This document shows, one piece after another, positions 1 to 64,000 of a DNA stretch of 64,000 bases; position 1 is the stretch's first letter, and each line of letters begins with the position of its first letter. The position numbers were made by a program, and so were the translations under genes. The notes beneath the pieces were generated by a model. It did not search any database. It saw nothing but the letters and a program-made list of their open reading frames with translations, and was not told the origin of the DNA. Origin of the DNA: Caldisericia bacterium (GTDB lineage: Bacteria > Caldisericota > Caldisericia > JAAYUI01); contig JAGOOO010000002.1 in the NCBI GenBank assembly GCA_017992475.1, positions 1-64,000 on the forward strand, in the 5' to 3' direction.

Positions 1-113
1 GCGCAATCCTCGAATGCGTCACAGTCACCCTTTCCAAAACCAAGCCCGTTGAGCTTTCCATGGCGAAACACTGCCACCATTGGACCCCAGCTTGTTTTGA
101 GGGTTTGTCTCAT
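1..113 (-). CDS. Partial unidentified protein, N-terminal 37 codons
   Basis: This is the 5' end of a gene that leaves the window on the left. Its ATG overlaps the TGA of the lipoprotein gene before it (ATGA), and GGGAG sits about six bases upstream, so translation is probably coupled. The visible peptide begins MRQTLKTSWGPMVAVFRHGK and ends in a Cys/Asp-rich stretch (GKGDCDAFEDC). It shows no signal peptide. I do not recognise the family from this short piece. The open frame, the Shine-Dalgarno sequence and the overlap are what support calling it a gene. Confidence 0.5.
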   Translation of the reverse strand, partial: MRQTLKTSWGPMVAVFRHGKLNGLGFGKGDCDAFEDC

Positions 114-907
114 TTTGTCTCCCAGCTATCTAGAACGAGGGTGAAGGTCGTCTTTGGCGGTTCCCAGCCAGCCGGTTTCTTGGGGTTTGAATCTGGGTAT
201 GCCAGGAAACCCATGTCTTGCTCATATCTTATTAATCTGTTGGTTTCCATATCATACCATACCCTTTCAACGATCTCGTTGCACCTTATTCCAGCGGCCC
301 AGGCATTGTATTTCTTGCCCCTGACTTCCAGCTTTGTTGTTCCACCCATCCATATCATGCCCTGTGTTGGTTCTGCTGTTCGGTTGGCAAAGTATGTGAA
401 CAGCCTTTGTTTGTCTTTTTCATAGCCAAGCGTTGGCGTAAACCACATTACAGAATCTTCATCGTGGAATTCTTCATAGAATTTTACTTCTTTGCTATAT
501 GAACCGTTTGGATATTTGTTTGTCCAGCTGACATTTTTCTCTCCATATTTTGATTCGGTCTCGTTGAATCCATTCATTGTGCCTTTCCATTCCATCTTAA
601 AGTAGGAATAAAGTGGCTTCCATGAGTTGGCATTAACTATTGAGGTAGTTTTCGATTTTATTTCGAAATCCTGGGGTTGGCGTGGATCTTTATAGGTATA
701 ATTGGCATCACTCTCTATTGTAAGGCTTTTTTGCCCTTCATAGACGCCTTCTTTGAACGTGTAAATCATTTTTCCAACATTTATATCATCTATAAAAATC
801 TGGTATGTGGCCTTGGTTCCATTGCTGTAAAGCTTGTCGGTTGGGACACCTTGCCCGCATGAAGTCAGCATGATTGCTGCCAGTACCAGGAATGCCATTT
901 TTTTCAT
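110..907 (-). CDS. Putative secreted lipoprotein of unknown function
   Basis: A 265-residue protein with an N-terminal signal peptide ending in a lipobox (LTSC, Cys at about residue 17), so it is predicted to be lipid-anchored outside the cytoplasmic membrane. The rest is beta-rich, with many aromatic residues and phrases such as SLTIESDANYTY and NRLIRYEQDMG. This resembles proteins annotated as DUF3108-like, a weak family impression only. AGGAGG lies about ten bases upstream of the ATG. It is the first gene of a unit continuing into the partial gene at 1..113. It is divergent from the stalk protein at 995, with a possible TTGACC box at 951..956 on the minus strand. No catalytic motif is visible. 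Confidence 0.75.
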   Translation of the reverse strand: MKKMAFLVLAAIMLTSCGQGVPTDKLYSNGTKATYQIFIDDINVGKMIYTFKEGVYEGQKSLTIESDANYTYKDPRQPQDFEIKSKTTSIVNANSWKPLYSYFKMEWKGTMNGFNETESKYGEKNVSWTNKYPNGSYSKEVKFYEEFHDEDSVMWFTPTLGYEKDKQRLFTYFANRTAEPTQGMIWMGGTTKLEVRGKKYNAWAAGIRCNEIVERVWYDMETNRLIRYEQDMGFLAYPDSNPKKPAGWEPPKTTFTLVLDSWETK

Positions 908-959
908 ATCAATCGAACCTCCTGTTAAAGGTTATCATTGCACCCTACCTGGTCAAGGC

Positions 960-988
960 TTGAAAGGTTCCCGAAACAAATGGATAAT
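960..988 (+). promoter_or_regulatory. Sigma70-type promoter for a leaderless gene (start 995)
   Basis: TTGAAA at 960..965, a 17-base spacer, and GATAAT at 983..988 lie only six bases before the ATG at 995. Transcription would begin at or next to the start codon, leaving no room for a ribosome binding site. Confidence 0.55.
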
Positions 989-994
989 TCATCC

Positions 995-3067
995 ATGAGA
1001 CGTTTGTCTGCTTTCCTTGTGGTGTTGGCAATTTCACAATCTTTTTGTTTTGCTGGCGGTATTTCATCGGCACCATTTCCGTTCAAAAAAACCTGTATTG
1101 TAGAACTGGCAACGTCTGTAAACTGCAGCTATTGCCCTGTTGCGGAGAAGGCGCTCAAGGAGCTGGAATCTGAAAATGATCTATCCGATATGGTGATTTT
1201 TGCCCACCACTACAAAGATTCGCTTTCGTGCTATGGTGGCAATTCGAGAATGGCAGAGTATGGGGTGAATGCCACTCCAATAGCGATCTTTAATGGCCAG
1301 GACTACTATGTTGGTGGTGATCCCAACTGCAAAGACCGCTACAGGCAGAAAATATCCGACCAGCTTTCGCAAACCAGCCCTTTCCTTGTGCATTTAATGG
1401 GCAAGATAGAGAAAAGCAAACTTAGTCTGACCGCCTGGGTTGTTGCCTGGGAATACCTCCCTCCGGATGTCAATTACACATTTCTGGTTGGCCGTCTAGA
1501 CACAAAAACTGATGGAAGGCATTATCCTTGGGTAACCAGAGATGTGGTGCCAAAACCTACTGGGACTCCGATAAAATTCTCAAACTTTTCGGTGACCAGA
1601 TTTGAAGCTACTTACGACCTGCTTTCCATACCAGAAGATGAGGTCTTTGCATCTTTTGTGCTTGAATCTTTTGCTAAAAAAAATATTTTTCAGGTGGCAT
1701 CATGGCGTCCCGGGTGCCTGCAAGCAAGCTCATTTGAGCCATCGCTTGGCCTGAAGCTTGATACTTCCCCATCTTCTGTGACGATATCTTTCCCCACTGG
1801 CAAAAAGCTTGAAAAAATCGGGAAAGTTACCTTCGTGGATTCAAAGGGCAAGAACTACCAAGTTGTGCCGAAGCTTGATGGTGAAAAAGCGATTTTTACA
1901 CCATCGGGCAAATTGCCTGATGGAACATATCTTCTTTATATCGCGTCTGGGAAAGATGGCCTTTCCTCCGGCAGTTCAATCCTCAATTCGCCAGCATTCC
2001 TTTTCTTCAAAGTGGAAGAAAAAACGACTGTTCCAGACCCTCCTGAACCTCCGCCAACCAAACCTGCAAAGCTCCTGGTCGAGAAACTTGGTTTTGATCT
2101 TGGCGAGATACCGCGCAAGTCAGGACGTGAGCTGTATTTTGACATCAAGAACGAGGGTGATGAAAAGCTTTCTGGCAAGGTTGCCGTTGATTGTGAGTGG
2201 CTCTCTGTTGAACCATCGACCTTTGATAATGCGCCTGCCACAATAAAATGCACGGTGGATACGGAAAAAATGAGACCAGGGGTTGATGAATCATGCATTA
2301 TTTCAATAACCTCGAACGGTGGTGATGCAACAATTGGGGTCAAAGCTAGAACACACATGCTTCCGCCACTTCTTAACGTTGAACCAGCAGAGCTGAATTT
2401 TGGGGAGAATCTCGACAAGATCATAACTTTCGAAGTCAAAAACCTTGGCGAGTCAGTTATCTCTGGGACTGCCAAAAGCGCCCAATCATGGCTGTCAATT
2501 ACGCCTGAGGAATTCGGTGGAGACACCAATATCAATGTATCGATCAACAAAGCCGAAATACCCAAATTTGAAGAACCAGGCAAACATACAATTGAAGGTA
2601 CGATAGTTGTTGAGACAAACGGCGGGCTCATTGAAATCAAAGTGAAAGCGATTGTTGTTGTCGAGAAACAGCCAATTGTGATTGAATTGATGGTTGGGAC
2701 CCCGTTTGCAGTTGTTGATGGTAAAACCAAGCTCCTCCAAGCTCCTCCAATGATTGTATCCGGAAGAACCCTTGTTCCATTGAGGTTTGTTGCAGAAACT
2801 TTTGGTGGTCAGGTCCTGTGGGATCAGGCCACAAAAACAACCACGCTGAAATTTGAATCGAAAAAGGTTGAGATTTCTTTGCGTTCTGGCGAGGCAAAGG
2901 CCACAATAAAAGATGAAACGGGAGTCAGAACAGTTGAACTTGTTCCAGGTCTGACAATAAAAAGTGGAACCAGTTTTGTCCCATTGAGATTTTTCTCGGA
3001 AGTTCTGGGTGCGACTGTCGAGTGGTTTGCCCAGGAGAAGAGAATAAGGATAGTTTATTTGCCCTAG
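995..3067 (+). CDS. Secreted thioredoxin-fold/Ig-like/copper amine oxidase N-terminal (stalk) domain protein
   Basis: About 690 residues. A signal peptide (MRRLSAFLVVLAISQSFCFA) is followed by a thioredoxin-like segment with the pair NCSYCPVAEKAL near residue 40, similar to Omp28-like redox domains. Two Ig-like/BACON-type repeats start near residues 361 and 461 (LGFDLGEI..., ELNFGEN...). The C-terminal copper-amine-oxidase-N 'stalk' domain starts near 566 and carries the paired signature SGRTLVPLRFVAE / GTSFVPLRFFSE. The domain order suggests an extracellular, surface-exposed protein. I chose the start at 995 rather than the in-frame ATGs at 938 or 980 because it begins a classical signal peptide directly behind a promoter. 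Its stop codon shares the bases CTAG with the convergent minC stop. Confidence 0.8.
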   Translation: MRRLSAFLVVLAISQSFCFAGGISSAPFPFKKTCIVELATSVNCSYCPVAEKALKELESENDLSDMVIFAHHYKDSLSCYGGNSRMAEYGVNATPIAIFNGQDYYVGGDPNCKDRYRQKISDQLSQTSPFLVHLMGKIEKSKLSLTAWVVAWEYLPPDVNYTFLVGRLDTKTDGRHYPWVTRDVVPKPTGTPIKFSNFSVTRFEATYDLLSIPEDEVFASFVLESFAKKNIFQVASWRPGCLQASSFEPSLGLKLDTSPSSVTISFPTGKKLEKIGKVTFVDSKGKNYQVVPKLDGEKAIFTPSGKLPDGTYLLYIASGKDGLSSGSSILNSPAFLFFKVEEKTTVPDPPEPPPTKPAKLLVEKLGFDLGEIPRKSGRELYFDIKNEGDEKLSGKVAVDCEWLSVEPSTFDNAPATIKCTVDTEKMRPGVDESCIISITSNGGDATIGVKARTHMLPPLLNVEPAELNFGENLDKIITFEVKNLGESVISGTAKSAQSWLSITPEEFGGDTNINVSINKAEIPKFEEPGKHTIEGTIVVETNGGLIEIKVKAIVVVEKQPIVIELMVGTPFAVVDGKTKLLQAPPMIVSGRTLVPLRFVAETFGGQVLWDQATKTTTLKFESKKVEISLRSGEAKATIKDETGVRTVELVPGLTIKSGTSFVPLRFFSEVLGATVEWFAQEKRIRIVYLP

Positions 3068-3729
3068 CGGACGCTTACTACAACTATCGAATCACCTTCA
3101 ATGAAGGCTTTTTGAGTTCTGAGCTCCCTCTTTAGGCCCTGGGCCGATGGTGAAACCGCCACTTTGTCTGCAATTCTTAGTTGGACCGGCTCAAAATCCA
3201 TTGCAATGATGTAGGATTCTCTATTTCCTTTGCAGCCGGCACAAACCCTTCCCCTGACTGCGCCCATGACGAAAACATTGCCTGTTGCAACAACCTCGGC
3301 CCCTGGGTTCACGTCTCCAGCAACAACTATATCACCTTCATATTCGACTGACTGCCCAGCCCTGAGAGTGTGGGAAATGACTTTGGTATTGCAGAGCTGC
3401 GGGCCTGTCTTGAAGAGTTTATCTTCCTCAATTTTTGGTTTTTCTTCTTCGCCCTGTACAGGAATGAGCGGAGCAACGTCGACGCCATACTTTAGTTTTA
3501 GCGATGACCTGAAGTAGTCGAATTCGTCTTTTGTGAATGCCCTTTCCTTTAGCGAAACCATGATCTGGTTTCCAGAGAAAAAACTTTTTGCTGACTTGAT
3601 TTTTTGTTCCAGTTTTGAGAACAGCCTCACCAAGTCATATTTTTCATCGACGATCACGTTCACGCCGTCTATTGTTCCCTTGATTGTGACGGCATCATCC
3701 GGAATGGCTTTTCTTGGCATGGTGGCCAT
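3064..3729 (-). CDS. minC: Septum site-determining protein MinC
   Basis: About 221 residues. The N-terminal domain opens with VTIKGTIDGVNVIVDE. The C-terminal beta-helix has the hallmark GDVNPGAEVVATGNVFVMG, then GRVCAGCKGN and a hydrophobic end (QLRIADKVAVSP). MinC inhibits FtsZ ring formation away from mid-cell, normally recruited to the membrane by MinD. No minD or minE lies in this window. The start at 3729 sits five bases after the maf stop; longer in-frame starts overlap maf and have no ribosome site. It is the last gene of the nfnA-nfnB-amrS-maf-minC run. Confidence 0.88.
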   Translation of the reverse strand: MATMPRKAIPDDAVTIKGTIDGVNVIVDEKYDLVRLFSKLEQKIKSAKSFFSGNQIMVSLKERAFTKDEFDYFRSSLKLKYGVDVAPLIPVQGEEEKPKIEEDKLFKTGPQLCNTKVISHTLRAGQSVEYEGDIVVAGDVNPGAEVVATGNVFVMGAVRGRVCAGCKGNRESYIIAMDFEPVQLRIADKVAVSPSAQGLKRELRTQKAFIEGDSIVVVSVR

Positions 3730-3734
3730 GTATT

Positions 3735-4325
3735 CTACATCAACCCTCTGTCCGAAGCAAGTGACATCAGCTCCACCACACATGATAGCGGAAGTCCCAT
3801 GACATTGTCCAGTGGCCCGTCAATTCCGCTGACGAGAAGCCATCCCTTCTCCTGGATGCCATAAGCACCGGCTTTGTCCAGCGTGTTGACGTCTCTGATG
3901 TATGATTCGATTGTTTCCTCGCCGAAATTCTTGAATGTTACCTTTGATTCCTGGGTTTTTGAGAGCGGAGAAAACTCTTGCCCTATGATTGTTACACAAG
4001 ACAACACTGAGTGTGTTTTTCCGGAAAGTTCCCGGAGATATTCCTTTGCCTGTTTCTTGTCTGCGGGTTTCCCATAAACCTTTTCGCCAATACATACCAC
4101 CGTGTCGCAAGCGATGACAATTTTGTCAGGGTGATTTGCAAATACAGCCAAGGCCTTCTTTTGAGAGTTGTGTTTGATCGTAAATTCCGCGCTGGAGAAA
4201 TTCTTTTCTTCAACGTCGGCATTTATTGCAACAAAAGGAACACCAAGCAGTTTTAATAGTTCTATTCTTCTTGGTGACCCTGATGCTAGAATAATCCTAG
4301 CTTCTGTAAGATTTTCTTGTGTCAC
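3735..4325 (-). CDS. maf: Maf-family nucleoside triphosphate pyrophosphatase
   Basis: A 196-residue Maf/HAM1-fold enzyme, a house-cleaning pyrophosphatase that hydrolyses dTTP/UTP or modified NTPs. The substrate loop ILASGSPRRIELL is near residue 12. The catalytic segment ACDTVVCIGEKVYGKP is followed by the usual LRELSGKTHSV helix and a late KAGAYGIQEKG motif. The start is GTG and overlaps the end of the radical SAM gene by 29 bases, with an AGG about ten bases upstream. Its position immediately before minC is common for maf in bacteria and links it loosely to division. Confidence 0.9.
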   Translation of the reverse strand: MTQENLTEARIILASGSPRRIELLKLLGVPFVAINADVEEKNFSSAEFTIKHNSQKKALAVFANHPDKIVIACDTVVCIGEKVYGKPADKKQAKEYLRELSGKTHSVLSCVTIIGQEFSPLSKTQESKVTFKNFGEETIESYIRDVNTLDKAGAYGIQEKGWLLVSGIDGPLDNVMGLPLSCVVELMSLASDRGLM

Positions 4326-5337
4326 TTGTGACTATTCCTAACAGCTCCCCACACCTTGTGCATCTTCCCATTGCGGAGAGGTCCTGTTTTATTTTGTATC
4401 CCTCGCGCTCTATTATCAGGGCCTGGCACCTTGGGCAATACGTATTCTCACCCCTCTGGGTGTGGACATTGCCAATGTAAACATAGGAAAGGCCAACTTG
4501 TTTGCCTATTTTTTCAGCCATCTCCAGTGAAGGCAAGTTTGTTGGCATGAGGTGTCTGAAACGGAGCGCTGGATAAAACCTTGTTACGTGCCAGGGTACC
4601 TTCGGGCCGAGGTTGTCTCTTATCCAGGTAGCTATGGCTCTCAGCTCGCTTTCACTGTCATTGACAGTTGGGATGATGTTGGTCACGCATTCAACGTGCA
4701 TGCCCCACCTATCCCGTGCCCATACGGTGCCTTCAAGGATTTCTGATGGGTCAACACCCTTGATGCCTATGCGTCCCAGTGTTATGTCGGTCATTCCCTT
4801 GATGTCCACTCTGTAGGCATCGCAATATGGCCCGTAATAGTCAATTGATTCCTTGGTCGATGATCCGTTTGTGACAAGGACTGTATAGAGATCGTGCTTT
4901 TTTGCCAACTTGAAAACGTCCCTCACAAACTCTGGCCAAATGGCTGGCTCATTGTATGTGAACGCCATCCCGTCGGCGTTTTTTGCCAAAGCGTCGCTGA
5001 TCAGTTTTTCGGGTGATACTGCGTCTTCGTCCCTAAGGCCTGGGACAATGTGGGCTATTTCATAATTCTGGCACATTCCGCAGCCGAAATTACACCCCCA
5101 CCCACCGATTGAGTAAACGTGTGATCCAGGGAAAAAATGAAAAAGGGGCTTTTTTTCGATAGGGTCGAGCGCAATTGAGGAGATGTGTCCATAAGTCAGA
5201 GAGTAGAGTTTGCCACCTTCATTTTTCCTTGTTGCGCAGGCGCCTGTCCTGCCAATTGCGATTCTGCACCGCCTTATGCAGGCGGTGCAGACCACAGAAT
5301 TATCTTTGTCTTCAAGCCAAAGCTCGCAGAGCTTCAT
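4297..5337 (-). CDS. amrS: AmmeMemoRadiSam-type radical SAM enzyme (AmrS-like)
   Basis: A 346-residue radical SAM protein of the COG1180/PflA-like branch. The N-terminal cysteines (VVCTACIRRCRIAIG) precede the radical SAM cluster motif GCNFGCGMCQN near residue 80. A C-terminal rubredoxin-like knuckle (CPRCQALII... and CTRCGELLG) completes the pattern typical of AmrS. AmrS is usually found with AMMECR1 and MEMO proteins; neither is in this window, and the modified substrate is not established. AGGAG precedes the ATG and only six bases separate it from nfnB. I am sure of the superfamily, less sure of the AmrS subgroup against a generic PflA-like activase. Confidence 0.82.
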   Translation of the reverse strand: MKLCELWLEDKDNSVVCTACIRRCRIAIGRTGACATRKNEGGKLYSLTYGHISSIALDPIEKKPLFHFFPGSHVYSIGGWGCNFGCGMCQNYEIAHIVPGLRDEDAVSPEKLISDALAKNADGMAFTYNEPAIWPEFVRDVFKLAKKHDLYTVLVTNGSSTKESIDYYGPYCDAYRVDIKGMTDITLGRIGIKGVDPSEILEGTVWARDRWGMHVECVTNIIPTVNDSESELRAIATWIRDNLGPKVPWHVTRFYPALRFRHLMPTNLPSLEMAEKIGKQVGLSYVYIGNVHTQRGENTYCPRCQALIIEREGYKIKQDLSAMGRCTRCGELLGIVTSDTRKSYRS

Positions 5338-5343
5338 TTTCTC

Positions 5344-6738
5344 CTATTTGACGTTTGCTTTTATATATTCGTCGATTGAACGTGCGGCGATTTTTCCAGC
5401 GCCCATTGCCTGTATGACGGTTGCAGACCCTGTTACTGCATCTCCGCCACCGAACACACCTGGCATGGTCGTCTGGTACTTGTCGTCAACGATAAGATTG
5501 CCATGCTTGGCAGTTTTCAGTTCCGGGGTTGTTTGGGCTATGAGCGGGTTTGGCGAAGTTCCGAGTGCAATTATGACTGTATCGAGTTCCACGGTGAACT
5601 CGGAGCCTGGTATCGGCTCCGGGCGGCACCTTCCAGAAGCATCCGGCTCACAGAGCCTCATTTTGACACATTTCATGCCTGTGACTTTGCCTTTTTCGTC
5701 AGCAAGGATTTCGAGTGGGTTTGTGAGCCAGTTGAATTCTACCCCTTCTTCCTGGGCATGGTGGTATTCTTCAACCCTGGCTGTCATTTCGTTGGATGTC
5801 CTGCGGTATACAATCATTGCTTTTTCAGCACCAAGCCTCAGGGCTGTCCTTACCGAGTCCATTGCAACGTTTCCACAACCTACGACAGCAACCCTTTTGC
5901 CCAGCCACACTGGGGTGTCAAAATTTGGGAATTTGTAGGCTTTCATAAGGTTGACCCTAGTCAGGTACTCATTGGCGGAAAATACCCCGTTAGAATTCTC
6001 GCCAGGGATGTTCAGGAAGGATGGGAGTCCTGCCCCCGACCCTATGAATACTGCCTTGTAGCCTCCATCAAACAGCTCTTTTATGGTGGTAGATTTGCCG
6101 ATCAGGACATCCATTTTTATCTGTACTCCGAGGTTTTTGACGTAATTGACCTCGGTTTCAATAATGTTTCTGGGGAGTCTGAATGGAGGAATCCCGTAAG
6201 ATAGGACCCCGCCTGGCTTGTGTAGTGCCTCGAATATAGTCACTTCATAGCCCATCCTGGCGAGATCGGCGGCGCATGTAAGGCTGGATGGACCAGCACC
6301 GACAACTGCAACCTTGAGCCCGTTTTTGACTGGCGCTTCGGGTGCTTTTACGCCATCTCTTATCTCCTGGTCGGCAACAAACCTTTCAAGTTTTCCAATA
6401 GAAACAGGATCACCCTTCACTCCAAGCGTGCATTTTGCCTCGCACTGGGACTCCTGCGGGCAAACCCTGCCGCAAATGCCTGGGAGGTTGTTCTTTTCCT
6501 TGTTCTTGGCGATGGCGCCCTTGAAGTCGCCTTCTGATATCAATTTTATAAATTCTGGTATATAGACCTCAACTGGACAACCAGCTACGCAAGGCCTGTT
6601 TTTGCACTGAAGGCAGCGCTTTGCTTCTTCGATTGCCTGCTCAGCCGTATAGCCAAGGTTTACCTCTTCAAAATTTCTTGCCCTTTCTTTTGGGTCTCTC
6701 TCGGACGTTGGCACCCTTTTGAAGTTTATTTGTGGCAT
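5344..6738 (-). CDS. nfnB: NfnB-type NADPH-dependent ferredoxin:NADP oxidoreductase large subunit (GltD-like)
   Basis: About 464 residues, homologous to the glutamate synthase small subunit. The N-terminal iron-sulfur domain has CLQCKNRPCVAGCPV and CGRVCPQESQCEAKC. The FAD site VVGAGPSSLTCA and the NADPH site VVGCGNVAMDS follow, with a late GGGDAVTGSATVIQAM FAD motif. Paired with the adjacent small subunit, it should form the flavin-bifurcating NfnAB enzyme that couples reduced ferredoxin plus NADH to NADPH formation. The start at 6738 is chosen because AGGAGGG lies six bases upstream; it overlaps nfnA by 13 bases. A free-standing GltA-type glutamate synthase is less likely, since no large gltB is nearby. 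Confidence 0.9.
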   Translation of the reverse strand: MPQINFKRVPTSERDPKERARNFEEVNLGYTAEQAIEEAKRCLQCKNRPCVAGCPVEVYIPEFIKLISEGDFKGAIAKNKEKNNLPGICGRVCPQESQCEAKCTLGVKGDPVSIGKLERFVADQEIRDGVKAPEAPVKNGLKVAVVGAGPSSLTCAADLARMGYEVTIFEALHKPGGVLSYGIPPFRLPRNIIETEVNYVKNLGVQIKMDVLIGKSTTIKELFDGGYKAVFIGSGAGLPSFLNIPGENSNGVFSANEYLTRVNLMKAYKFPNFDTPVWLGKRVAVVGCGNVAMDSVRTALRLGAEKAMIVYRRTSNEMTARVEEYHHAQEEGVEFNWLTNPLEILADEKGKVTGMKCVKMRLCEPDASGRCRPEPIPGSEFTVELDTVIIALGTSPNPLIAQTTPELKTAKHGNLIVDDKYQTTMPGVFGGGDAVTGSATVIQAMGAGKIAARSIDEYIKANVK

Positions 6739-7568
6739 TTGCAGCCCTCCTTTTGCCAAAGCCCAAGCGACTGCTGTTCCATCTCCTTGAACATTGCAAG
6801 GCGCTTCATCAGAAGGTCAAAATCAACCTGGTGTCCGTCGAAGTCCGGTCCATCGACGCACCCGAATTTTGTGACCCCGCCAACGCTTACCCTACAAGCT
6901 CCACACATACCTGTTCCATCGACCATGATGGGGTTTAGTGAAACATAGGTTTTGACTTCATAAGGTTTTGTTGCTTTTGCAACTTCGCGCATCATGATCA
7001 CTGGGCCAACGCTGAATACCACGTCTGCCTTGTCGACACCCTGCAAAAGCTCGGCCAGCGGCCCTGTTACGAGGCCTTTCTTGCCGTACGAGCCATCGTC
7101 TGTTGTGACGATGAGTTCATGTGATGCGGCCCTCATTTCGTCCTCAAAGAATACAAGGTCTTTGCATCTTGAGCCAATGATTGATGTGACCTGGACACCC
7201 ATGGCCTTGAGTTCTTTTGCGATTGGGTGGATGCAGGCTATACCAACGCCACCGCCAACGCAAATAGCCTTTTTGAATCCGTCCAGATGGGTTGGAGTGC
7301 CAAGAGGACCAATAATGTCCGTTATGGCATCACCCTTTTCAAAACAGTGCAGTCTGTTTGTGGTTGTCCCGATTGCCTGGACGACTATTTTGATTCGCCC
7401 AGTCTTTGGGTCCGTGTCGGCAAGAGTTATTGGTATTCTCTCGCCTTCTTCGTCGAGCCTCAGTATCACAAATTGTCCCGGCCTGGCTTTTTTCGCGACA
7501 AGCGGAGCCTCGAAGACGTATTCACAAATTTTGTCTGCAAGGTCCCTTTTCTCAAGAATGGTAAACAA
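6726..7568 (-). CDS. nfnA: NfnA-type ferredoxin-NADP reductase small subunit
   Basis: About 280 residues with a ferredoxin reductase fold. The FAD motif (ARPGQFVILRLDEEGERIPITLAD) and the NAD motif (AICVGGGVGIACIHP) precede a C-terminal [2Fe-2S] cysteine cluster (GTGMCGACRVSVGG...FGCVDGP). This matches the small Nfn subunit and its PyrK-like relatives. I place the start at the TTG at 7568: it gives the family's usual length and has AAAGGGGGTG just upstream. The upstream in-frame extension to 7778 looks non-coding and covers the promoter. The gene leads the nfnA-nfnB-amrS-maf-minC run. Confidence 0.87.
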   Translation of the reverse strand: MFTILEKRDLADKICEYVFEAPLVAKKARPGQFVILRLDEEGERIPITLADTDPKTGRIKIVVQAIGTTTNRLHCFEKGDAITDIIGPLGTPTHLDGFKKAICVGGGVGIACIHPIAKELKAMGVQVTSIIGSRCKDLVFFEDEMRAASHELIVTTDDGSYGKKGLVTGPLAELLQGVDKADVVFSVGPVIMMREVAKATKPYEVKTYVSLNPIMVDGTGMCGACRVSVGGVTKFGCVDGPDFDGHQVDFDLLMKRLAMFKEMEQQSLGLWQKEGCKCHK

Positions 7569-7605
7569 CGCACACCCCCTTTGGTTTTGTTTACAACCGG
7601 AAGTA

Positions 7606-7634
7606 AGTATAGATTTTGGCGGGTTTATTGTCCA
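7606..7634 (-). promoter_or_regulatory. Promoter of the nfnA operon
   Basis: On the minus strand, TGGACA (7629..7634) is followed by a 17-base spacer and TATACT (7606..7611). The predicted leader to the TTG start at 7568 is about 30 bases and contains the AAAGGGGG ribosome site, so this unit is not leaderless. Confidence 0.55.
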
Positions 7635-7694
7635 GTATGAAGCACCCAAAAAATGGCCTGCCAATTCGTGCAAGAATTTTAAACTACGGGGCGT

Positions 7695-7700
7695 TATAAT
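7695..7700 (+). promoter_or_regulatory. -10 box TATAAT seven bases before the M6 peptidase start
   Basis: A consensus TATAAT ends seven bases before the ATG at 7708, and there is no Shine-Dalgarno sequence. I see no convincing -35 box at the expected distance, so this is the weakest -35 in the leaderless set. Confidence 0.5.
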
Positions 7701-7707
7701 CCCTTTC

Positions 7708-9381
7708 ATGAAGAAGTTTTTTATTTTAACACTGGCCTTGCTGATTGTTTTGCCATTACTGCCAGATGGTTTTGGCACTTTGGCTCAGGAAGTTTCCGAC
7801 TTAAAGTTAATTGTTGTCGCAGCTGACTTTTCTGATGCTCCGCACAAAAGTGAATTTTCAAATATGTGCGATGAGCTTTTCTCAGAGAGTGGCCAGAGCC
7901 TTAACAGGTTTTATAAAGAGGTATCATCCGGCACCATAAAGGTTTCGCAGGGGTCTTTTCTTAAGGGTGGCTGGGTAAGGATGCCTAAGCCAATAACATA
8001 TTACGCGCAGGACAACGAGGAATCTTTTGACATCAGATGCCATGAGATGATTGACACATTGATGCACGAAGCTGCAAAAAGTGGGCTTGATTTTGATGAA
8101 TATATCAAGAGCTGGTCGCAACCCCCGTGTGTTTGTATTGTTGTGTCAGGTGGGTGTGAAGGATATACCAATTTCCCAAAAAATGACGGTTTCTGGCCGC
8201 ACATGTCCATGAGTTCCGTGACCATAGATGGGAAGACAATAGAATTTCTTTACGTCCTTGTTTGTGAAGAGCAATCGGTCAACAGCACTGCAAGCCAGGT
8301 CATGGCGCATGAATTTGGTCACATAATGGGTTTGGCGGACCTTTATGACTACGATTGCGGAGGGCCTTTCAAGGAAGGTGATTGCGGCTACCCGGTGACC
8401 TGTTTTGATATCATGGCCGCCAGGCACAAAGGACTTGGGATGAGCGGTTTCCACAGAGAAAGAATGGGTTTCCTCCGCCCCATTGTTGTTGGCCAAAGCG
8501 GTGAATACGACATTCCACCGATAACCACCAACGCAAATGGGAGCTACCTTGTCGTTCCTATTGAAGGAACCAAGGAATATCTTGCGCTGGAATACAGGAA
8601 GAAAGAAGGCACAGACGCTTTCTGGGGTGGAATACCGTCCGAGGGCCTCTTGGTTTACAAAATTGATGATTCAGTTACTTACAGGCATCGCTTCAACAGT
8701 GGCGACAAAAACAACCATTATGCAGTCGAAATCTTGAATCCTGGCAAAACAGAATGGCACGAAAATGCTTGCTACTCAATTGAATCTGGCCATACGGTCG
8801 CTTCTCCAAAAACTGATCCTTCAACGCTCCCTTTTGACAAAAACTATACAAAAATTGTAACAGTTGAGGTTCTTTCAAAGCTCGGTCCCACATTGAAGGT
8901 CAGAATAACAATAACACCAAAAGAAAACGTCTTTTTCTCTATGGACAAGAACTGGGCGGTGACTGGGGATTTGCATAAGACATGCCTTAGGGTTAGAATG
9001 TTCAATAAAGGAAGCAATCCAGTGATGCTCGATTGTGATCCCCAGGTTTTCGGGGAGAAAAGTGTCAAGCTAAATCCTGATGAGGGCAAAGACATTTCGC
9101 TGGTTCTTTCTTATCCAAAAGACAAATTGGGGGAGAGACTTGTTGAAAAAAGTGTCTCTGTGGAATCTGAGAACCAAACCTTTTTCTTTAAGGTATTTCT
9201 GAGGAATGCTTATTTTATTATGGATTACAACTCCAATGGCGTAATTGAGGAGGAAGATCTGTTGAAGATTTTTTCTAGCCTTAGCACTAAAGAGATGAAA
9301 TATGATCTGGATGGAGATGGCGCCGTTGGTTATGGGGATTTTATAGTGGCCTCCAGATATATTGGGGTTAAGTATAAATGA
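7708..9381 (+). CDS. Secreted M6-family (immune-inhibitor-A-like) metallopeptidase with dockerin-like tail
   Basis: 557 residues with a signal peptide (MKKFFILTLALLIVLPLLP). The zinc site HEFGHIMGLADLYD, the M6/metzincin-like HExxHxxGxxD, is near residue 200. A beta-rich region follows. The C-terminus holds two calcium-loop repeats, DYNSNGVIEEEDL and DLDGDGAVGYGDF, spaced as in dockerin domains. It should be an extracellular endopeptidase. I chose the start at the signal peptide; the open frame continues 238 codons further upstream, but that part is antisense to nfnA. The TGA overlaps the ATG of the next stalk-domain gene, so the two are probably made together. Confidence 0.85.
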   Translation: MKKFFILTLALLIVLPLLPDGFGTLAQEVSDLKLIVVAADFSDAPHKSEFSNMCDELFSESGQSLNRFYKEVSSGTIKVSQGSFLKGGWVRMPKPITYYAQDNEESFDIRCHEMIDTLMHEAAKSGLDFDEYIKSWSQPPCVCIVVSGGCEGYTNFPKNDGFWPHMSMSSVTIDGKTIEFLYVLVCEEQSVNSTASQVMAHEFGHIMGLADLYDYDCGGPFKEGDCGYPVTCFDIMAARHKGLGMSGFHRERMGFLRPIVVGQSGEYDIPPITTNANGSYLVVPIEGTKEYLALEYRKKEGTDAFWGGIPSEGLLVYKIDDSVTYRHRFNSGDKNNHYAVEILNPGKTEWHENACYSIESGHTVASPKTDPSTLPFDKNYTKIVTVEVLSKLGPTLKVRITITPKENVFFSMDKNWAVTGDLHKTCLRVRMFNKGSNPVMLDCDPQVFGEKSVKLNPDEGKDISLVLSYPKDKLGERLVEKSVSVESENQTFFFKVFLRNAYFIMDYNSNGVIEEEDLLKIFSSLSTKEMKYDLDGDGAVGYGDFIVASRYIGVKYK

Positions 9382-10238
9382 AGAAGATTGGAACAATCTT
9401 CTTGGCACTTTTGATAACTTTTCTCCCCAGTGCGTTTGCGCAGGTGGGTGAGAAAACAATAGATTCTGAGCTGGTTCTCGTCTCCCCAGGAATGGTTGTT
9501 GATTGGCATTTTGAGGACAAAGTACTGCTTGACGGTCTTTACAGGGGAATGCTGGAACCAGATGAAACGACTTCAGAGCATGTCTGGGCAGGGCAGGGGT
9601 GCATTAACGACTATTGCTTCTCTGAAGAGGGCGGATCGCCAGACCCTGTCATCCAGGGTTCATCCCTGCGTTGTCAGATGAGGTTTTTTGTTCCAAGCGA
9701 TTTTTCTGGTGAAGATCCGGTCTCGGCAAGGCTTAGGATAATGGATCCATCTGGCCAGGATTTTGGCAATGGAATGCTTTACATGATGCTTGTAAAACCC
9801 GTCAAAGCATATTTCGTTGCTGGTGAAAAGCCTGTTCTTGTAAGAGAAATTGAGATGGATGGCTGTACTCCTGGCAAAACACTTTCAGAAAAGACATTAA
9901 CAGCCAAAACAGCACCAACGATTGTTTCTGGCAACATGATGATCCCATTCAGACTCCTTGGTGAAATCATTGGTGCGGAGGTTGGCTGGAATAATTCAAT
10001 TGGAGAGGCTTCATATATCATGGGGCCCAAAAAAGTGCTTTTAAAAAAGGGAATTGACAAGGCAAGACTCGTTTACCCAAATCTTGAGAAGACCCTTGCA
10101 ATGAGCACCGCTCCAGTTAATATAAAAGGGAACATAATGGTTCCTCTCAGATTTGTTTCAACGGCACTTGGCGGAAGTGTTGAATGGGACCAGTTCACAA
10201 ACACCGCAATAGTTACCTTCCCGGGCTGTTCCAACTGA
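9378..10238 (+). CDS. Secreted stalk-domain (copper amine oxidase N-like) protein
   Basis: 286 residues. A signal peptide (MKKIGTIFLALLITFLPSAFA) is followed by about 130 residues of unrecognised beta-rich sequence. The C-terminal stalk domain has paired motifs SGNMMIPFRLLGE and KGNIMVPLRFVST, ending GGSVEWDQFTNTAIVTF. The start overlaps the M6 peptidase stop (ATGA), so it is translationally coupled and probably a partner or surface anchor for that peptidase. Function is unknown; the stalk assignment rests on the repeated PLRF core. Confidence 0.75.
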   Translation: MKKIGTIFLALLITFLPSAFAQVGEKTIDSELVLVSPGMVVDWHFEDKVLLDGLYRGMLEPDETTSEHVWAGQGCINDYCFSEEGGSPDPVIQGSSLRCQMRFFVPSDFSGEDPVSARLRIMDPSGQDFGNGMLYMMLVKPVKAYFVAGEKPVLVREIEMDGCTPGKTLSEKTLTAKTAPTIVSGNMMIPFRLLGEIIGAEVGWNNSIGEASYIMGPKKVLLKKGIDKARLVYPNLEKTLAMSTAPVNIKGNIMVPLRFVSTALGGSVEWDQFTNTAIVTFPGCSN

Positions 10239-10257
10239 TACTACAATTACAATTGGC

Positions 10258-10284
10258 AGGGAGTCATCTTGAATTGGATTCCCT
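10258..10284 (+). terminator. Possible hairpin after the stalk gene
   Basis: AGGGAGTC and GATTCCCT can pair (seven of eight) around an 11-base loop. There is no clear T-run after it, and it overlaps the putative promoter of the Fur-family gene, so it may be a weak terminator or an operator-like repeat. Confidence 0.3.
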
Positions 10285-10296
10285 ATAGTGTAATAA
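10269..10296 (+). promoter_or_regulatory. Putative promoter of the fur-nrdJ unit
   Basis: TTGAAT (10269..10274), a 16-base spacer and TAATAA (10291..10296). The leader to the ATG at 10362 is about 60 bases, AT-rich, with a small GCCT/AGGC hairpin and AGGGGGAAG before the start. Confidence 0.4.
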
Positions 10297-10361
10297 TTTG
10301 GTGTTATTTTTTTAACAATAAAAAAGCCTAGCGTGCGCCAGGCCATCTTTCAGGGGGAAGA

Positions 10362-10781
10362 ATGACCAGAAGAGATTATGGTTTGTCCGACAACATGAGA
10401 CTTACGAAACAAAGAAGGGTGATTCTGGATATATTAAGAAACACTGATACTCATCCAACTGCTGATTGGGTTTATGCGAAAGCTCGAAGACAAATCAAAA
10501 ACCTGAGCCTCGGTACCGTTTACAGGAACCTGGGCATTCTTACCAGAGAAGATCTTGTCCAAAAACTTGAACTTGGGTTTGGCCAGGCCAGATATGATGG
10601 AAGGACTGATGGCCATATCCATATAGTGTGTGATAAGTGTGGTGTAATAAAGGAAATGATGCAACCCGAGAAGTTTGCCGAAATAAATGAAATACAGGAC
10701 AAATCAGGTTTCCAGATCAACCATGTTGCCATGGAGATACATGGCATTTGCCCGAAGTGTAAGACTGACGGAAAGGAGTGA
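10362..10781 (+). CDS. Fur/PerR-family metal-dependent regulator
   Basis: 139 residues. The N-terminal winged helix has LTKQRRVILDILRNTDTHPTAD and SLGTVYRNLGIL. The metal region has HIHIVCDKCG and a late CPKC, forming the structural zinc site. The family represses genes with Fe, Mn, Zn or peroxide sensing; this sequence does not let me choose, though the length and GHIHIVCDKCG resemble PerR-type proteins. AGGGGG precedes the ATG. Its last bases overlap the GTG/ribosome-site region of nrdJ, so it is co-transcribed with the ribonucleotide reductase. This suggests metal- or peroxide-linked control of dNTP supply. Confidence 0.88.
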   Translation: MTRRDYGLSDNMRLTKQRRVILDILRNTDTHPTADWVYAKARRQIKNLSLGTVYRNLGILTREDLVQKLELGFGQARYDGRTDGHIHIVCDKCGVIKEMMQPEKFAEINEIQDKSGFQINHVAMEIHGICPKCKTDGKE

Positions 10782-10786
10782 TCCAC

Positions 10787-13039
10787 ATGCAGGAACCAAA
10801 AATCTCCGATAACGCCAAGGTTGTCCTTGAAAAACGCTATCTGGCAAAAGATATGGATGGCAAAGTTATCGAAACACCACTTGGCATGCTCCAGAGGGTG
10901 GCCAGGGCCATAGCCGATGGAGATAGGGCCCATGGTGCAACTCCTGAACAGGTTGAGGAAACATATAAATCATTCCTTGAGATGATGGTGAATCTTGAGT
11001 TTTTGCCCAACTCGCCAACACTCATGAATGCTGGCAGAGAATTGGGCCAGCTTTCCGCGTGCTTTGTTTTGCCAGTTGAGGATTCGATAGAATCAATCTT
11101 CGAAGCCATAAAGCATACTGCCATGATCCACAAGTCAGGCGGTGGTACTGGATTTTCCTTCTCAAGGCTCAGACCGAAAAATGACATCGTGAAATCAACA
11201 AACGGTGTCTCATCGGGACCAGTATCTTTTCTGAAGGTCTTTGATGCTGCTACCGAGGCGATAAAACAGGGTGGAACACGCAGGGGCGCCAACATGGGCA
11301 TCCTGAGGATTGACCATCCTGATATCCTCGAGTTCATCAAATGTAAGTCCGAAGATAAAACAATAAGCAATTTCAACATATCGGTTGGCATCACCGAGGA
11401 CTTCATGAGGGCGGTGGATGCTGATGAAGAATACCCGTTATTAAACCCAAGGGGCAAGATTGTTGTTGAGAAGCTCAGGGCAAAAGAGGTTTTTGACCTC
11501 ATAGTTGATATGGCATGGAAAAATGGCGAACCGGGAATAATCTTCCTTGACAGGCTCAACAAGGACAACCCAACGCCAACACTGGGTGAAATAGAGTCCA
11601 CAAACCCCTGCGGTGAACAGCCATTGCTTCCTTATGAGGCATGCAATCTTGGTTCCCTCAATCTTGCCACTGTTGTGATTGACAGGCAGATAGATTGGGA
11701 CAAGCTGGCAAAACTCATCAAGAAATCTGTGCACTTCCTCGATAATGTTATTGATGTAAATAAGTATCCGCTTGATTCGATAACGAAGATGTGCCGTGAA
11801 AACCGCAAGATTGGCCTTGGGGTGATGGGGTTTGCCGATATGCTCTTCCTGCTTGGCATATCCTATAACTCGCAGGAAGCGGTTGATCTGGCAAGCAAGA
11901 TTATGGCATTTGTGCAAGACAAAGGTAGAGAAGCCTCAAGAGAGCTTGCTGAAATAAGAGGTCCTTTCCCCAATTTCCACATCTCCATATACGCGCAAAG
12001 TGACGAGCCGCCAGTTAGAAATGCGACAATAACCACCATTGCTCCAACTGGAACCATAAGCATGATAGCCGGGGTCTCTTCGGGAATAGAACCGGTTTTT
12101 GCCATCTCTTATGTCCGCAACATCATGGGTGGCAAGCAATTCTTTGAAACCAATACAATTTTCCAGCAAGAGCTTGAAAAGAGGGGTCTTGTCTCCGATG
12201 AACTGCTCGCGCAGATATCCTCTGAAGGCACCATTGCCCATATTGATCAGCTCCCACCGGACATCAAGAGAGTATTCGTTTGCGCCCATGACATCTCCCC
12301 ATACTGGCATGTCAGGATGCAGGCCGCTTTCCAGATGGCAACAGACAATGCAGTTTCAAAGACAGTCAACTTCCCCAACAATGCCACCAGGGAAGATGTA
12401 AAAGAAGTTTTTGTCCTTGCATACAAACTTGGCTGCAAGGGAGTAACTATATATCGCGATGGTTCAAGATCGGAACAGGTCTTGAGCATCAAGGAAGTAA
12501 ACAAGGAAGCAAAGGCCGAAAATGTTGAAACAGGGCCAATTGCTCCAAGGGAACGCCCTGAAATGACGAAGGGTGTCACCTTCAGAATAAGAACTGGTTG
12601 CGGAAATCTTTTTGTAACAATAAATCATGATGAAAAGGGAATTTGTGAAGTATTTGCAACGATGGGCAAGTCTGGTGGTTGTGCCGCGGCGCAGTCAGAC
12701 GGAATAGCAAGGCTCATTTCGCTTGCCCTGAGGGCAGGTGTTGATACGAAAGCAGTCATCGGACAGATAAGGGGACTCAGGTGCCCATCTCCAACTTGGG
12801 GCCAGAATGGTGCCGTTCTTTCCTGTCCAGATGCCATCTCACAGGCCCTTGAGCGGGTTTTGTCCTGGGAGACACTTGATTTTGGAGGCAATTCAGAACC
12901 CCCAAAAAATGGCCACTCCACTTCGCTTTCGGGCAATATTCTTGGCTTAAATCCTCAATGTCCTGATTGCGGGGCCATGCTTGAGTTTGCCGAAGGGTGC
13001 GTGATCTGCAAGTCTTGCGGATACAGCAAGTGTGGATGA
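10787..13039 (+). CDS. nrdJ: Adenosylcobalamin-dependent (class II) ribonucleoside-diphosphate reductase
   Basis: 750 residues. Class II reductases make deoxyribonucleotides with a radical generated from coenzyme B12, without oxygen. Visible are GGGTGFSFSRLRP, the active-site segment STNPCGEQPLLPYEACNLGS near residue 272, IGLGVMGFADML, APTGTIS, and a TSCPD domain (TGCGNLFVTI...GKSGGCAAAQ). A C-terminal zinc-ribbon (CPDCGAML...CKSCGYSKCG) supplies redox cysteines. No intein interrupts it. The start at 10787 has AGGAG nine bases upstream; the GTG at 10778 abuts that site and is rejected. CobO further along the window is consistent with its cofactor need. Confidence 0.95.
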   Translation: MQEPKISDNAKVVLEKRYLAKDMDGKVIETPLGMLQRVARAIADGDRAHGATPEQVEETYKSFLEMMVNLEFLPNSPTLMNAGRELGQLSACFVLPVEDSIESIFEAIKHTAMIHKSGGGTGFSFSRLRPKNDIVKSTNGVSSGPVSFLKVFDAATEAIKQGGTRRGANMGILRIDHPDILEFIKCKSEDKTISNFNISVGITEDFMRAVDADEEYPLLNPRGKIVVEKLRAKEVFDLIVDMAWKNGEPGIIFLDRLNKDNPTPTLGEIESTNPCGEQPLLPYEACNLGSLNLATVVIDRQIDWDKLAKLIKKSVHFLDNVIDVNKYPLDSITKMCRENRKIGLGVMGFADMLFLLGISYNSQEAVDLASKIMAFVQDKGREASRELAEIRGPFPNFHISIYAQSDEPPVRNATITTIAPTGTISMIAGVSSGIEPVFAISYVRNIMGGKQFFETNTIFQQELEKRGLVSDELLAQISSEGTIAHIDQLPPDIKRVFVCAHDISPYWHVRMQAAFQMATDNAVSKTVNFPNNATREDVKEVFVLAYKLGCKGVTIYRDGSRSEQVLSIKEVNKEAKAENVETGPIAPRERPEMTKGVTFRIRTGCGNLFVTINHDEKGICEVFATMGKSGGCAAAQSDGIARLISLALRAGVDTKAVIGQIRGLRCPSPTWGQNGAVLSCPDAISQALERVLSWETLDFGGNSEPPKNGHSTSLSGNILGLNPQCPDCGAMLEFAEGCVICKSCGYSKCG

Positions 13040-13061
13040 TCGCTCTTGCCACTAATTTTCT

Positions 13062-13091
13062 AAAAGCCCACTTTGCTGGTGGGCTTTTTTT
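13062..13091 (+). terminator. Rho-independent terminator after nrdJ
   Basis: AAAAGCCCAC pairs with GTGGGCTTTT around a seven-base loop, and the T-run reaches seven T's. Confidence 0.9.
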
Positions 13092-13147
13092 GTTTCTACA
13101 GACAATTACGTTATGACTCTCGTAACAGATGGAAAAGGAGGCTGCAA

Positions 13148-15352
13148 ATGAAAAAACTATTGCTTGTAGCGCTTGCAGTTATTATTGCCACAATGCCATT
13201 TTTCCTCCACCACATAGAATCTGGACAGACATCTTTTAGCCCCAAAAAGTATGTCACAGAAAACGTGATTGTCATCAACACTGATGGGTTGAGGTTTGTG
13301 GACGGACTTGGTTCAGAGGGCAAGTACTTAAGCCATATCTGGAATGATATCAGGCCAAATGGTGCCATCTTCACCAAGATGTACAATGAAACCTGCACTT
13401 ATACTGCCCCTGGGCATGCACAGTGCATCACCGGTGCATGGCAATATGAGCCGAACAATGGCAGGATAAGGCCCTCAACGCCAACGATGTTCGAGTATTA
13501 CAGGCGCCAGTTTGATGCGCCACCGGAGGATGTTTGCATCCTGCCCGGTAAAGGTAACTGCTGGCACCTGAACTATTCAACATTCCCAGGTTTTGGAAGA
13601 AACTATGAGACCCCATTTTATGATCTTGGCTATGGCGATGATGAGATTGCCTCGAAACTTGCGGAGCTTCTTCTGACCACCAAGCCAAAGCTTGTTTACG
13701 CAGTATTACCCCATGTCGATGCTGTAGGACACTCAGGTGATTACAAGAAGTACACAGAATCCATTTCTCATGCCGATGAGCTCATATGGAAAATATGGCA
13801 GCAGATACAGTTTAATCCAAACTACAAAGACAAAACAACCCTCATAATAACTACCGATCATGGCAGGCATACCGAGGGTGTTAGGGATGGTTTTAAATCG
13901 CATGGCGATTCGTGTGAGGGTTGCAGGCACACCTATTGCGTAATGATCGGCCCTGATGTCAAAAAGGGTTTTGTTTATCAGGATGAATGCCTCCAGGTCG
14001 ACATCGTCCCGACGGTTGGGGAACTGCTTGGATTTGCTACGCCTGCCTGCGATGGGAGTTCTTTGATGAAGGCCCTTGTAGACAGGCCGCTAAAAGAAAT
14101 TCCTGACGAGCAGAAGGCATACATCCTTTCCCTTGAGACTGAATGCAGGAGATTTAAGCAGAGCAAATATGATCAAGACCTTCCACGCATGCTTGACGCA
14201 AGCCTTAAAATCCCGGCTGCCAGTTTGGGACATTCAATAAACGATGCCATATTCTTGAAGGGTGTTCTTGAGGCCTCGGTGTTTTTGAAAAACAGCAGTG
14301 GCATAGATTACGTGAAGGCTTGGGCTGATTCGTGGATAGCAAAGGACGTGCCAAGAGACGACATTACTGATTCATTATGTGGCGAAGTTCTCTTTGAGCT
14401 TTTTGATGCCACAAATGATTCCAAGTACAAAGACATGGCAAGGGGAATTGCTGACTGGGTAATGTCCAAACCGTTTGGCGTGTCCGAGAAGGGTGCACTC
14501 CTGTGCAAAGAAATTAAATCGCCAAAGCTCCAGGGTACAGCCAAACTCATCAAAGCGGACACGCTTTACGCTGTGGTCCCTCTTTTGTGCTATGCCCAGA
14601 AGCTGTTTGACGGCGAGTACGCGGAATTTGCGCTTGGCCAGTATGAGGCACACAAGAAACATCTGGCCGATGAAAAGGGCCTTTTCAGGCATTTTACACT
14701 GGCAAATGCTTCACTCAAAATTAATCCAATAAACTGGGTAAGGGGCAATGCTTTTGTTTTGGGCTCAATCCTTGAGGCCTCATCAATACTTGGTGAAGAC
14801 AAAGACTTCTACAAAAAGATTTCAGAATTGATCACAAAGGAACCTTTGGGTGACCAGATAGTCATGAGGCAGCAGCAAAATGGTTTGTGGATGGACGACC
14901 TCTCAGGGCAGGTATCTGATTATGATACTGTTGCAAATTCCATATTGATCGGTGCCATTTCAAAATGGCAGGGTGAAAAAGTATCCAGAAGAGTTGGCGA
15001 GGGCAAGCTGTCAGAGATGTATTTTGACGAAGATGCACCTGCCACAATGGCTGTTTTGCCGGACAAGAAGAAGGTTACAAAGGAAAGCGCGCTCAATGGC
15101 TCGATGTACCATGTAATAGGCGCCTGGGACTCGATGTGGCCACAAATATCAGAATCTGGTCTGGTGTATGGTTGTGCTGAGCCGGCTTATGATGCCCAGT
15201 TGTACTACCAGGGTTTTATTCCTCCAGTTTACAGCAGGGACAGGGGCTTCTACAAAGAGGGCCAGGGTGCTTTCATGTCCGCACTTGTAGGTCTTTCCAG
15301 CCTGTGTTCCCAACTTGGGCTAGTAAACAAGAGAATTCCGCCGATAAAATAG
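13148..15352 (+). CDS. Secreted alkaline-phosphatase-fold protein (nucleotide pyrophosphatase/sulfatase-like) with large C-terminal helical region
   Basis: 734 residues. A signal peptide or anchor (MKKLLLVALAVIIATMPFFL) precedes an alkaline phosphatase superfamily domain. The metal Asp is in VIVINTDGLRF, the likely nucleophile Thr in YTAPGHAQCITG, and metal ligands in HVDAVGHSGD and TTDHGRHT, then HGDSCEGCRH. This domain spans about residues 40-310. The remaining 420 residues are helical, with repeated LLFEL/ASxLKN-type segments, resembling an alpha/alpha-toroid; I do not recognise the family. AGGAGG lies upstream of the ATG at 13148; the ORF's earlier ATG overlaps the terminator. The substrate is unknown. 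Confidence 0.8.
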   Translation: MKKLLLVALAVIIATMPFFLHHIESGQTSFSPKKYVTENVIVINTDGLRFVDGLGSEGKYLSHIWNDIRPNGAIFTKMYNETCTYTAPGHAQCITGAWQYEPNNGRIRPSTPTMFEYYRRQFDAPPEDVCILPGKGNCWHLNYSTFPGFGRNYETPFYDLGYGDDEIASKLAELLLTTKPKLVYAVLPHVDAVGHSGDYKKYTESISHADELIWKIWQQIQFNPNYKDKTTLIITTDHGRHTEGVRDGFKSHGDSCEGCRHTYCVMIGPDVKKGFVYQDECLQVDIVPTVGELLGFATPACDGSSLMKALVDRPLKEIPDEQKAYILSLETECRRFKQSKYDQDLPRMLDASLKIPAASLGHSINDAIFLKGVLEASVFLKNSSGIDYVKAWADSWIAKDVPRDDITDSLCGEVLFELFDATNDSKYKDMARGIADWVMSKPFGVSEKGALLCKEIKSPKLQGTAKLIKADTLYAVVPLLCYAQKLFDGEYAEFALGQYEAHKKHLADEKGLFRHFTLANASLKINPINWVRGNAFVLGSILEASSILGEDKDFYKKISELITKEPLGDQIVMRQQQNGLWMDDLSGQVSDYDTVANSILIGAISKWQGEKVSRRVGEGKLSEMYFDEDAPATMAVLPDKKKVTKESALNGSMYHVIGAWDSMWPQISESGLVYGCAEPAYDAQLYYQGFIPPVYSRDRGFYKEGQGAFMSALVGLSSLCSQLGLVNKRIPPIK

Positions 15353-15354
15353 GT

Positions 15355-15401
15355 AAACAAACAAAAAAGGCGCTCCTTGTAGGCGCCTTTTTTGTTTGTT
15401 T
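15355..15401. terminator. Bidirectional terminator
   Basis: A perfect 19-bp inverted repeat with a nine-base loop; the core is GGCGC/GCGCC flanked by A-runs on the left and T-runs on the right. It sits between convergent genes and should stop transcription from both sides. Confidence 0.9.
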
Positions 15402-15414
15402 TGGAGATGGGTCT

Positions 15415-15852
15415 TTAGTTGAATTTTATTGGCGCAGAAGGCCCTTTTGGAGTTTCCCTGATAATACCTGGGAACTTTGCGACCAGTATTTCAGCGGTAA
15501 CACCAATGATGTTGCCATGATCGTCCAGATGACCTCCAGTGAACTCATGGTCATCTATGCAAAGCATTGCATGGATGTGGACCTTTGTTCCGCCAGCCTC
15601 TTTTGGCTCGATGTTTCCTGATGCAAGAAGGAGCTCGACTGCTCCCTCAACTTCCCTCATCGGGGCGTACTTGAAGCCCTCGGGAGTTGAAAGGATCGAA
15701 GTGAATCTGGCTTTTTTCAATGCTCCAACACATGAAGTTATAAAACCTGAACCAATACCAGAAGAGTTTACAGCTTCCCCTACACATTCAAGCAAATCAT
15801 CGCCTGGATCAAGTCTGATGGCCAGAAAATCTCCGTTCAGTTTCCAGATCAT
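15415..15852 (-). CDS. PPC/DUF296-domain protein
   Basis: 145 residues forming a single plant-and-prokaryote-conserved (PPC) domain. Seen are a GDDLLECVGEAV start, GSGFITSCVGAL, and the conserved histidine/acid region VHIHAMLCIDDHEFTGGHL. Prokaryotic members are small trimers of unknown function, sometimes called DNA-binding by analogy with plant AT-hook proteins; no AT-hook is present here. The start lies one base after the rplY stop, so it is translated from the rplY message. The two histidine pairs could bind a metal, which is inference. Confidence 0.82.
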   Translation of the reverse strand: MIWKLNGDFLAIRLDPGDDLLECVGEAVNSSGIGSGFITSCVGALKKARFTSILSTPEGFKYAPMREVEGAVELLLASGNIEPKEAGGTKVHIHAMLCIDDHEFTGGHLDDHGNIIGVTAEILVAKFPGIIRETPKGPSAPIKFN

Positions 15853-15853
15853 C

Positions 15854-16477
15854 TCACTGTTGAGGAGTAGCGGCCGGTGGTGTTGCTGCTGTTTCGCCAG
15901 CAGCTGGTGTTTCTGCTTCTGCCGCGGCTTTTGGTGCCTTGATTGTTAGGATCATTGCATCTGGCGAGGTGGTAAAGGCTATTCCTTCAGGTGCTGCTAG
16001 GCTTCTGACGTGAAGCAGGGTCCCGAGGTCGAATTCTGCTACATCAACCACGATTTCGTTTGGTATCTTTTCTGGAAGTGCTTGAACTTTTATCTTGTAA
16101 AGTCTCTGCTCAAGTCTTCCGCCGACTTTTACACCCTTTGCATCGCCAATGAGTCTTACTGGCAGTGTGACTTCGATTGGTTCGTCGAGTTTTACGGTGT
16201 AGAAGTCAATGTGTTGGACCCTTCTTGTGATTACGTGCATCTGGCATTCCTTCACAAGGGCGGTCCTCTTTGTGCCGTTTATGTCTAGGTCAAACAAAAG
16301 CGTCGAAAGCCCTTTCCTCGAGAGAAGAACAAACTCTTTCTCGTTTACCTGGACGGGCTTGGAGCCTTGCATGCCTTTACCATAAATCACGGCTGGGATG
16401 GTCCCCTGGGCCCTGAGTTGTGCATTGTGGCCCTTGGTGTCTCCTCTTTCCTCAGCTTTAAGTGATACTCTCTGCAT
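15854..16477 (-). CDS. rplY: 50S ribosomal protein L25, Ctc form
   Basis: 207 residues. The N-terminal L25 domain (RGDTKGHNAQLRAQG...PAVIYGKG) binds 5S rRNA. A TL5/Ctc-type C-terminal beta domain (EPIEVTLPVRLIGDAKGVK, ...PNEIVVDVAEFDLG) follows. The tail is an Ala/Pro/Thr-rich low-complexity stretch of about 30 residues. AAGGAG precedes the ATG. The prs-rplY order, with glmU before prs, is common in bacteria, though the usual pth gene is replaced here by the PPC-domain gene. Confidence 0.95.
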   Translation of the reverse strand: MQRVSLKAEERGDTKGHNAQLRAQGTIPAVIYGKGMQGSKPVQVNEKEFVLLSRKGLSTLLFDLDINGTKRTALVKECQMHVITRRVQHIDFYTVKLDEPIEVTLPVRLIGDAKGVKVGGRLEQRLYKIKVQALPEKIPNEIVVDVAEFDLGTLLHVRSLAAPEGIAFTTSPDAMILTIKAPKAAAEAETPAAGETAATPPAATPQQ

Positions 16478-16490
16478 GTCTTACTCCTTC

Positions 16491-17447
16491 TTATAGTCCT
16501 GGGATTCTTCGTTCGCTCACCGGAACATTGAACAGTTCCGAGATCGAACGATGGTCTCTTATACGGATAATTGCCTCGGCAATCAAGGGTGCAACGGAGA
16601 GGACCTTAATTTTTCCTGCCCGTTTTTCTTGTGGAATTGCTATAGTGTTGGTTATTACAAGTTCTATTATTGGTGATTGGTTTATTTTTTCTACGGCATT
16701 ACCACCAAGAAGGCCATGTGTTGCACAGGCAAAGATCCTTTTTGCACCATTTTTATGGGCTTCGTATGCTGCCGTTACCATGGTGCCGCCAGTCTGGACA
16801 ATGTCATCAACAAATATTACATCTTTGTCTTTTACATCGCCGATAAAGTAGAGTGATTCAACAACATCTGGTTTCGGGCGTGTTTTTGCAAACACTGCTA
16901 CTGTGCCGCTCATGCTGTTTGCAAAAAGATTTGCTCTGGTAACGCCACCAATATCTGAAACTGCAACGGGGTTTCTGATGCCAATGCTTTCAAAGTAATC
17001 TTTAAAAATCATCATTGCAGTGAGATTGTCAAATGGGATATCAAAAAATCCCTGGATCTGGTTTGCATGCAGATCAATGGTCATTGTTCTTGTGGCACCT
17101 GCAACTGTCAATATGTCAGCAACCAGCTTGGCTGTTATTGGCTCTCTGGCCTGTGATTTCCTGTCCTGTCTTGCATAGCCGTAGTAGGGGATAATTACAT
17201 TGACCGAGTTTGCTGATGCTCTCTTCAGGGCATCAATCATTATCAGCAGTTCCATTAGGTTGTCTGCTGGCGGGTTTGTCGGTTGAATAACAAAAACATC
17301 GTAACCTCTGACATTTTCTCCTGGCCAGCACTTTATTTCACCGTCTGCGAACTTCATTACGTTCATTTTGGAAAGAGGAACATCAACATGTTCGCAAACT
17401 TCATTGGCAAGCATCTCATTGGCAGAACCAGAGAATATCTTTATCAT
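16491..17447 (-). CDS. prs: Ribose-phosphate pyrophosphokinase
   Basis: 318 residues; makes PRPP from ribose 5-phosphate and ATP for nucleotide, His and Trp synthesis. Seen are MIKIFSGSANEMLANEV, FADGEIKCWPGENVRG, the flexible-loop YYGYARQDRKSQAREPI, DLHANQIQGFF, and the PRPP-binding FVDDIVQTGGTM. The start at 17447 overlaps the glmU stop (ATGA) with GGAGAGG just upstream, so the two are translationally coupled. The extra 13 codons of open frame before it lie within glmU. Confidence 0.96.
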   Translation of the reverse strand: MIKIFSGSANEMLANEVCEHVDVPLSKMNVMKFADGEIKCWPGENVRGYDVFVIQPTNPPADNLMELLIMIDALKRASANSVNVIIPYYGYARQDRKSQAREPITAKLVADILTVAGATRTMTIDLHANQIQGFFDIPFDNLTAMMIFKDYFESIGIRNPVAVSDIGGVTRANLFANSMSGTVAVFAKTRPKPDVVESLYFIGDVKDKDVIFVDDIVQTGGTMVTAAYEAHKNGAKRIFACATHGLLGGNAVEKINQSPIIELVITNTIAIPQEKRAGKIKVLSVAPLIAEAIIRIRDHRSISELFNVPVSERRIPGL

Positions 17448-18790
17448 TTTCCCTCTCCATTTTGCTCTTTTTTCTTTTTGGCCCAACCTTCTTTTATGAC
17501 CATAGGACTTCTTTCAATTGCAAGTGAATCTTCAGGAACATTTTTTGTGATTACAGAACCGGCGCCAGTGTATGCACCATCGCCTATTTCAACTGGCGCC
17601 ACCAGCATTGTATCTGAACCGATAAAGACGCCTTTTCCAATCTTTGTTTTGGATTTGTTTGTGCCATCATAATTGCACGTTATTGTTCCTGCGCCAATGT
17701 TTGTTTTTTCACCTACTTCACAGTCACCCAAATATGTAAGGTGAGGGACCTTTGATCCTTTGCCTATCTTTGATTTTTTGAGGTCGATGAAACACCCTAT
17801 TGTTGCACCATCCTCAACTTCGACAAGTGGGCGCATCCTTACGAAAGGCCCTACTTTGACATTGTCGCCTATTGTTATGCCATCTTTTTTGCCATTGAGA
17901 AATACGAACGGACCGATTTCACAGCCTTCTCCAATACTCATTTTGCCAGCCAGGTAGGTTTGGGGGTAGATTATTACATCTGGTGCTATCTCTACGCTTG
18001 TTTCAATGTATGTGGAGCCTGGATCAATTATGGTGACTCCAGACATTGCTAAATCTTTTAACCTTTTGATTAAAAGATTGCCTGTGATTTCTGCAAGCTG
18101 CCATCTATTGTTGATTCCTCTGTATTCATCAAGATCGGTGGACCTGACGCTTACGTTTGTTTTTTCCTGCTGGTAGAGGATTTCTATAACATCAGTCAGA
18201 TAATATTCTTTCTGGTCATTGTCTGGTGTGATTTTGTCGAGGGCTGGCCAGAGGTCTTCCATTTTGAAAAGATAAACACCTGCATTCACTTCGGCAATCA
18301 TCTTTTCTTCAGGTTTGGCGTCCCTTTCCTCGACTATGTCTTTTATAGCACCCCAGTTGTCCCTTATGATCCTTCCGTATCCGGTTGGGTCCGGGACCTT
18401 TGCAGTGAGCATTACACAGGATGGTTTCTCCGCCTCCGCCAGGTCTATCATTGATTTTAAGGTTGCTGGCCTAAGGAGTGGCGTATCGCCGCACAGAACA
18501 AACAAATAGCCGCTTTGACCTTCAAAGGTTGTTCTGGCTTTTATGACAGCGTCACCTGTTCCGAGCTGGGATGGCTGGGGAATGTAGGAATACGAATCTC
18601 CAAGTTCCTCCATTACCTCTTTTGCTCCAACCCCTACCACCACGCCAATCTTTTCTATGCCAAGCGACCTGACGCAATCGAGCACATAGGATATCATTGG
18701 CCTTCCAAGGATTTGATGTAACACCTTGGGTGTCTTGGATTTCATCCTGACTCCGGCGCCTGCCGCAAGAATGAGTGCTGAGATTTCCAT
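17444..18790 (-). CDS. glmU: Bifunctional GlcNAc-1-P uridyltransferase / GlcN-1-P acetyltransferase
   Basis: 448 residues; makes UDP-GlcNAc for peptidoglycan. The pyrophosphorylase domain opens with LILAAGAGVRMKSKTPKVLH, then GTGDAVIKA, LCGDTPLL and the metal/sugar residues of EVNAGVYLF. The left-handed beta-helix of hexapeptide repeats begins near residue 250 and contains RPLVEVEDGATIGCFIDLKKSKIG cut by conserved NYDG. The start at 18790 has GGAG upstream. The open frame reaches 18967 only because it reads through the tRNA-Gln gene, whose translation appears as a spurious N-terminus. Confidence 0.96.
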   Translation of the reverse strand: MEISALILAAGAGVRMKSKTPKVLHQILGRPMISYVLDCVRSLGIEKIGVVVGVGAKEVMEELGDSYSYIPQPSQLGTGDAVIKARTTFEGQSGYLFVLCGDTPLLRPATLKSMIDLAEAEKPSCVMLTAKVPDPTGYGRIIRDNWGAIKDIVEERDAKPEEKMIAEVNAGVYLFKMEDLWPALDKITPDNDQKEYYLTDVIEILYQQEKTNVSVRSTDLDEYRGINNRWQLAEITGNLLIKRLKDLAMSGVTIIDPGSTYIETSVEIAPDVIIYPQTYLAGKMSIGEGCEIGPFVFLNGKKDGITIGDNVKVGPFVRMRPLVEVEDGATIGCFIDLKKSKIGKGSKVPHLTYLGDCEVGEKTNIGAGTITCNYDGTNKSKTKIGKGVFIGSDTMLVAPVEIGDGAYTGAGSVITKNVPEDSLAIERSPMVIKEGWAKKKKEQNGEGK

Positions 18791-18803
18791 ATGTCTCCAT
18801 TTT

Positions 18804-18878
18804 TGGCTGGGGAGGCAGGATTCGAACCTGCGAGTGTCAGCTCCAAAGGCTGATGCCTTACCGCTTGGCGACTCCCCA
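18804..18878 (-). tRNA. tRNA-Gln (anticodon TTG)
   Basis: 75 bases with encoded CCA. The acceptor TGGGGAG pairs with CTCCCCA, and the T-arm contains GGTTCGAATCC. The anticodon stem TCAGC/GCTGA encloses the loop CTTTGGA, anticodon TTG. It lies 13 bases before glmU on the same strand and is probably transcribed with it. Confidence 0.95.
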
Positions 18879-18902
18879 ACGAAAATTTGATACGGCAGAT
18901 AA

Positions 18903-18930
18903 ATTTTAGCCTTCATGGTATGCATGTCAA
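18903..18930 (-). promoter_or_regulatory. Promoter of tRNA-Gln/glmU/prs/rplY unit
   Basis: On the minus strand, TTGACA (18925..18930), a 16-base spacer and TAAAAT (18903..18908), about 25 bases before the tRNA 5' end. Confidence 0.7.
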
Positions 18931-18979
18931 CAGTTAAACCATTGACTGAAGCTAAGTGTATTGCCAATGGAGGATTTTG

Positions 18980-21583
18980 ATGAAAAAAATTGCCTTGTTT
19001 TTGGCACTGTTTTTAAGCCTGGTACCCTTTATTGCCATGGCCCAGATACTTCACTGGCCGATGCTGGGTGGGAACCCCCTTCATGAAGGGGAAGCTTCTG
19101 CTATCCCTCAATCTCCGCTTGAACAGACATGGAGAAAATCACTGGGAATCCCGACTTACAGCGCTCCGCTTACAGATGGCAGCAAAATATACCTTTCTTG
19201 TGGCACAAGAATTGATGATTCAGGAGCTTTCTTCTGCCTTGATCCACAAGATGGAAGAGTGGTTTTCAGGCATGATTTTGCCAAAGGCATGCCCCAAACC
19301 CCAGTTTTGTCTGGTGGAAGGATAATCGGTGCCTGTGCTGACGGGCACATATATGGCAGAGACATCAGTGGCTCCGAGGTTTATTCCACCCTCATCGAAG
19401 GCAAGGGTTCAAGATCGTCCGGCGTTGATAATGCAACCATGGTAATTTTTGGAACGACAGGTTCAAAAAACAATCTTGTCTGCGTCGATGCATATACAGG
19501 AAACACGAACTGGACTGCGGCAATAGCCTCTGATATCCAGACTGCTCCAGTTGCTTACGGTGGTTTGATATATGTTCTTGCTGATGACAACAACCTTTAT
19601 GCGGTTAACGATTCGAATGGAAATATTGAATGGAAATGGGAGGTTGGTTCGTCTCCATCTGCCGCTCCGATGATCTTTGATAACCACCTCCTGATTCCAA
19701 GTTCATCGGGTATTTCAAGTTTGCATCTTGCATTTGAATACAAAGATTTGAAAGTTTCCTGGACAAGGGATGATATTGGCAAAGTGACAACCATGCCATG
19801 TACTGATGGAATAAACATTTTCTTTGGGACTGATTCAGGCAAGCTCTATTGTCTTAACGGCGCAAATGGCAACCAGGACTGGGAATACAATGCTTCTTCG
19901 AGAGTAACCTGCTCGCCTGTTGTCGCATCTGGCAAGGTTGTTTTTGGGTGTGAGGATGGCAACGTCACTATCCTGGACTCTGAAAATGGCAAGTTTGTAG
20001 AAAAAATTGCCTTGGGAGCCATTCCAACGGCACAGCCGCTGGTTTTTTGGGACAGAATAATCGTTTCCTGCTCAACAGGTGAAGTTGTTTGTCTTGGGCC
20101 AAAGGGCGAAGGTGGCGGTGGTGGCGAAGTGATTGTTGACCCCGAACCAAAGACGCCCATTCTGAAAATTGATTGCCCACAGTCTGCATTTGTAGGGCAA
20201 AAGGTGAAAATACCAATACTCATTGAAGACGCACAAAACATAACCGGGCTCAAATTCACCTTTGCTTTTGACCAGTCAAGCATCAAGTATACAGGATACG
20301 AACCAGGTCAGTTCTTCTCCCATGATGGATCCAATCCTGAAACGACATCGCAGGAGGGCGATGGAGAGGTTGTTTTTGGGATTGGTCCAGCCTATCCCGC
20401 AAGTGGAAAGGGCATGATTCTGGAGCTTGAGATTGAGCCACTTGTTCCGGGAAAGCATGGCCTCACGCTAATCGATGCCACTGCAACAGCCGAGGGTGAT
20501 GTGACCTATGAACCGCTGATTGTTTCTGACACCCTTGAAGTCAAGCTGCCGCGACCGGAGGTGGAAGTCCTTCTTGATCCCGCATTGATTGATCACGGGA
20601 AGATAACCGGAAAGACGAGTTTCAAGCTCAGACTCACGCAAAAAAATGGTGAACTGGCCGATTTTATTGCCAGAGGCTCATCGGAGGCTTGCGCGGTTTT
20701 CCCTGACTCGGGAACAATCGGCGGGAACAATGGAATAGACATCATTGCCACTGTTGACCCGGCAAAATTGCCAAAAGGGCCCAGCGAGGTTGTTGTCTCA
20801 GTAAACATAATCGGGAAGACCCTCAAATCAGTCATAAAGGTCATTGTGCCTGAAGAAGAGTTGCCCGGAACACCACCACCCTGCATCAAGGTTGACCCGA
20901 TAGCGCTTGATTTTGGTTTCATTCCAAGAGGCAGGGAGGTGTCAATCGATTTCACACTCACATTTGATACCGACAAGGAAATATCTGGTGTAATCAAAAC
21001 CGACAAGAGGTGGCTGAGGGTAACGCCGGCCACGTTCAAAACGAAGGGTGGAGAGGTTACCGGAATAGCCACCATAGCTGCTTCGGAGCTCCCAGGCGTC
21101 TCATCAGTCCTTGGCTACATGACCATTTCTGCCCAGGGAAAGATATGCCAGGATGTTCGCGTTGAGGCCAGGGTCGAGACCCAGCCAAGCATTGTGCTGG
21201 AGCTTGATATTGGTGTGAAGAGGGCAAGCATTGGCTCGATAAAGGTCGATCTTGACCAGGCGCCGCGCATAAGAAACGAGAGGACGCTTGTTCCAATAAG
21301 ATTTGTGTCAGAGTCTTTTGGGTGCAAGGTACAGTGGGAAGCGACCACAAAAAAGGTCACCATAAACCGCTTTGACGACACGATAATCCTCTGGATAGGC
21401 AAAAAAGAGGCAATTGTGAATGGCAAAATGGTCAGCCTTGATGTTGCCCCTTCAATTGAGGAAGGTGGGACCCTTGTACCGATAAGGTTTATCTCCCAGG
21501 CGTTTGGCGCAAGTGTCGAGTGGTTTCACGAGACAAAGCACATCAGGATCACCTATACCCCGCCGGATGATTATGTGTTCTAG
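18980..21583 (+). CDS. Secreted PQQ-type beta-propeller / cohesin / Ig-like / stalk-domain protein
   Basis: 867 residues. A signal peptide (MKKIALFLALFLSLVPFIAMA) precedes a propeller of PQQ-like blades (residues about 25-385), with repeats such as NGNIEWKWEVGSSPSAAP and NGNQDWEYNASS. A Gly-rich linker (GEGGGGGE) leads to a cohesin-like domain near 393-525 (SAFVGQKVKIPILIEDAQNI...). An Ig/BACON-like unit starts near 634. A C-terminal stalk domain begins near 740 with NERTLVPIRFVSE and GGTLVPIRFISQ. GGAGG precedes the ATG. It is likely a cell-surface scaffold. The propeller ligand is unknown, and the cohesin could hold dockerin-bearing enzymes. Confidence 0.82.
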   Translation: MKKIALFLALFLSLVPFIAMAQILHWPMLGGNPLHEGEASAIPQSPLEQTWRKSLGIPTYSAPLTDGSKIYLSCGTRIDDSGAFFCLDPQDGRVVFRHDFAKGMPQTPVLSGGRIIGACADGHIYGRDISGSEVYSTLIEGKGSRSSGVDNATMVIFGTTGSKNNLVCVDAYTGNTNWTAAIASDIQTAPVAYGGLIYVLADDNNLYAVNDSNGNIEWKWEVGSSPSAAPMIFDNHLLIPSSSGISSLHLAFEYKDLKVSWTRDDIGKVTTMPCTDGINIFFGTDSGKLYCLNGANGNQDWEYNASSRVTCSPVVASGKVVFGCEDGNVTILDSENGKFVEKIALGAIPTAQPLVFWDRIIVSCSTGEVVCLGPKGEGGGGGEVIVDPEPKTPILKIDCPQSAFVGQKVKIPILIEDAQNITGLKFTFAFDQSSIKYTGYEPGQFFSHDGSNPETTSQEGDGEVVFGIGPAYPASGKGMILELEIEPLVPGKHGLTLIDATATAEGDVTYEPLIVSDTLEVKLPRPEVEVLLDPALIDHGKITGKTSFKLRLTQKNGELADFIARGSSEACAVFPDSGTIGGNNGIDIIATVDPAKLPKGPSEVVVSVNIIGKTLKSVIKVIVPEEELPGTPPPCIKVDPIALDFGFIPRGREVSIDFTLTFDTDKEISGVIKTDKRWLRVTPATFKTKGGEVTGIATIAASELPGVSSVLGYMTISAQGKICQDVRVEARVETQPSIVLELDIGVKRASIGSIKVDLDQAPRIRNERTLVPIRFVSESFGCKVQWEATTKKVTINRFDDTIILWIGKKEAIVNGKMVSLDVAPSIEEGGTLVPIRFISQAFGASVEWFHETKHIRITYTPPDDYVF

Positions 21584-21602
21584 ATAAGCATGGCATACAA
21601 AG

Positions 21603-21630
21603 AGGCCCTTTTATAAATTTGAAGGGGCCT
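21603..21630 (+). terminator. Weak terminator hairpin
   Basis: AGGCCC pairs with GGGCCT, extendable through AT-rich bases; the following T-run is poor (GTTTACTATTT). It is placed correctly after the propeller protein. Confidence 0.4.
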
Positions 21631-21646
21631 GTTTACTATTTCAAAG

Positions 21647-21673
21647 TATTATTAGATATCTAATCTAATAATA
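21647..21673. repeat. AT-rich inverted repeat between convergent genes
   Basis: TATTATTAGAT (21647..21657) and ATCTAATAATA (21663..21673) form a perfect 11-bp stem with a five-base loop, and a smaller palindrome (TTAGATATCTAA) overlaps it. It may end transcription of the 691-residue gene arriving from the right, or bind a protein. Confidence 0.55.
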
Positions 21674-21695
21674 TGATAATTTTTGGTACATTAAA

Positions 21696-23771
21696 TCAAC
21701 TTTGCTCTTTATGTTTCCTCTTATATGCCATATTAATAAATATTGATGCTATTATGATAGCAATAGCAGCAATAAGTATGTAATACTTATATTTATTTAT
21801 ATTTTCATAGAATGGAGTGGTATTTTGCGCTTTTACATTGTTTTCTTTAGTTTTTTCAATGGTGACCTCGTCCAGTTTTGCGACAAAGAGGACAGAGCTC
21901 TCGGCACCTGGTGTTTCACCCACAAATGATTTGTAGTTTTGCTCCATCTCCCTCATCTTGTCCAGTTCTGCCTGGCCACCAAACAGGAGCTGTTTTGACT
22001 CGTCCATCGCCTTCTGGACTTTTTCCTTTCCGCCATTGCGCTCGATGGCCTGCTGGAGTTTCTTTCCGAGTTCCAGCAACCTGTCTGATTGCGGGCCAAA
22101 GTCTTCAGCCATTTTCTTGAAATCATCAATCATCGAGAGGATTTCTTTCTGGTTTGGCACCTTGACCCCATGGAATGTCCCGCCTGAAACAAGAACATCA
22201 AACTGTGAGAGGTTTTTTGTTATCAGGGCCGGTATTTCTGAAAGCGGCGGTGTTTTTGTCCCGCCTACGTCTCCACCCTTGATTATTGTGTTCAGGCCAG
22301 AAGATATTGCGTTAAGCCCGTCAATGGTTGTGTTTATTCCTGGCATCTGGACGCTCATGACCTCTCCGCCGGAAATGAGCGCGGTTAGCGCCTGATCGAG
22401 CAATTTGAGGTTTTCCGGCATGGAAGATATTGACGGTATGTCCTTGCCTCCGATGGTTCCTCCATCCACCAGCACTTTCAGGTTTTGCGATGCTTTGTCG
22501 GACTCCTGTTTTGCGGAGTCAATTTTTTGACCGATGATTTTGAGCGAGTTTTCAATGTCTGAGAGCTTGTCCTGTAGGTCCTTGTCGCTGGTCTGGGACT
22601 TCAGTTTTGAGACTGATGACAACGTGTCATCAAGCGTGGTTTTGGAAATAAACAGCTCTCTGGATGATTTGTTTGCAGAATTGGCTGAATTCTGGAGTAC
22701 GGACACGCTCTCTGTCAAGCCGCTAGTGTTGGAATCAAGCCCCTGTTTCATTGTTTCAATGACCTGCTTGTGACCCTTGCTTAGCTGGGAAAGGTTGTCT
22801 GCCCCGCTGGCAAGCTCTTTGAGCCCCTTTTCGAGATCGGAGAACGATTTTGTCAGGTCAGAGACCTGTTTTTTGGAGTCATCAATCGCCTGCTTTGAGG
22901 CATCAAGAAGCGATTGGAGCGATACAAGCTGGGATAATATTTTATCTGGATCAAGGTTGATTTCTACTCCGGCCATGTCGAGAAGATCAGTATTGTCGGC
23001 AACGGATGCCAGAAGGTCCTGAATTGCAGGGTCGATACTTGGTATCGAGATGTCAGGGATTCTTGGCAAGATCGAGACTTGGACAGACGGCAACACAACC
23101 GAATCGCTTGAATATTCGAGCACAGCTTTACCATCAGGGCTTGGAAGGAGCGTCCAGATGATCCTTTTACGGCTTCCAATGGTCATCGACATGGCACCCT
23201 TTGCTTCGATGGAGCTATAAGAATCCACTGGTATTTCAGCTTGCACCATCACAGTCATTGGTTGGTAGAGGGTTTTTTCTTTGGTGACTGTTTTGTCACC
23301 CTCTTTCCAGCGCAGGTTAACAGTTTTTGGCAGTTTATTTGTGAAGGACATGGAGAGGGTTATTTTGCCATTTTTCCCAATTGTTTGTTCTGGCTTTGTT
23401 TTTTTGCCATCCAATAACAATTCCACATCAAAACTTATTGGCAGTGGTTTGTCTGTTTTGCCTGTGTAAAATATATCTTTTTGCCCATTGGAACTGAATT
23501 TCCATGTTACATTGCGGCCAGCAATTTCAGGCTTCATGCCTGGATCAAGCGATATTACGTCCGAGATTTCAGGCTTGTCTTGAATTGTTATTTCGCCTGA
23601 CCCTTCGACCCTGAGCCAGTTTACAACGGATTCTTCAACTGGTTTTCCGTTCCAGTCCAGCACAGTATAGACCGTTTGGGTTCTTTTTACTGTCGCTGGT
23701 GTGCTTACAGCCATCACCGGCACTGCAAGTGCCAGTGATGCAGTTATTGCTATCAAGAGGACCTTACGCAT
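21696..23771 (-). CDS. Exported membrane-anchored coiled-coil protein, YhgE/Pip-like architecture
   Basis: 691 residues. A signal peptide (MRKVLLIAITASLALAVPVMA) precedes a beta-rich region to about residue 250. A long heptad-rich coiled coil follows, with repeated SLLDASKQAIDDSKKQVSDL-type segments. Four degenerate repeats of about 32 residues (GGTIGGKDIP, GGEVMSVQMP, GGDVGGTKTP, GGTFHGVKVP) lie near residues 432-545. One C-terminal transmembrane helix ends in a basic tail. No enzyme motif is visible. It overlaps the MMPL exporter by eight bases and must act with it; YhgE/Pip-like proteins often accompany MMPL transporters and TetR regulators, but this resemblance is of layout, not proven homology. 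Confidence 0.7.
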   Translation of the reverse strand: MRKVLLIAITASLALAVPVMAVSTPATVKRTQTVYTVLDWNGKPVEESVVNWLRVEGSGEITIQDKPEISDVISLDPGMKPEIAGRNVTWKFSSNGQKDIFYTGKTDKPLPISFDVELLLDGKKTKPEQTIGKNGKITLSMSFTNKLPKTVNLRWKEGDKTVTKEKTLYQPMTVMVQAEIPVDSYSSIEAKGAMSMTIGSRKRIIWTLLPSPDGKAVLEYSSDSVVLPSVQVSILPRIPDISIPSIDPAIQDLLASVADNTDLLDMAGVEINLDPDKILSQLVSLQSLLDASKQAIDDSKKQVSDLTKSFSDLEKGLKELASGADNLSQLSKGHKQVIETMKQGLDSNTSGLTESVSVLQNSANSANKSSRELFISKTTLDDTLSSVSKLKSQTSDKDLQDKLSDIENSLKIIGQKIDSAKQESDKASQNLKVLVDGGTIGGKDIPSISSMPENLKLLDQALTALISGGEVMSVQMPGINTTIDGLNAISSGLNTIIKGGDVGGTKTPPLSEIPALITKNLSQFDVLVSGGTFHGVKVPNQKEILSMIDDFKKMAEDFGPQSDRLLELGKKLQQAIERNGGKEKVQKAMDESKQLLFGGQAELDKMREMEQNYKSFVGETPGAESSVLFVAKLDEVTIEKTKENNVKAQNTTPFYENINKYKYYILIAAIAIIIASIFINMAYKRKHKEQS

Positions 23772-25803
23772 TTTTCCTCCTCGTCTTTCCTTTGAAGATC
23801 AAAAGTAATGCAGGTATTGCGATTATTACTATGGTTCCAGAAATCAACGCTCCTCTGGCCAACAGCATTGTCAGGTCTTTGACCATTGAAATCTGTGAAG
23901 TTGCTGAAATTGCGGCACATGCGCCAAAAAGTGTGAGTGCCGATGTGATAATTGCCGGAGAGCCTTCTCTTATGGATATTTTCATGGCCTCTTCTGGCGG
24001 TTTTTCTTTTAACTCATCGAAATATCTTGTTGCGATTAGAATTGAATAGTCAACTGTTGCGCCAAGTTGTATTGCTCCAAGCGCAACCGGACCAAAGTAG
24101 AATGTTGGTGGCATGTTCAAGAACCACTGGATTGCTATGTTGAGCCATATCGCCACCTCTATTCCGACTATTAAAACGAGTGATGGCTTGAATCTCCTGA
24201 GTGCTATCCAGACTATTGCGAATACCCCAAGGACGGTTGCGATGTTGACTTTCAGGTTGTCTGATACACCCATTTTTTCAATATCGTATTGGATCATGTC
24301 CGTACCTGTTGCTAGTACGTTGCCGTTATATTCCTTTTCAATTGCCTTTATGTTCTCAAAAGATTTTTCCAACTCGGCTTTGTTCGGTGCATCCAGTGTC
24401 ACGGTCAACAGGTGTTTTCCTTCCGATTCCAGTTTTGCAAGCACTTTTTTGGGCACGTACGATCTTGGAACATAGGCAGAGCCGGTTGAAAGTGGGCCGA
24501 TTATTTCCTTGACGTGGGGCACTTTTGATAGTTTTTCCTCAACCTCCAGTCGCTGGTTTTCATCCATTCCAAGCAAAACAACCGAGACTGTGTGGCCGCC
24601 ACCGAATTTTTCCATCACCAAATCAAGGTCTTTTTGCACACTTTCGTCAAATTTGATTCCCTCTTCAAAGGAGTAAGTGACAGGTTGCATGTTCGAGCCT
24701 ATGAAAGCTGGCACTGCAAGCACCAAAAAGACAAGTGCTATTATCCCTTTGTTTTTGACAACGAAATTGCCAAGCTTTTCCATGTTTGGAAAGAGGTTTC
24801 TGTGTTTTAGGGCATTGAGCGGTTTTTCAATTATCAATATTAGGGCAGGCAGTATCGTAAGTGTCACGATGAAACCCACAAAAACGCCCTGGGCCATTAC
24901 TATTCCCATGTCTCCCCCCATCTTCATACTCATGAAGAGGAGCGCCAGGAACCCTGCCATTGTGGTCAGGCCAGAGGAAAGAACAGCTGTGGAAGTTTTT
25001 GCAATTGATTTTGCCATTGCCTCCAGGGAGGGGAGCGTTTTCTTTTCCTCCTCGTATCGGTGTAGCAGGAATATCGCATAATCCATTGTTACCGCAAGCT
25101 GGAGTGCAGCGGCAATAGACGATGTCATGAAGCTCATCTGCCCCCTGAAAAATCCGGTCAGGCCAAAATTTATGAGTATGGCGATTCCTGCAGAAACAAG
25201 AAAGAGTATCGAATAAGCTGGCTGAGTGAGTGCCAGAACAAGTACCAGGAGAATTGCTATGACAGCAATTACAAGCATCGAGCTTTTTGCTGAATTAGAG
25301 AGCCTTTCAACCTCTTGATTGTACAGAAAATCACCAACAACCCTTGCTTCAACTCCAAGTTCTGCTTTTATGGCCTCAGCCTGTTGCGATGGCTTTCTTC
25401 CAGTTGGTGCCAGCGTGATTTGTATGAGCGTGTCCTCGCCTGAAAGGAATTGGTCCCTGGCCTCTTTTGAAGCAAAATCTTCCGGTATTTTCACATCTTC
25501 AAGATCTGAATACCAGAAGGTTTCTGCAACATCCGGCATTTTGTTTAGCCTGTCGATGATCTCCTTGGTTTCGCTGACTGTTTTCCCGGAAAGCACCACG
25601 TAGATGTTGTCCGAAAACCCAAAATCCTCCTGTAATATTTTTTGGCCAATCACAGAATTGATGTCCTGGGGAAGGTATGAGTAAAAATCATAATTGATTG
25701 AGAGCTTGCCAATCCCTATGGCGGAGAGCAGAAGGATACCAAGGCAGGAAATCGCAACGCCTATCCTGTTCTTTACGATCCAAGTTCCGATCTTCTCAAG
25801 CAT
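23764..25803 (-). CDS. MMPL/HAE3-type RND-superfamily exporter
   Basis: 679 residues with the twin architecture of MMPL transporters. Helix 1 is near the N-terminus, followed by an extracellular loop (about 35-170), five helices containing QLAVTMDYAIFLLHRYEEE, then helix 7, a second loop, and the second helix bundle with QLGATVDYSILIATRYFDE. These two (T/V)xDY(A/S)I motifs in mid-membrane hold the proton-relay Asp residues typical of MMPL. It should export a hydrophobic or lipid substrate by proton motive force; the substrate is unknown. It lies between tetR and the coiled-coil gene with overlaps of 8 bases on both sides. Confidence 0.9.
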   Translation of the reverse strand: MLEKIGTWIVKNRIGVAISCLGILLLSAIGIGKLSINYDFYSYLPQDINSVIGQKILQEDFGFSDNIYVVLSGKTVSETKEIIDRLNKMPDVAETFWYSDLEDVKIPEDFASKEARDQFLSGEDTLIQITLAPTGRKPSQQAEAIKAELGVEARVVGDFLYNQEVERLSNSAKSSMLVIAVIAILLVLVLALTQPAYSILFLVSAGIAILINFGLTGFFRGQMSFMTSSIAAALQLAVTMDYAIFLLHRYEEEKKTLPSLEAMAKSIAKTSTAVLSSGLTTMAGFLALLFMSMKMGGDMGIVMAQGVFVGFIVTLTILPALILIIEKPLNALKHRNLFPNMEKLGNFVVKNKGIIALVFLVLAVPAFIGSNMQPVTYSFEEGIKFDESVQKDLDLVMEKFGGGHTVSVVLLGMDENQRLEVEEKLSKVPHVKEIIGPLSTGSAYVPRSYVPKKVLAKLESEGKHLLTVTLDAPNKAELEKSFENIKAIEKEYNGNVLATGTDMIQYDIEKMGVSDNLKVNIATVLGVFAIVWIALRRFKPSLVLIVGIEVAIWLNIAIQWFLNMPPTFYFGPVALGAIQLGATVDYSILIATRYFDELKEKPPEEAMKISIREGSPAIITSALTLFGACAAISATSQISMVKDLTMLLARGALISGTIVIIAIPALLLIFKGKTRRKNA

Positions 25804-26380
25804 TCTTCTCCTTCAGAAGGCCGTAAAGGCAAATATCAATGAATTCATCGATAGCATTGTCCATTGGGAACTCGTAGCCTGCATTGGAAGTGAAGAACTG
25901 CAGGATTGCCATCAAAGCCATGCTGATGATTGACTTGTAGTCGTTTTCCCTCAGGATGCCTGATTTTTTCCCCAAATTCAGGAGTTCGGTCAGGTAGTTG
26001 CTTACCCGTCCCAGCACCATTATCTGGAACCTGTGGAGCTCCTCGTTGTTTTTGGCCTCGTTTGCAAGGATCCTTATTGTCTGGGCGTTATCGCGCACGA
26101 TCCCTGTAAAACCGTGGAATATTTCATATACCTTTTCAATAAACTCTTTTTGTGAGATTGTTTTTTGTCCAGCAAGGTCATACTGGAAGCTGTATTGCAT
26201 TCTTTCGATGAGCTCTTTTGCCATTTCCACCATCAGCGCTTCCTTGCTCTCGAAATAGAGGTAGAAAGTCCCTTGTGCCACTCCAGCCTGGGCAACGATG
26301 TCTGCAATCCTGGTTTTGGCAAAACCCTTTTCAGAAATGACTGCGACTGCCGCTTCCATTATCTCGCCTTTTCTGTCCAT
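25796..26380 (-). CDS. TetR-family transcriptional regulator
   Basis: 194 residues. The N-terminal HTH reads IMEAAVAVISEKGFAKTRIADIVAQAGVAQGTFYLYFESKE, shown here in pieces: the recognition helix is AQGTFYLYF. The C-terminal ligand domain is helical (FTGIVRDNAQTIRILANEA). The start at 26380 has AAGGAG five bases upstream; the earlier in-frame start at 26404 falls inside an operator. It is the first gene of tetR-mmpL-coiled-coil and, from the tandem operators over its promoter, represses its own operon. The inducer is probably a substrate of the exporter (inference). Confidence 0.9.
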   Translation of the reverse strand: MDRKGEIMEAAVAVISEKGFAKTRIADIVAQAGVAQGTFYLYFESKEALMVEMAKELIERMQYSFQYDLAGQKTISQKEFIEKVYEIFHGFTGIVRDNAQTIRILANEAKNNEELHRFQIMVLGRVSNYLTELLNLGKKSGILRENDYKSIISMALMAILQFFTSNAGYEFPMDNAIDEFIDICLYGLLKEKNA

Positions 26381-26392
26381 CTCATCTCCTTG

Positions 26393-26429
26393 TGACTGAA
26401 CCATCAGTCAGTGACTGACTAATCAGTCA
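26393..26429. promoter_or_regulatory. Two tandem TetR operators
   Basis: Two perfect palindromes, TGACTGA-N4-TCAGTCA, at 26393..26410 (spacer ACCA) and 26412..26429 (spacer CTAA), with centres 19 bases apart. The second overlaps the -10 box of the tetR promoter. Confidence 0.85.
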
Positions 26430-26456
26430 TATATCACAATGAAGATTTTGAGTCAA
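26428..26456 (-). promoter_or_regulatory. tetR operon promoter
   Basis: On the minus strand, TTGACT (26451..26456), a 17-base spacer and TATATG (26428..26433), with the -10 box embedded in the edge of the second operator. Confidence 0.75.
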
Positions 26457-26544
26457 GGCAGATATGCAAAAGAACTTAACCGATTGAAAGTCGTTGAATA
26501 AACTGCGAAGAATAGCTGTTTTTGAATTGAAAATTCAGGCGAAT

Positions 26545-26580
26545 AAAAAGCTGGTGGCAAATTAAAAATGCCACCAGCTT
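26545..26580 (-). terminator. Terminator of the lipoate ligase gene
   Basis: AAGCTGGTGGCA pairs perfectly with TGCCACCAGCTT (12 bp), followed on the minus strand by TTTTTATT. Confidence 0.85.
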
Positions 26581-26608
26581 GCTTTAGAATCAATGATTAT
26601 AGGCTAGG

Positions 26609-27718
26609 CTAGCCTATAACGCCGACAGAATTGTCCCTGGCCTTAAAGATGACCTCGACAATGTCCTCCGGCTTGACGCCAAACACTTTTGGCCCTGTGG
26701 CAAAAAAACTGTTTACGGCATTCAAAAGCTCTTCCCTGTCCACTTTTTTGCCCTTGAGCGCGTTTTCAAGGTTTGGAAGTGAGTCTGAAGGCATCATGAA
26801 GAAATCGCCGGAGATGACGATGTCGTCTATGTGGTCATCCTTGATTGAGAGGGTGGTCCTGATCAGTTTGTCAGATTTGAGGTCAGCCTCGGCGATGATA
26901 AGCCCGGCCATGACTTTTGTCCTCTTGCCAGACATGTCCATGAGCTTTTCGTGGCCCCTTGTCCTGCGGTGGAGCCATTCATCTGTTTTTGTTGTGGCAA
27001 AGATCTCTTCAAGGTTTTTCTTTTCCGCTTCGGTCATCTCGCCTTTTTCAAGCTTGACGCCCAGTTCGGTTTCAAAGACTGGCAGATACTTTTTCTGGAC
27101 TTCTTCGTAGGTGAATTCTTTTCCAAGCTCCCTCTTCAGCGAAGTCATGTGTTCCCTGACGTTTTCGATTATTTTGTCCCTGAATTTTTCAGACGGGACT
27201 TTCAGTACCTGGGCCATCATCTCGACGTCCGCATCCATGATTACATTTCCGATTACAAACGAGGCCCCATGCATGTTCGCCAGGGCGTTCCCAGAGGCCT
27301 TTCTGTGGCCTATAATTACATCATTTACCGGCTTGAATGACGCATCACAGCCAAAAGCCTTGTATGTAGAAACCGTTGGCCTGAGAAGTCTCTCTGAAAC
27401 AGTGACGGGATCACCCATGACGAGCGGGTCATCATTTTTGACAATGATGTGGTAGAAGAACTGGTATGGGTCGAGGAAAACTGCACCACCACCTGCCTGC
27501 CTTCTGACAATGGGGACATTGTTCTTTTTGCAAAAATCTTCTTCAACCTCCTTTTCCAGCAACTGGTGGACGCCGATGCACACATAAGGCGTTGCCGGGT
27601 GGCAGTTGACCAGCGTATTTGGCGAATTGCCCTTTCCAACCTCTTTTGCCACCGCTTCGTAGATGCTCTGGATTGTCCATCCATCCAGACCGCCACAATC
27701 TAGCAATCTCCAAGCCAT
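26609..27718 (-). CDS. lplA: Lipoate-protein ligase A family protein
   Basis: 369 residues. The catalytic domain has PYVCIGVHQLLEKEVE, the substrate-loop VRRQAGGGAVFLD and the lysine-containing NDVIIGHRKASGNAL, matching the BPL/LplA/LipB fold (R-R-x-[ST]-G-G-G-x-V-x-H variant, here RRQAGGGAVFLD). A C-terminal accessory domain of about 120 residues is typical of full-length LplA. It should attach lipoate (or octanoate) to 2-oxoacid dehydrogenase or GcvH domains in the cytoplasm. The start at 27718 is preceded by AGGAGGG; the GTG six codons upstream would place that sequence inside the coding region. Confidence 0.88.
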   Translation of the reverse strand: MAWRLLDCGGLDGWTIQSIYEAVAKEVGKGNSPNTLVNCHPATPYVCIGVHQLLEKEVEEDFCKKNNVPIVRRQAGGGAVFLDPYQFFYHIIVKNDDPLVMGDPVTVSERLLRPTVSTYKAFGCDASFKPVNDVIIGHRKASGNALANMHGASFVIGNVIMDADVEMMAQVLKVPSEKFRDKIIENVREHMTSLKRELGKEFTYEEVQKKYLPVFETELGVKLEKGEMTEAEKKNLEEIFATTKTDEWLHRRTRGHEKLMDMSGKRTKVMAGLIIAEADLKSDKLIRTTLSIKDDHIDDIVISGDFFMMPSDSLPNLENALKGKKVDREELLNAVNSFFATGPKVFGVKPEDIVEVIFKARDNSVGVIG

Positions 27719-27778
27719 AAAACCCTCCTGTTTCACAAAATAGATTTATTTTGAATCAACGACTGCTGGTTTACTTTC

Positions 27779-27806
27779 TTGACAAAAGCGCCTATCTATA
27801 TAAATT
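27779..27806 (+). promoter_or_regulatory. Promoter of tRNA-Phe
   Basis: TTGACA (27779..27784), a 16-base spacer and TAAATT (27801..27806) inside an AT-rich run, 13 bases before the tRNA. Confidence 0.65.
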
Positions 27807-27819
27807 TATCAAGCGAGGT

Positions 27820-27895
27820 GCCTAGGTAGCTCAGTTGGTAGAGCAGTGGACTGAAAATCCTCGTGTCGGCGGTTCAAGTCCGTCCCTGGGCACCA
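27820..27895 (+). tRNA. tRNA-Phe (anticodon GAA)
   Basis: 76 bases with encoded CCA. The acceptor GCCTAGG pairs with CCTGGGC (one G-T), the D-arm is GCTC/GAGC, and the anticodon loop CTGAAAA gives GAA. The anticodon stem GTGGA/TCCTC has one T-T mismatch. It has its own promoter and is convergent with nifU. Confidence 0.95.
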
Positions 27896-27905
27896 TTTTT
27901 ATTTT

Positions 27906-28319
27906 CTAGCCCTCTTCAACGTCCTCTGGTTCTGGGATGTTCTCGTATGGAAGCCCATTTCTCCTCTTGTAGTCGTTTATTGCCCTTGCAAGTGCGACTG
28001 CGCCAAGATTTGAACAATGGATTTTGTTTGATGGCAAACCACCAAGCGCTTCCACGACTGCTTTGCTGGAGATGGAGAGCGCCTCGTCAACATTTTTCCC
28101 TTTCACCAACTCGGAAATCATTGACGAAACAGCTATTGCCGCTCCGCATCCAAACGTCTTGAACTTGATGTCGGTTATGATGCCGTCTTTTACCTTGATG
28201 TAGAACGTCATCATGTCGCCGCAGACCGGGTTTCCAACTTCGCCAACACCGTCTGCATCATTGATCACTCCAACATTTCTCGGGTTTCTAAAATGTTCGA
28301 TAACCTTCTCTGAATACAT
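27906..28319 (-). CDS. nifU: NifU/IscU-type iron-sulfur cluster scaffold
   Basis: 137 residues: the N-terminal scaffold domain only. The three cluster cysteines are present in GNPVCGDMM, FGCGAAIA and HCSNLGA, with the conserved Asp after the first. It starts YSEKVIEHFRNPRNVG as usual. It receives sulfur from the desulfurase and assembles [2Fe-2S] or [4Fe-4S] clusters. It is three bases downstream of nifS and in the same unit as the MerR-like regulator. The LPPVK motif of Hsc-dependent IscU is absent, as in Firmicute-like or NifU-type scaffolds. Confidence 0.93.
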   Translation of the reverse strand: MYSEKVIEHFRNPRNVGVINDADGVGEVGNPVCGDMMTFYIKVKDGIITDIKFKTFGCGAAIAVSSMISELVKGKNVDEALSISSKAVVEALGGLPSNKIHCSNLGAVALARAINDYKRRNGLPYENIPEPEDVEEG

Positions 28320-28322
28320 GAA

Positions 28323-29501
28323 TCACCTCGCTGGTTTGTCGGGGCCAATTGCCGACATTTCTCTTAGTTTTTTTACAATCTGCGGGAAGATCGCCATGAC
28401 CTTGTCCACATGATCCACCGTGTTGTCTTTTCCAAACGAAAACCTTATTGATCCATTTATAAACTCGTGCGGGATGCACATGGCATTGAGCACATGCGAT
28501 GCGGCAAGTGATTTTGACGTGCATGCCGACCCGGAAGAGGCCTGTATGTTCCCGTCCATATCAAGAAACATAAGCATTGATTCACCCTCTGCAAATTTGA
28601 TGCTGATGTTGAGCAACTGAGGTAATCTGTTTTTTTCGTCGCCGTTTACAAATACGTCCGGGATTTCATCAAAGATTCTTTTCTGGAGAGCATCCCGAAG
28701 CATTGCGGTGTATTCCATGTGCCAGAGGAGTTTGTCTTTTGCAAGTTTTGCGGCCCACCCCATCCCCACAATTCCAGGGGTGTTATATGTTCCGGAACGG
28801 AGGTTTCTTTCGTGAGAACCACCGGTCATTACAGGGTTTAGTCTGACACCTTTTTTGACATACAGAGCACCAACACCTTTCGGACCATAAAACTTGTGGG
28901 CCGACATTGAGAGCAAATCAACACCAAGCGCCTTGACGTCAACAGGGATCTTCCCTACCGCCTGCACGGCGTCCGTATGGAATGCCACACCCCTCAGCTT
29001 GCATATCCTGGCTATTTCCTCAACAGGTTCGATTGTCCCGACTTCATTGTTTGCCATCATGATTGAAACCAGGGATGTCTTGCCAGTTATCGCTTTTTCG
29101 ACGTCTGCCGGGTTGACCCTGCCCTTTCCATCAACAGGAAGGTATATAGCTTTTGCACCGTAGTGTTTTTCAAGGTCCTGCACCGTGTGCAAAACTGCAT
29201 GGTGCTCGATTGCAGATGTTATTATTTCATTTTTCTCAGGGCAAAGCCTCAAAAACAAGCCCCTGATTGCCAAGTTGTCGGATTCAGTACCACCTGATGT
29301 AAAGATTATCTCGCTTGGGCTTGCATTGATGAGCCCGGCCACTTGCAACCTTGCCTCTTCTATTGCCTCGGCCGCTTTTTGGCCCTGGGAGTGCATTGAG
29401 GAGGCATTGGCAAAAATCTCGGAAAAATAGGGCATCATCTTTTCCAGGACTTCCCCGTCAAGCGGTGTTGTGGCAGAATGGTCAAGATAAATGGAGTTCA
29501 T
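28323..29501 (-). CDS. nifS: Cysteine desulfurase, NifS/IscS type
   Basis: 392 residues, PLP-dependent. It begins NSIYLDHSATTPLD, carries HHAVLHTV, the PLP lysine in SMSAHKFYGPKGVGAL, and the catalytic cysteine loop with GSACTSK. It supplies persulfide sulfur to the adjacent scaffold and possibly to tRNA thiolation. The start at 29501 overlaps the MerR-like gene stop (ATGA) and has GGAGGGG upstream; ORF starts at 29519 and 29531 lie inside the regulator. Confidence 0.94.
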   Translation of the reverse strand: MNSIYLDHSATTPLDGEVLEKMMPYFSEIFANASSMHSQGQKAAEAIEEARLQVAGLINASPSEIIFTSGGTESDNLAIRGLFLRLCPEKNEIITSAIEHHAVLHTVQDLEKHYGAKAIYLPVDGKGRVNPADVEKAITGKTSLVSIMMANNEVGTIEPVEEIARICKLRGVAFHTDAVQAVGKIPVDVKALGVDLLSMSAHKFYGPKGVGALYVKKGVRLNPVMTGGSHERNLRSGTYNTPGIVGMGWAAKLAKDKLLWHMEYTAMLRDALQKRIFDEIPDVFVNGDEKNRLPQLLNISIKFAEGESMLMFLDMDGNIQASSGSACTSKSLAASHVLNAMCIPHEFINGSIRFSFGKDNTVDHVDKVMAIFPQIVKKLREMSAIGPDKPAR

Positions 29502-29800
29502 TTCCCCTCCTTGTCCCATAATTTGAGGCATTCATCAACATCTTCGCAATTTTTTTGTTTGCAGTTATCAAATATCTCCAGAAATTTTTTTACACCAGGA
29601 ATGTTCATCTTTTTTTCATTGATGAGGAACTTGACGAGTTCGAGACGTTCAAGGTCCCTGGCGGAATAAAGCCTTCTTCCGTTGACCCTGTTCGGGGTTA
29701 TGAGTCCTTTTTGTTCCCAAAGCCTGAGGGTCTGCTCACAGACCCCAAGAACATCGGCCACCGCTCCAACTGTCATTACTGGTTTCGTGTCTTCTATCAC
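29498..29800 (-). CDS. MerR-family regulator with C-terminal cysteine cluster, nifSU operon leader gene
   Basis: 100 residues. A MerR winged helix (VGAVADVLGVCEQTLRLWEQKG...NGRRLYSARDLERLELV) is followed by a short helix and a tail NCKQKNCEDVDEC with three cysteines, plus one more in the HTH. It is shorter than metal-sensing MerR proteins with dimerisation coiled coils and resembles the HspR-like branch. Its GTG start is seven bases after a -10 box, so the message appears leaderless. Being first in a unit with nifS-nifU and rich in cysteines, it may sense Fe-S, metal or redox state to control cluster assembly; this is inference. Confidence 0.85.
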   Translation of the reverse strand: MIEDTKPVMTVGAVADVLGVCEQTLRLWEQKGLITPNRVNGRRLYSARDLERLELVKFLINEKKMNIPGVKKFLEIFDNCKQKNCEDVDECLKLWDKEGK

Positions 29801-29807
29801 GAACCAT

Positions 29808-29835
29808 ATAATATATCCTCAATGTTAATTTTCAA
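29808..29835 (-). promoter_or_regulatory. Promoter of leaderless merR-nifS-nifU
   Basis: On the minus strand, TTGAAA (29830..29835), a 16-base spacer and TATTAT (29808..29813); exactly seven bases then lead to the GTG start at 29800. Confidence 0.7.
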
Positions 29836-29922
29836 GTAACCTGTAAATATGATTATAAGGTTTTGGGTTTTTGTGGCCAAGAAAAATTTGTCTGGGACGT
29901 TTTTTCTTAGCAGAGAACAGAA

Positions 29923-31755
29923 CTATTTTGAAAGAGACGCTTTGATTTTTTCGTAGATTGAGGTTGTGTCAAGTTTTTGTGACTCAAGCAATTCTTTTCT
30001 GGAGCCATTTTCTGGAAATGCATTTTGGATGCCGATTATGCGCAATGGTGGTATATGTTCCATCAATCTTTGCCCTATTCCACCACCAGTGACGCCTTCT
30101 TCAATGAAGAATACAACTTTTTTGCCTTTTGCATGCTTTAACATAGAATCCGTGTCGAGAGGACTGGCGAACCTCATGTTTAAAACAGCGCACGAGAAGC
30201 CATCTTTTTCGAGCATCTCGGAGATGGTGGCCACCTCTTGCCTGAAAGTGCCGATGTATGCAAGAAGGATATCATCGCCATTCTTTGTGAGTTCGGCTTT
30301 TCCGAAAACCACGTCTTCGCAATCGGTTTTTAGGGCTACATCCTTTGGGTACCTGATGGCCGAAGGGCCCTTTGACGAGAAAGCAATTTCGAGCATCTGG
30401 CACAATTCCTCGGCACAGGATGGCGCCATGACGGTGATGTTTGGAACCAGCGAGAGGTAGGCCAGATCAAAAATGCCCTGGTGTGTTGGGCCATCATCTG
30501 GAACAAGGCCTGCCCTGTCGATTGCGAAAATGACCGGCAGATTCATGAGCGCCACATCATGGATTATCTGGTCGTAGGCCCTCTGCAGGAAAGTGCTATA
30601 TATTGCCACAACAGGCTTCAGCCCGTTCCTGGCAAAGGCTGAAGCCAGAGACACAGCGTGCTGTTCAGCTATTCCGACATCAAAGAGCCTGCCTGGAAAT
30701 ACCCTCTGGAATTCCGCAAGGCCGGTTCCATCCGACATTGCGGCAGTTATTGCCACAATCGATTTGTCTTTTTTGGCAGCCTCGACCATGCACTCCCCAA
30801 AAACCTTCGAGTATGTGGGTTTTCCGTTTGCCGTTTCACCATTTGCAGGCTTGAATGGTGCCGTGCCATGGTATTCGGTTGGTTTTGATTCTGCAAATGA
30901 ACAGCCCTTGCCCTTTTTTGTGACAACGTGGAGGAGTACCGGGCCTTTCATGTGTTTTATCCTGCCAAGAAAAGCAAGCAGGAGTGGTATGTCGTGTCCG
31001 TCAACCGGGCCAAGGTACCTGAATCCGAGCTGTTCAAAGTACTGGTCGGCCATAAGAAATCTCTTGAGGGCTCCTTTTATCCTGAAGCCCATCCCGACGG
31101 CCCATTCGCCAAAGCGTCCCATTCTTGAAAAACCTTTGCCGACATAGTGACTGAACCTGCGATAAAAGATTGCCGCCCTGAGTTTGCTTGTGAACAGCGA
31201 GAGGGCACCAACCGATGGCGAGATTGACATCTGGTTGTCATTGAGGATGACAAGGACATCTGTGTCCATCTGGCCTATGTGATTGAGCGCCTCGAAGCAT
31301 TCACCACCGGTAAGTGATCCGTCGCCAACAATTGCAATTACTGAATGTTTTTCGCCCTTGAGGTCCCTTGCAATTGCCTCTCCGGCTGCAAGAGAGACGG
31401 CCGTTGACGCGTGCCCTGTTTTGTAAAGGTCATATTGGGATTCGTCAGGATTTGGAAAACCTGAAAGCCCACCTTTTTTTCTTATGCTGCCAAACCTGTC
31501 CAGCCTTCCGGTTATAATTTTGTGGGCGTAGCACTGGTGGCCCACGTCAAAGATTATCCTGTCTTTGGGGGAATCAAAAATCCTGTGAAGGGCAATTGTC
31601 AACTCCACGATTCCGAGGTTAGATGCCAGATGGCCACCATTTTTTGAAACGGCGTCGACAACCGCTTCCCTTATTTCGCAAGCGAGCTTGCCAAGGTCCC
31701 TGGTCCTCAATTTCTTGAGGTCACCCGGCCCTTTTATTCGACCAAGAATTTCCAT
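29923..31755 (-). CDS. dxs: 1-deoxy-D-xylulose-5-phosphate synthase
   Basis: 610 residues; condenses pyruvate and glyceraldehyde 3-phosphate, the first step of the MEP isoprenoid pathway (dxr and ispG are elsewhere in the window). Seen are DVGHQCYAHKIITGR, the TPP-binding GDGSLTGGECFEALN...NDNQMSISPSVG, the transketolase central region DVGIAEQHAVSLASA and DRAGLVPDDGPTHQG. I put the start at the ATG at 31755, which stands seven bases after a -10 box and fits a leaderless transcript; the TTG (31764) and GTG (31758) starts fall at the edge of that box. Confidence 0.95.
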   Translation of the reverse strand: MEILGRIKGPGDLKKLRTRDLGKLACEIREAVVDAVSKNGGHLASNLGIVELTIALHRIFDSPKDRIIFDVGHQCYAHKIITGRLDRFGSIRKKGGLSGFPNPDESQYDLYKTGHASTAVSLAAGEAIARDLKGEKHSVIAIVGDGSLTGGECFEALNHIGQMDTDVLVILNDNQMSISPSVGALSLFTSKLRAAIFYRRFSHYVGKGFSRMGRFGEWAVGMGFRIKGALKRFLMADQYFEQLGFRYLGPVDGHDIPLLLAFLGRIKHMKGPVLLHVVTKKGKGCSFAESKPTEYHGTAPFKPANGETANGKPTYSKVFGECMVEAAKKDKSIVAITAAMSDGTGLAEFQRVFPGRLFDVGIAEQHAVSLASAFARNGLKPVVAIYSTFLQRAYDQIIHDVALMNLPVIFAIDRAGLVPDDGPTHQGIFDLAYLSLVPNITVMAPSCAEELCQMLEIAFSSKGPSAIRYPKDVALKTDCEDVVFGKAELTKNGDDILLAYIGTFRQEVATISEMLEKDGFSCAVLNMRFASPLDTDSMLKHAKGKKVVFFIEEGVTGGGIGQRLMEHIPPLRIIGIQNAFPENGSRKELLESQKLDTTSIYEKIKASLSK

Positions 31756-31762
31756 CACTGCC

Positions 31763-31790
31763 AAAATAGACCAGGTTGGCCATTTTTCAA
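31763..31790 (-). promoter_or_regulatory. Promoter of leaderless dxs
   Basis: On the minus strand, TTGAAA (31785..31790), a 16-base spacer, TATTTT (31763..31768), then seven bases to the ATG at 31755. Confidence 0.65.
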
Positions 31791-31796
31791 GGTTCG

Positions 31797-31824
31797 TTGA
31801 CCAACCACATATTAAGGCTATACT
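31797..31824 (+). promoter_or_regulatory. Promoter of leaderless CoA-binding gene
   Basis: TTGACC (31797..31802), a 16-base spacer and TATACT (31819..31824), then eight bases to the ATG at 31833. Its -35 box is six bases from the dxs -35 box on the other strand. Confidence 0.75.
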
Positions 31825-31832
31825 CGACCAGG

Positions 31833-32228
31833 ATGGATAAAATCAGGGATATTCTTGGCAAGGCAAGAGTCATTGCGGTAGTTGGTGCCTCTCTTGATGA
31901 GTGTTCTGCAAGCTTTCCCATAACCAAGTACCTTATTACCAGGGGATTTGGTGTTTATCCTGTCAACCCGAAATATGCTGGCGAAGAAATTTCGGGCGTC
32001 AAATTTCTGGCCAGTCTTTCAGATATAAAAGAAAAAATAGATATAATCGATGTCTTCAGGAGATCGGAGGCAATACCTGGAATGGTGGACGATTTTCTTG
32101 CTGCCAGACCGGGGGTTGTGTGGTTTCAGCTCGGGATATATGCCCCTGACTCGTTCAAAATCCTTGAAGAAAACGGCATAGAAGTGATATATGATCGCTG
32201 TATATACAAAGAACTGATGGAGTGTTGA
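31833..32228 (+). CDS. CoA-binding (YccU-like) domain protein
   Basis: 131 residues forming a single Rossmann CoA-binding domain (IAVVGASLDECSASFPITKYLITRGFGVYPVNP split here as the ligand loop VGASLDE and the strand GVYPVNPK; then RRSEAIP, VWFQLGIYAP, and the Cys-containing end YDRCIYKEL). Family members bind CoA or acyl-CoA and have no known enzyme activity. The start is directly behind a promoter. Its TGA overlaps the ATG of the downstream thioesterase by one base (TGATG), linking both to CoA metabolism. Confidence 0.85.
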   Translation: MDKIRDILGKARVIAVVGASLDECSASFPITKYLITRGFGVYPVNPKYAGEEISGVKFLASLSDIKEKIDIIDVFRRSEAIPGMVDDFLAARPGVVWFQLGIYAPDSFKILEENGIEVIYDRCIYKELMEC

Positions 32229-32656
32229 TGGAACCCGAATACAAAGGTACTGATTCGAACTGTTTTGCTTGTGGAACATCCAACCAGAGGGGTTTGAAGC
32301 TAAAGTTTGCACTGATTGATGACCATGTGGAGGCAAGGTTTGTGCCAGACAAGGATTTTGAGGGCTGGGACAATATTGTGCATGGTGGCATAGTGTCCAC
32401 CGTTATAGACGAGGCGATGTCTCATGCTATTTTTAGGCTGGATGGCGGCTCCGTTGTTACAGCTGAAATGACTGTAAGATTTGTGAAGCCGATGCTTGTT
32501 GGCAAACCATTTGTTGTCCATGGGAAAATTGATGGCCTGAAAGGAAGGCTGATTGAAGCATCAGCCAGTATAACTGACCAGGATGGCAACCTGATTGCAA
32601 AAGGAACGGGTCGCTTCATGAGAGTTGGCATAGATCAGAAACTCAACTTTTGCTAG
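32228..32656 (+). CDS. PaaI-type hotdog-fold thioesterase
   Basis: 142 residues. A Cys-containing N-terminus (NCFACGTSNQRGLKL) precedes the hotdog domain with the catalytic-loop motif HGGIVSTVIDEAMSHAIF and the strand VTAEMTVRFVKPM. It probably hydrolyses an acyl-CoA; the substrate is unknown. GGAG lies five bases upstream of the ATG at 32228, which overlaps the previous stop. Its position after a CoA-binding protein supports an acyl-CoA role. Confidence 0.85.
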   Translation: MEPEYKGTDSNCFACGTSNQRGLKLKFALIDDHVEARFVPDKDFEGWDNIVHGGIVSTVIDEAMSHAIFRLDGGSVVTAEMTVRFVKPMLVGKPFVVHGKIDGLKGRLIEASASITDQDGNLIAKGTGRFMRVGIDQKLNFC

Positions 32657-32677
32657 CAATTGCAAAGGGAGGTCCGG

Positions 32678-34051
32678 ATGAAAGAACTGTTTAGGCTGAT
32701 TCCCCAGGTTTCTTCAATACTCGAGGATGAAGATTTCAAAAAAGAATATGGACATTTTGACCAGAGAATAACCTCCAGCCTTATCAGGGAAGCCCTCGAT
32801 TCTGTCAGGGACAAAATTGCTGGTGGCGAGGCGCTGGATGAGCCGCAGGTCAAAAAACTTGTTGAGTCCACCCTTAAAAAGAAACTTTCCCCATTGACTG
32901 GCAGGTCATTGAAAAGAGTGATAAATGCAACCGGCATTGTTTTGCATACGAACCTTGGAAGGGCCCCAATGCTTCCCAATCTGTACCTTGCCCCCCTGCT
33001 TGAGGGCTACTGTAATCTCGAATATGACCTCGCCGAAGGGAAGAGGGGTAAAAGAGGCATCCATGTGAAATCGGTCATCAAAATGCTTCTTGGCGCCGAA
33101 TCTACCGTTGTGGTCAACAACAATGCGGCCGCAATACTCCTTCTTCTCAGGACGCATGCTGAAGGCAAGGAGGTAATTGTTTCCAGGGGCGAACTGATTG
33201 AGCTTGGCGGTTCTTTCAGATTGCCGGAAGTGATGACTGCTTCGGGGGCAATGCTTCATGAGGTTGGAACCACAAACAGGACGCACCTGAAGGATTATGC
33301 AGGGGCAATCAATGAAAAAACCGGGCTGATCCTGAAAGTCCACCCTTCGAACTATGCAATAAGAGGGTTTGCATCTTCTCCGACAACCGCCGAGCTGTCT
33401 GCTCTGGCAAAGGAGAAAGATGTTCCATTTGTTTTTGATGTTGGCTCGGGCCTTTTGCGCAAGATAGACCATCCCAATTTCAGGGAGGAGCCGGACTGCC
33501 TCTCGGCATTGAATGATGGCGCGGATGCGATACTTTTCTCAGGAGACAAGATACTTGGCGGAACGCAGGCAGGTTTCATTGTTGGAAGTGAAAAAGTTGC
33601 TGGTGCATGTGGCAAAATCCCCCTGATGAGGAGCCTGAGGCTTGCAAAGGCCCACATGTGCATGCTCGAAGAAGCATTGAGGACATGGTTGTTACCAGAC
33701 AGGGAAGTTATGAAGCTGAACCCTGTCATGAGAATGATATCAATGATGCCTGAGGAGCTGGAAGCAAGGGCAAACACTCTCTCTGGGGAAATCAACAAGG
33801 CAAATCCGGCAATCGGGTCTTTTGTAAAGAAGGTTGAAGGCTACATGGGCGGTGGCTCACTGCCTGACATCAATTTTGATTCTTATGCGGTGGCCATAAA
33901 ACCAAAAGAAACCCCTCAGTTGTTGCTGCAAAAGTTGAGAAATTCTGAAACTCCGATTGTGGCAAGGATTGAAGATGACCTTGTCCTTTTTGACATGAGA
34001 ACAGTACTTGATGGTGAAGGAGAAAAAATAGCCAGGGCACTCGCGCAATGA
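32678..34051 (+). CDS. selA: L-seryl-tRNA(Sec) selenium transferase
   Basis: 457 residues; converts Ser-tRNA(Sec) to Sec-tRNA(Sec) with selenophosphate. Seen are the SelA N-domain, INATGIVLHTNLGRAPM, VNNNAAAILLLL, the serine-binding SRGELIELGGSFRLPE, and the PLP lysine at about residue 291 in FSGDKILGG. AGGGAGG lies upstream of the ATG; six further open codons before it are excluded. The nth gene overlaps its stop. I saw no selD, selB or tRNA-Sec in the window, so the rest of the selenocysteine machinery would have to be elsewhere. Confidence 0.94.
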   Translation: MKELFRLIPQVSSILEDEDFKKEYGHFDQRITSSLIREALDSVRDKIAGGEALDEPQVKKLVESTLKKKLSPLTGRSLKRVINATGIVLHTNLGRAPMLPNLYLAPLLEGYCNLEYDLAEGKRGKRGIHVKSVIKMLLGAESTVVVNNNAAAILLLLRTHAEGKEVIVSRGELIELGGSFRLPEVMTASGAMLHEVGTTNRTHLKDYAGAINEKTGLILKVHPSNYAIRGFASSPTTAELSALAKEKDVPFVFDVGSGLLRKIDHPNFREEPDCLSALNDGADAILFSGDKILGGTQAGFIVGSEKVAGACGKIPLMRSLRLAKAHMCMLEEALRTWLLPDREVMKLNPVMRMISMMPEELEARANTLSGEINKANPAIGSFVKKVEGYMGGGSLPDINFDSYAVAIKPKETPQLLLQKLRNSETPIVARIEDDLVLFDMRTVLDGEGEKIARALAQ

Positions 34052-34692
34052 CCCAGTCCGAAATAGCAACCAGGGCCATTGAAAAATTGGCCAGATTTTG
34101 GGGAGGGTTTGAATTCGCAGATTTCAACAAGCGTGACCCGTGGAGAATACTGGTTTCCGCAATAATTTCCCACAGAACACAGGACAACGTAACATATCCT
34201 GCAACCGAGAGGCTTTTTTCAAAATGGTTCGATGTCAGATCGCTTTCGCTTGCTGATCCTGATGAGGTTGCCAAGGTAATATATCCAGCGGGGTTCTACA
34301 AAACCAAGTCCCAAAGGCTTGTCCAGATGGCCATTTTTATCACTTCCCAATATAGTGGGAAAGTACCCGATTCCTTGGACGAGCTATTATGCATAAAAGG
34401 TGTGGGCAGAAAGACAGCAAATCTCGTGCTTTCTCTCGGTTACAATATCCCGTCGGTTGTTGTTGATATTCATGTGCACAGGATTTCCAACAGGGCGGGG
34501 TGGGTTAAAACACAGACTCCAGAGCAAACAGAGTTTGAATTGATGAAGCTTTTGCCCAAAAAATACTGGACAAAGTCAAATGAGCTCTTGGTTCGTTTGG
34601 GTCAAAACATTTGCAAACCCATCGTTCCAAAATGTGAACAATGCCCGATCTGTCCAATGTGCGTTATGGGTAGTTCTGTTAAGAAAAATTGA
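34048..34692 (+). CDS. nth: Endonuclease III (DNA glycosylase/AP lyase)
   Basis: 214 residues; removes oxidised pyrimidines in base excision repair. Seen are the helix-hairpin-helix IKGVGRKTANLVLS with the catalytic Lys, the catalytic Asp in VVVDIHVHRISNR, and the four [4Fe-4S] cysteines in ICKPIVPKCEQCPICPMC (spacing 6-2-5). The ATG overlaps the selA stop (ATGA). The first 20 residues differ from typical Nth but the core is complete. Confidence 0.93.
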   Translation: MTQSEIATRAIEKLARFWGGFEFADFNKRDPWRILVSAIISHRTQDNVTYPATERLFSKWFDVRSLSLADPDEVAKVIYPAGFYKTKSQRLVQMAIFITSQYSGKVPDSLDELLCIKGVGRKTANLVLSLGYNIPSVVVDIHVHRISNRAGWVKTQTPEQTEFELMKLLPKKYWTKSNELLVRLGQNICKPIVPKCEQCPICPMCVMGSSVKKN

Positions 34693-34769
34693 TGTTGATT
34701 TTTAACAGACTCAATATACAATGCGACTCGCTATTTTTTTACTATCTCTCGTGAAGGGGGTACAATGAG

Positions 34770-35165
34770 TTGTACACATATGGAAGACACCTTCTGTGCG
34801 AGGTCTCTGGTTGTGACCCGTCTATAATAGGTGATGTAGACAAGGTGAAGGAGATCCTTTACCAGGCTGCCGGTCTTGCCAAGGCTGAGATCATGGAATC
34901 AACATTCCACCACTTTTCACCACAGGGAGTTTCAGGTGTGGTTGTTATTGCAGAATCGCATCTCTCAATTCACACCTGGCCTGAATTTGGCTACGCAGCT
35001 CTTGATATCTACACATGCGGGGAACATACCGATCCAGAGGGCGCCCTCAATTATTGCTCCGAGAAGTTTGGCGCCAGTGAAGTCGATATTACAAGAATCG
35101 AACGCGGTCTAAAGGAGGAAACCGGTGGCTTTTCGCACCGGTTGAGTAACGTCGGCGCCGCTTGA
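34770..35165 (+). CDS. speD: S-adenosylmethionine decarboxylase proenzyme
   Basis: 131 residues, the short bacterial/archaeal class. It starts GRHLLCEVSGCDP, and has FHHFSPQGVSGVVVIAES followed by HLSIHTWPEFGYAALD and the cysteine of YTCG. Self-cleavage before the Ser of AESHLS creates the pyruvoyl cofactor. It makes the aminopropyl donor for spermidine; speE is not in the window. The start is TTG at 34770 with AAGGGGG nine bases upstream. The ATG at 34765 is in another frame and gives only a short peptide. Confidence 0.93.
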   Translation: MYTYGRHLLCEVSGCDPSIIGDVDKVKEILYQAAGLAKAEIMESTFHHFSPQGVSGVVVIAESHLSIHTWPEFGYAALDIYTCGEHTDPEGALNYCSEKFGASEVDITRIERGLKEETGGFSHRLSNVGAA

Positions 35166-35240
35166 TAGGCGGCTGCAAATACTCTGGGAAGATCGGATTT
35201 AATATTTCTCTAGTCGTAAAACAATCCATTAAAATTGAAT

Positions 35241-35290
35241 AAACCAGTTTGTTTTTAAATAAAAACAAATGATAGTGGTTTATTTTTTAA
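35241..35290 (+). terminator. Terminator-like hairpin after speD
   Basis: AAACCA pairs with TGGTTT and, inside, TTTGTTTTT pairs with AAAAACAAA, followed by ATTTTTTAA. It is AT-rich but long. Confidence 0.6.
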
Positions 35291-35312
35291 TGTCATGAAA
35301 TGAAGACTGACA

Positions 35313-35341
35313 TTGACTTATTTGTGAATTTTGGCTAGAGT
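35313..35341 (+). promoter_or_regulatory. Promoter of leaderless cstR-like gene
   Basis: TTGACT (35313..35318), a 17-base spacer and TAGAGT (35336..35341), then exactly seven bases to the GTG at 35349. Confidence 0.65.
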
Positions 35342-35348
35342 TGAGCAA

Positions 35349-35618
35349 GTGAAAGACAATGAAGCCAGATCATCAGTTATAAAGAGGCTCTCAAAGATAG
35401 AAGGTCAGGTGAGAGGCCTTGTGCGCATGATATCTGAAGAACGATCATGTGATGAAATAATCAATCAGATCCAGGCCGTAAAGGCCGGAATAAACAAAGT
35501 CGCAGCAATCATCCTGGAAAGAAACATCGTTGATTGTTTAAGTCTTTCGGAAAATACAGACCAAACAGAAATTGAGAAGCTCAGAAAGCTTCTCTCCAAA
35601 ATTGCAGGTAGTAAATGA
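35349..35618 (+). CDS. CsoR/FrmR-family repressor, CstR-like persulfide sensor
   Basis: 89 residues, all-helical DUF156 family. It has the family's IKRLSKIEGQVRGL and QIQAVKAGINKVA helices. The sensing positions are Cys (SCDEII), Asn (LERNIV, where copper-sensing CsoR has His) and Cys (VDCLSL). Cys-Asn-Cys is the pattern of CstR, which senses persulfides and polysulfide, rather than the Cu(I) set Cys-His-Cys. It is followed 24 bases later by a GlcD-like gene. A CsoR/CstR-type palindrome lies before the sulfur-relay operon at 40506. Start GTG 35349 is preferred to the upstream TTG because of the promoter position. Confidence 0.82.
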   Translation: MKDNEARSSVIKRLSKIEGQVRGLVRMISEERSCDEIINQIQAVKAGINKVAAIILERNIVDCLSLSENTDQTEIEKLRKLLSKIAGSK

Positions 35619-35642
35619 TATAGTTGCCGAAAGGAGCGCTTT

Positions 35643-37115
35643 GTGAAGAGAGAGCTTTTGGATGAATTGATGGGTCTTGGGATTGATATTGTATCAACAC
35701 CCTTTGAATGCCAGTTTTATGGTTTTGATGTGACCCCGTTGCCGAAGGAAACCTCCTGGGTTTTTAGGGGGACAACTCCAGACGCAGTCCTCAGACCAAA
35801 AAACACCGAAGAAGTTGTCAAAATAATGGATTTTGCCAACAAGCACAAAGTCCCTGTATGTCCAAGGGGTGGCGGAACCTCTGGATATTACCAGTCGGTT
35901 CCGAGAGGCAAGGGGATTGTTATTGAAACATTGGCTTTAAATAGCATAGGTGAGCTTGACGAAAAAGAGGGACTTATCAGTGTTGGTGGTGGAGTAATAT
36001 GGTCTCAGCTTGACTGGGAATTGAAGAAAAAGGGCTGGACGCTCAAGACATACCCCACTTCCTATAAATCATCCACTGTTGCTGGCTGGACCCAGACAGA
36101 AGGCCTTGGTGTGGGAAGCCTCGCTTTTGGCTCCATAAAGAAACTGATAAAAGAGATCGAGGTTGTTCTTCCAAGCGGTGAGGTTGTATGGATCCCAAAT
36201 GAAGGTCTCGTAGAAACCAAATCAGGCAACCTGAAATTTGAAGATTTTATAAAGAGTGAAGGCATGATGGGCATCATTAGCTCTGTAAAACTGGAGGTAA
36301 GGCGACTTCCTGAGTCCACTGTAACGTACCTCCTGAAATTCAAAGACAAAAATGATTTTGCACTGGTCTCTTCGCGACTGGCCGAGATTTCTTCAATATT
36401 TTTCATCGAGTTTGTAAATGGCTCTTATATGGACTTGCTTGCGCAGTCAGGCCATCATACGCCAAAACATTTGAAGGAAGAGGTGTTTGCGGTTATTAGG
36501 CTTGAAGGCGGTAAATCGGATGTTGAAAAGGGCGAGAAAGAGATTGCCGCGCTGCTTGCCGAACATACAGAAATTGCTCAGTTGCCACAGGAAGAAGCTG
36601 AGGAAGAGTACGGCTACAGATTAAAATATTTCAGAATAAAGAACGCCTACTCATCGGTAACACCAGCAGATCTGTCTGTTCCGCTCTCAAATCTTGGGCA
36701 ATACCTGGACAAGGTTTCGCGCTTCAGGTTCGAATTTGCATATAAGGGCGAAATTCTAACAAAGGAGCAGTGCGGACTGATGTTTTTCTATGTCCTAGCA
36801 AACGAGCTCTCTTTTGTCAGATTCATGTCGGCTGCACCGTACCAGATGGAATTTATCCTCTCTGCGATGAAAATGGGTGGCAGCCCAAACGGTGGGATTG
36901 GATTGCTCAATACTCCTTATATTTTTGGGTTGAGAACGCAATCAGAAAGAGAAGCATTTATCCAAAAAAAAGAGATGTTTGACCAAAACTGGATAATGAA
37001 CCCTGGCAAATGGACAGATCCACCGTTTTTCCTCCGGCCATCGATTTATTTTAGTGGAATGAAACTCCTGGAGCCGGTTTGCTGGCTTGTTGGCGGGATT
37101 GTGGGGAGGTGGTAG
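35643..37115 (+). CDS. FAD-binding oxidase, GlcD/D-lactate dehydrogenase-like
   Basis: 490 residues. The FAD-binding type 4 domain has VLRPKNTEEVVKIMDFANKH, the diphosphate-binding VCPRGGGTSGYY and SVGGGVIWSQLD, with GLGVGSLAFGS typical of GlcD-type flavoproteins. The C-terminal half is a divergent FAD-oxidase C domain. With the next gene it should form a membrane-associated 2-hydroxyacid or other small-molecule dehydrogenase. The substrate cannot be told from sequence. The GTG start has AAGGAG six bases upstream. It is in one unit with the CstR-like repressor. Confidence 0.82.
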   Translation: MKRELLDELMGLGIDIVSTPFECQFYGFDVTPLPKETSWVFRGTTPDAVLRPKNTEEVVKIMDFANKHKVPVCPRGGGTSGYYQSVPRGKGIVIETLALNSIGELDEKEGLISVGGGVIWSQLDWELKKKGWTLKTYPTSYKSSTVAGWTQTEGLGVGSLAFGSIKKLIKEIEVVLPSGEVVWIPNEGLVETKSGNLKFEDFIKSEGMMGIISSVKLEVRRLPESTVTYLLKFKDKNDFALVSSRLAEISSIFFIEFVNGSYMDLLAQSGHHTPKHLKEEVFAVIRLEGGKSDVEKGEKEIAALLAEHTEIAQLPQEEAEEEYGYRLKYFRIKNAYSSVTPADLSVPLSNLGQYLDKVSRFRFEFAYKGEILTKEQCGLMFFYVLANELSFVRFMSAAPYQMEFILSAMKMGGSPNGGIGLLNTPYIFGLRTQSEREAFIQKKEMFDQNWIMNPGKWTDPPFFLRPSIYFSGMKLLEPVCWLVGGIVGRW

Positions 37116-37116
37116 C

Positions 37117-38319
37117 ATGAAAAAATATGCAGCCATTGAAAAACAGGTCAGAAAATGCATACAGTGTGGCTCATGCCGTGTGGAATGTCCCACTGGTGAC
37201 GATGTTGGCTGGATTTCATGTTCTCCAAGGGCAAAAGTCCTTTTTATAAGAGACTTTCTACTTGGCCGCAAACCCACAAAAGTCAAGATGTCGGAGGAAT
37301 TTGCCCAGAGGCTTTTCCAGTGCACGCTTTGTGGAAGATGTGGCGTCGAGTGCATAACGGAAATCGATTTCCCCGAGGTCTGGTTTGAAATAAGGGAGCT
37401 GGTCCAGGATGAAGGTGTTAAACTCCCGATTGTGGAAATGGTCTCCGGAATTATCAAAGACACAAAGAATGTTGCCAACCAGCCAAACGATGACAGGCCG
37501 AACTGGCTCAAGAGGGCAAAACTTGCCTCCGATCCGACAAAAGTCGAAAAGGCCGATGTTGTGTACTATGTTGGGTGCATGAGTTCCTTTTATCCGCAGT
37601 CACAGAGCATGGCCAGGGCCTTTGCCCAGATATTGGAAGCATCAGGCACAAACTTCGCAATCATGGGAACGAGCGAGCATTGCTGCGGGTTTCCGATGAT
37701 TTCAACCGGAAAAGTACATGAAGCCAAAGAGTTGATGTACCATAACCAGGAAGAGATAAAGAAATATGGCGCAAAAACTGTTGTGGCCACTTGTCCAGCC
37801 TGCACCAGCATGTGGAAGAAAGAATATCCAAAGCTCTCCGGCAAACCGAATGATTTTGAAGTGATGCATGCAACCCAGTTTGTCCTGAAGCTGATGAAGG
37901 AAAATAAGCTCAAGCTCATTCCGCCAAAGCAGGAAATACAGGTGACCTTCCATGATGGGTGTGATCTTGGAAGGAACGGCGGCGTTTATGACGAGCCAAG
38001 GGAAATACTTAAAATGCTCCCTGGCGTAATGTTCACCGAGCATTCTGAAAGCAAGGACATTTCGGTTTGCTGTGGCGCCGGTGGCGACCTGCTCATGACA
38101 AATCCTGAAATGGCCGACAGGATTGGACAAAAGAGGGCAAGGAGTCTTTCTGAGGTTGCGCCAGTTGCGGTGACCTGTTGCCCGTCCTGCAAAAAACAGC
38201 TCAAAGATGCAGCAAAACATGCCGAGGTCAAACTTGACACCAAAGACCTCCTGGAAATGGTTGCAGACATGCTTGAGAAACCCGAAAAACCAGAAAAGCC
38301 AGAGAAAACAGAAGCTTGA
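37117..38319 (+). CDS. GlcF/HdrD-like iron-sulfur protein with two CCG domains
   Basis: 400 residues. Two [4Fe-4S] ferredoxin motifs (CIQCGSCRVECPTG near residue 15, CTLCGRCGVECIT near 70) precede two CCG cysteine-rich domains (EHCCGFPMIS and VCCGAGGDLL, with GCMSSFYPQ and HDGCDLGRNGG). This is the arrangement of GlcF, LldE/HdrD-like electron-transfer subunits, which pair with GlcD-type flavoproteins. It ends in a Lys/Pro/Glu repeat (KPEKPEKPEK). GGGGAGG precedes the ATG. Electron acceptors may be quinone or a heterodisulfide; unresolved. Confidence 0.85.
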   Translation: MKKYAAIEKQVRKCIQCGSCRVECPTGDDVGWISCSPRAKVLFIRDFLLGRKPTKVKMSEEFAQRLFQCTLCGRCGVECITEIDFPEVWFEIRELVQDEGVKLPIVEMVSGIIKDTKNVANQPNDDRPNWLKRAKLASDPTKVEKADVVYYVGCMSSFYPQSQSMARAFAQILEASGTNFAIMGTSEHCCGFPMISTGKVHEAKELMYHNQEEIKKYGAKTVVATCPACTSMWKKEYPKLSGKPNDFEVMHATQFVLKLMKENKLKLIPPKQEIQVTFHDGCDLGRNGGVYDEPREILKMLPGVMFTEHSESKDISVCCGAGGDLLMTNPEMADRIGQKRARSLSEVAPVAVTCCPSCKKQLKDAAKHAEVKLDTKDLLEMVADMLEKPEKPEKPEKTEA

Positions 38320-38338
38320 TATTTACACCTAAAAAGTC

Positions 38339-38369
38339 AAAGGCCCCCATGAACATGGGGGCCTTTTTT
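38339..38369 (+). terminator. Rho-independent terminator after the GlcF-like gene
   Basis: AAAGGCCCCCAT pairs perfectly with ATGGGGGCCTTT around GAAC, then a T-run. A similar hairpin with the same CCCCCATGAA core recurs at 39350, as part of a duplicated unit. Confidence 0.92.
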
Positions 38370-38425
38370 ATTTCTGGTTTTTTTATGCCTTGTTGCACAA
38401 AACAGCAAAACAAATCAAAATCAAA

Positions 38426-38450
38426 AAATACATTTCAGTAGAATGTATTT
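38426..38450. promoter_or_regulatory. Inverted repeat before the first AraC-type gene
   Basis: AAATACATT (38426..38434) and AATGTATTT (38442..38450) form perfect 9-bp arms around a seven-base spacer. TAGAAT at 38439..38444 inside it could be the -10 box for the ATG at 38461, so it may be an operator. Confidence 0.5.
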
Positions 38451-38460
38451 CAGTTGACAA

Positions 38461-39321
38461 ATGATAGACTACATCGACAAAATACAGGGTGCAATAAACT
38501 TTATGGAAGCAAGACTCAAGGAGAGAGTGGGGCTTGGTGATATTGCAAAAGAAGCCGGGTTTTCCTCTTTTCATTTCCACAGGATATTCCTTGCCAATGT
38601 CGGTGAAACGGTCACTGAGTATGTGAGAAAAAGAAGGCTTTCAGAAGCTGCGCGCGAGCTGATGGAAACCGACCACAGAATACTCGACATCGCTGTTGAC
38701 TATCAATTTGAAAGCCAGCAGGCTTTCACAAGGGCCTTCAAAAAAATGTTTTTTGTACCTCCTGGGCGGTGCAGACGGGAGAAACCTGCTGTGCATCTGT
38801 TTTTCAGGAGACGTTTGGACAGGGAAGGCCTAAGATTCCTGAGAGGAGGAGTAGTAGGAATGGAACCGAAAATTGTTGAACTTGGTGAAATAAAGGCTGT
38901 TGGAATCAGGTATTATGGTGATAATAAAAATGGTGAGATAAAGCAAGTTTGGGACAAATTTAATAAAGATATGTGTTGCATGAAGAATGTTAGCAAGCCA
39001 GGAATAGCGCTTGGAATTTGTTCTATGATTGAGGGTGGTGACCCAGGGAAGTTTGAGTATGTTTGCTCCATGAAGGTTGACAATACCTCTGAGATACCAG
39101 ATGGTATGGTTGCAAGAGTTCTTCCACCACACAAGTACCTTGTTTTTACCCACAAAGGAAAGCTCGACAACCTTGGCGAGACCTACAATTACATCTATCA
39201 GAACTGGATACCTAAATCAGGCCATGAGATTGATAGCTCGTTTGACTTTGAGCTCTATGACGACAGGTTCTGTTATGGCAAGGATGAATCAGAGTTTGAT
39301 ATCTATATCCCGATAAAATAG
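38461..39321 (+). CDS. AraC-family regulator with GyrI-like effector domain (copy 1)
   Basis: 286 residues. The N-terminal pair of AraC helix-turn-helices has LGDIAKEAGFSSFHFHRIFLA and LDIAVDYQFESQQAFTRAFKKMF. The C-terminal half (from about 135) is a GyrI-like small-molecule binding domain (KIVELGEIKAVGIRYYGD ... ALGICSMIEGGDPGKFEYVC ... YNYIYQNWIPKSGHEID). Such regulators respond to drugs or metabolites. The start lacks a clear Shine-Dalgarno sequence. It is a tandem duplicate of the next gene; the DNA-binding halves are almost identical, the effector halves are not. Confidence 0.85.
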   Translation: MIDYIDKIQGAINFMEARLKERVGLGDIAKEAGFSSFHFHRIFLANVGETVTEYVRKRRLSEAARELMETDHRILDIAVDYQFESQQAFTRAFKKMFFVPPGRCRREKPAVHLFFRRRLDREGLRFLRGGVVGMEPKIVELGEIKAVGIRYYGDNKNGEIKQVWDKFNKDMCCMKNVSKPGIALGICSMIEGGDPGKFEYVCSMKVDNTSEIPDGMVARVLPPHKYLVFTHKGKLDNLGETYNYIYQNWIPKSGHEIDSSFDFELYDDRFCYGKDESEFDIYIPIK

Positions 39322-39349
39322 TTTAATAAACCACTTCAATACGTTTAAA

Positions 39350-39386
39350 AAAAGACCCCCATGAAAGTTATGGGGGTCTTTTGGTT
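39350..39386 (+). terminator. Rho-independent terminator between the AraC-type genes
   Basis: AAAAGACCCCCAT pairs with ATGGGGGTCTTTT (13 bp) around GAAAGTT, then a T-rich stretch. Confidence 0.9.
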
Positions 39387-39465
39387 TTAATCATTGTTAC
39401 ACGAAATAGCAAAATAAATCAGAACAAAAAAATCGTGCTCCTATAAAATGTGTCATAGTTGGCAG

Positions 39466-40338
39466 ATGATAGACTACATCGACAAAATACAGGGTGCAAT
39501 AGATTTTGTGGAAGCAAAACTCAAAGAGGATGTCAGGCTTAACGATGTTGCTTTTGAAGCTGGTTTTTCATCCTTCCACTTCCACAGGATTTTCCTTGCC
39601 AATGTCGGTGAAACGGTCACCGAGTATGTGAGAAAAAGAAGGCTTTCAGAAGCTGCGCGCGAGCTGATGGAAACCAATCGAAGAATACTTGATATTGCTG
39701 TCGACTATCAATTTGAAAGCCAGGAGGCTTTCACAAGGGCCTTCAAAAAAATGTTTTTTATGTCTCCAGGACAGTGCAGACGGGAGAAACCTGCTATATG
39801 TCTATTCCTTAAGAGGTGCTTAGACAGAGAAGGCCTGAAATTCATGAGAGGAGAAAAAATAGAAGTGGAATCAAAAATACTCGAACTTGGTGAAGTAAAG
39901 GCCATTGGACTCAGATGTTATGGCGATGTTAGAGAAAATGGATTGAAACAAGAAATAAAACAACTTTGGGAGAAATTCAATAAAGTGGCAAGTTCCGTAA
40001 AAAACATAAGTAAGCCCGGTGTTGCGCTTGGAATTTGTTCAATGATTGAGGGTGAGGAGCCATATATAATGGAATACGTTTGCTCTATGAAAGTCGATGA
40101 TTTCTCGGATGTGCCTCGAGGAATGGTTATCAGAAAACTCTCTCCTCAAAAATATGCTGTTTTTACGCATAAAGGTAAGCTTGATAAAGTTGGGCAAACC
40201 TATGATTATATATATCAAACATGGCTTCCCCAGTCAGGATGCGAACTCATTGATGCTCCTGATTTTGAATTATACGACGATCGGTTTGCTCCTGATAAGG
40301 ATGAGTCAGAATTTGATATCTATATCTCGATAAAATAG
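39466..40338 (+). CDS. AraC-family regulator with GyrI-like effector domain (copy 2)
   Basis: 290 residues, the tandem partner of the gene at 38461. It opens with the same MIDYIDKIQGAI and shares the stretch RIFLANVGETVTEYVRKRR without change. The GyrI-like half has diverged and carries a few extra residues (YGDVRENGLKQEIKQLW). The start is aligned to copy 1; the ATG at 39448 is six codons earlier and lacks support. TAAAAT at 39444..39449 is 16 bases before the start, the same spacing as TAGAAT in copy 1. The two could compete for the same operators while sensing different ligands. Confidence 0.85.
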   Translation: MIDYIDKIQGAIDFVEAKLKEDVRLNDVAFEAGFSSFHFHRIFLANVGETVTEYVRKRRLSEAARELMETNRRILDIAVDYQFESQEAFTRAFKKMFFMSPGQCRREKPAICLFLKRCLDREGLKFMRGEKIEVESKILELGEVKAIGLRCYGDVRENGLKQEIKQLWEKFNKVASSVKNISKPGVALGICSMIEGEEPYIMEYVCSMKVDDFSDVPRGMVIRKLSPQKYAVFTHKGKLDKVGQTYDYIYQTWLPQSGCELIDAPDFELYDDRFAPDKDESEFDIYISIK

Positions 40339-40362
40339 AATCCTGGATTTAGCAAAAAATTG

Positions 40363-40388
40363 AGGGGATGGTTTTCCATCCCCTTTTT
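40363..40388 (+). terminator. Rho-independent terminator
   Basis: AGGGGATGG pairs with CCATCCCCT around TTTT, followed by a T-run. Confidence 0.88.
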
Positions 40389-40439
40389 CCATATAATCAC
40401 ACCATTGCTTTTTCTTTAATGTAACCAATTTAAGAGCTA

Positions 40440-40467
40440 TTGACAAAATTATATTTCTGAGTTAATT
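40440..40467 (+). promoter_or_regulatory. Promoter of the sulfur-relay operon
   Basis: TTGACA (40440..40445), a 16-base spacer and TTAATT (40462..40467). The predicted transcription start falls at the edge of the downstream palindrome. Confidence 0.55.
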
Positions 40468-40476
40468 TTGTGGCAA

Positions 40477-40493
40477 ATACCCCATAGGGGTAT
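40477..40493. promoter_or_regulatory. CsoR/CstR-type operator
   Basis: A perfect palindrome ATACCCC-ATA-GGGGTAT lies between the promoter and the AAGGAGG of the first gene. The G/C tract flanked by A/T is the known form of operators for tetrameric CsoR-family repressors, including CstR. A bound repressor would block transcription start or early elongation. Confidence 0.8.
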
Positions 40494-40505
40494 AAAGGAG
40501 GTTGC

Positions 40506-40985
40506 ATGGCCGAGAAAGCTACCATCGTAGTGTTTTCTGGTGATCTTGACAAAGTGCTGGCCGCTTTTGTCATAGCCACGGGTTGCGCTGCCCAGGGCAT
40601 GGAAGTAACGATGTTTTATACCTTTTGGGGGCTTAATGTTGTCAAGAAGGACAAAGGCCCAATAGCAGGTGCCAAAAACTGGATGCAGAAAATGATGGGG
40701 ATGATGAACAGGGGTGGCATAAGCAGATTGCCACTGTCAAAATTCAACATGGCAGGAATGGGCAGATCAATGATGAAAAAATTGATGAAAAAAACAAACG
40801 TGGCCTCACTTAGCGAAATGCTTGCGATGGCAAGAGACCTTGACGTAAAGATGTGGGCGTGCAAGATGAGCATGGATGTCATGGGTGTGGCAAAAGAAGA
40901 CTTGATACCAGAAGTGGACAAGATTGTTGGTGTTGCCGCATACGCAGCAGAAGCACAACAATCCAAAATCAATCTTTTCATCTGA
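40506..40985 (+). CDS. DsrE2/DrsE-family sulfur carrier protein
   Basis: 159 residues of the DsrE/DsrF/DrsH superfamily (long DsrE2-type). It begins ATIVVFSGDLDKVLAAFVIATG, has a Met-rich middle (MQKMMGMMNRGG) and the conserved cysteine in KMWACKMSMDVMGV. Such proteins move persulfide sulfur between rhodanese, TusA and downstream acceptors. AAGGAGG lies seven bases before the ATG. It opens the five-gene operon with tusA and three shorter DsrE/F/H-like genes. Confidence 0.87.
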   Translation: MAEKATIVVFSGDLDKVLAAFVIATGCAAQGMEVTMFYTFWGLNVVKKDKGPIAGAKNWMQKMMGMMNRGGISRLPLSKFNMAGMGRSMMKKLMKKTNVASLSEMLAMARDLDVKMWACKMSMDVMGVAKEDLIPEVDKIVGVAAYAAEAQQSKINLFI

Positions 40986-40999
40986 GGAAGGAGCCATAA

Positions 41000-41233
41000 A
41001 TGAACTTCGATGTTGAACTAAATACGCTTGGAATGCAATGCCCGGTGCCGATAGTCAAGACGGCAAAGAAGATGAAAGAACTACAAATTGGGCAGATCCT
41101 GAAAGTGATCTCTGATGATGAGGGCATAAAAGAGGACATGCCGGCATGGTGCAAGACAACCGGCAATGAATTCCTTGGCCTTGAGGAATCAGGTGGCCAG
41201 TACACTGTTTACGTCAAGAAGGTGGTAGGGTGA
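41000..41233 (+). CDS. tusA: TusA-family sulfur carrier
   Basis: 77 residues with the signature LGMQCPVPIVKTAKKM, whose Cys carries persulfide sulfur. It ends with the typical beta-strand YTVYVKKV. TusA donates sulfur to DsrE-type proteins or to tRNA and molybdopterin pathways. It sits 14 bases after the DsrE2 gene, with AAGGAG before its start, and overlaps the next gene start by four bases (GTGA). Confidence 0.92.
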   Translation: MNFDVELNTLGMQCPVPIVKTAKKMKELQIGQILKVISDDEGIKEDMPAWCKTTGNEFLGLEESGGQYTVYVKKVVG

Positions 41234-41580
41234 AATTAGGGATCGTTGTTCTTACTACGCCGTATACCTTCCAGAACATGGACACGGCCATTTCTCTTTC
41301 TGAAGCCGCACTTGAAAAGGGCCACCAGGCAATGATCTTTTTGTACATGGACGGTGTTATAGCCGCATCAAACCTCATCAAGCCTGGAAATGACAGGAGC
41401 ATCCCGATAAAGATGCAGTCACTTATTGAAAAGGGTGTCAAAATAACGCCTTGTGGTGTTTGTTGCAATTACAGGGGCGTTCGCCAGGCGGACAGCCAGC
41501 CAGGCATCAAGCATGCTGGCATTGCGGCCCTTGGTCAACTCGTGAGCGAGTGCGATAGGGTTTTGACATTGGGGTTCTAA
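41230..41580 (+). CDS. DsrE/TusD-like sulfur relay protein
   Basis: 116 residues. It begins KLGIVVLTTPYTFQNMDTAISLSEAALEKG, with the family's Rossmann-like core. The active cysteines lie in ITPCGVCCNYRGV near residue 76, where DsrE/TusD carry their sulfur-binding Cys. The GTG start overlaps the tusA stop. Together with the next two genes it resembles a DsrEFH (TusDCB) hexamer. No dsrAB or dsrC is present, so a role in oxidation of stored sulfur is not implied. Confidence 0.82.
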   Translation: MKLGIVVLTTPYTFQNMDTAISLSEAALEKGHQAMIFLYMDGVIAASNLIKPGNDRSIPIKMQSLIEKGVKITPCGVCCNYRGVRQADSQPGIKHAGIAALGQLVSECDRVLTLGF

Positions 41581-41583
41581 AAG

Positions 41584-41940
41584 ATGGCAAAAAAAGTTGC
41601 AATCGTTGTTTCAAAAGCGCCATATGGCTCAGCAATCATGGGTGAGGCATTCAGGGCGGCCATGGGTCTTCCCTCTGTTGGTTTGGAAACCAACGTTGTT
41701 CTTGAGGGAGACGCAGTGTTCGCACTTCTAAAAGACCAAAAGCCGAAAGAAGCTCTGGATTTCGGGAGCCTTCATGATGCGTGGCTGCAATTTGAGGACT
41801 ATGGGTTCAGCCTTTTTGTTCACAAGCCTTCGGTTGAAGCCAGGGGATTGACCTGTGAACAGCTTTCTCATTGCCAGACACTGGATGATTCCGAATTCAA
41901 AAAGATGCTCCGCGACATGGATGCGATATTGAGGTTCTGA
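41584..41940 (+). CDS. DsrF/TusC-like sulfur relay protein
   Basis: 118 residues. It starts KKVAIVVSKAPYGSAIMGEAFRAA and has FSLFVHKPSVEARGLTCEQL, like the TusC/DsrF strand and Ser-x-x-x-Arg-Gly motif. It has two cysteines near the C-terminal third (LTCEQLSHC). Only three bases separate it from the previous gene. DsrF subunits are usually structural in the DsrEFH complex, so the cysteines need not be catalytic. Confidence 0.8.
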   Translation: MAKKVAIVVSKAPYGSAIMGEAFRAAMGLPSVGLETNVVLEGDAVFALLKDQKPKEALDFGSLHDAWLQFEDYGFSLFVHKPSVEARGLTCEQLSHCQTLDDSEFKKMLRDMDAILRF

Positions 41941-41941
41941 C

Positions 41942-42244
41942 ATGGAAAAGAAAATGTTTATAATGCTGACAAAATCTCCATACGGGTGTGAAGAAGGCAA
42001 AATAAGGATTTCAAACGCGCTTGCCGGAGATGTGGTAGTGTTTGCCCAGGATTCGGTCTATGCGGCAACAAATCCGCCAGGCGAGCTTGCAGAATTGGTC
42101 AAGTCCAAAATGTCAGAAGGAATAAAGTTTTATGCCTCTGGGCCTGATTGCAAAGCCAGAGGTGTTGAGCCAAAATTTGGTATAAAACAAATTGGTTATC
42201 CTGAAATGATTGATCTGATAATGGAGCGCCAGCTCTCGTATTAG
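41942..42244 (+). CDS. DsrH/TusB-like sulfur relay protein
   Basis: 100 residues. It begins KKMFIMLTKSPYGCEEGKIR and has VVVFAQDSVYAATN, as in the DsrH/TusB core, with a cysteine in ASGPDCKARGV. It starts one base after the previous stop and closes the operon, so all five proteins are made from one message. The assignment within the DsrE/F/H superfamily is by position and length rather than by a unique motif. Confidence 0.75.
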   Translation: MEKKMFIMLTKSPYGCEEGKIRISNALAGDVVVFAQDSVYAATNPPGELAELVKSKMSEGIKFYASGPDCKARGVEPKFGIKQIGYPEMIDLIMERQLSY

Positions 42245-42257
42245 AGTGACAGGTGGA

Positions 42258-42294
42258 ACAGGGCAAAGCTGAACTCAATAAGGTTTTGCCCTGT
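42258..42294 (+). terminator. Hairpin after the sulfur-relay operon
   Basis: ACAGGGCAAA pairs with TTTGCCCTGT across a 17-base loop. No T-run follows, so termination may be weak or factor-assisted. Confidence 0.5.
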
Positions 42295-42411
42295 ATAACA
42301 CAATTTCCGAAAACCACTTCTTAAGAAAGAAACAGTTATTTTTTTATTTGTCCTGATAGGCATTCATTTTTTTGGCAATATCCAGGCCCCATGTTTTTGC
42401 CTGTTTTTTAT

Positions 42412-42440
42412 TTGACAAAACACAGTGGCATCTATAAACT
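42412..42440 (+). promoter_or_regulatory. Promoter of the rpsB operon
   Basis: TTGACA (42412..42417), a 17-base spacer and TAAACT (42435..42440). Confidence 0.75.
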
Positions 42441-42446
42441 GGCTTA

Positions 42447-42525
42447 GTTACAAAACGCACATCGCGAAGGCTTTCGGTGAAAGTAAAAACAAGTCGCGAT
42501 GGAGGCAAAACCGAAAGGAGCATCA
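42447..42525 (+). promoter_or_regulatory. Structured rpsB leader
   Basis: In the predicted 79-base leader, CATCGCGA (42460..42467) pairs with TCGCGATG (42494..42501). An inner hairpin is CTTTC-GGT-GAAAG (42471..42483). AGGAG follows at the start. This may be an S2 autoregulatory structure; I do not recognise it as a known family. Confidence 0.4.
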
Positions 42526-43380
42526 ATGAGCGTAGTAAACATGAAACACCTGCTTGAGGCAGGAGTGCACTTCGGCCACCAGACAAAGAGGTGGAACCCC
42601 AAAATGCGTCCATTTATTTTTACGGCACGCAATGGAATTCACATTATTGATCTTAGAATCACAGCTGAAAAATGCGAGCAGGCGTATGCCACAGTGAGGC
42701 AGATTGCCCAATCAGGCGGAAACATTGTTTTTGTCGGCACAAAGAAACAGGCCCAGGACATAGTAAAAGACGAGGCAAAAAGGTGTGGGGCCCATTATGT
42801 GAACCAGCGCTGGTTTGGCGGAACACTCACCAATTTCATCACAATCCATACCAGGATTGAAAAACTCCGCGAGCTTGAAGAAAAAGAAGTCACCGGCGAG
42901 CTGAAGCGTCTTCCAATCAAGGAATATATGGGCTACAAGAAGGAAAGAGAGAAACTCCAGAAGTTCCTCGATGGACTTCGCAATATGGACACTCTTCCGC
43001 AGGCCATTTTTGTCACTGATACCCACAAGGACCGTGCCGCAATAATCGAAGCCCGCAAGCAGAATATTACCGTAATAGCCATTGTGGACACCAACTCTGA
43101 TCCTGATGAAATTGACATCCCGATCCCAGGCAATGACGATGCCATCCGTTCAATAAAATTCTTCACCCAGCTGATTGCAAGCGCCATGATCGAAGGACGC
43201 GAGGGTGTTGATGTAATGAGACCATCAGAGGAAGACGAAGAAGAGAGCGAAACGGTTTCGATGGAAGAAGTTGTTGCACAGGAAGTCTTGATAGACAATA
43301 TAGAGAATTTCGATGGCTCGGAAGAAGTCAAAAAACCTGATGTCGAAGTCAAATATTCCCAATATGACGAGGAGGAATAG
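42526..43380 (+). CDS. rpsB: 30S ribosomal protein S2
   Basis: 284 residues. The N-terminus has MKHLLEAGVHFGHQTKRWNPKM, split by the family as LLEAGVHFGHQTKRWNPKM, then FVGTKKQAQ, RWFGGTLTNF and FVTDTHKDRAAI. A 45-residue acidic C-terminal tail (EEDEEESETVS, KYSQYDEEE) makes it longer than E. coli S2. The start at 42526 has AGGAG five bases upstream. It is the first gene of the operon running to hflX. Confidence 0.97.
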   Translation: MSVVNMKHLLEAGVHFGHQTKRWNPKMRPFIFTARNGIHIIDLRITAEKCEQAYATVRQIAQSGGNIVFVGTKKQAQDIVKDEAKRCGAHYVNQRWFGGTLTNFITIHTRIEKLRELEEKEVTGELKRLPIKEYMGYKKEREKLQKFLDGLRNMDTLPQAIFVTDTHKDRAAIIEARKQNITVIAIVDTNSDPDEIDIPIPGNDDAIRSIKFFTQLIASAMIEGREGVDVMRPSEEDEEESETVSMEEVVAQEVLIDNIENFDGSEEVKKPDVEVKYSQYDEEE

Positions 43381-43385
43381 CCCAG

Positions 43386-44249
43386 ATGGAAAATACTTCT
43401 GAACTTATAAAAGCACTAAGAGAGCGCACTGGCGCTGGAATTATGGAGTGCAAGAAGGCCCTCACTGAAACAAAAGGCGATCTTGAAAAGGCAATTGACC
43501 TTCTCAGGCAGAAAGGCATTGCAAAGGCCGCAAAGAAGGCCGAGAGGGAAACCTCTGAAGGCAGGATTGGAACTGCAACCTCTTCTGACAGGAAGCGCGT
43601 TTCATTCGTAAAGCTTTCATGTGAAACAGATTTTGTTGCCAAAAACGAGCTTTTTGCAGACCTGGTAAACAATATCGCAAAGGCTGTTCTTGATGCAAAC
43701 ACTGATGACATCAACAAAATCCTTGCTCTTCCATACCCAGGTGGCAAGGGCAGCATTGATGAGCAGATAAAAGAACTGATCGGCAAGATCGGTGAAAATA
43801 TGCAGCTGCAGGAAGCAACGATCATCGATGCTCAAAAAGGCATCATTGATGTCTATGCTCACCTTGGCAACAAGCTTGCCGTAATGGTCGAGATTCATTC
43901 TGACAAACAGGACGTGGAGGAGTTGACAAAACTTGCCCACGAGCTGGCGATGCAGATCGCAATTGACAACCCAGACTATGTTTGCAGGGAAGAAGTCCCG
44001 ACAGACGTTGTTGACAGGGAACGTGAAGTTATAAAAGCCAGCCCAGAACTTGCATCAAAGCCTGATGCAGTAAAGGAAAAAATCGTGGACGGAAAGCTTG
44101 GCGCTTTCTTCGGAACATGCTGCCTGCTTGAACTCCCATACATGCGTGATGGTAGCATCAAGATCAAGGACATTGTTTCCGAAACTTCCAAGAAACTTGG
44201 CGCAAAAGTCGACGTCATTTGCTTCAAGAGGGCCTCAATCGGTAAATAA
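43386..44249 (+). CDS. tsf: Elongation factor Ts
   Basis: 287 residues; nucleotide exchange factor for EF-Tu. The N-terminal domain has [20 protein letters not shown] and the core [10 protein letters not shown]; the C-terminal coiled-coil and second core subdomain are complete. It is five bases after rpsB, GAGGAGG being contributed by the end of rpsB. The length is typical of bacterial Ts with both core halves. Confidence 0.97.
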
Positions 44250-44251
44250 CC

Positions 44252-44995
44252 ATGGGAGACCCAGCGCACAGTCAGCTTAAGCCGAAATACAAAAGGATTC
44301 TGCTAAAGCTATCCGGCGAAGCGCTTTTAGGCGAACAGCCCTATGGCATTGATATAAAATATATCAATGATGTATCAAAAATACTTATCGACCTCCACAA
44401 CAACGGTGTGGAGGTCGCTATTGTAGTTGGGGGCGGAAATATCTGGAGGGGTTCAGCTGGTGTTGCGCTTGGAATGGACCAGGTTCAGGCCGACTATATG
44501 GGCATGCTTGCAACGGTCATGAATGGCCTTGCACTCCAGACAGTCATAGAAAAACTTGGTGTACCCACAAGATTGCAAACTGCAATAGCCATGCATGAGA
44601 TTGCAGAGCCTTTCATCCAGAGGAGGGCGATCAGGCACCTTGAAAAGGGCAGAATCGTCATCTTTGCGGCAGGGACCGGAAATCCGTTCTTCACATCGGA
44701 CACTGCCGCAGCTTTGAGGGCGGCGGAGGTTCGAGCTGATTGCCTTCTCAAAGCAACGAAAACTGATGGCATATACACTGATGATCCAGCCAAAAAAAGG
44801 GACGACATCAAGAAACTCACAAATATATCCTACACGAAGATCTTGGCCGACAACCTGAGGGTCATGGATGGTGCAGCCGTATCAATTTGCAGGGACAATA
44901 AAATTCCAATAATTGTGTTTTCTATAGCTGAACCTGAAAATATCTACAAAGTTGTTATGGGTGAAGAAATAGGTTCAATAGTGGAAGGGGGCTAA
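44252..44995 (+). CDS. pyrH: Uridylate kinase
   Basis: 247 residues; phosphorylates UMP to UDP. It has [24 protein letters not shown], the UMP region and [19 protein letters not shown], typical of hexameric PyrH in the amino acid kinase family. Two bases separate it from tsf. It has a ten-residue polar N-terminal lead before the core. Confidence 0.97.
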
Positions 44996-44997
44996 AT

Positions 44998-45546
44998 ATG
45001 GACACCAAAACATTGCAGGATCACATGGAGAAAACGATTGGTTCGCTTCAGCAAAATTTTGTGGGGCTGAGGGCTGGAAGGGTAACGCCTGCAATAGTGG
45101 CCAAAGTCATGGTAAATGCCTATGGTTCCGAACTTCCACTTCCACAGGCTGGCAACATTGGCGTTCCAGATGGAAGAACCATGATCATCGAGCCGTGGGA
45201 CAAATCCCTTATTAAAGAGATAGTGACCGCATTACAGAAGGCAAATCTGGGTGCAAACCCAACATCTGATGGCAATCTTATAAGGCTGCCATTTCCTCCG
45301 CTTTCGCAAGAAAGAAGGCAGGAGCTCGCCAAGATGGTCAAAAAATATGGCGAGGACGCCAAGGTGGCGATCCGCAACATCAGAAGGGATGCCATAGAGC
45401 AGGTCAAAAAAGCAGAGAAGAGCAAAGAAATCTCTGAGGACGAAAGATTCAAAAGGGAAGAGGAAATCCAGAAAACCACCGACAAATACTCAAAAAAGGT
45501 GGATGAGCTGGTGGTCCAAAAGGAAAAGGAAATCCTAGAAAGTTGA
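44998..45546 (+). CDS. frr: Ribosome recycling factor
   Basis: 182 residues. It has NFVGLRAGRVTPAIVAKVMV, IEPWDKSLIKEI and the long helical domain with PPLSQERRQELAKMVKKYGEDAKVAIRN broken by conserved Arg residues. It splits post-termination ribosomes with EF-G. The stop overlaps the TTG start of uppS. Confidence 0.97.
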   Translation: MDTKTLQDHMEKTIGSLQQNFVGLRAGRVTPAIVAKVMVNAYGSELPLPQAGNIGVPDGRTMIIEPWDKSLIKEIVTALQKANLGANPTSDGNLIRLPFPPLSQERRQELAKMVKKYGEDAKVAIRNIRRDAIEQVKKAEKSKEISEDERFKREEEIQKTTDKYSKKVDELVVQKEKEILES

Positions 45547-46247
45547 CAAGAACCAAAATCCCAAGGCACATAGCCATCATAATGGATGGCAATGGTCGGT
45601 GGGCGACCATGCGTGGTCTCCCGAGGATTGCGGGCCATAAGCAGGGTGTTGTTTCTGTCAGAAAAACAATAGAAAAAGCTGCTTCAATTGGAATTGAGGT
45701 TTTATCACTCTATTGTTTTTCAACTGAAAATTGGTCAAGGCCCAGCGAAGAAGTCCAGTTTCTCATGAACACATTTTTGGAGACCCTCTACGAAGAGAGA
45801 CCCAGAATGCTTGCAAACAATATCCGGTTCATGATGATTGGCGACAGGACGTCACTTTCTCCTGATCTGGTAAAAACCACCGAAAACCTCGAAAACGAAA
45901 CAAAAGGCAATACTGGTCTGAAACTTGTTCTTGCCATAAATTATGGCGGCAGGAGCGAGCTTTTAAGGGCAATCAAGGGGATTGCATCTGATGGTGTTCC
46001 TCCAGATAAAATTACTGAAGAAACTGTAAGAGAGAGGCTCTACACAGTAGAGTTGCCCGACCCTGACCTTATAATCAGGACTTCAGGCGAGATGAGGCTT
46101 TCAAACTACATGATATGGCAATCTGCTTACTCAGAGCTTCTTTTTATGAAAAAGCTCTGGCCTGATTTTCGGGAGAGAGACTTGATGAGTGCAATTGCCG
46201 TTTATTCCAGAAGACAGAGAAGGTTTGGTGGACTGGGAGGCAAATGA
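45543..46247 (+). CDS. uppS: Undecaprenyl diphosphate synthase (cis-prenyltransferase)
   Basis: 234 residues; makes the C55 lipid carrier for cell wall synthesis. The signature HIAIIMDGNGRWA has the catalytic Asp, and GIEVLSLYCFSTENW, NYGGRSEL, and DLIIRTSGEMRLSNYMIWQSAYSEL follow. The start is TTG, overlapping the frr stop by four bases. It is coupled to cdsA by ATGA. Confidence 0.96.
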   Translation: MTRTKIPRHIAIIMDGNGRWATMRGLPRIAGHKQGVVSVRKTIEKAASIGIEVLSLYCFSTENWSRPSEEVQFLMNTFLETLYEERPRMLANNIRFMMIGDRTSLSPDLVKTTENLENETKGNTGLKLVLAINYGGRSELLRAIKGIASDGVPPDKITEETVRERLYTVELPDPDLIIRTSGEMRLSNYMIWQSAYSELLFMKKLWPDFRERDLMSAIAVYSRRQRRFGGLGGK

Positions 46248-47098
46248 ACCAGAAAATCCAACGTGTTGTAACGGCAGTTGTTCTTGTCCCGCTGGCAATT
46301 GGCCTGACCTACCTTTCAGGCTGGTTTTTCCTGTGCGCAGTCATCTTGTTGTCCAGCATGGCAATTGTCGAGATGTCCAAAATGGCCAGAAAAACTGCAA
46401 AATCACCCCAGATTGTTCCTCTCCTTGTTGTGAACCTGGCCATACAGATAATGGCCTATTACAGGTCATGGTATCTGGTTTTGGGAACAGTTTTCTTGTT
46501 CCTTGTTTTTTTGTATCTTGTCGAGATTTTTAGGGGCAATCCTGATGGTTCAATGTCTAGGATTGGCGGCAATCTCTATATCCTTGGCATTGGCATGCTC
46601 TTTGTTTTCTTCACGCTTATTGAAACCTGCTCGCCTGATCCAATGGGAACAAAGGCCTCGGGATGGAGATTCATGACGACCCTTCTGGCTGGCATCTGGA
46701 GCTTTGATACGTTCTCATATTTTGGTGGAATGCTTTTTGGAAGACACAAGATGGCGCCAAATGTTTCCCCCGGAAAAACCTGGGAAGGTTTTGTTACTGG
46801 GGTAGTTTTTGGGGTTGGTGTTTTTGTCATTGTGGGGTGGTTGCTCCTCAGAAACGCGCACCCGTGGTTTGGCTGGCTAAAACTCACTGCCAGCGGGACT
46901 TGTATTGTCTTGCTTGGCACCATCGGCGATCTTGGAGAGTCGCTCCTCAAGAGGGACTCCAGAATGAAAGATTCTGGCAATATCATTGCTGGCCATGGTG
47001 GCGTGCTTGACAGGCTGGATTCGCTTATTGTTGCCGCCCCTGGGTTCTTTTTTATACTGGCATATTTCTTTTTGAGCTCCGGAAAGGTGTTTTTGTGA
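46244..47098 (+). CDS. cdsA: Phosphatidate cytidylyltransferase
   Basis: 284 residues, an integral membrane enzyme making CDP-diacylglycerol. About seven or eight hydrophobic helices are visible, and the C-terminal signature has KMAPNVSPGKTWEGFVTG and GDLGESLLKRDSRMKDSGNIIAGHGGVLDRLDSL, the CdsA hallmark with the catalytic Asp residues. GGGAGG precedes the ATG, which overlaps uppS. Confidence 0.95.
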   Translation: MNQKIQRVVTAVVLVPLAIGLTYLSGWFFLCAVILLSSMAIVEMSKMARKTAKSPQIVPLLVVNLAIQIMAYYRSWYLVLGTVFLFLVFLYLVEIFRGNPDGSMSRIGGNLYILGIGMLFVFFTLIETCSPDPMGTKASGWRFMTTLLAGIWSFDTFSYFGGMLFGRHKMAPNVSPGKTWEGFVTGVVFGVGVFVIVGWLLLRNAHPWFGWLKLTASGTCIVLLGTIGDLGESLLKRDSRMKDSGNIIAGHGGVLDRLDSLIVAAPGFFFILAYFFLSSGKVFL

Positions 47099-48246
47099 AG
47101 AGAATTGCCATAATTGGTTCCACTGGCTCCATAGGTATGCAGGCGCTTGATGTAATCAAATCCAATTATGCCAATTTCAGGGTCGTTGCCCTTGCCTCGC
47201 ACAAGAATGATGCCCTGCTCTCGGAGCAGTTGTCCGTATTTGGCGCCAAGATGGCCTGTTTGTATGACAGGGAGGCCTCATCGAGGCTGAAAGCCAGAGA
47301 AAGAGGGATTACGGTGCTTTCCGGCGACCAGGGGCTGATTGAAATTGCAAATCTTGACATAGATCTTCTGCTTGTGGCAGGCAATGGCCCATCAATGATA
47401 GAGCCAACCTTCGAGGCCCTGAGAAATGGGACAAGGGTCGCGCTTGCAACAAAAGAAGTTGTTGTTTGTGCCGGTCACCTCATTGAGCCATCAAATTATG
47501 AGGAGAAAATCATTCCTGTCGACTCCGAGCCTTCAGCAATTTTCCAGAGCCTTATTGGTGAGGACAGGTGTAGGATAAAAGAAATATTACTCACAGCCTC
47601 TGGTGGCCCATTTTTTAGCAAAGGGATGACCTGGAACCAGCTTTCACACGTAAGGCCAGAAGATGCCCTGAAACACCCAAAGTGGAAGATGGGCAAGAGG
47701 ATTACCATAGATTCAGCAACACTTGTAAACAAGGGGCTTGAGCTCATTGAAGTTTGCAGGATGTTTGATGTTCCGCCAGAAAAGGTCAGGGTGCTGGTCC
47801 ATCCACAGGCAGAGGTGCATTCAGGGGTCATAATGGTTGATGGCTCCGCTAAATTGCAGGCCTCTCCGCCAGACATGCGGTACCCGATATCCTATGCCCT
47901 CCATTTTCCGAGTAGGACAGTGTCTGATCTTGATGGGCTCAAATTTCCGGCAAACTGGTCATTTGGTGAGTTGACCGGCGATGCCTCAAAGTCGGTTGCC
48001 CTTGCAAAATCGGCTTTTTCAAAGGGGCCACCATGGCTGGTTGCCTACACTGCGGCTGATGAGGCGGCAATTGAACTCTTCCTTTCGAAGTCTTTGTCTT
48101 TTGGCCTGATCCCGGAAGTCATTTCCAAGACCATGAGCCGAATTGAAAATATTGATCTTTCCAGCCCCCAAAAGATCACCTCCCACTACACCAATTGCAG
48201 GCAGATTGCGTTGGAGATAGGAAAAAAGCTATGTCAACAATACTAA
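47095..48246 (+). CDS. dxr: 1-deoxy-D-xylulose-5-phosphate reductoisomerase
   Basis: 383 residues; second step of the MEP pathway. The NADPH motif IIGSTGSIGMQALDVI opens it; NKEVVVCAG-like ATKEVVVCAGHLI, VDSEPSAIFQSL, ASGGPFFSK and KMGKRITIDSATLVNKGLE follow, holding the metal and substrate residues. The GTG start overlaps the cdsA stop (GTGA). Confidence 0.96.
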   Translation: MKRIAIIGSTGSIGMQALDVIKSNYANFRVVALASHKNDALLSEQLSVFGAKMACLYDREASSRLKARERGITVLSGDQGLIEIANLDIDLLLVAGNGPSMIEPTFEALRNGTRVALATKEVVVCAGHLIEPSNYEEKIIPVDSEPSAIFQSLIGEDRCRIKEILLTASGGPFFSKGMTWNQLSHVRPEDALKHPKWKMGKRITIDSATLVNKGLELIEVCRMFDVPPEKVRVLVHPQAEVHSGVIMVDGSAKLQASPPDMRYPISYALHFPSRTVSDLDGLKFPANWSFGELTGDASKSVALAKSAFSKGPPWLVAYTAADEAAIELFLSKSLSFGLIPEVISKTMSRIENIDLSSPQKITSHYTNCRQIALEIGKKLCQQY

Positions 48247-49547
48247 ACATAATATATGCGCTTTTGATTCTTGATGTTCTTGTGATTGCCCATGAATTCG
48301 GCCACCTCTTTGCCGCCAGGTCAATTGGTGTGCCGGCGCTGAGTTTTTCAATCGGCATGGGCCCGGTCATTGCAAGAAAAAAATTCAAATACTTTGGTGA
48401 TACAGAGTTCAGGATATCGCTTTTCCCTGTTGGCGGCTATGTCATGGTTTCCGGCGAAGCCGAAGACTCAGATGACCCAAACAGTCTCTATAGAAAAAGC
48501 CCCTGGCAGAGGGCATGGTTTTCTGTTTCAGGTGCCCTGACAAATTTTGTTTTTGCTTTTATTGTCTTTGTAGTTGTGGCGCTGGCTTTTGGTGATCCGG
48601 TATATCTTTTCAATAGGATAGGCACAGTCGATCCAAACATGCCGGCCGCAAAGGCAGGCATTCAGTCTGGTGACTGGATACTTGAAATAGATGGCACACA
48701 AACCCCCACCTGGGATGCGGTTGTGGCCGAAATAAGGACAAGGCCAGACAAGGAAGTACCAGTTCTTGTTGGAAGGGAATCTGGCAAGGCCGAAGCAGAA
48801 GTTTCTCCAGACACATCAATATGGGTAACAGGTAGCCAGGTGGCCAAGCTTTCAGAGTTCAAATTCCCGGAAGAATATCCAAGCGATGATATTTTTATTG
48901 GAATAGAAGGCAAATATTTCAGGCTCAATTCAATTGAATTGGTTGGGAATGAAGAGGCAGGAAACTGGAACAAGACAAAAGAACTCCTGAAGGCGATCAC
49001 TTCAACAAGCAAAATTACATTTGGATCGTCACTTGAAACCCAGACTGTCAAAGTAACCATCGCAGGTGTTGAAGAAGAGCAGGAAAACGGCTTGATCAAG
49101 GTTGGAAAGCTTGGGATAACAGCATCGCAGGGAGTCAAATACAAAAGATACAACATTGTTGAGGCGATATGGATTTCGCTGGAAAAATTCTGGCTTTTCC
49201 TCGTTGCGTTCTTCAACTTCTTTGTTGGCCTGTTTTCGGGCAAGGGCGTCGGCGACGTTGCCGGTCCTGTTGGCATCATAAAAATAACAGGCCAGATGGC
49301 CAGCATGGGCTGGGCCGTCATACTCGGTTTTGCCGCGATGTTGTCCATGAATCTTGGGTTCCTGAACCTTATTCCGTTCCCCGGGCTTGATGGTGCCAGG
49401 TTCCTGTTCTCTGTTGTCGAGGGTATCACTGGCAAGAAGTTGCCAAGGGCCGTTGAAAATGTCATCCATGCAGTCGGTTTTATAATATTGATAGGATTGA
49501 TACTGCTTGTGACTGCAAACGACCTGTTCGGGATATTCAGAAAATGA
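48231..49547 (+). CDS. rseP: RseP/site-2 protease family zinc metallopeptidase
   Basis: 438 residues. The zinc site is VIAHEFGHLFAAR in helix 1, a PDZ domain has GTVDPNMPAAKAGIQSGDWILEIDG, and the second active-site helix ends in NLIPFPGLDGARF. The usual LDGG here reads LDGAR, a mild variation. It cleaves membrane-embedded signalling proteins or remnant signal peptides. It overlaps dxr by 16 bases, as chosen from the AGG and family start; the ORF opens 12 codons earlier inside dxr. Confidence 0.93.
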   Translation: MSTILNIIYALLILDVLVIAHEFGHLFAARSIGVPALSFSIGMGPVIARKKFKYFGDTEFRISLFPVGGYVMVSGEAEDSDDPNSLYRKSPWQRAWFSVSGALTNFVFAFIVFVVVALAFGDPVYLFNRIGTVDPNMPAAKAGIQSGDWILEIDGTQTPTWDAVVAEIRTRPDKEVPVLVGRESGKAEAEVSPDTSIWVTGSQVAKLSEFKFPEEYPSDDIFIGIEGKYFRLNSIELVGNEEAGNWNKTKELLKAITSTSKITFGSSLETQTVKVTIAGVEEEQENGLIKVGKLGITASQGVKYKRYNIVEAIWISLEKFWLFLVAFFNFFVGLFSGKGVGDVAGPVGIIKITGQMASMGWAVILGFAAMLSMNLGFLNLIPFPGLDGARFLFSVVEGITGKKLPRAVENVIHAVGFIILIGLILLVTANDLFGIFRK

Positions 49548-50563
49548 GCAGGAGCGTCTTGGTTGGCAACGTCAGGATTGGTGGTGGTGCGCCCATTGCC
49601 GTCCAGACGATGACAAAGACCGACACCAGGGACGCGAAGAAAACAATCGAACAGATATGGCGTGTATATGGGGCTGGCTGTGAAATAGTCAGGTGCGCCA
49701 TTCCCGACATGGAAGCTGCAAAGGCCCTTGCCGAAATTGTAAAAGGAAGCCCCATCCCTGTTGTTGCAGACATCCATTTTGATTACAGACTGGCGCTTGC
49801 ATCTCTTGAAGCCGGTTGCCACAAGCTCAGGCTCAACCCTGGCAATATAAAGGACAAAGAAAAAATAAGGCTTGTTGCAAGAGAAGCCAAGGCCAGAAAT
49901 GTTCCCATAAGGGTCGGTGTCAATGCTGGATCAATCAAACACACGGACAATGTGTCCAATGAAGCGGTTCAAATTGCATTGGAGGAGGTAAAAATACTTG
50001 AAGATGAGGATTTTAGAGACATTGTTGTATCTGTAAAAACATCCGACATAAAAACGACCATTGAGGCAAACCGTCTTTTGAGAAAAGCATGTGACTACCC
50101 GATACACATAGGCTTGACCGAATCTGGCCCATTGATACAGGGCCTCGTGAGGTCAAGCGCCGCACTTTTGCCCCTGCTTGAAGAAGGCACGGGGGACACG
50201 ATAAGGGTCTCGCTGACCGATGACCCGGAATCAGAAGTGGAAGCGGCGTGGTCAATGCTCGAGACTGTGGGTGTCAGGTCGTTTGGGCCAACAATAATAT
50301 CCTGCCCCACCTGCGGAAGGACAAGGCAAAACCTGCGCGGGAAGCTGTCGGAGATCCGTATGGCACTAAAAGGGGTCAAAGGTAAAAAAATAGCTGTCAT
50401 GGGCTGCGAGGTGAATGGGCCTGGTGAAGCCAAGGACGCTGATATGGGGATTGCCTTTGGAGCAACAAAATGTGTTGTTTTCAGAGGTGGCAACATGATT
50501 GGAACTTTTGACACCGACGAGGCCGTAAGGATATTGATAGAAATGGCCAAGGAGGATAATTGA
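49544..50563 (+). CDS. ispG: 4-hydroxy-3-methylbut-2-enyl diphosphate synthase (flavodoxin/ferredoxin)
   Basis: 339 residues; an iron-sulfur enzyme of the MEP pathway. It has VQTMTKTDTRD, VADIHFDYRLAL, LRLNPGNI, VGVNAGSI, and the cluster cysteines in SCPTCGRT and MGCEVNGPGEAKDAD. The ATG overlaps the rseP stop (ATGA). With dxs and dxr it shows the pathway runs by the MEP route. Confidence 0.96.
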   Translation: MSRSVLVGNVRIGGGAPIAVQTMTKTDTRDAKKTIEQIWRVYGAGCEIVRCAIPDMEAAKALAEIVKGSPIPVVADIHFDYRLALASLEAGCHKLRLNPGNIKDKEKIRLVAREAKARNVPIRVGVNAGSIKHTDNVSNEAVQIALEEVKILEDEDFRDIVVSVKTSDIKTTIEANRLLRKACDYPIHIGLTESGPLIQGLVRSSAALLPLLEEGTGDTIRVSLTDDPESEVEAAWSMLETVGVRSFGPTIISCPTCGRTRQNLRGKLSEIRMALKGVKGKKIAVMGCEVNGPGEAKDADMGIAFGATKCVVFRGGNMIGTFDTDEAVRILIEMAKEDN

Positions 50564-51648
50564 GTAAGGTTTTTATAGTGGGCCTCAGAATGAAAGAAGA
50601 CGATCAGCACGAGGCTCTTGAATCATTTAGCGAACTGATGCAACTTGCCAGGACGCTGGACATGGAAATAGTTGGAAAAGGTTTTCAGGTAATCAGGGAA
50701 CCCACCCATTCGCACCTTCTGGGCAAGGGCAAAGTTGAAGAACTGGCGCAGGAAATAGCGTCTCTAGACCCAGAGAGAGTCCTTGTTGATTTTGAGCTCT
50801 CGCCACTCCAGTGCAGGAACCTGGAAGAGTCATGGGGAAGGCCGGTCCTCGACAGGCATGGCCTGATAATTGAGGTGTTTTCAAAGCACGCCACCACATC
50901 TGAAGGAAAACTTCAGGTGGAACTTGCACTCCTTAAATATAAACTCCCAAGGTTGTCTGGCAGAAATCTTGCCTATGACCAGCAAACGGGTGGTGGAGGT
51001 TCTGCATACCTTAGGGGTTCTGGTGAAAGGGCAATAGATATTGCAAGAAGGCAGATCCGCTCCAGAATCAGGGTGCTCGAGAAGAAGATAGAACTGGTGG
51101 CCAGACATAGGGAAATAAAGTCCAAAAGACGCGAAAAGAGTGATGTTCCGCTAGTTTCACTTGTTGGATACACCAATGCTGGCAAGTCAACACTCCTGAA
51201 CAGTCTTACAGGGGCGAATGTCCTCACACAGAACAAACTCTTTTCAACGCTTGACACAACTGTCAGGGCGAGAATTCATGATGGGCAAAAAATACTGTTC
51301 GCAGATACCGTTGGTTTTATAAGAAACCTCCCTGTCGATCTCGTTGCAGCATTCAGGTCAACACTTGAAGAGGTGCTGTCTTCAGATGTCATACTGCATG
51401 TGTTTGATGCCACAAACCCTGATTGGGAACGTCACATTGAAGTAGCACAAGGCATCCTCGATGATCTTGGAGCAAGCAACATCCCAATGCTGTATGTTGC
51501 CAACAAGAGCGACCTTGTATCCGAAGAAAAACAAAAAGAAATATCAAGTCATCTTGATGACGTGGTTTTTGTTTCGGCCCTTGAAAGAAGGGGGCTTGAT
51601 ATACTTCTGGGCAAATTATCACAAAACCTTTTTGCCCTCAAAGTTTAG
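50560..51648 (+). CDS. hflX: GTPase HflX
   Basis: 362 residues; a ribosome-associated GTPase thought to split stalled ribosomes. The N-terminal domain has LLGKGKVEELAQ and VFSKHATTSEGKLQVELA. The linker has RLSGRNLAYDQQTGGGGSAYLRGSGE, in pieces LAYDQQTGG and RGSGE. The G domain has the P-loop GYTNAGKSTLLNSL, DTVGFIRNLP and NKSD. The start is TTG with GGAGG five bases upstream, overlapping the ispG stop. It closes the rpsB operon. Confidence 0.95.
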   Translation: MSKVFIVGLRMKEDDQHEALESFSELMQLARTLDMEIVGKGFQVIREPTHSHLLGKGKVEELAQEIASLDPERVLVDFELSPLQCRNLEESWGRPVLDRHGLIIEVFSKHATTSEGKLQVELALLKYKLPRLSGRNLAYDQQTGGGGSAYLRGSGERAIDIARRQIRSRIRVLEKKIELVARHREIKSKRREKSDVPLVSLVGYTNAGKSTLLNSLTGANVLTQNKLFSTLDTTVRARIHDGQKILFADTVGFIRNLPVDLVAAFRSTLEEVLSSDVILHVFDATNPDWERHIEVAQGILDDLGASNIPMLYVANKSDLVSEEKQKEISSHLDDVVFVSALERRGLDILLGKLSQNLFALKV

Positions 51649-51700
51649 CCAGAACAAAATCCATGCGTTGTAAAATAATGACCCGAAAAGGAGTGGTTAG

Positions 51701-54700
51701 ATGAAAAAATATTTGACTTTGACACTAGCATTACTGATGGTTCTCGTATCGTTTGGTAATGTTGGTTTTGCCTTGCAGAAATCCGATCCGGTCCATCAGT
51801 CAAGGATGGCCTATGTTTCACCGGGCATCATCGCACAGATGGACGAAGGATCAATCGATGATCCAATAGATGCCATGGTGTGGACATCAACACCGATAGA
51901 CAAATCATTGGAGAGGATGGGCCAGAATGAAGGCCTCCTGAGATTTGAACCATTCAAGTTCATGTCCTGCTATTATGTCAGCGCGACCAGCCAGGCCCTA
52001 AAAACCATCGCATCCATGCCTGAAACGCTGAGGGTCCAGGAGAATTATTCTATAAAAGCACCAGATACCAAGATGGCTGACACAAAGAATACAAAAGTCA
52101 ATTGGGGCCTCGACGACCTAAAGGTTAGGGATCTCTGGAAGCAGGGCATCAGGGGCCAGGGTGTCAAGGTTGGTTTGCTTGATACTGGTGTTGATGCAAA
52201 GCACCCAGAGTTGGCAGGCAAGGTCACAAAGTTCGCAACGTTTGACACGTCTGGCAAGGTTATACCAGATATGACCGAACCTTTTGACAATGTTGGTCAT
52301 GGTACCCATTGTGCTGGAATAATCGCTGGTGGGAAGAGTGGCCAGGACGGCGTTGGCGTTGCCCCTGACTGCGAACTCATAGTTGGTTCGGTAATCCCTG
52401 GCGGGAACGGAACACTTGCGCAGGTTATTGGCGGCATGGAATGGATCCTTGATCCGGACGGAGATCCAAACACCGATGATGCCCCAAGGGTGGTTTCAAT
52501 GTCCCTCGGCGGTTCGATTCCAGATGAAGACATGGTTGCTGCTACGGATGCATTTGAGAGAAAGGGTGTTCTCCTTATCGCCTCCATTGGCAACAGTGGA
52601 GATGGTTCAACTGGCTCACCAGGCAATATACCATCGGTCACATCTGTTGGTGCCTATGACAAAAATCGTCAGCCAGCAAGTTTCTCAAGCGGCAACAAGA
52701 TCGACTGGGAAATAGAGCCATACCATGAATCGGTAATAAAACCAGATGTTTCTGCACCTGGTGTGTCAATATACTCAACCTTCCCAAAAGGCAAGTATGC
52801 AATAGCAAGCGGAACATCAATGGCCACCCCCCATGTGGCTGGCGTTTGTGCATTGCTCATGTCAACCGACAAGTCTTATTCGGCAATTGACTTGAGAATG
52901 GCAATCAAGGCAACAGCCGATGATCTGGGCTCAAAAGGATGGGACACCAGATATGGTATTGGCGCAATCAATCCAAAGGCCGCACTGGATTATCTCAAGA
53001 AAACCGGGAAGGTGCAGGTTGACATCAACCTTCCGGACAAAAAAGTGGCAAACCTTGTAATCGGCGACAATCATTACAGAGTGGACAAGAGCTTCGCACT
53101 ACACCTTCCACCTGGAAAAACAAACATAGAACTGAGTTCTTTTGGGTTTAAAAAGCTCGCCCAGGAAGTCAATGTTATTGCAGGAAAATCATCTTCCATA
53201 AGCTATGAAATGTCTAAGCTGCCAAAAACTTCTTTCAAAGCAACGATGTATGGTGCAGATGGAAATCCTGCAAACGTCGGGCAGATGAGGGTTACTGGAA
53301 CTAACTTCAGCGCTGATAGCGATGAAAATGGAAATTTTGACGCAGAGATTCCAACGGACGAATATGACGTTGAATTCTGGTCTATTGGCTATGTGCCAAA
53401 AACCATGAAGATTGACTTCTCAAAAGACCTGCCAAAGAAAATACAGCTTGAAAAGGCAGACGTGCTCGTTGTTGCCTTGCAATACACCACCCCAAGCCAG
53501 TATTACAGCAGAAGGTTTGACAAATACTGTTTCAGGGCCTTTGATGAGATGGGGATAAAGTATTGCCCGGTCAATCCATACAAGTTTGATCTTACAAGCG
53601 ATCAAATGAAGATGTTTGACAGGGTGTACTGGTTTGCCGGCGAGAATGGTCTTTATTCCGAAGACGTAGAAATCCTTGAGGACTACCTTAAGGAAGGTGG
53701 GAAACTTCTTATTTCGGGCTCCAATCTTCTCTACTTTGAAAGCTACAGAAGGGACAACTCGTTCTTCACGGACAACTATGGCGTTATCCTGAAAAATTCA
53801 CCAACACCACTTACAACAATGATGGGTGTGAAGGACGACGACATAGGCGATGGCCTTGTCTTCTCGTTTAGCGGTGGTGATGGTGCGTCCAACCAGCTTG
53901 GCGCGGATGGGTTTGTTGTCAACAAGGGGAACGGCAAGCCATTCATGTACTATCTTGGTCCAAAGGAAACTTCCCCTGCAGATCTCGGCTATACTGGCCT
54001 AAAGCTCCAAACCCAGAACTTCCTCTCGATCTTCCTTGCGTTTGGCTTTGAGGGAATCAATAGCAAAGAAGCCAGGCAGATGCTGCTCTCCAGGGTTGAA
54101 AAGTGGTTCACCAGTTTTGGTGGCGTCGATATTACTTTCGAGGACGAGAAGGGCAATCCTGTTTATGCAAAAGCAAAGATAGACGGCATTGGTGATGTTG
54201 AAACAAACGATGAAGGTCACCTGATTCTCTCATATCTACCACAGGGCAAAATTTCCTTGAAAGTTGTCCCGTTTGGCTTTGCGGAGCAGAGCTTCACAGC
54301 CACTGTCACGCCAGGAAAAACGACCAGGATAAGTCTTGGCCTGTCAAACCCAACTTCAGTAAAGATCTCCGGAAAGGTTGTTGACTCAGCAACCGGAACA
54401 CCGATGAAATGCGATTTCAAGATCATAGGTTTTGAAACAAAGCAGTATTCAACGGACGATGCCGGAAACTTCTCATTGACCCTTCCAAAATACAAGTATT
54501 CGCTCAAGATCTTCAAAAAGGGCTATATGAATTACTGGATGGATATCCTTGAAAATGCCGAAGATCTCAAAGTCAAAATGGAGAAGCCGAAGAGGGTTGT
54601 TGCGCTGTTCCAGCAGATAGCTCCAAGCTGGGACACGAGGAGTTTTGCAGGGATTGCCCAGATATACGAGAGGGTTGCAAGAGGTTCTGGCACTGATTTC

Positions 54701-55234
54701 GACAACATTATAGTACCTCCCGGCAATGTAGTGGACTATGAAGACATGCAGCAGTTTAGCAAGATAATCTGGTACTGTGGCTTCAACGACGAAATAGGGG
54801 CCTCATGGTGGCTGGACAACCTTGCAAGATACGTCAATGATGGTGGTTCAATAGCCATCATAGGCCAGAATGTGCCGCAGGCAATCAGCTCAAGGCCCGA
54901 GCTTGCAAAAACATTCGGGTTTGAGTTGCTCGAATCCAATACCAGCATCTATGCTGTCAAAGGTGTGAAGGGAGACCCGATTGGTGATGATTTGATATTC
55001 TCGCTCTATCACCCATTCCTTAGAATGGGACTTCTTTCGGTTGCACCATCGATGAAGCCTGTTGGTTCTGGAGTGTCCTGTTTTGATTATCTTGGCGGAG
55101 CATCGGCAGGAGTGAGGGTTGGAACCGACAAACAAAAAACGCTTGTGCTCCCATTCGGTTTTGAGAACATGTATGCAGACACCAAGGAAAGTCAGGATCT
55201 TTTCAAGAGGATAGTGAGCTACCTGGGGAAGTAA
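51701..55234 (+). CDS. Secreted subtilisin-family (S8) serine protease with two GATase-like domains
   Basis: 1177 residues. A signal peptide is followed by an inhibitor-like propeptide. The S8 domain is near residues 120-430: Asp in VGLLDTGVDAKHPEL, His in GHGTHCAGII, Ser in SGTSMATPHVAG. Carboxypeptidase-regulatory/Ig-like modules come next. A class I glutamine-amidotransferase-like fold starts near 586 (FAGENGLYSEDVEILEDYLKEGGKLLISG), and its second copy starts near 964 (GFNDEIGASWWLDNLARYVNDGGSIAIIG). More regulatory-like modules separate the two. It is probably a surface or secreted degradative protease. AAAAGGAG precedes the ATG. Confidence 0.87.
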   Translation: MKKYLTLTLALLMVLVSFGNVGFALQKSDPVHQSRMAYVSPGIIAQMDEGSIDDPIDAMVWTSTPIDKSLERMGQNEGLLRFEPFKFMSCYYVSATSQALKTIASMPETLRVQENYSIKAPDTKMADTKNTKVNWGLDDLKVRDLWKQGIRGQGVKVGLLDTGVDAKHPELAGKVTKFATFDTSGKVIPDMTEPFDNVGHGTHCAGIIAGGKSGQDGVGVAPDCELIVGSVIPGGNGTLAQVIGGMEWILDPDGDPNTDDAPRVVSMSLGGSIPDEDMVAATDAFERKGVLLIASIGNSGDGSTGSPGNIPSVTSVGAYDKNRQPASFSSGNKIDWEIEPYHESVIKPDVSAPGVSIYSTFPKGKYAIASGTSMATPHVAGVCALLMSTDKSYSAIDLRMAIKATADDLGSKGWDTRYGIGAINPKAALDYLKKTGKVQVDINLPDKKVANLVIGDNHYRVDKSFALHLPPGKTNIELSSFGFKKLAQEVNVIAGKSSSISYEMSKLPKTSFKATMYGADGNPANVGQMRVTGTNFSADSDENGNFDAEIPTDEYDVEFWSIGYVPKTMKIDFSKDLPKKIQLEKADVLVVALQYTTPSQYYSRRFDKYCFRAFDEMGIKYCPVNPYKFDLTSDQMKMFDRVYWFAGENGLYSEDVEILEDYLKEGGKLLISGSNLLYFESYRRDNSFFTDNYGVILKNSPTPLTTMMGVKDDDIGDGLVFSFSGGDGASNQLGADGFVVNKGNGKPFMYYLGPKETSPADLGYTGLKLQTQNFLSIFLAFGFEGINSKEARQMLLSRVEKWFTSFGGVDITFEDEKGNPVYAKAKIDGIGDVETNDEGHLILSYLPQGKISLKVVPFGFAEQSFTATVTPGKTTRISLGLSNPTSVKISGKVVDSATGTPMKCDFKIIGFETKQYSTDDAGNFSLTLPKYKYSLKIFKKGYMNYWMDILENAEDLKVKMEKPKRVVALFQQIAPSWDTRSFAGIAQIYERVARGSGTDFDNIIVPPGNVVDYEDMQQFSKIIWYCGFNDEIGASWWLDNLARYVNDGGSIAIIGQNVPQAISSRPELAKTFGFELLESNTSIYAVKGVKGDPIGDDLIFSLYHPFLRMGLLSVAPSMKPVGSGVSCFDYLGGASAGVRVGTDKQKTLVLPFGFENMYADTKESQDLFKRIVSYLGK

Positions 55235-55261
55235 AATAGTCTAAAAGCGACAAAAAACCGT

Positions 55262-55305
55262 TTGACAATGTCATATCACACAATAAAATGTGTGATATGA
55301 CATTG
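55262..55305 (+). promoter_or_regulatory. Promoter embedded in a 17-bp perfect inverted repeat
   Basis: TTGACA (55262..55267), a 16-base spacer, TAAAAT (55284..55289), then seven bases to the ATG at 55297. The arms CAATGTCATATCACACA (55266..55282) and TGTGTGATATGACATTG (55289..55305) are perfect, with a six-base centre ATAAAA. They span the promoter and the start codon, as expected of an autorepressor operator. Confidence 0.85.
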
Positions 55306-55641
55306 GGAGTGATTATAAAGACAGCGTTAGTCCGCAAAGGTAAAACACAGGCCTGGCTTGCATCAAAGCTGGGCCTTTCTTCTATGAGTGTTTACCGGAT
55401 ATGCAATGATCTGGTCAAGCCGAGACAGGACGTTCTTCTGGGGATGGCTGAAAACCTTGATCTTCCATCTGAGTTTCTCATAAAAACATGCATTCAGACA
55501 CAGTATAAAACATCAGAGGGGTTTGACCTTTCCAGAACAAAAAAGGTCCTCGAGCAACTTGCGCTCGAGGACCCCACGTTAAGCGCCGACAAGAAAGAGG
55601 CGCTATTTAAGGCCGCAATGGTTTTGTCTGAGATAGACTAG
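55297..55641 (+). CDS. Cro/CI-type helix-turn-helix regulator, probably autoregulated
   Basis: 114 residues. The HTH has VRKGKTQAWLASKLGLSSMSVYRICNDL; the C-terminal half (about 70 residues) is helical, without a known ligand fold. The message appears leaderless, since the ATG is seven bases past the -10 box; the ATG at 55288 overlaps the -10 and cannot be transcribed from it. The start codon itself lies in the right arm of the operator. It is convergent with pckA, and the two stop codons share the bases CTAG. Confidence 0.85.
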   Translation: MTLGVIIKTALVRKGKTQAWLASKLGLSSMSVYRICNDLVKPRQDVLLGMAENLDLPSEFLIKTCIQTQYKTSEGFDLSRTKKVLEQLALEDPTLSADKKEALFKAAMVLSEID

Positions 55642-57119
55642 ATCACTTTCTGGATATCTGGATCAAGGGAGAGGAACTGGTCGAGCCAGGCCCTGCGCTC
55701 TTTTCTGAGAGAGTCATTCTTTGCTTTCAGTTCTTCAGGCGTGAAATAGTTTCTTGGGTCAAGCCTGTTTATGTCAACACCTTCACACTCTGAGAGGACT
55801 TCATACCCCCAATAATCGTCCTTGCGCCACTTTACAGCGCCCCTTGCGATCTGTTTGAGAATTCCAACCGAGTCTGATATTCTGATCTTCTCTTTGTTGC
55901 CAATCTTGCCAGTGTTGAGGAGGAAGCATTGCATGTGTGGATTTTTTTTGAGAAGGTCCATGATATAGTTGCCTTCATCATCAAGTGGTCCGACAATAAA
56001 TGGGTTTGTTCCCACTTCACGCTTCGACTGGCCAGCTTTTGTTGGGTCGCCGGCTGATGTTTCGATTGACTCACCAAGCATGAAGAAGGCAGCTGCCTGC
56101 TCTGGAGACAGTTTTGCCACCGGCGGGACAATGTCGTCCCTGCGAGTGATGAAAACCACCATGTCGGTTTTTGGGATATCGATGCTGTTATCGGTGAATT
56201 TTATGTCAGAGCGCTGCACGACTGCTCTTCCATTTGTCCCTACATCGTAGTTGAGGAAATCGACTTTGCCGTTTTCTTCAACATGGATGTTCTCCAGGAC
56301 AGCAGTTCTTGCTACGGCCGCGTTGTAAAGGACAGGCTGGCCAACCGGCTCAAGACCCTCTGTTTTGATGTAGAAGTTCTTTTCCGTTCCAACACACTTT
56401 GTGTCTGGATAAATAATTACGACGTCATCCTGACGAATTGCCACACCCTCTTCGCCCTCAAGGAAATGGTGATGGCAGGTGAGGGTTGTCTTGCCTGTTC
56501 CAGAAAGACCAAACAGGATTATTCCCTTTTCGACGAGCTTTCCGTTGACGTCCTTGACCTTGATCATCTTTGAACCTGCATGAAGACCGAGTCCGCCATC
56601 CTGCTTGCCGCGATACATTGTCATCCTGAGGAATGATTTTTTGACCTCTCCAAAATAGTCCGTCCCCAGAACATAAGTCACACCATCGAGCGCATTTACT
56701 ATGACCTTTCTTTCCGGCCATTCCGGGACATCAACTGTTGTGAGGAAAGGACGATCGAGTTTTGTTGGCGGGAAGAGCAGGTTCTGCCACATATAAGGAA
56801 CTCTGGCGTATGGTTTTGTGATGTAGAGCCTGCAGGGAATCTGGTGGCCCGGTGTCTGGCACATCGTTCGCTCGGTATAGATGACTTCTTTGTCTTTCAG
56901 ATACTCTCTTACCTTCAAAATAGTCTCTACCTGTGATTTGGTTGGTTCAATTCCAACTATTTCTGTGAATTTTGCCGACCTATTCCTGATTTTTGTAACA
57001 TAGGAAGCGGAACCAAATTCAGTGGTTCTCTCATCTTTCCTGGCCATTTCCCTCAGCTCGTCCGGACCCAGTCCGGCAATTAGACGCCCCACTTGAAGGG
57101 GTTTAGTAAAAATGTCCAT
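55638..57119 (-). CDS. pckA: ATP-dependent phosphoenolpyruvate carboxykinase
   Basis: 493 residues; interconverts oxaloacetate and PEP with ATP/ADP. The kinase-1a motif is GLSGTGKTT and the metal-binding region ITRRDDIVPPVAKL, with QDDVVIIYPDT. AGGAGGAACG precedes the ATG. It ends the cobO-meaB-mutase-pckA operon, where it would handle C4 acids from the methylmalonyl-CoA/succinate route or run in reverse. It is somewhat divergent from E. coli PckA but complete. Confidence 0.92.
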   Translation of the reverse strand: MDIFTKPLQVGRLIAGLGPDELREMARKDERTTEFGSASYVTKIRNRSAKFTEIVGIEPTKSQVETILKVREYLKDKEVIYTERTMCQTPGHQIPCRLYITKPYARVPYMWQNLLFPPTKLDRPFLTTVDVPEWPERKVIVNALDGVTYVLGTDYFGEVKKSFLRMTMYRGKQDGGLGLHAGSKMIKVKDVNGKLVEKGIILFGLSGTGKTTLTCHHHFLEGEEGVAIRQDDVVIIYPDTKCVGTEKNFYIKTEGLEPVGQPVLYNAAVARTAVLENIHVEENGKVDFLNYDVGTNGRAVVQRSDIKFTDNSIDIPKTDMVVFITRRDDIVPPVAKLSPEQAAAFFMLGESIETSAGDPTKAGQSKREVGTNPFIVGPLDDEGNYIMDLLKKNPHMQCFLLNTGKIGNKEKIRISDSVGILKQIARGAVKWRKDDYWGYEVLSECEGVDINRLDPRNYFTPEELKAKNDSLRKERRAWLDQFLSLDPDIQKVI

Positions 57120-57133
57120 CGTTCCTCCTGAAT

Positions 57134-57529
57134 CTATTTTTTGTCTTTCACAACAGAATTGATGAATTCGACTACTTTTGAGGTTGGCGTCCCAGGGCCG
57201 AAAACGGCCGAAACACCGATTTTCTTCAGTTCCTCGGCATCATCGGCGGGTATGATTCCACCCACGAAGAGTGGTTTGCCCCAGATGCCGTTTTCTTTCA
57301 TTTTTTCAATTATTCTTGGCACAATGGACATGTGCGCACCAGAAAGGATTGATACACCTATGACATCAACATCTTCCTGTATTGCTGCTCTTATGATCAT
57401 TTCAGGTGTCTGGTGAAGACCGGTGTAAACAACCTCCATCCCAGCATTACGAAGAGCTTGGGCGATTACCTTGGCGCCCCTGTCGTGGCCGTCGAGACCA
57501 GGTTTAGCAATTATGACCTTTATTGCCAT
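57134..57529 (-). CDS. Methylmalonyl-CoA mutase B12-binding (C-terminal) subunit
   Basis: 131 residues: a separate cobalamin-binding domain. [18 protein letters not shown] has the His that ligates cobalt, followed by [14 protein letters not shown] and the glycine-rich loop VGGIIP. Split mutases, in which this subunit is separate from the catalytic barrel, are known in archaea and some bacteria; the catalytic subunit is not in this window. GGAGG precedes the ATG and it overlaps meaB by ten bases. Confidence 0.92.
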
Positions 57530-58452
57530 GGTTCCTCCATTTTATTTTTCCACAAAGTTTTGGCAACAGTCCACGGTGGGATGTCCTCGCCGAAAGACTT
57601 TTGGATATATTTTTTTCTTTCCGGCTCAAGCGCTTTGTCAAAAACAAAACTTCCAAGCCAGAAATCTATTTCTGAAAAATACCTTTCTATACATTTTTTG
57701 CTTCTCTCATCGTTTTTTATCAGATGCTCCATGTGTTTTTTTATTTGTGTATAGAGTTCTGATATACCGATGCTTTCTTTGGCTATGGTTTTAACTATTG
57801 GAGGTGCCCAATCTCTTGATGACAAGCCAAGTCCAAATGTCAGATCGGCTTCCATGACATCGCCACCAGGCCGATCTGTTTTGTTGATGCAAAAGATGTC
57901 TGCGCCCTCAAGGAGCCCAGCCTTCATCATCTGTATGGAATCGCCTGACTCTGGCGTTATTATCACGACAACCGTGTCGGTTTTTGAGACAACATCAACT
58001 TCTGTTTGGCCAACGCCAACAGTTTCTATGAGGATCACGGGATAGCCGCAGAAATCCAGGAAGTCAGCAACGATGGAGGTTGTTGGTGCCAATCCACCAA
58101 GATTTCCCCTGGTTGCCATTGATCTGATGAATACGCCAGGATCAGTGAAATGGTCAACCATCCTTGTCCTGTCTCCAAGGAGCGCGCCATGGGTGTAGGG
58201 AGAGCTTGGATCACAAGCAACAACGGCACACTTTGAGCCAGCCCTTCTGACCTCCGTGATGAGTTTTGAAACCACCGTGCTCTTGCCTGCCCCTGGTGGC
58301 CCCGTAATGCCGATTCTGTGGGCATTGCCAATGCAATGGTAGGAATCACCAAAAATAATCTCGGGGTTTTTGCCGTTTTCCAGGTATGTTATTATTTCAG
58401 CTTGGGCCTGATGATTGCCAGCTTTTGCCCTTTCAACAGTTTCAGTATTCAA
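57520..58452 (-). CDS. meaB: MeaB/ArgK-family GTPase (methylmalonyl-CoA mutase chaperone)
   Basis: 310 residues. The G domain has the P-loop [41 protein letters not shown] and NKTD. It protects and reloads the mutase with cobalamin. The start is TTG at 58452 behind GAGGGAAGG; a TTG at 58470 lacks a ribosome site. It overlaps cobO by 11 bases, so cobalamin adenosylation, loading and the mutase subunit are made together. Confidence 0.92.
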
Positions 58453-58963
58453 TGCCTTCCCTCGCCTCAAGATTTTGTGTATTGAAATAATGTTTTATTT
58501 CTTTCATTTCAGTAACAAGGTCTGCCATTTCAATGATTTCCGGATGGGCATATCTTCCAGTCAGGACCATCTCGGTCCCAGGGTATTTATCAAGCAACAT
58601 TTTTTTGGTTTCTTCAAGGCTTATCAGGCCAAAATATATGGCTACGTTTATTTCATCGGCAACTATGATGTCCCATTCTCCAGAAGCAGTTGCTTTTTTC
58701 AGAAAGGAAAGCCCTTCTTTTGCGAGCTCGACATCTACAGGGTCAGGATTTTTGGGATCAACAAATGATGGCCTTCCAAATTGCATGACCGTGATGCCCA
58801 GCACTCGCGAAGATTCAAGCTCACCGTAATCCTCTGATCCTTTCATGAACTGGACAAACAAGACACTTTTTTTGTGCCCTCTTGCCCTCATCGCCAGCCC
58901 GAAGGCACATGTTGTCTTGCCTTTGCCACAGCCGGTGTAAACTTGAATTTTTCCAAGGCTCAT
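58442..58963 (-). CDS. cobO: Cob(I)alamin adenosyltransferase, CobA/CobO type
   Basis: 173 residues; makes adenosylcobalamin, which NrdJ and the mutase need. It has IQVYTGCGKGKTTCAFGLAMRA with the P-loop, FMKGSEDYGE, DIIVADEINVAI and LTGRYAHPEI. The ATG at 58963 lies eight bases after a -10 box; the upstream TTG at 58972 overlaps that box. First gene of the operon with meaB, the B12 subunit and pckA. Confidence 0.94.
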   Translation of the reverse strand: MSLGKIQVYTGCGKGKTTCAFGLAMRARGHKKSVLFVQFMKGSEDYGELESSRVLGITVMQFGRPSFVDPKNPDPVDVELAKEGLSFLKKATASGEWDIIVADEINVAIYFGLISLEETKKMLLDKYPGTEMVLTGRYAHPEIIEMADLVTEMKEIKHYFNTQNLEAREGIEY

Positions 58964-58971
58964 TGGTCTCA

Positions 58972-58999
58972 ATCATAGGCCCACAAATGCACCTGTCAA
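58972..58999 (-). promoter_or_regulatory. Promoter of leaderless cobO operon
   Basis: On the minus strand, TTGACA (58994..58999), a 16-base spacer and TATGAT (58972..58977), then eight bases to the ATG. Confidence 0.75.
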
Positions 59000-59007
59000 C
59001 TCAATAC

Positions 59008-59035
59008 TTGATTTGACCTGGCTAGGGTCTAGAAT
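59008..59035 (+). promoter_or_regulatory. Promoter of leaderless DivIC-like gene
   Basis: TTGATT (59008..59013), a 16-base spacer and TAGAAT (59030..59035), then seven bases to the GTG at 59043. The -35 box is eight bases from that of cobO. Confidence 0.65.
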
Positions 59036-59042
59036 CTTTCTT

Positions 59043-59450
59043 GTGCCAAAAAGCAAGGCAAAAAAAATTACTATTGCCACCGGAAGGATAATGGTTTTTC
59101 TGGCCGTGCTTGCAGTGTTGTATTTTTTGCTCAGGCCAATAGCTCAGATTGATTACAGGGTTGCGAATTTGCTTATTGAAGCAAAAACCCTAGACGAATC
59201 CATTAACTCGCTTAAAAACGACATAAATACTGCTAAAAATGAGCTTGACATTAATCCGGGTGTTTACGAACGGCTGGCCAGAGAACAGTGGCAAATGGTC
59301 CATCCTGGTGAGATGATATATATCTGCAAGGATGATGAAGGTAACAACATCTTATCGCAATCTAATCTTATATTCAGGGAAAGAACTGAGCAAAAAAAAC
59401 CCAATCCATTTGTGATGCTTTGGAACTGGATTTTATCTTTATTTAGATAA
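59043..59450 (+). CDS. FtsB/DivIC-like septum formation protein
   Basis: 135 residues. A basic N-terminus (PKSKAKKITIATG) precedes a single transmembrane helix (IMVFLAVLAVLYFLLRP). A coiled coil follows (LIEAKTLDESINSLKNDINTAKNEL), then the family's short C-terminal motif (YERLAREQWQMVHPGEMIYI). Such proteins scaffold FtsL/FtsQ at the division site. The GTG start stands seven bases behind a -10 box; an upstream in-frame TTG overlaps the -35. tRNA-Met follows 50 bases later. Confidence 0.8.
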   Translation: MPKSKAKKITIATGRIMVFLAVLAVLYFLLRPIAQIDYRVANLLIEAKTLDESINSLKNDINTAKNELDINPGVYERLAREQWQMVHPGEMIYICKDDEGNNILSQSNLIFRERTEQKKPNPFVMLWNWILSLFR

Positions 59451-59500
59451 AGCCCTTGTGTTTCGGGTAGATTTCATTAACATTTTTTGGAGTGCATTAG

Positions 59501-59576
59501 GGCGAGGTAGCTCAGCGGTCAGAGCACGCGGCTCATACCCGCGGTGTCGTGGGTCCGATTCCCACCCTCGCCACCA
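59501..59576 (+). tRNA. tRNA-Met (anticodon CAT)
   Basis: 76 bases with encoded CCA. The acceptor GGCGAGG pairs with CCTCGCC and the anticodon loop is CTCATAC between CGCGG and CCGCG. The paired G1-C72 and the stem lacking the three-G run argue for elongator Met, or tRNA-Ile2 if the C is modified, rather than the initiator. No separate promoter is obvious, so it may be transcribed with the DivIC-like gene. Confidence 0.93.
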
Positions 59577-59630
59577 TTTGTCTGGGTGATTCTGTCGTTA
59601 GGTTGTCGTTTTTTTGTTCACATCTAGCTA

Positions 59631-59659
59631 TTGCATTTTTTTAATTGTTAGTATAGGAT
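59631..59659 (+). promoter_or_regulatory. Possible promoter of second HTH gene
   Basis: TTGCAT (59631..59636), a 17-base spacer and TAGGAT (59654..59659), nine bases before the ATG. Weaker than the other leaderless cases; GGG at 59662..59664 could act as a ribosome site. Confidence 0.4.
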
Positions 59660-59668
59660 TTGGGCAAG

Positions 59669-60049
59669 ATGGCAAAACAAACAATGACGACTTTAGGAGA
59701 GTTTCTTAATCAGCAGCGGTTGCAAAAGAAAGTTACCTTCGCAGAACTTGCCAAGTCTTGCAGCATGGCTACGCCAACAATATGGAAAGTAATAAAAGAC
59801 AAAGCAAGGCCCAAAGATTTGACACTCCAGGCGCTTTCTGAATCGCTGAACATTCCTTTGCAGGAATTATTCAGGATAAGGGACAAAACCCGCTACCCGT
59901 CCACCAAGAGAAGAACAAGAAGGGCCGCAGAAGAGATCTATCAAAATCAGTCAATTGGAAAAGAAGAACTAATGGAACTTATACAAAACTCCAAGATTTC
60001 CAACCAGACGATTGAGGCAGTCTACGACCTGATCCAATCGATAGGCTGA
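59669..60049 (+). CDS. Cro/CI-type helix-turn-helix regulator
   Basis: 126 residues. The HTH has TFAELAKSCSMATPTIWKVIKDKARPKDLTLQAL, in pieces FAELAKSC and TPTIWKVIKD. A basic linker (STKRRTRRAA) leads to a helical tail. It has the same layout as the HTH gene at 55297 and may be a distant paralogue, but it has no large palindrome. The start at 59669 is chosen over the TTG at 59660. The stop directly abuts the stop of the convergent kinase. Confidence 0.78.
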   Translation: MAKQTMTTLGEFLNQQRLQKKVTFAELAKSCSMATPTIWKVIKDKARPKDLTLQALSESLNIPLQELFRIRDKTRYPSTKRRTRRAAEEIYQNQSIGKEELMELIQNSKISNQTIEAVYDLIQSIG

Positions 60050-63000
60050 TTAGTTCTCGGTTTTGATTCCCAAACGATTGCTGAAATTTTTTAGCTCTCT
60101 TTCGAGTATTGCAGTATTTTCTGATGATTCTGCTTTGTCTTCCAATCTTAATGATGATTCAAGATCAGTGATTATTCTAAAAAGATCTTCATCATAGGCC
60201 ATCCCTTTTATTTCATGGGCGCATTTTGATGCTTTTTTGAGATCGTTTTCCTGTATGTGTTGTTTTATTTCTTTGATATTTTTTAGGCTTCCTGTAATAT
60301 ATTCCGCCATCATCTCTTTTAATCTGGTTTTTTCTATCAACAGCTTCTCAGACAAGCATGACAGGGCATCTTTTTTTGATTCGGGGCTGGTTTTTGAGAT
60401 TGCCTGTGCCATTCCTGTGACCAAGTCGGCTATTTTTATCGGTTTTGACAGATAGCCATCCATCCCGCCTTCGAGGCATTTCTTTTTGTCATCCTCGGTG
60501 GCAAAAGCTGTTAACGCTATGATCGGCAATCTGGGTCCATGTTCCTTGTCTTCGTTGTATCTTATCTGCATTGTTGCGTCCAGCCCGGACAAGTCGGGCA
60601 TCTGGATGTCCATCAGGCAAACATCAAAATGGTTTTTGAGTGCCAGATTGACGGCAGCAAGGCTGGAGGTCGCAGAAACCATTTCGCAATGGATTGTTTT
60701 GGAAATTTCCTCCAGGAGGGCGATGTTCATCTTGTTGTCTTCGACCAGCAGGATCTTTTTATCCTCGATAGTCTTTAATGCTATTTCGTAGTTCCATGGG
60801 TAGAGCTTTGCGAGAGAAAAATAGATCGATTTTATAAAATCATCCTTGTTCGATTTGTTGCTGGCAAAACACGGAATGTCCTTTCCTATCGTTAATATGT
60901 TGCACTCTTTTGACCATTTCTCAGACTGTTCGTCGTTTTTGGGGTTTTCTGTAATGATTAATCCTGATCCTTCAACCCAAATTGACTCCTCAACTGCTAT
61001 GCCGACTTTTGCTAGGAGATTTGCAACAAGCTCTTTCAATTGCGGGGAGCTGATATGCAAGAATGCCCTGACCGGTGTTTGAATATTTTGTATAGTGGCA
61101 CCTTCAGCCTTTGATAATGAGAGACCTATTACGAACGTGGTTCCATTTTTCTCATTTTCTATTGCCTTTATCGTTCCACCCATTGCATCCAGGATTCCCC
61201 TTGTGATTGCAAGGCCGAGTCCTGTTCCGCCAAAACGCCTGGAATATGACCCATCAACTTGCATGAACGCCTGGAATATTTTTTCCCTCATCTCCCAAGG
61301 GATTCCTATACCAGTATCACTTACTGAAATCTCGTAATCAATTTTTGATTTGGTCTCTTTTTTTGCTGCCACCTTGATTTCAATGTGGCCCTTTTTTGTG
61401 AATTTTGCTGCATTATCAAGCAGATTCACCATCACTTGCCTGAGTTTTGGTGAATCAATGAGGCAGATCTTGTCAGAGCCAGCTCCAAATTCTACTTCTA
61501 TTGAATTTTTTGAGAGTTCAGCTTTTGGTTTTACCAACAAAACAGATTCTTCCACAATATTTTTGATGCTGCCTGGGACAAGTGAAAGTTTCAGTTTCCC
61601 AGCCTCTATTTTTGTAATGTCCAAAATATCTGCGGTGATTGTGTTGATGGCATTTGCTGCCGTTGTGATGGCTGAGAGATAATTGCCAGATTCAGGTGAA
61701 TTTGCATTTCTCTCAAGGAGCTCGACAAAACCAAGCAGTGCGTTCAGCGGAGTTCTGATCTCATGCGACATGTTTGCCAGAAATTCACTTTTTGCCCTGT
61801 TTGCTTCCTCGGCCATTTTTTTGGCCTCTTCGAGCTGGACCATAAATTCCCTTTGCTCTGTAATGTCGTGGGCCAAAATGAGTACCTGGTCATTACTATA
61901 AGGGACAGCCCTGGCTTCCCTGTATATTGTTTTGTTGTTTGTGTCCACCGAGTACTGGTAGATTTTCGTGGCACCTTCAACTATCGCTTTTTCAAGATTT
62001 TCCCTGGTTATTTTTGCAATGTTTTCTGGCAGGATTTCCTCAAGGGCCTTTCCTTTTGCATCAATGGGCATTATCAGGTCGCTTGCGTTGTCTGCTTTGT
62101 AATCAATGAGCTTTCCTGAAAAATCCACCCTAAAGATCATTTCTGGAATTGCCCTTAGGATTGCCCTGTTCTCGGATTCCCTTCTTCCCAGCTCCTCTTC
62201 ATTGCGTTTGTTGTCAATGAAAGCCCCAATTGTTGCGGCCATGGTTTCCAATATTGATTCGTCGCTTTTTCTCCAGATCCTCTCATAGTTGAAATCGCTA
62301 AAACTAATTCCACCCCAAAACTTTTTATCAACAAATATTGGCACTACAATAAAAGAAGAGATTTCCCTTTCCTCAAAAAATAGTTTTTCCCTGTCAGGCA
62401 GTTCCCTGACCAATTTTTTTATTGTCTTCCCTTGGGACAGGGTATTAAAAAATTGCTCAAAATCAGGTTGAATTATGGCAATGCGCTTATTTTGTTGTGT
62501 AGTATTTGGTTTGTTCTTTCGCCATTCACCCAGCACAGAAACAACCAGTTTGCCAGACTCTTCATCTTTTATGAACTGGCTGAGATTTACCATGCCTATA
62601 TCTGTTGATTCGCCGAGTGCGCCTATTGCCTGGGAAAGTGCCTCTTCGAGCGGGCCTTTTGTCATTAGCCTGTTGGTGGCGTTTGCAACACCCCTGAAGA
62701 GCCTTTCATGTATGTCAGGATCAAACCTGGTTTTGTATCTCCTGGATTCATTGGCCATTGTTATGGAAAGCAGCGTCCTAACGTGTTCCAGCATTATCTT
62801 TTCATCATTGGTGGGGGTACGTCTTCTTGTGTCGAACATTACAAGGTCCCCCAGAATCAGATTGGAGACACTCAAAGGAAGTATTACGGCACCCTTGATT
62901 CCGTAGAGCTTTGCCAGTTTGTCCATTGGCCTTCGGATCATCGGTTCGTCCCAGAAATCGAAATTATCGCCCTTGTGGTATTCATTTTGCCACAGGCGAA

Positions 63001-63184
63001 TTATTTCCATGGCATCGCTTGGCATGTTGTAGTGGATTACTGGCCCGATTTCTGAATCTATCGGAATAACAACACCTGACATGAAACCCATTGTGGAGCA
63101 GGCCACTTCAAGCGTCTTGGCGACAAACTTGTCAATTTCGAGTGATGGATCAATTGCAGATATTGCTTTGTAGAAATCTATCAT
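60050..63184 (-). CDS. Hybrid sensor histidine kinase (GAF-GAF-PAS-HisKA-HATPase-REC-HPt)
   Basis: 1044 residues without a transmembrane helix, so a soluble sensor. Two GAF-like domains span about residues 1-330 and a PAS domain about 335-450. HisKA has the phospho-His in SHEIRTPLNALLGF near 476; HATPase has DNAAKFTKKG and GTGLGLAI. A degenerate receiver-like region comes before a true receiver with the phospho-Asp in LMDIQMPDLSGLD near 859. An HPt domain ends the protein, with its His in CAHEIKGMA near 986. It starts on ATGA at the stop of the stalk/glycosidase-like gene, so the pair is coupled. The partner response regulator is not in the window. Confidence 0.92.
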   Translation of the reverse strand: MIDFYKAISAIDPSLEIDKFVAKTLEVACSTMGFMSGVVIPIDSEIGPVIHYNMPSDAMEIIRLWQNEYHKGDNFDFWDEPMIRRPMDKLAKLYGIKGAVILPLSVSNLILGDLVMFDTRRRTPTNDEKIMLEHVRTLLSITMANESRRYKTRFDPDIHERLFRGVANATNRLMTKGPLEEALSQAIGALGESTDIGMVNLSQFIKDEESGKLVVSVLGEWRKNKPNTTQQNKRIAIIQPDFEQFFNTLSQGKTIKKLVRELPDREKLFFEEREISSFIVVPIFVDKKFWGGISFSDFNYERIWRKSDESILETMAATIGAFIDNKRNEEELGRRESENRAILRAIPEMIFRVDFSGKLIDYKADNASDLIMPIDAKGKALEEILPENIAKITRENLEKAIVEGATKIYQYSVDTNNKTIYREARAVPYSNDQVLILAHDITEQREFMVQLEEAKKMAEEANRAKSEFLANMSHEIRTPLNALLGFVELLERNANSPESGNYLSAITTAANAINTITADILDITKIEAGKLKLSLVPGSIKNIVEESVLLVKPKAELSKNSIEVEFGAGSDKICLIDSPKLRQVMVNLLDNAAKFTKKGHIEIKVAAKKETKSKIDYEISVSDTGIGIPWEMREKIFQAFMQVDGSYSRRFGGTGLGLAITRGILDAMGGTIKAIENEKNGTTFVIGLSLSKAEGATIQNIQTPVRAFLHISSPQLKELVANLLAKVGIAVEESIWVEGSGLIITENPKNDEQSEKWSKECNILTIGKDIPCFASNKSNKDDFIKSIYFSLAKLYPWNYEIALKTIEDKKILLVEDNKMNIALLEEISKTIHCEMVSATSSLAAVNLALKNHFDVCLMDIQMPDLSGLDATMQIRYNEDKEHGPRLPIIALTAFATEDDKKKCLEGGMDGYLSKPIKIADLVTGMAQAISKTSPESKKDALSCLSEKLLIEKTRLKEMMAEYITGSLKNIKEIKQHIQENDLKKASKCAHEIKGMAYDEDLFRIITDLESSLRLEDKAESSENTAILERELKNFSNRLGIKTEN

Positions 63185-64000
63185 TGTCCCAGATAAGTTT
63201 CTTTTGGTTCTGCAAGAATTGTGGCCGTTCTGGTTTGCGCGTTCCACTCGACCCCAAATCCAAGCAGAGTCGATGCTGCCCTGAGTGGGATGAGGGTTCT
63301 TCCGTCAACAATGAGCGGAGCATTCGTCAAAGTGACCTCCTCCGTATCGACAATGGCTTTTTTTGAGTTTATCACAAGATTCACATGTTTTGAAACTGCA
63401 ACCAGCGAAACTGTTTTTGTTTTGGCGTCCCAGAGCGCTTTTCCACCCAAGGGCTCAACCAGATACCTTGCCGGTATATATGTGGAACCACCGATTATCT
63501 TGGGTTCAACAGTCATCTGGAGCTTTTCTTCCCCGAACTTCAATTCTTTGGAGCCGACCACAAAATCTATTTTATATGATGTCTTGAAAGGCGCAACTTT
63601 TTCACCGCCAGAGAGCCATGAAATGAACCCGATTACCTTTTCTCTGAACAATGCCATTTTGGCAGGATCAAGGACAAGCGAAAGTAGTCTCAATGATTGC
63701 CAGTTTCCGGTTCCAAGGGCTTCTGTCATTAGAGAGCCTGCTTTGACTGCTGAATCACCTTTGGACACCATCATTTTTGTATTCAACAGATCAAGCAATT
63801 GCCTGTCTTTAAGGCCCTCCAGCAAACACTCCCACCTGATGGAATGGAAGACATTGTATGATTCGTTTACATATGTCCACATTGAGTCGCCTGGCGTGTA
63901 GGAGCCATCGCCAAGCATCTGGTCAAAATCATTAAAGGGGTCTCCGTAATATTGCTGGTAGTTGCCAAAAGAAAGATATTTCAATCCATGTGTATAAGCG
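63181..64000 (-). CDS. Partial glycoside hydrolase-like (DUF4091-type) protein with C-terminal stalk domain
   Basis: The gene runs off the right end; about 272 codons are visible and the N-terminus is missing. The first 80 residues (NYQQYYGDPFNDFDQMLGDG...HSIRWECLLEGLKDRQLLDLL) resemble the end of DUF4091 glycosidase-like domains, where an Arg-x-Glu-x-Leu-x-Glu-Gly helix is typical. A stalk domain follows from about residue 150, with GGSTYIPARYLVE and DGRTLIPLRAAST. It is presumably secreted and surface-attached. Its stop overlaps the hybrid kinase start. Confidence 0.72.
   Translation of the reverse strand, partial: AYTHGLKYLSFGNYQQYYGDPFNDFDQMLGDGSYTPGDSMWTYVNESYNVFHSIRWECLLEGLKDRQLLDLLNTKMMVSKGDSAVKAGSLMTEALGTGNWQSLRLLSLVLDPAKMALFREKVIGFISWLSGGEKVAPFKTSYKIDFVVGSKELKFGEEKLQMTVEPKIIGGSTYIPARYLVEPLGGKALWDAKTKTVSLVAVSKHVNLVINSKKAIVDTEEVTLTNAPLIVDGRTLIPLRAASTLLGFGVEWNAQTRTATILAEPKETYLGQ

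Follow-up and report, generated by a model that had tools for sequence, protein, structure and literature searches.

Sigma70-type promoters directly before start codons point to leaderless expression as a second initiation mode in a Caldisericia genome

Nine transcription units of the window, and roughly a quarter of the genes that stand first in their transcription unit (unit-first genes), are very probably leaderless, with a sigma70-type -10 hexamer ending 6-8 bases before the start codon. The window is the whole stretch of DNA analyzed, bases 1-64000 of contig C17, in a 1.59-Mb assembly of 58 contigs that is 74% complete. One window protein was 95-98% identical to proteins of three Caldisericia/Caldisericales metagenome-assembled genomes (MAGs; G001-G003). 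These three and the window represent one genus, G004 belongs to another genus of their family, and G006, G009, and G019 are further families within the class Caldisericia; G019 is a single 1,558,103-bp contig and is probably Caldisericum exile. The placement in Caldisericales agrees with the first-pass annotation, which had judged the sequence to be neither actinobacterial nor from Deinococcus-Thermus. Three contig pairs of the same assembly (L005/L019, L008/L015, and L017/L037) were 92-94% identical over long stretches, and the MAG may be a mixture of two strains, despite 0.8% listed contamination.

All nine -10 hexamers of the first-pass annotation were reproduced with their spacings (d, the bases between hexamer and start codon) and their start codons. 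On the forward strand, the gene for a secreted Cu_amine_oxidN1/BACON protein (960-997) had -35 TTGAAA at 960-965 and -10 GATAAT at 983-988 (spacer 17) before ATG 995 (d = 6), and that for an M6-type metalloprotease with a signal-peptide-like N-terminus (7695-7710) had -10 TATAAT at 7695-7700 before ATG 7708 (d = 7) and no -35. A CoA-binding protein gene divergent to dxs (31797-31835) had TTGACC at 31797-31802 and TATACT at 31819-31824 (spacer 16) before ATG 31833 (d = 8); a CsoR-type metal-sensitive repressor gene (35313-35351) had TTGACT at 35313-35318 and TAGAGT at 35336-35341 (spacer 17) before GTG 35349 (d = 7); an HTH_3 protein gene (55262-55305) had TTGACA at 55262-55267 and TAAAAT at 55284-55289 (spacer 16) before ATG 55297 (d = 7); and a gene for a DivIC-like protein, divergent to cobA (59008-59045), had TTGATT at 59008-59013 and TAGAAT at 59030-59035 (spacer 16) before GTG 59043 (d = 7). 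Reverse-strand sites, all with spacer 16, preceded a MerR-family regulator gene (29798-29835; TTGAAA 29830-29835, TATTAT 29808-29813, GTG 29800, d = 7), dxs for 1-deoxyxylulose-5-phosphate synthase (31753-31790; TTGAAA 31785-31790, TATTTT 31763-31768, ATG 31755, d = 7), and the CobA/BtuR corrinoid adenosyltransferase gene (58961-58999; TTGACA 58994-58999, TATGAT 58972-58977, ATG 58963, d = 8). The claimed -35 boxes (TTGAAA/TTGACN/TTGATT) 16-17 bases above the -10 were confirmed at eight of the nine sites, 7708 being the sole exception. A good Shine-Dalgarno (SD) sequence was absent, as had been stated: GGAG, GAGG, and AGGA were missing within 18 bases at 9/9 sites. Combined promoter scores were 5.6-8.3 at seven sites, 3.6 at 7708, and 3.0 at 29800, where the script chose an overlapping hexamer (TATATT, d = 9) and not TATTAT; scores of at least 5 and at least 6 occurred at 0.16% and 0.06% of random positions, respectively.

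In the divergent pairs 31755/31833 and 58963/59043, the start codons were 77-79 bp apart, and the gap consisted of two back-to-back promoters whose -35 boxes lay 6-8 bp apart. Because these promoters occupy the whole gap, there is little room for leaders. Similar divergent pairs were seen elsewhere in the assembly (L005 4580/4677 and L042 18805/18891). Upstream of the HTH_3 gene, a perfect 17-bp inverted repeat (CAATGTCATATCACACA/TGTGTGATATGACATTG, 55266-55305) flanks the -10 and spans the start codon; one position was altered in both arms together in G001, and the repeat looks like a putative autoregulatory operator on the leaderless promoter.

A genome-wide positional peak of the -10 motif, to which the first-pass annotation had looked as a check, was present at spacings 6-8 (mode 7) and only at in-frame starts of unit-first genes. 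The sample was 637 kb of the window's assembly, with 211 unit-first and 156 operon-internal genes called by a purpose-written script with a simple coding model, and not every individual start is correct; one version of the caller misplaced 19037 and 51737, which have SD-led starts just upstream. TANNNT before in-frame ATG codons was most frequent at spacing 7 (21 of the 211 unit-first genes). At the same spacing, it occurred 2 and 0 times before out-of-frame ATG codons of the same regions and in three operon-internal genes. Among 53 unambiguous starts, TANNNT alone was mildly enriched (8 vs. 3.7 expected), and the full promoter was found 11 times vs. 2.2 expected.

The sites were compared with up to three same-genus genomes (G001-G003, varying by site). 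Both promoter boxes were unchanged, except at 29800, where TATTAT became TATCAT in G002 and the -35 was invariant. The bases between -10 and start were altered at nearly every site, with the length staying at 6-8. The -35, -10, and ATG of 995 were kept in G001-G003 (-10-to-ATG spacing 6 or 7), as were the promoter and start of dxs, whose G004 ortholog was likewise called leaderless; 31833 was conserved in G001-G003, and 58963 and 59043 in G001 and G002. At 7708, the -10 was kept, and the discriminator varied in sequence at constant length. A 6-bp in-frame insertion directly follows the GTG of 35349 in G002, with the GTG still 7 nt from the -10. The first differences past the ATG of 55297 in G001/G002 were synonymous, and changes after the GTG of 59043 were synonymous or conservative. 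If the start codons were mis-assigned, the mRNAs would be leadered and translated from a codon further downstream, and at 59043 the 17th codon is indeed an ATG, preceded by a weak GGAAGG. This reading is unlikely: from the proposed starts on, substitutions in the same-genus genomes were mostly synonymous and indels were in frame, the proposed starts at 995, 7708, 31755, and 58963 coincide with the beginning of a signal peptide or of the family N-terminus, and the -10 peak depends on the reading frame. The GTG starts proposed in the first-pass annotation held at 35349 and 59043, whereas that at 29800 is less firm, with a candidate ATG downstream (+24) that would suit mis-assignment.

A joint expectation-maximization (EM) search with a free spacer distribution, seeded with TATAAT and not using the -35, converged in unit-first genes on a motif resembling TATAAT, for which spacers 6-8 carried 67% of the mass. 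From the same seed, the motif dissolved in operon-internal genes. The EM-called cases had a TTGACA-like -35 at spacers 16 (11 cases), 17 (seven), and 18 (five), for a total of 23/52; the remaining spacers between 5 and 31 each gave 0-2/52. When started at random, the EM did not recover the -10 motif, N-terminal hydrophobic codons (TTTGGC-like) dominated, and other local optima had higher likelihood. Being a local optimum, the seeded result serves only as a pointer and is no proof alone; because the random starts failed to return the -10, we relied on the frame-specific counts, a fixed promoter matrix, and null sets. The features of a real promoter were found, with the -35 at 16-18 and both boxes conserved in relatives. 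An alternative role of the AT-rich block as a translation enhancer (a ribosomal protein S1 site) in place of a promoter is very improbable: all relatives have an S1-like protein, although it scores under the family cut-off, and S1 binding can underlie AT-rich bias at -20 to -10 (PMC5397173), but the hexamer is of the TATAAT type at a fixed spacing, the -35 is in place, and the motif is absent from operon-internal genes. TATCAT was a frequent -10 hexamer in the window's genome, replacing TATAAT at many of the predicted leaderless starts.

The share of leaderless genes was estimated with a mixture of a fixed sigma70 matrix, fitted per spacer, and an SD class; the matrix frequencies were those of standard E. 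coli compilations. A sigma70-type promoter at spacers 5-9 was assigned to approximately 28-30% of unit-first genes (bootstrap 21-35%; four settings) and the SD class to 57-61%. With the same estimator, operon-internal genes had promoters at these spacers in 2% and SD sequences in 77%. Most operon-internal genes keep their SD sequences, much as the first-pass annotation had held, and its description of leaderless transcription as a standard mode stands for a substantial second mode but not for the main one. Shuffled upstream DNA (40 shuffles) gave 1.0% (maximum 3.7%) vs. 28.9% observed in unit-first genes, rotated upstream DNA gave 4.7% (maximum 9.4%), E. coli K-12 gave 0-0.3% in the same pipeline, and a Deinococcus deserti plasmid, the positive control, gave 14-20%. 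Confident leaderless calls (posterior >0.8, duplicates removed) were made for 39/207 genes, eight of which start with GTG. Reweighting the coding model had little effect on the population share. Upstream DNA rich in A and T often contains TANNNT by itself, but that chance supplied the signal is hardly credible, since none of the controls (E. coli, operon-internal genes, out-of-frame codons, and rotated or shuffled sequence) shows the peak and same-genus genomes conserve the sites. Leaderless expression remains the best reading, with -35 boxes found independently, a fixed distance to the start, restriction to unit-first genes, and conservation between strains and genera.

The same -10 peak was found in G004 (27%), G019 (20%), and G006 (15-21%), and was weak in the GC-rich G009 (f2; 6-7%). 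Reciprocal-best unit-first orthologs of the window's genome and G004 were leaderless in both in seven cases, SD-led in both in 23, SD-led in the window's genome and leaderless in G004 in one, and the reverse in none (Fisher test, P = 3e-6). The shared leaderless orthologs include dxs and the M6 protease, dnaX-like, PPDK_N-domain, Roadblock/LC7, and HAD hydrolase genes. With G019, there was little class agreement (one pair leaderless in both) among very few pairs. A wider proposal, for and against which we see the balance as even, is that in Caldisericota leaderless initiation forms an ancient second mode found throughout the class, used gene by gene and kept across genera beside a full SD apparatus, with the promoter doubling as translation start signal.

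The promoter anatomy, fixed spacing, conservation, and confinement to unit-first genes are direct observations. In the proposed mechanism, housekeeping sigma70 RNA polymerase would bind the -35/-10 promoter. With the -10 only 6-8 bases away, transcription would begin at the first letter (A or G) of the start codon or up to two bases upstream of it. The mRNA would carry neither leader nor SD sequence, and translation presumably proceeds from the 5'-terminal AUG/GUG, as in known leaderless mRNAs; where exactly transcription starts and how the ribosome enters are what we infer from the sequence. Downstream operon genes and most other unit-first genes would use their SD sequences with an intact anti-SD. 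RpoD-type sigma matches were found in 20/21 genomes, over the cut-off in nine, including the window's genome.

The window's assembly lacks a 16S gene; in G001, G002, G004, and G019, the anti-SD CACCTCCTTT at the 16S 3' end was intact, and loss of the anti-SD was rejected as the cause of leaderless use. Absence of S1 or bS21 was likewise rejected as an explanation, since bS21 and the S1-like protein, the latter scoring under the family cut-off, were present in 21/21 genomes. With all three components present, leaderless use adds to SD initiation and does not replace it. A paper on anti-SD types lists Caldisericia with a CCUCC-containing anti-SD. Non-SD genomes, such as those of some Flavobacteriia, have lost CCUCC at the 16S 3' end (PMC10783764), unlike the Caldisericia relatives, which keep it.

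TA-led genes are found in 207/953 bacterial genomes of many phyla (PMC3160421), and leaderless genes are given as predicted in 21.6% of bacterial species in PMC9581028 (citing Lomsadze 2018). The mechanism is not new, because leaderless genes are already predicted in many other phyla; the contribution here is a genuine and substantial second mode of this known kind, in a phylum where no report of it was found. Caldiserica are unmentioned in the text of PMC3160421, and a full-text literature search yielded no report of leaderless genes in Caldisericota; the supplementary species tables of PMC12340547 may list C. exile. The signal described in PMC3160421 was recovered: a TANNNT/TATAAT-like signal with its first T approximately 12 bases upstream exceeded shuffled sequence, and SD sequences were missing at the nine sites and present elsewhere. 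According to PMC3160421 and PMC12340547, leaderless genes are known in Deinococcus-Thermus, where TA-led genes similarly have TANNNT 6-7 bases before unit-first starts beside an SD-led class. The D. deserti control showed the same -10 peak as Caldisericia. Compared with Deinococcus-Thermus, the Caldisericia -10 is more nearly a complete TATAAT, with TATCAT also occurring, a TTGACA-like -35 is usually retained, and SD initiation is more dominant. Aquificae, delta-Proteobacteria, Acidobacteria, and Firmicutes (PMC3160421) are alike in their minority leaderless share, and mid-GC groups have a TATAAT-like -10 near the start.

These results, backed by controls and by conservation, widen the range of leaderless expression to include a deep-branching phylum that has few cultured representatives. 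Leaderless mRNAs of Actinobacteria (M. tuberculosis, M. smegmatis) start with GUG as well as AUG. Caldisericia are alike in this respect (GTG in 8/39 confident calls), and differ in phylum and GC content and in that their starts are predicted from sequence alone. Gene starts can be corrected, particularly GTG starts and those in short intergenic regions. The peak in G019, probably a cultured species, opens the leaderless prediction to direct testing. Conservation of the initiation mode gene by gene across genera raises the question of why certain genes remain leaderless.

Two further features of the window were observed. The tandem paralogs at 38461-39321 and 39466-40338 share the same N-terminus (MIDYIDKIQG...), lack an SD, and have AT-rich boxes resembling a -10 at a greater distance from the start. 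On the reverse strand, repeated TGACTGA..TCAGTCA palindromes at 26380-26430 lie upstream of an SD-led gene (25796-26380) and are probably a repressor operator.

Follow-up and report, generated by a model that had tools for sequence, protein, structure and literature searches.

What does a long, perfect palindrome do when it lies across both the promoter and the start codon of a small regulatory gene? The question is raised by one locus within the window, a stretch of 64,000 nucleotides from a Caldisericia bacterium that was analysed as a whole. The inverted repeat pairs CAATGTCATATCACACA (55266-55282) with TGTGTGATATGACATTG (55289-55305) at 100% complementarity about a 6-nt centre, which bears out the 17-bp perfect repeat described in the earlier note and gives a palindrome of 40 bases in all (55266-55305). 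That note also had the repeat enclose a whole promoter. Most of the promoter is indeed covered, but the first four bases of the -35 hexamer (55262-55265) lie outside. The features of the locus are:

55262..55267, + strand: -35 hexamer TTGACA, overlapping the start of the left arm by its final two bases; invariant in four species
55266..55282, + strand: left arm of the inverted repeat, occupying the greater part of the -35/-10 spacer; shows covariation
55284..55289, + strand: -10 hexamer TAAAAT, mostly inside the 6-nt centre of the repeat; invariant in four species
55289..55305, + strand: right arm of the inverted repeat, spanning the discriminator, the predicted transcription start (about 55296/55297) and codons 1-3
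55297..55641, + strand: gene for a 114-residue Xre/HTH_3 protein with a predicted leaderless start, assigned by HTH_3, dN/dS and start-codon comparison
55269..55280, no strand assigned: candidate first dimer site TGT-N6-ACA of a putative tandem operator; present in the window and in L012, not in L013 or L014
55291..55302, no strand assigned: candidate second dimer site TGT-N6-ACA; kept in all four species
59684-60049: distant HTH paralogue, just past a tRNA-Met gene (59501-59576) on the far side of the cobA/MeaB/PEPCK cluster, about 4 kb away

A chance origin of the repeat is as unlikely as had been supposed, the longest such repeat in 10 Markov shuffles of the window having 11-bp arms. One longer inverted repeat does occur in the window, a 19-bp terminator-like GGCGC/GCGCC stem that begins at 15355 and is followed by a T run. 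The genome was covered by pattern searches and by short stretches of sequence. Even when three mismatches are allowed, the 1.59-Mb genome contains the site only once, which rules out a dispersed or mobile repeat. A role as terminator of the subtilase gene is ruled out by the missing T run; the A+T-rich repeat is followed by GGGAGTG and does not appear in the terminator scan. A search against Rfam returned two matches only, both at chance level.

The gene that begins within the repeat encodes, as first proposed, an Xre-type HTH protein (HTH_3, PF01381, E 4.6e-06), the lambda-repressor-like family being matched at 27 bits against a curated cut-off of 23. Matches in PHROGs are to transcription-regulation families of phage type, and the predicted structure has a helical N-terminal domain with pLDDT above 90. 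In a fold search the HTH domain resembles P22 c2, SinR and C proteins, with E values of only 0.006 or worse. One distant viral relative of the domain was found (38% over 63 residues), and neither NCBIfam nor PADLOC gave a specific assignment to a defence or phage family. The protein is under strong purifying selection, with dN/dS of 0.02-0.04 among the four species.

Its promoter, TTGACA/TAAAAT with a spacer of 16, matches the consensus at 11 of 12 positions. TAAAAT begins 13 bp before the ATG at 55297, which itself lies 7 nt past the -10 hexamer. No Shine-Dalgarno site was found upstream of the gene, while one is visible at most other genes of the window. Leaderless genes with a TANNNT box carry their -10 element about 12 bp upstream of the start codon and have no Shine-Dalgarno site (PMC3160421), and the HTH gene has both attributes, from which a leaderless start is predicted. 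A second in-frame ATG at 55288 is disfavoured. Its third codon, the one directly before 55297, varies between Asp and Gly, and the protein after 55297 is nearly invariant; the paralogue aligns from M-T-(T)-L-G; and only from 55297 does the -10 hexamer fall 7 nt upstream in a gene that lacks a Shine-Dalgarno site. These three points favour the start at 55297. An internal start after GGGAG was also rejected: it would truncate helix 1, and no standard start codon is suitably spaced for it.

The same layout recurs elsewhere. Across four genomes of the genus TTGACA-N15-18-TANNNT-N6-8-ATG has 57 matches against 10 for a reversed-pattern control, and several of them open long frames, among them cobA in the window and a TetR gene. 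Not all are leaderless genes: two matches in G000 and one in G001 are tRNA-Leu promoters, and a few more lead only into very short frames. The tRNA-Leu(caa) promoters are those at L044, L046 and L058, where the 42-codon frames behind are tRNA sequence read as protein. The cobA gene, which heads the MeaB/PEPCK cluster, has the leaderless-type promoter TTGACA-N16-TATGAT-N8-ATG (58961-58999, - strand). Together with the missing Shine-Dalgarno site and the position of the -10 hexamer, this recurrence makes leaderless initiation at 55297 likely, in agreement with the earlier note, and indicates that the genus uses leaderless beside Shine-Dalgarno initiation.

The gene sits behind a subtilase gene, which stops at 55234, and faces the PEPCK gene in convergent orientation, so that its neighbours are the subtilase gene and the PEPCK/MeaB/cobA cluster. 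Orthologues 97-98% identical occur in three congeners (G001-G003, metagenome-assembled genomes of Caldisericales/Caldisericia), which places the window's genome in their genus, and a protein search across the class gave convincing orthologues in the four species of the genus only. The repeat has not been lost from relatives that keep the gene: promoter, palindrome and HTH gene occur together in all four available species. In a sister genus of the same family (G004) PEPCK follows the subtilase gene after 127 bp with neither HTH gene nor repeat between them, and the region's second HTH gene is kept. Two further hairpins lie within the HTH gene. The weaker, terminator-like and on the + strand (55349-55376), is about 50 nt into the gene and was also detected in L012 and L014; it may possibly serve attenuation or be a coincidence of coding sequence. 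Another terminator-like hairpin, on the - strand (55543-55575), fits the convergent PEPCK operon and was likewise detected in L012 and L014, a change in L014 keeping the - strand pairing as G.U.

We consider it moderately probable, reading from promoter, repeat and protein together, that the palindrome serves as operator for a leaderless gene under negative autoregulation and is bound by the encoded Xre-type protein; it is preferred as the most economical reading. Transcription would start with the ATG at 55297 or with the base preceding it. The 114-residue protein would bind the repeat, perhaps with two dimers separated by about two turns of the helix, and once bound would cover the spacer, the -10 hexamer and the start site. 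RNA polymerase would thereby be excluded and the protein would hold its own level low. The candidate TGT-N6-ACA sites are 22 bp apart from centre to centre, a spacing at which a pair of dimers could sit on the same helical face. Consistent with an operator are the repressor-like relatives in PHROGs and the fold matches over the HTH domain, the invariance of the -35 and -10 hexamers and retention of the repeat despite changes in its arms, and the joint absence of gene and repeat from the sister genus. Three observations sit less well with it. A 40-bp palindrome exceeds what one Xre dimer needs; pairs 3 and 10 covary outside the TGT/ACA triplets, where an operator does not obviously require it; and two pairs lose their DNA symmetry in L013 and L014 but form G.U pairs as RNA, which a pure operator does not predict.

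Pattern searches of the genome found no second operator, so no regulon corroborates the motif. The half-site scan that had been proposed gave no regulon either, the other TGTSRYATGACA matches whose surroundings were fetched all falling inside long open frames. The looser pattern TGTCAY-N14-30-RTGACA has many matches, none of them similar by eye except the locus and its orthologues. Given no other target in a genome that is 74% complete, the protein may mainly control itself; alternatively, other genes may be under its control by way of sites too degenerate to be recognised. The idea that the operator constrains the first residues of the protein finds no support, since M-T-(T)-L-G also occurs in the paralogue at 59684, where no comparable palindrome is present.

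The main rival of autorepression is an RNA hairpin that insulates the gene, a reading we hold to be rather unlikely. Transcripts reading through from the subtilase gene would form a hairpin of 17 pairs in which the start codon is buried, and leaderless transcripts from the gene's own promoter, without the left arm, would be the only ones translated. In the interval from the subtilase stop to the repeat no + strand terminator was detected, so read-through transcripts would fold in this way; that subtilase transcripts reach the HTH gene is an assumption. Fold energies lie between -33 and -36 kcal/mol and z between -5.6 and -7.1, the window's z being -7.1. Further evidence comes from the arms themselves, which alignment of the homologues (the window, L012, L013 and L014) found to covary as the earlier note had envisaged. 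No species differs in the -35 and -10 hexamers, the centre or the spacing, and 6 of the 34 arm positions vary: two pairs have changed on both sides and two have become G.U. At pair 3, L014 has G-C and the other three species A-T; at pair 10, A-T is found in the window alone, with G-C in the other three. Pairs 11 and 14, U-A and C-G in the window and L012, are U.G in L013 and L014. As + strand RNA all 17 pairs are standard in every species, whereas DNA symmetry, or RNA of the opposite strand, would keep only 15 of 17 in L013 and L014. When the same transitions were placed at random, with the pair 11 and 14 changes of L013 and L014 assumed to be shared by descent, all pairs survived in about 2% of trials and at least two double changes in the same lineage arose in about 1%. 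The commonest two-two partition over 5.35 kb upstream plus the gene sets the window and L013 against L012 and L014, and the history of pairs 11 and 14 thus involves repeated change or recombination. Shuffling the alignment gave a weaker result, 36 of 500 shuffles reaching the same pairing. With only four related sequences the covariation is suggestive rather than conclusive. It also counts against insulation that a start codon without a Shine-Dalgarno site would be poorly translated from a long transcript anyway, leaving little to insulate.

Autorepression and RNA folding may also be combined. The palindrome would then be a DNA operator that doubles as an RNA hairpin hiding the start codon in transcripts derived from upstream, a dual use that we regard as unlikely. 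If it holds, the leaderless gene would be translated only from its own regulated start, and the RNA role would have left its trace in the G.U pairs retained on the + strand.

It is improbable that the repeat has little or no function, having arisen and stayed symmetric by template switching between its arms during replication. RNA hairpins, along with compensatory changes in them, are reported to arise and persist through template switching (PMC8794818), but mutational upkeep of this kind leaves the invariant -35 and -10 hexamers and the exact register of the repeat on promoter and start codon to be explained. Moreover, to pass between the G.U and the perfect state both arms must be edited (pair 14 in the left, pair 11 in the right), which a single one-directional copy does not yield. 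Least probable, and only marginally credible, is an operator for some other regulator such as the paralogous HTH protein at 59684-60049, which lies 4 kb away in a context kept in the sister genus; that genus has the paralogue without the repeat, and the repeat is tied to the 114-residue gene.

Autorepression appears here as a compact putative unit in a little-studied phylum, with spacer, -10 hexamer, transcription start and start codon gathered in one palindrome. It would be a neat and conserved example of a well-known switch, in which the protein most likely turns off its own gene. Should the RNA role be real, the locus would also illustrate a way to shield a leaderless gene from transcripts that read through.

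Precedents exist for leaderless repressor genes that regulate themselves and have an inverted repeat overlapping the promoter, among them acuR, the C-protein genes and lambda cI. The acuR gene of Rhodobacter sphaeroides heads the comparison as part of a leaderless operon controlled by AcuR; like the HTH gene it encodes a regulator and has a promoter overlapped by an inverted repeat, and there the start is mapped, the repeat is the operator and autoregulation is negative (PMC3017554). AcuR differs in being a TetR-family protein with 8-bp arms, TAATAGAC-n6-GTCTATTA, and acrylate as inducer (PMC3017554), whereas the Caldisericia gene is of the Xre family, has 17-bp arms that reach into the coding region and has no known inducer. 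C proteins of restriction-modification systems are also small Xre-type HTH proteins, often leaderless, with two operator sites on their own promoter, but they adjoin restriction and methylase genes and also activate (PMC4824078). No linked restriction or methylase genes are present at our locus, and the protein is longer (114 residues), its two candidate sites being read from sequence only. The lambda CI, 434 and P22 c2 repressors place an operator over their own promoter. Our putative HTH repressor is of their type, and lambda CI likewise has a leaderless message (PMC3017554); the HTH gene differs from them in having housekeeping rather than phage genes as neighbours, in its single promoter and in the lack of an opposing Cro-type gene. 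What is less usual in the Caldisericia locus, judged against these systems, is the 17-bp length of the arms, the partly coding nature of one of them and a covariation that preserves the predicted RNA pairing.
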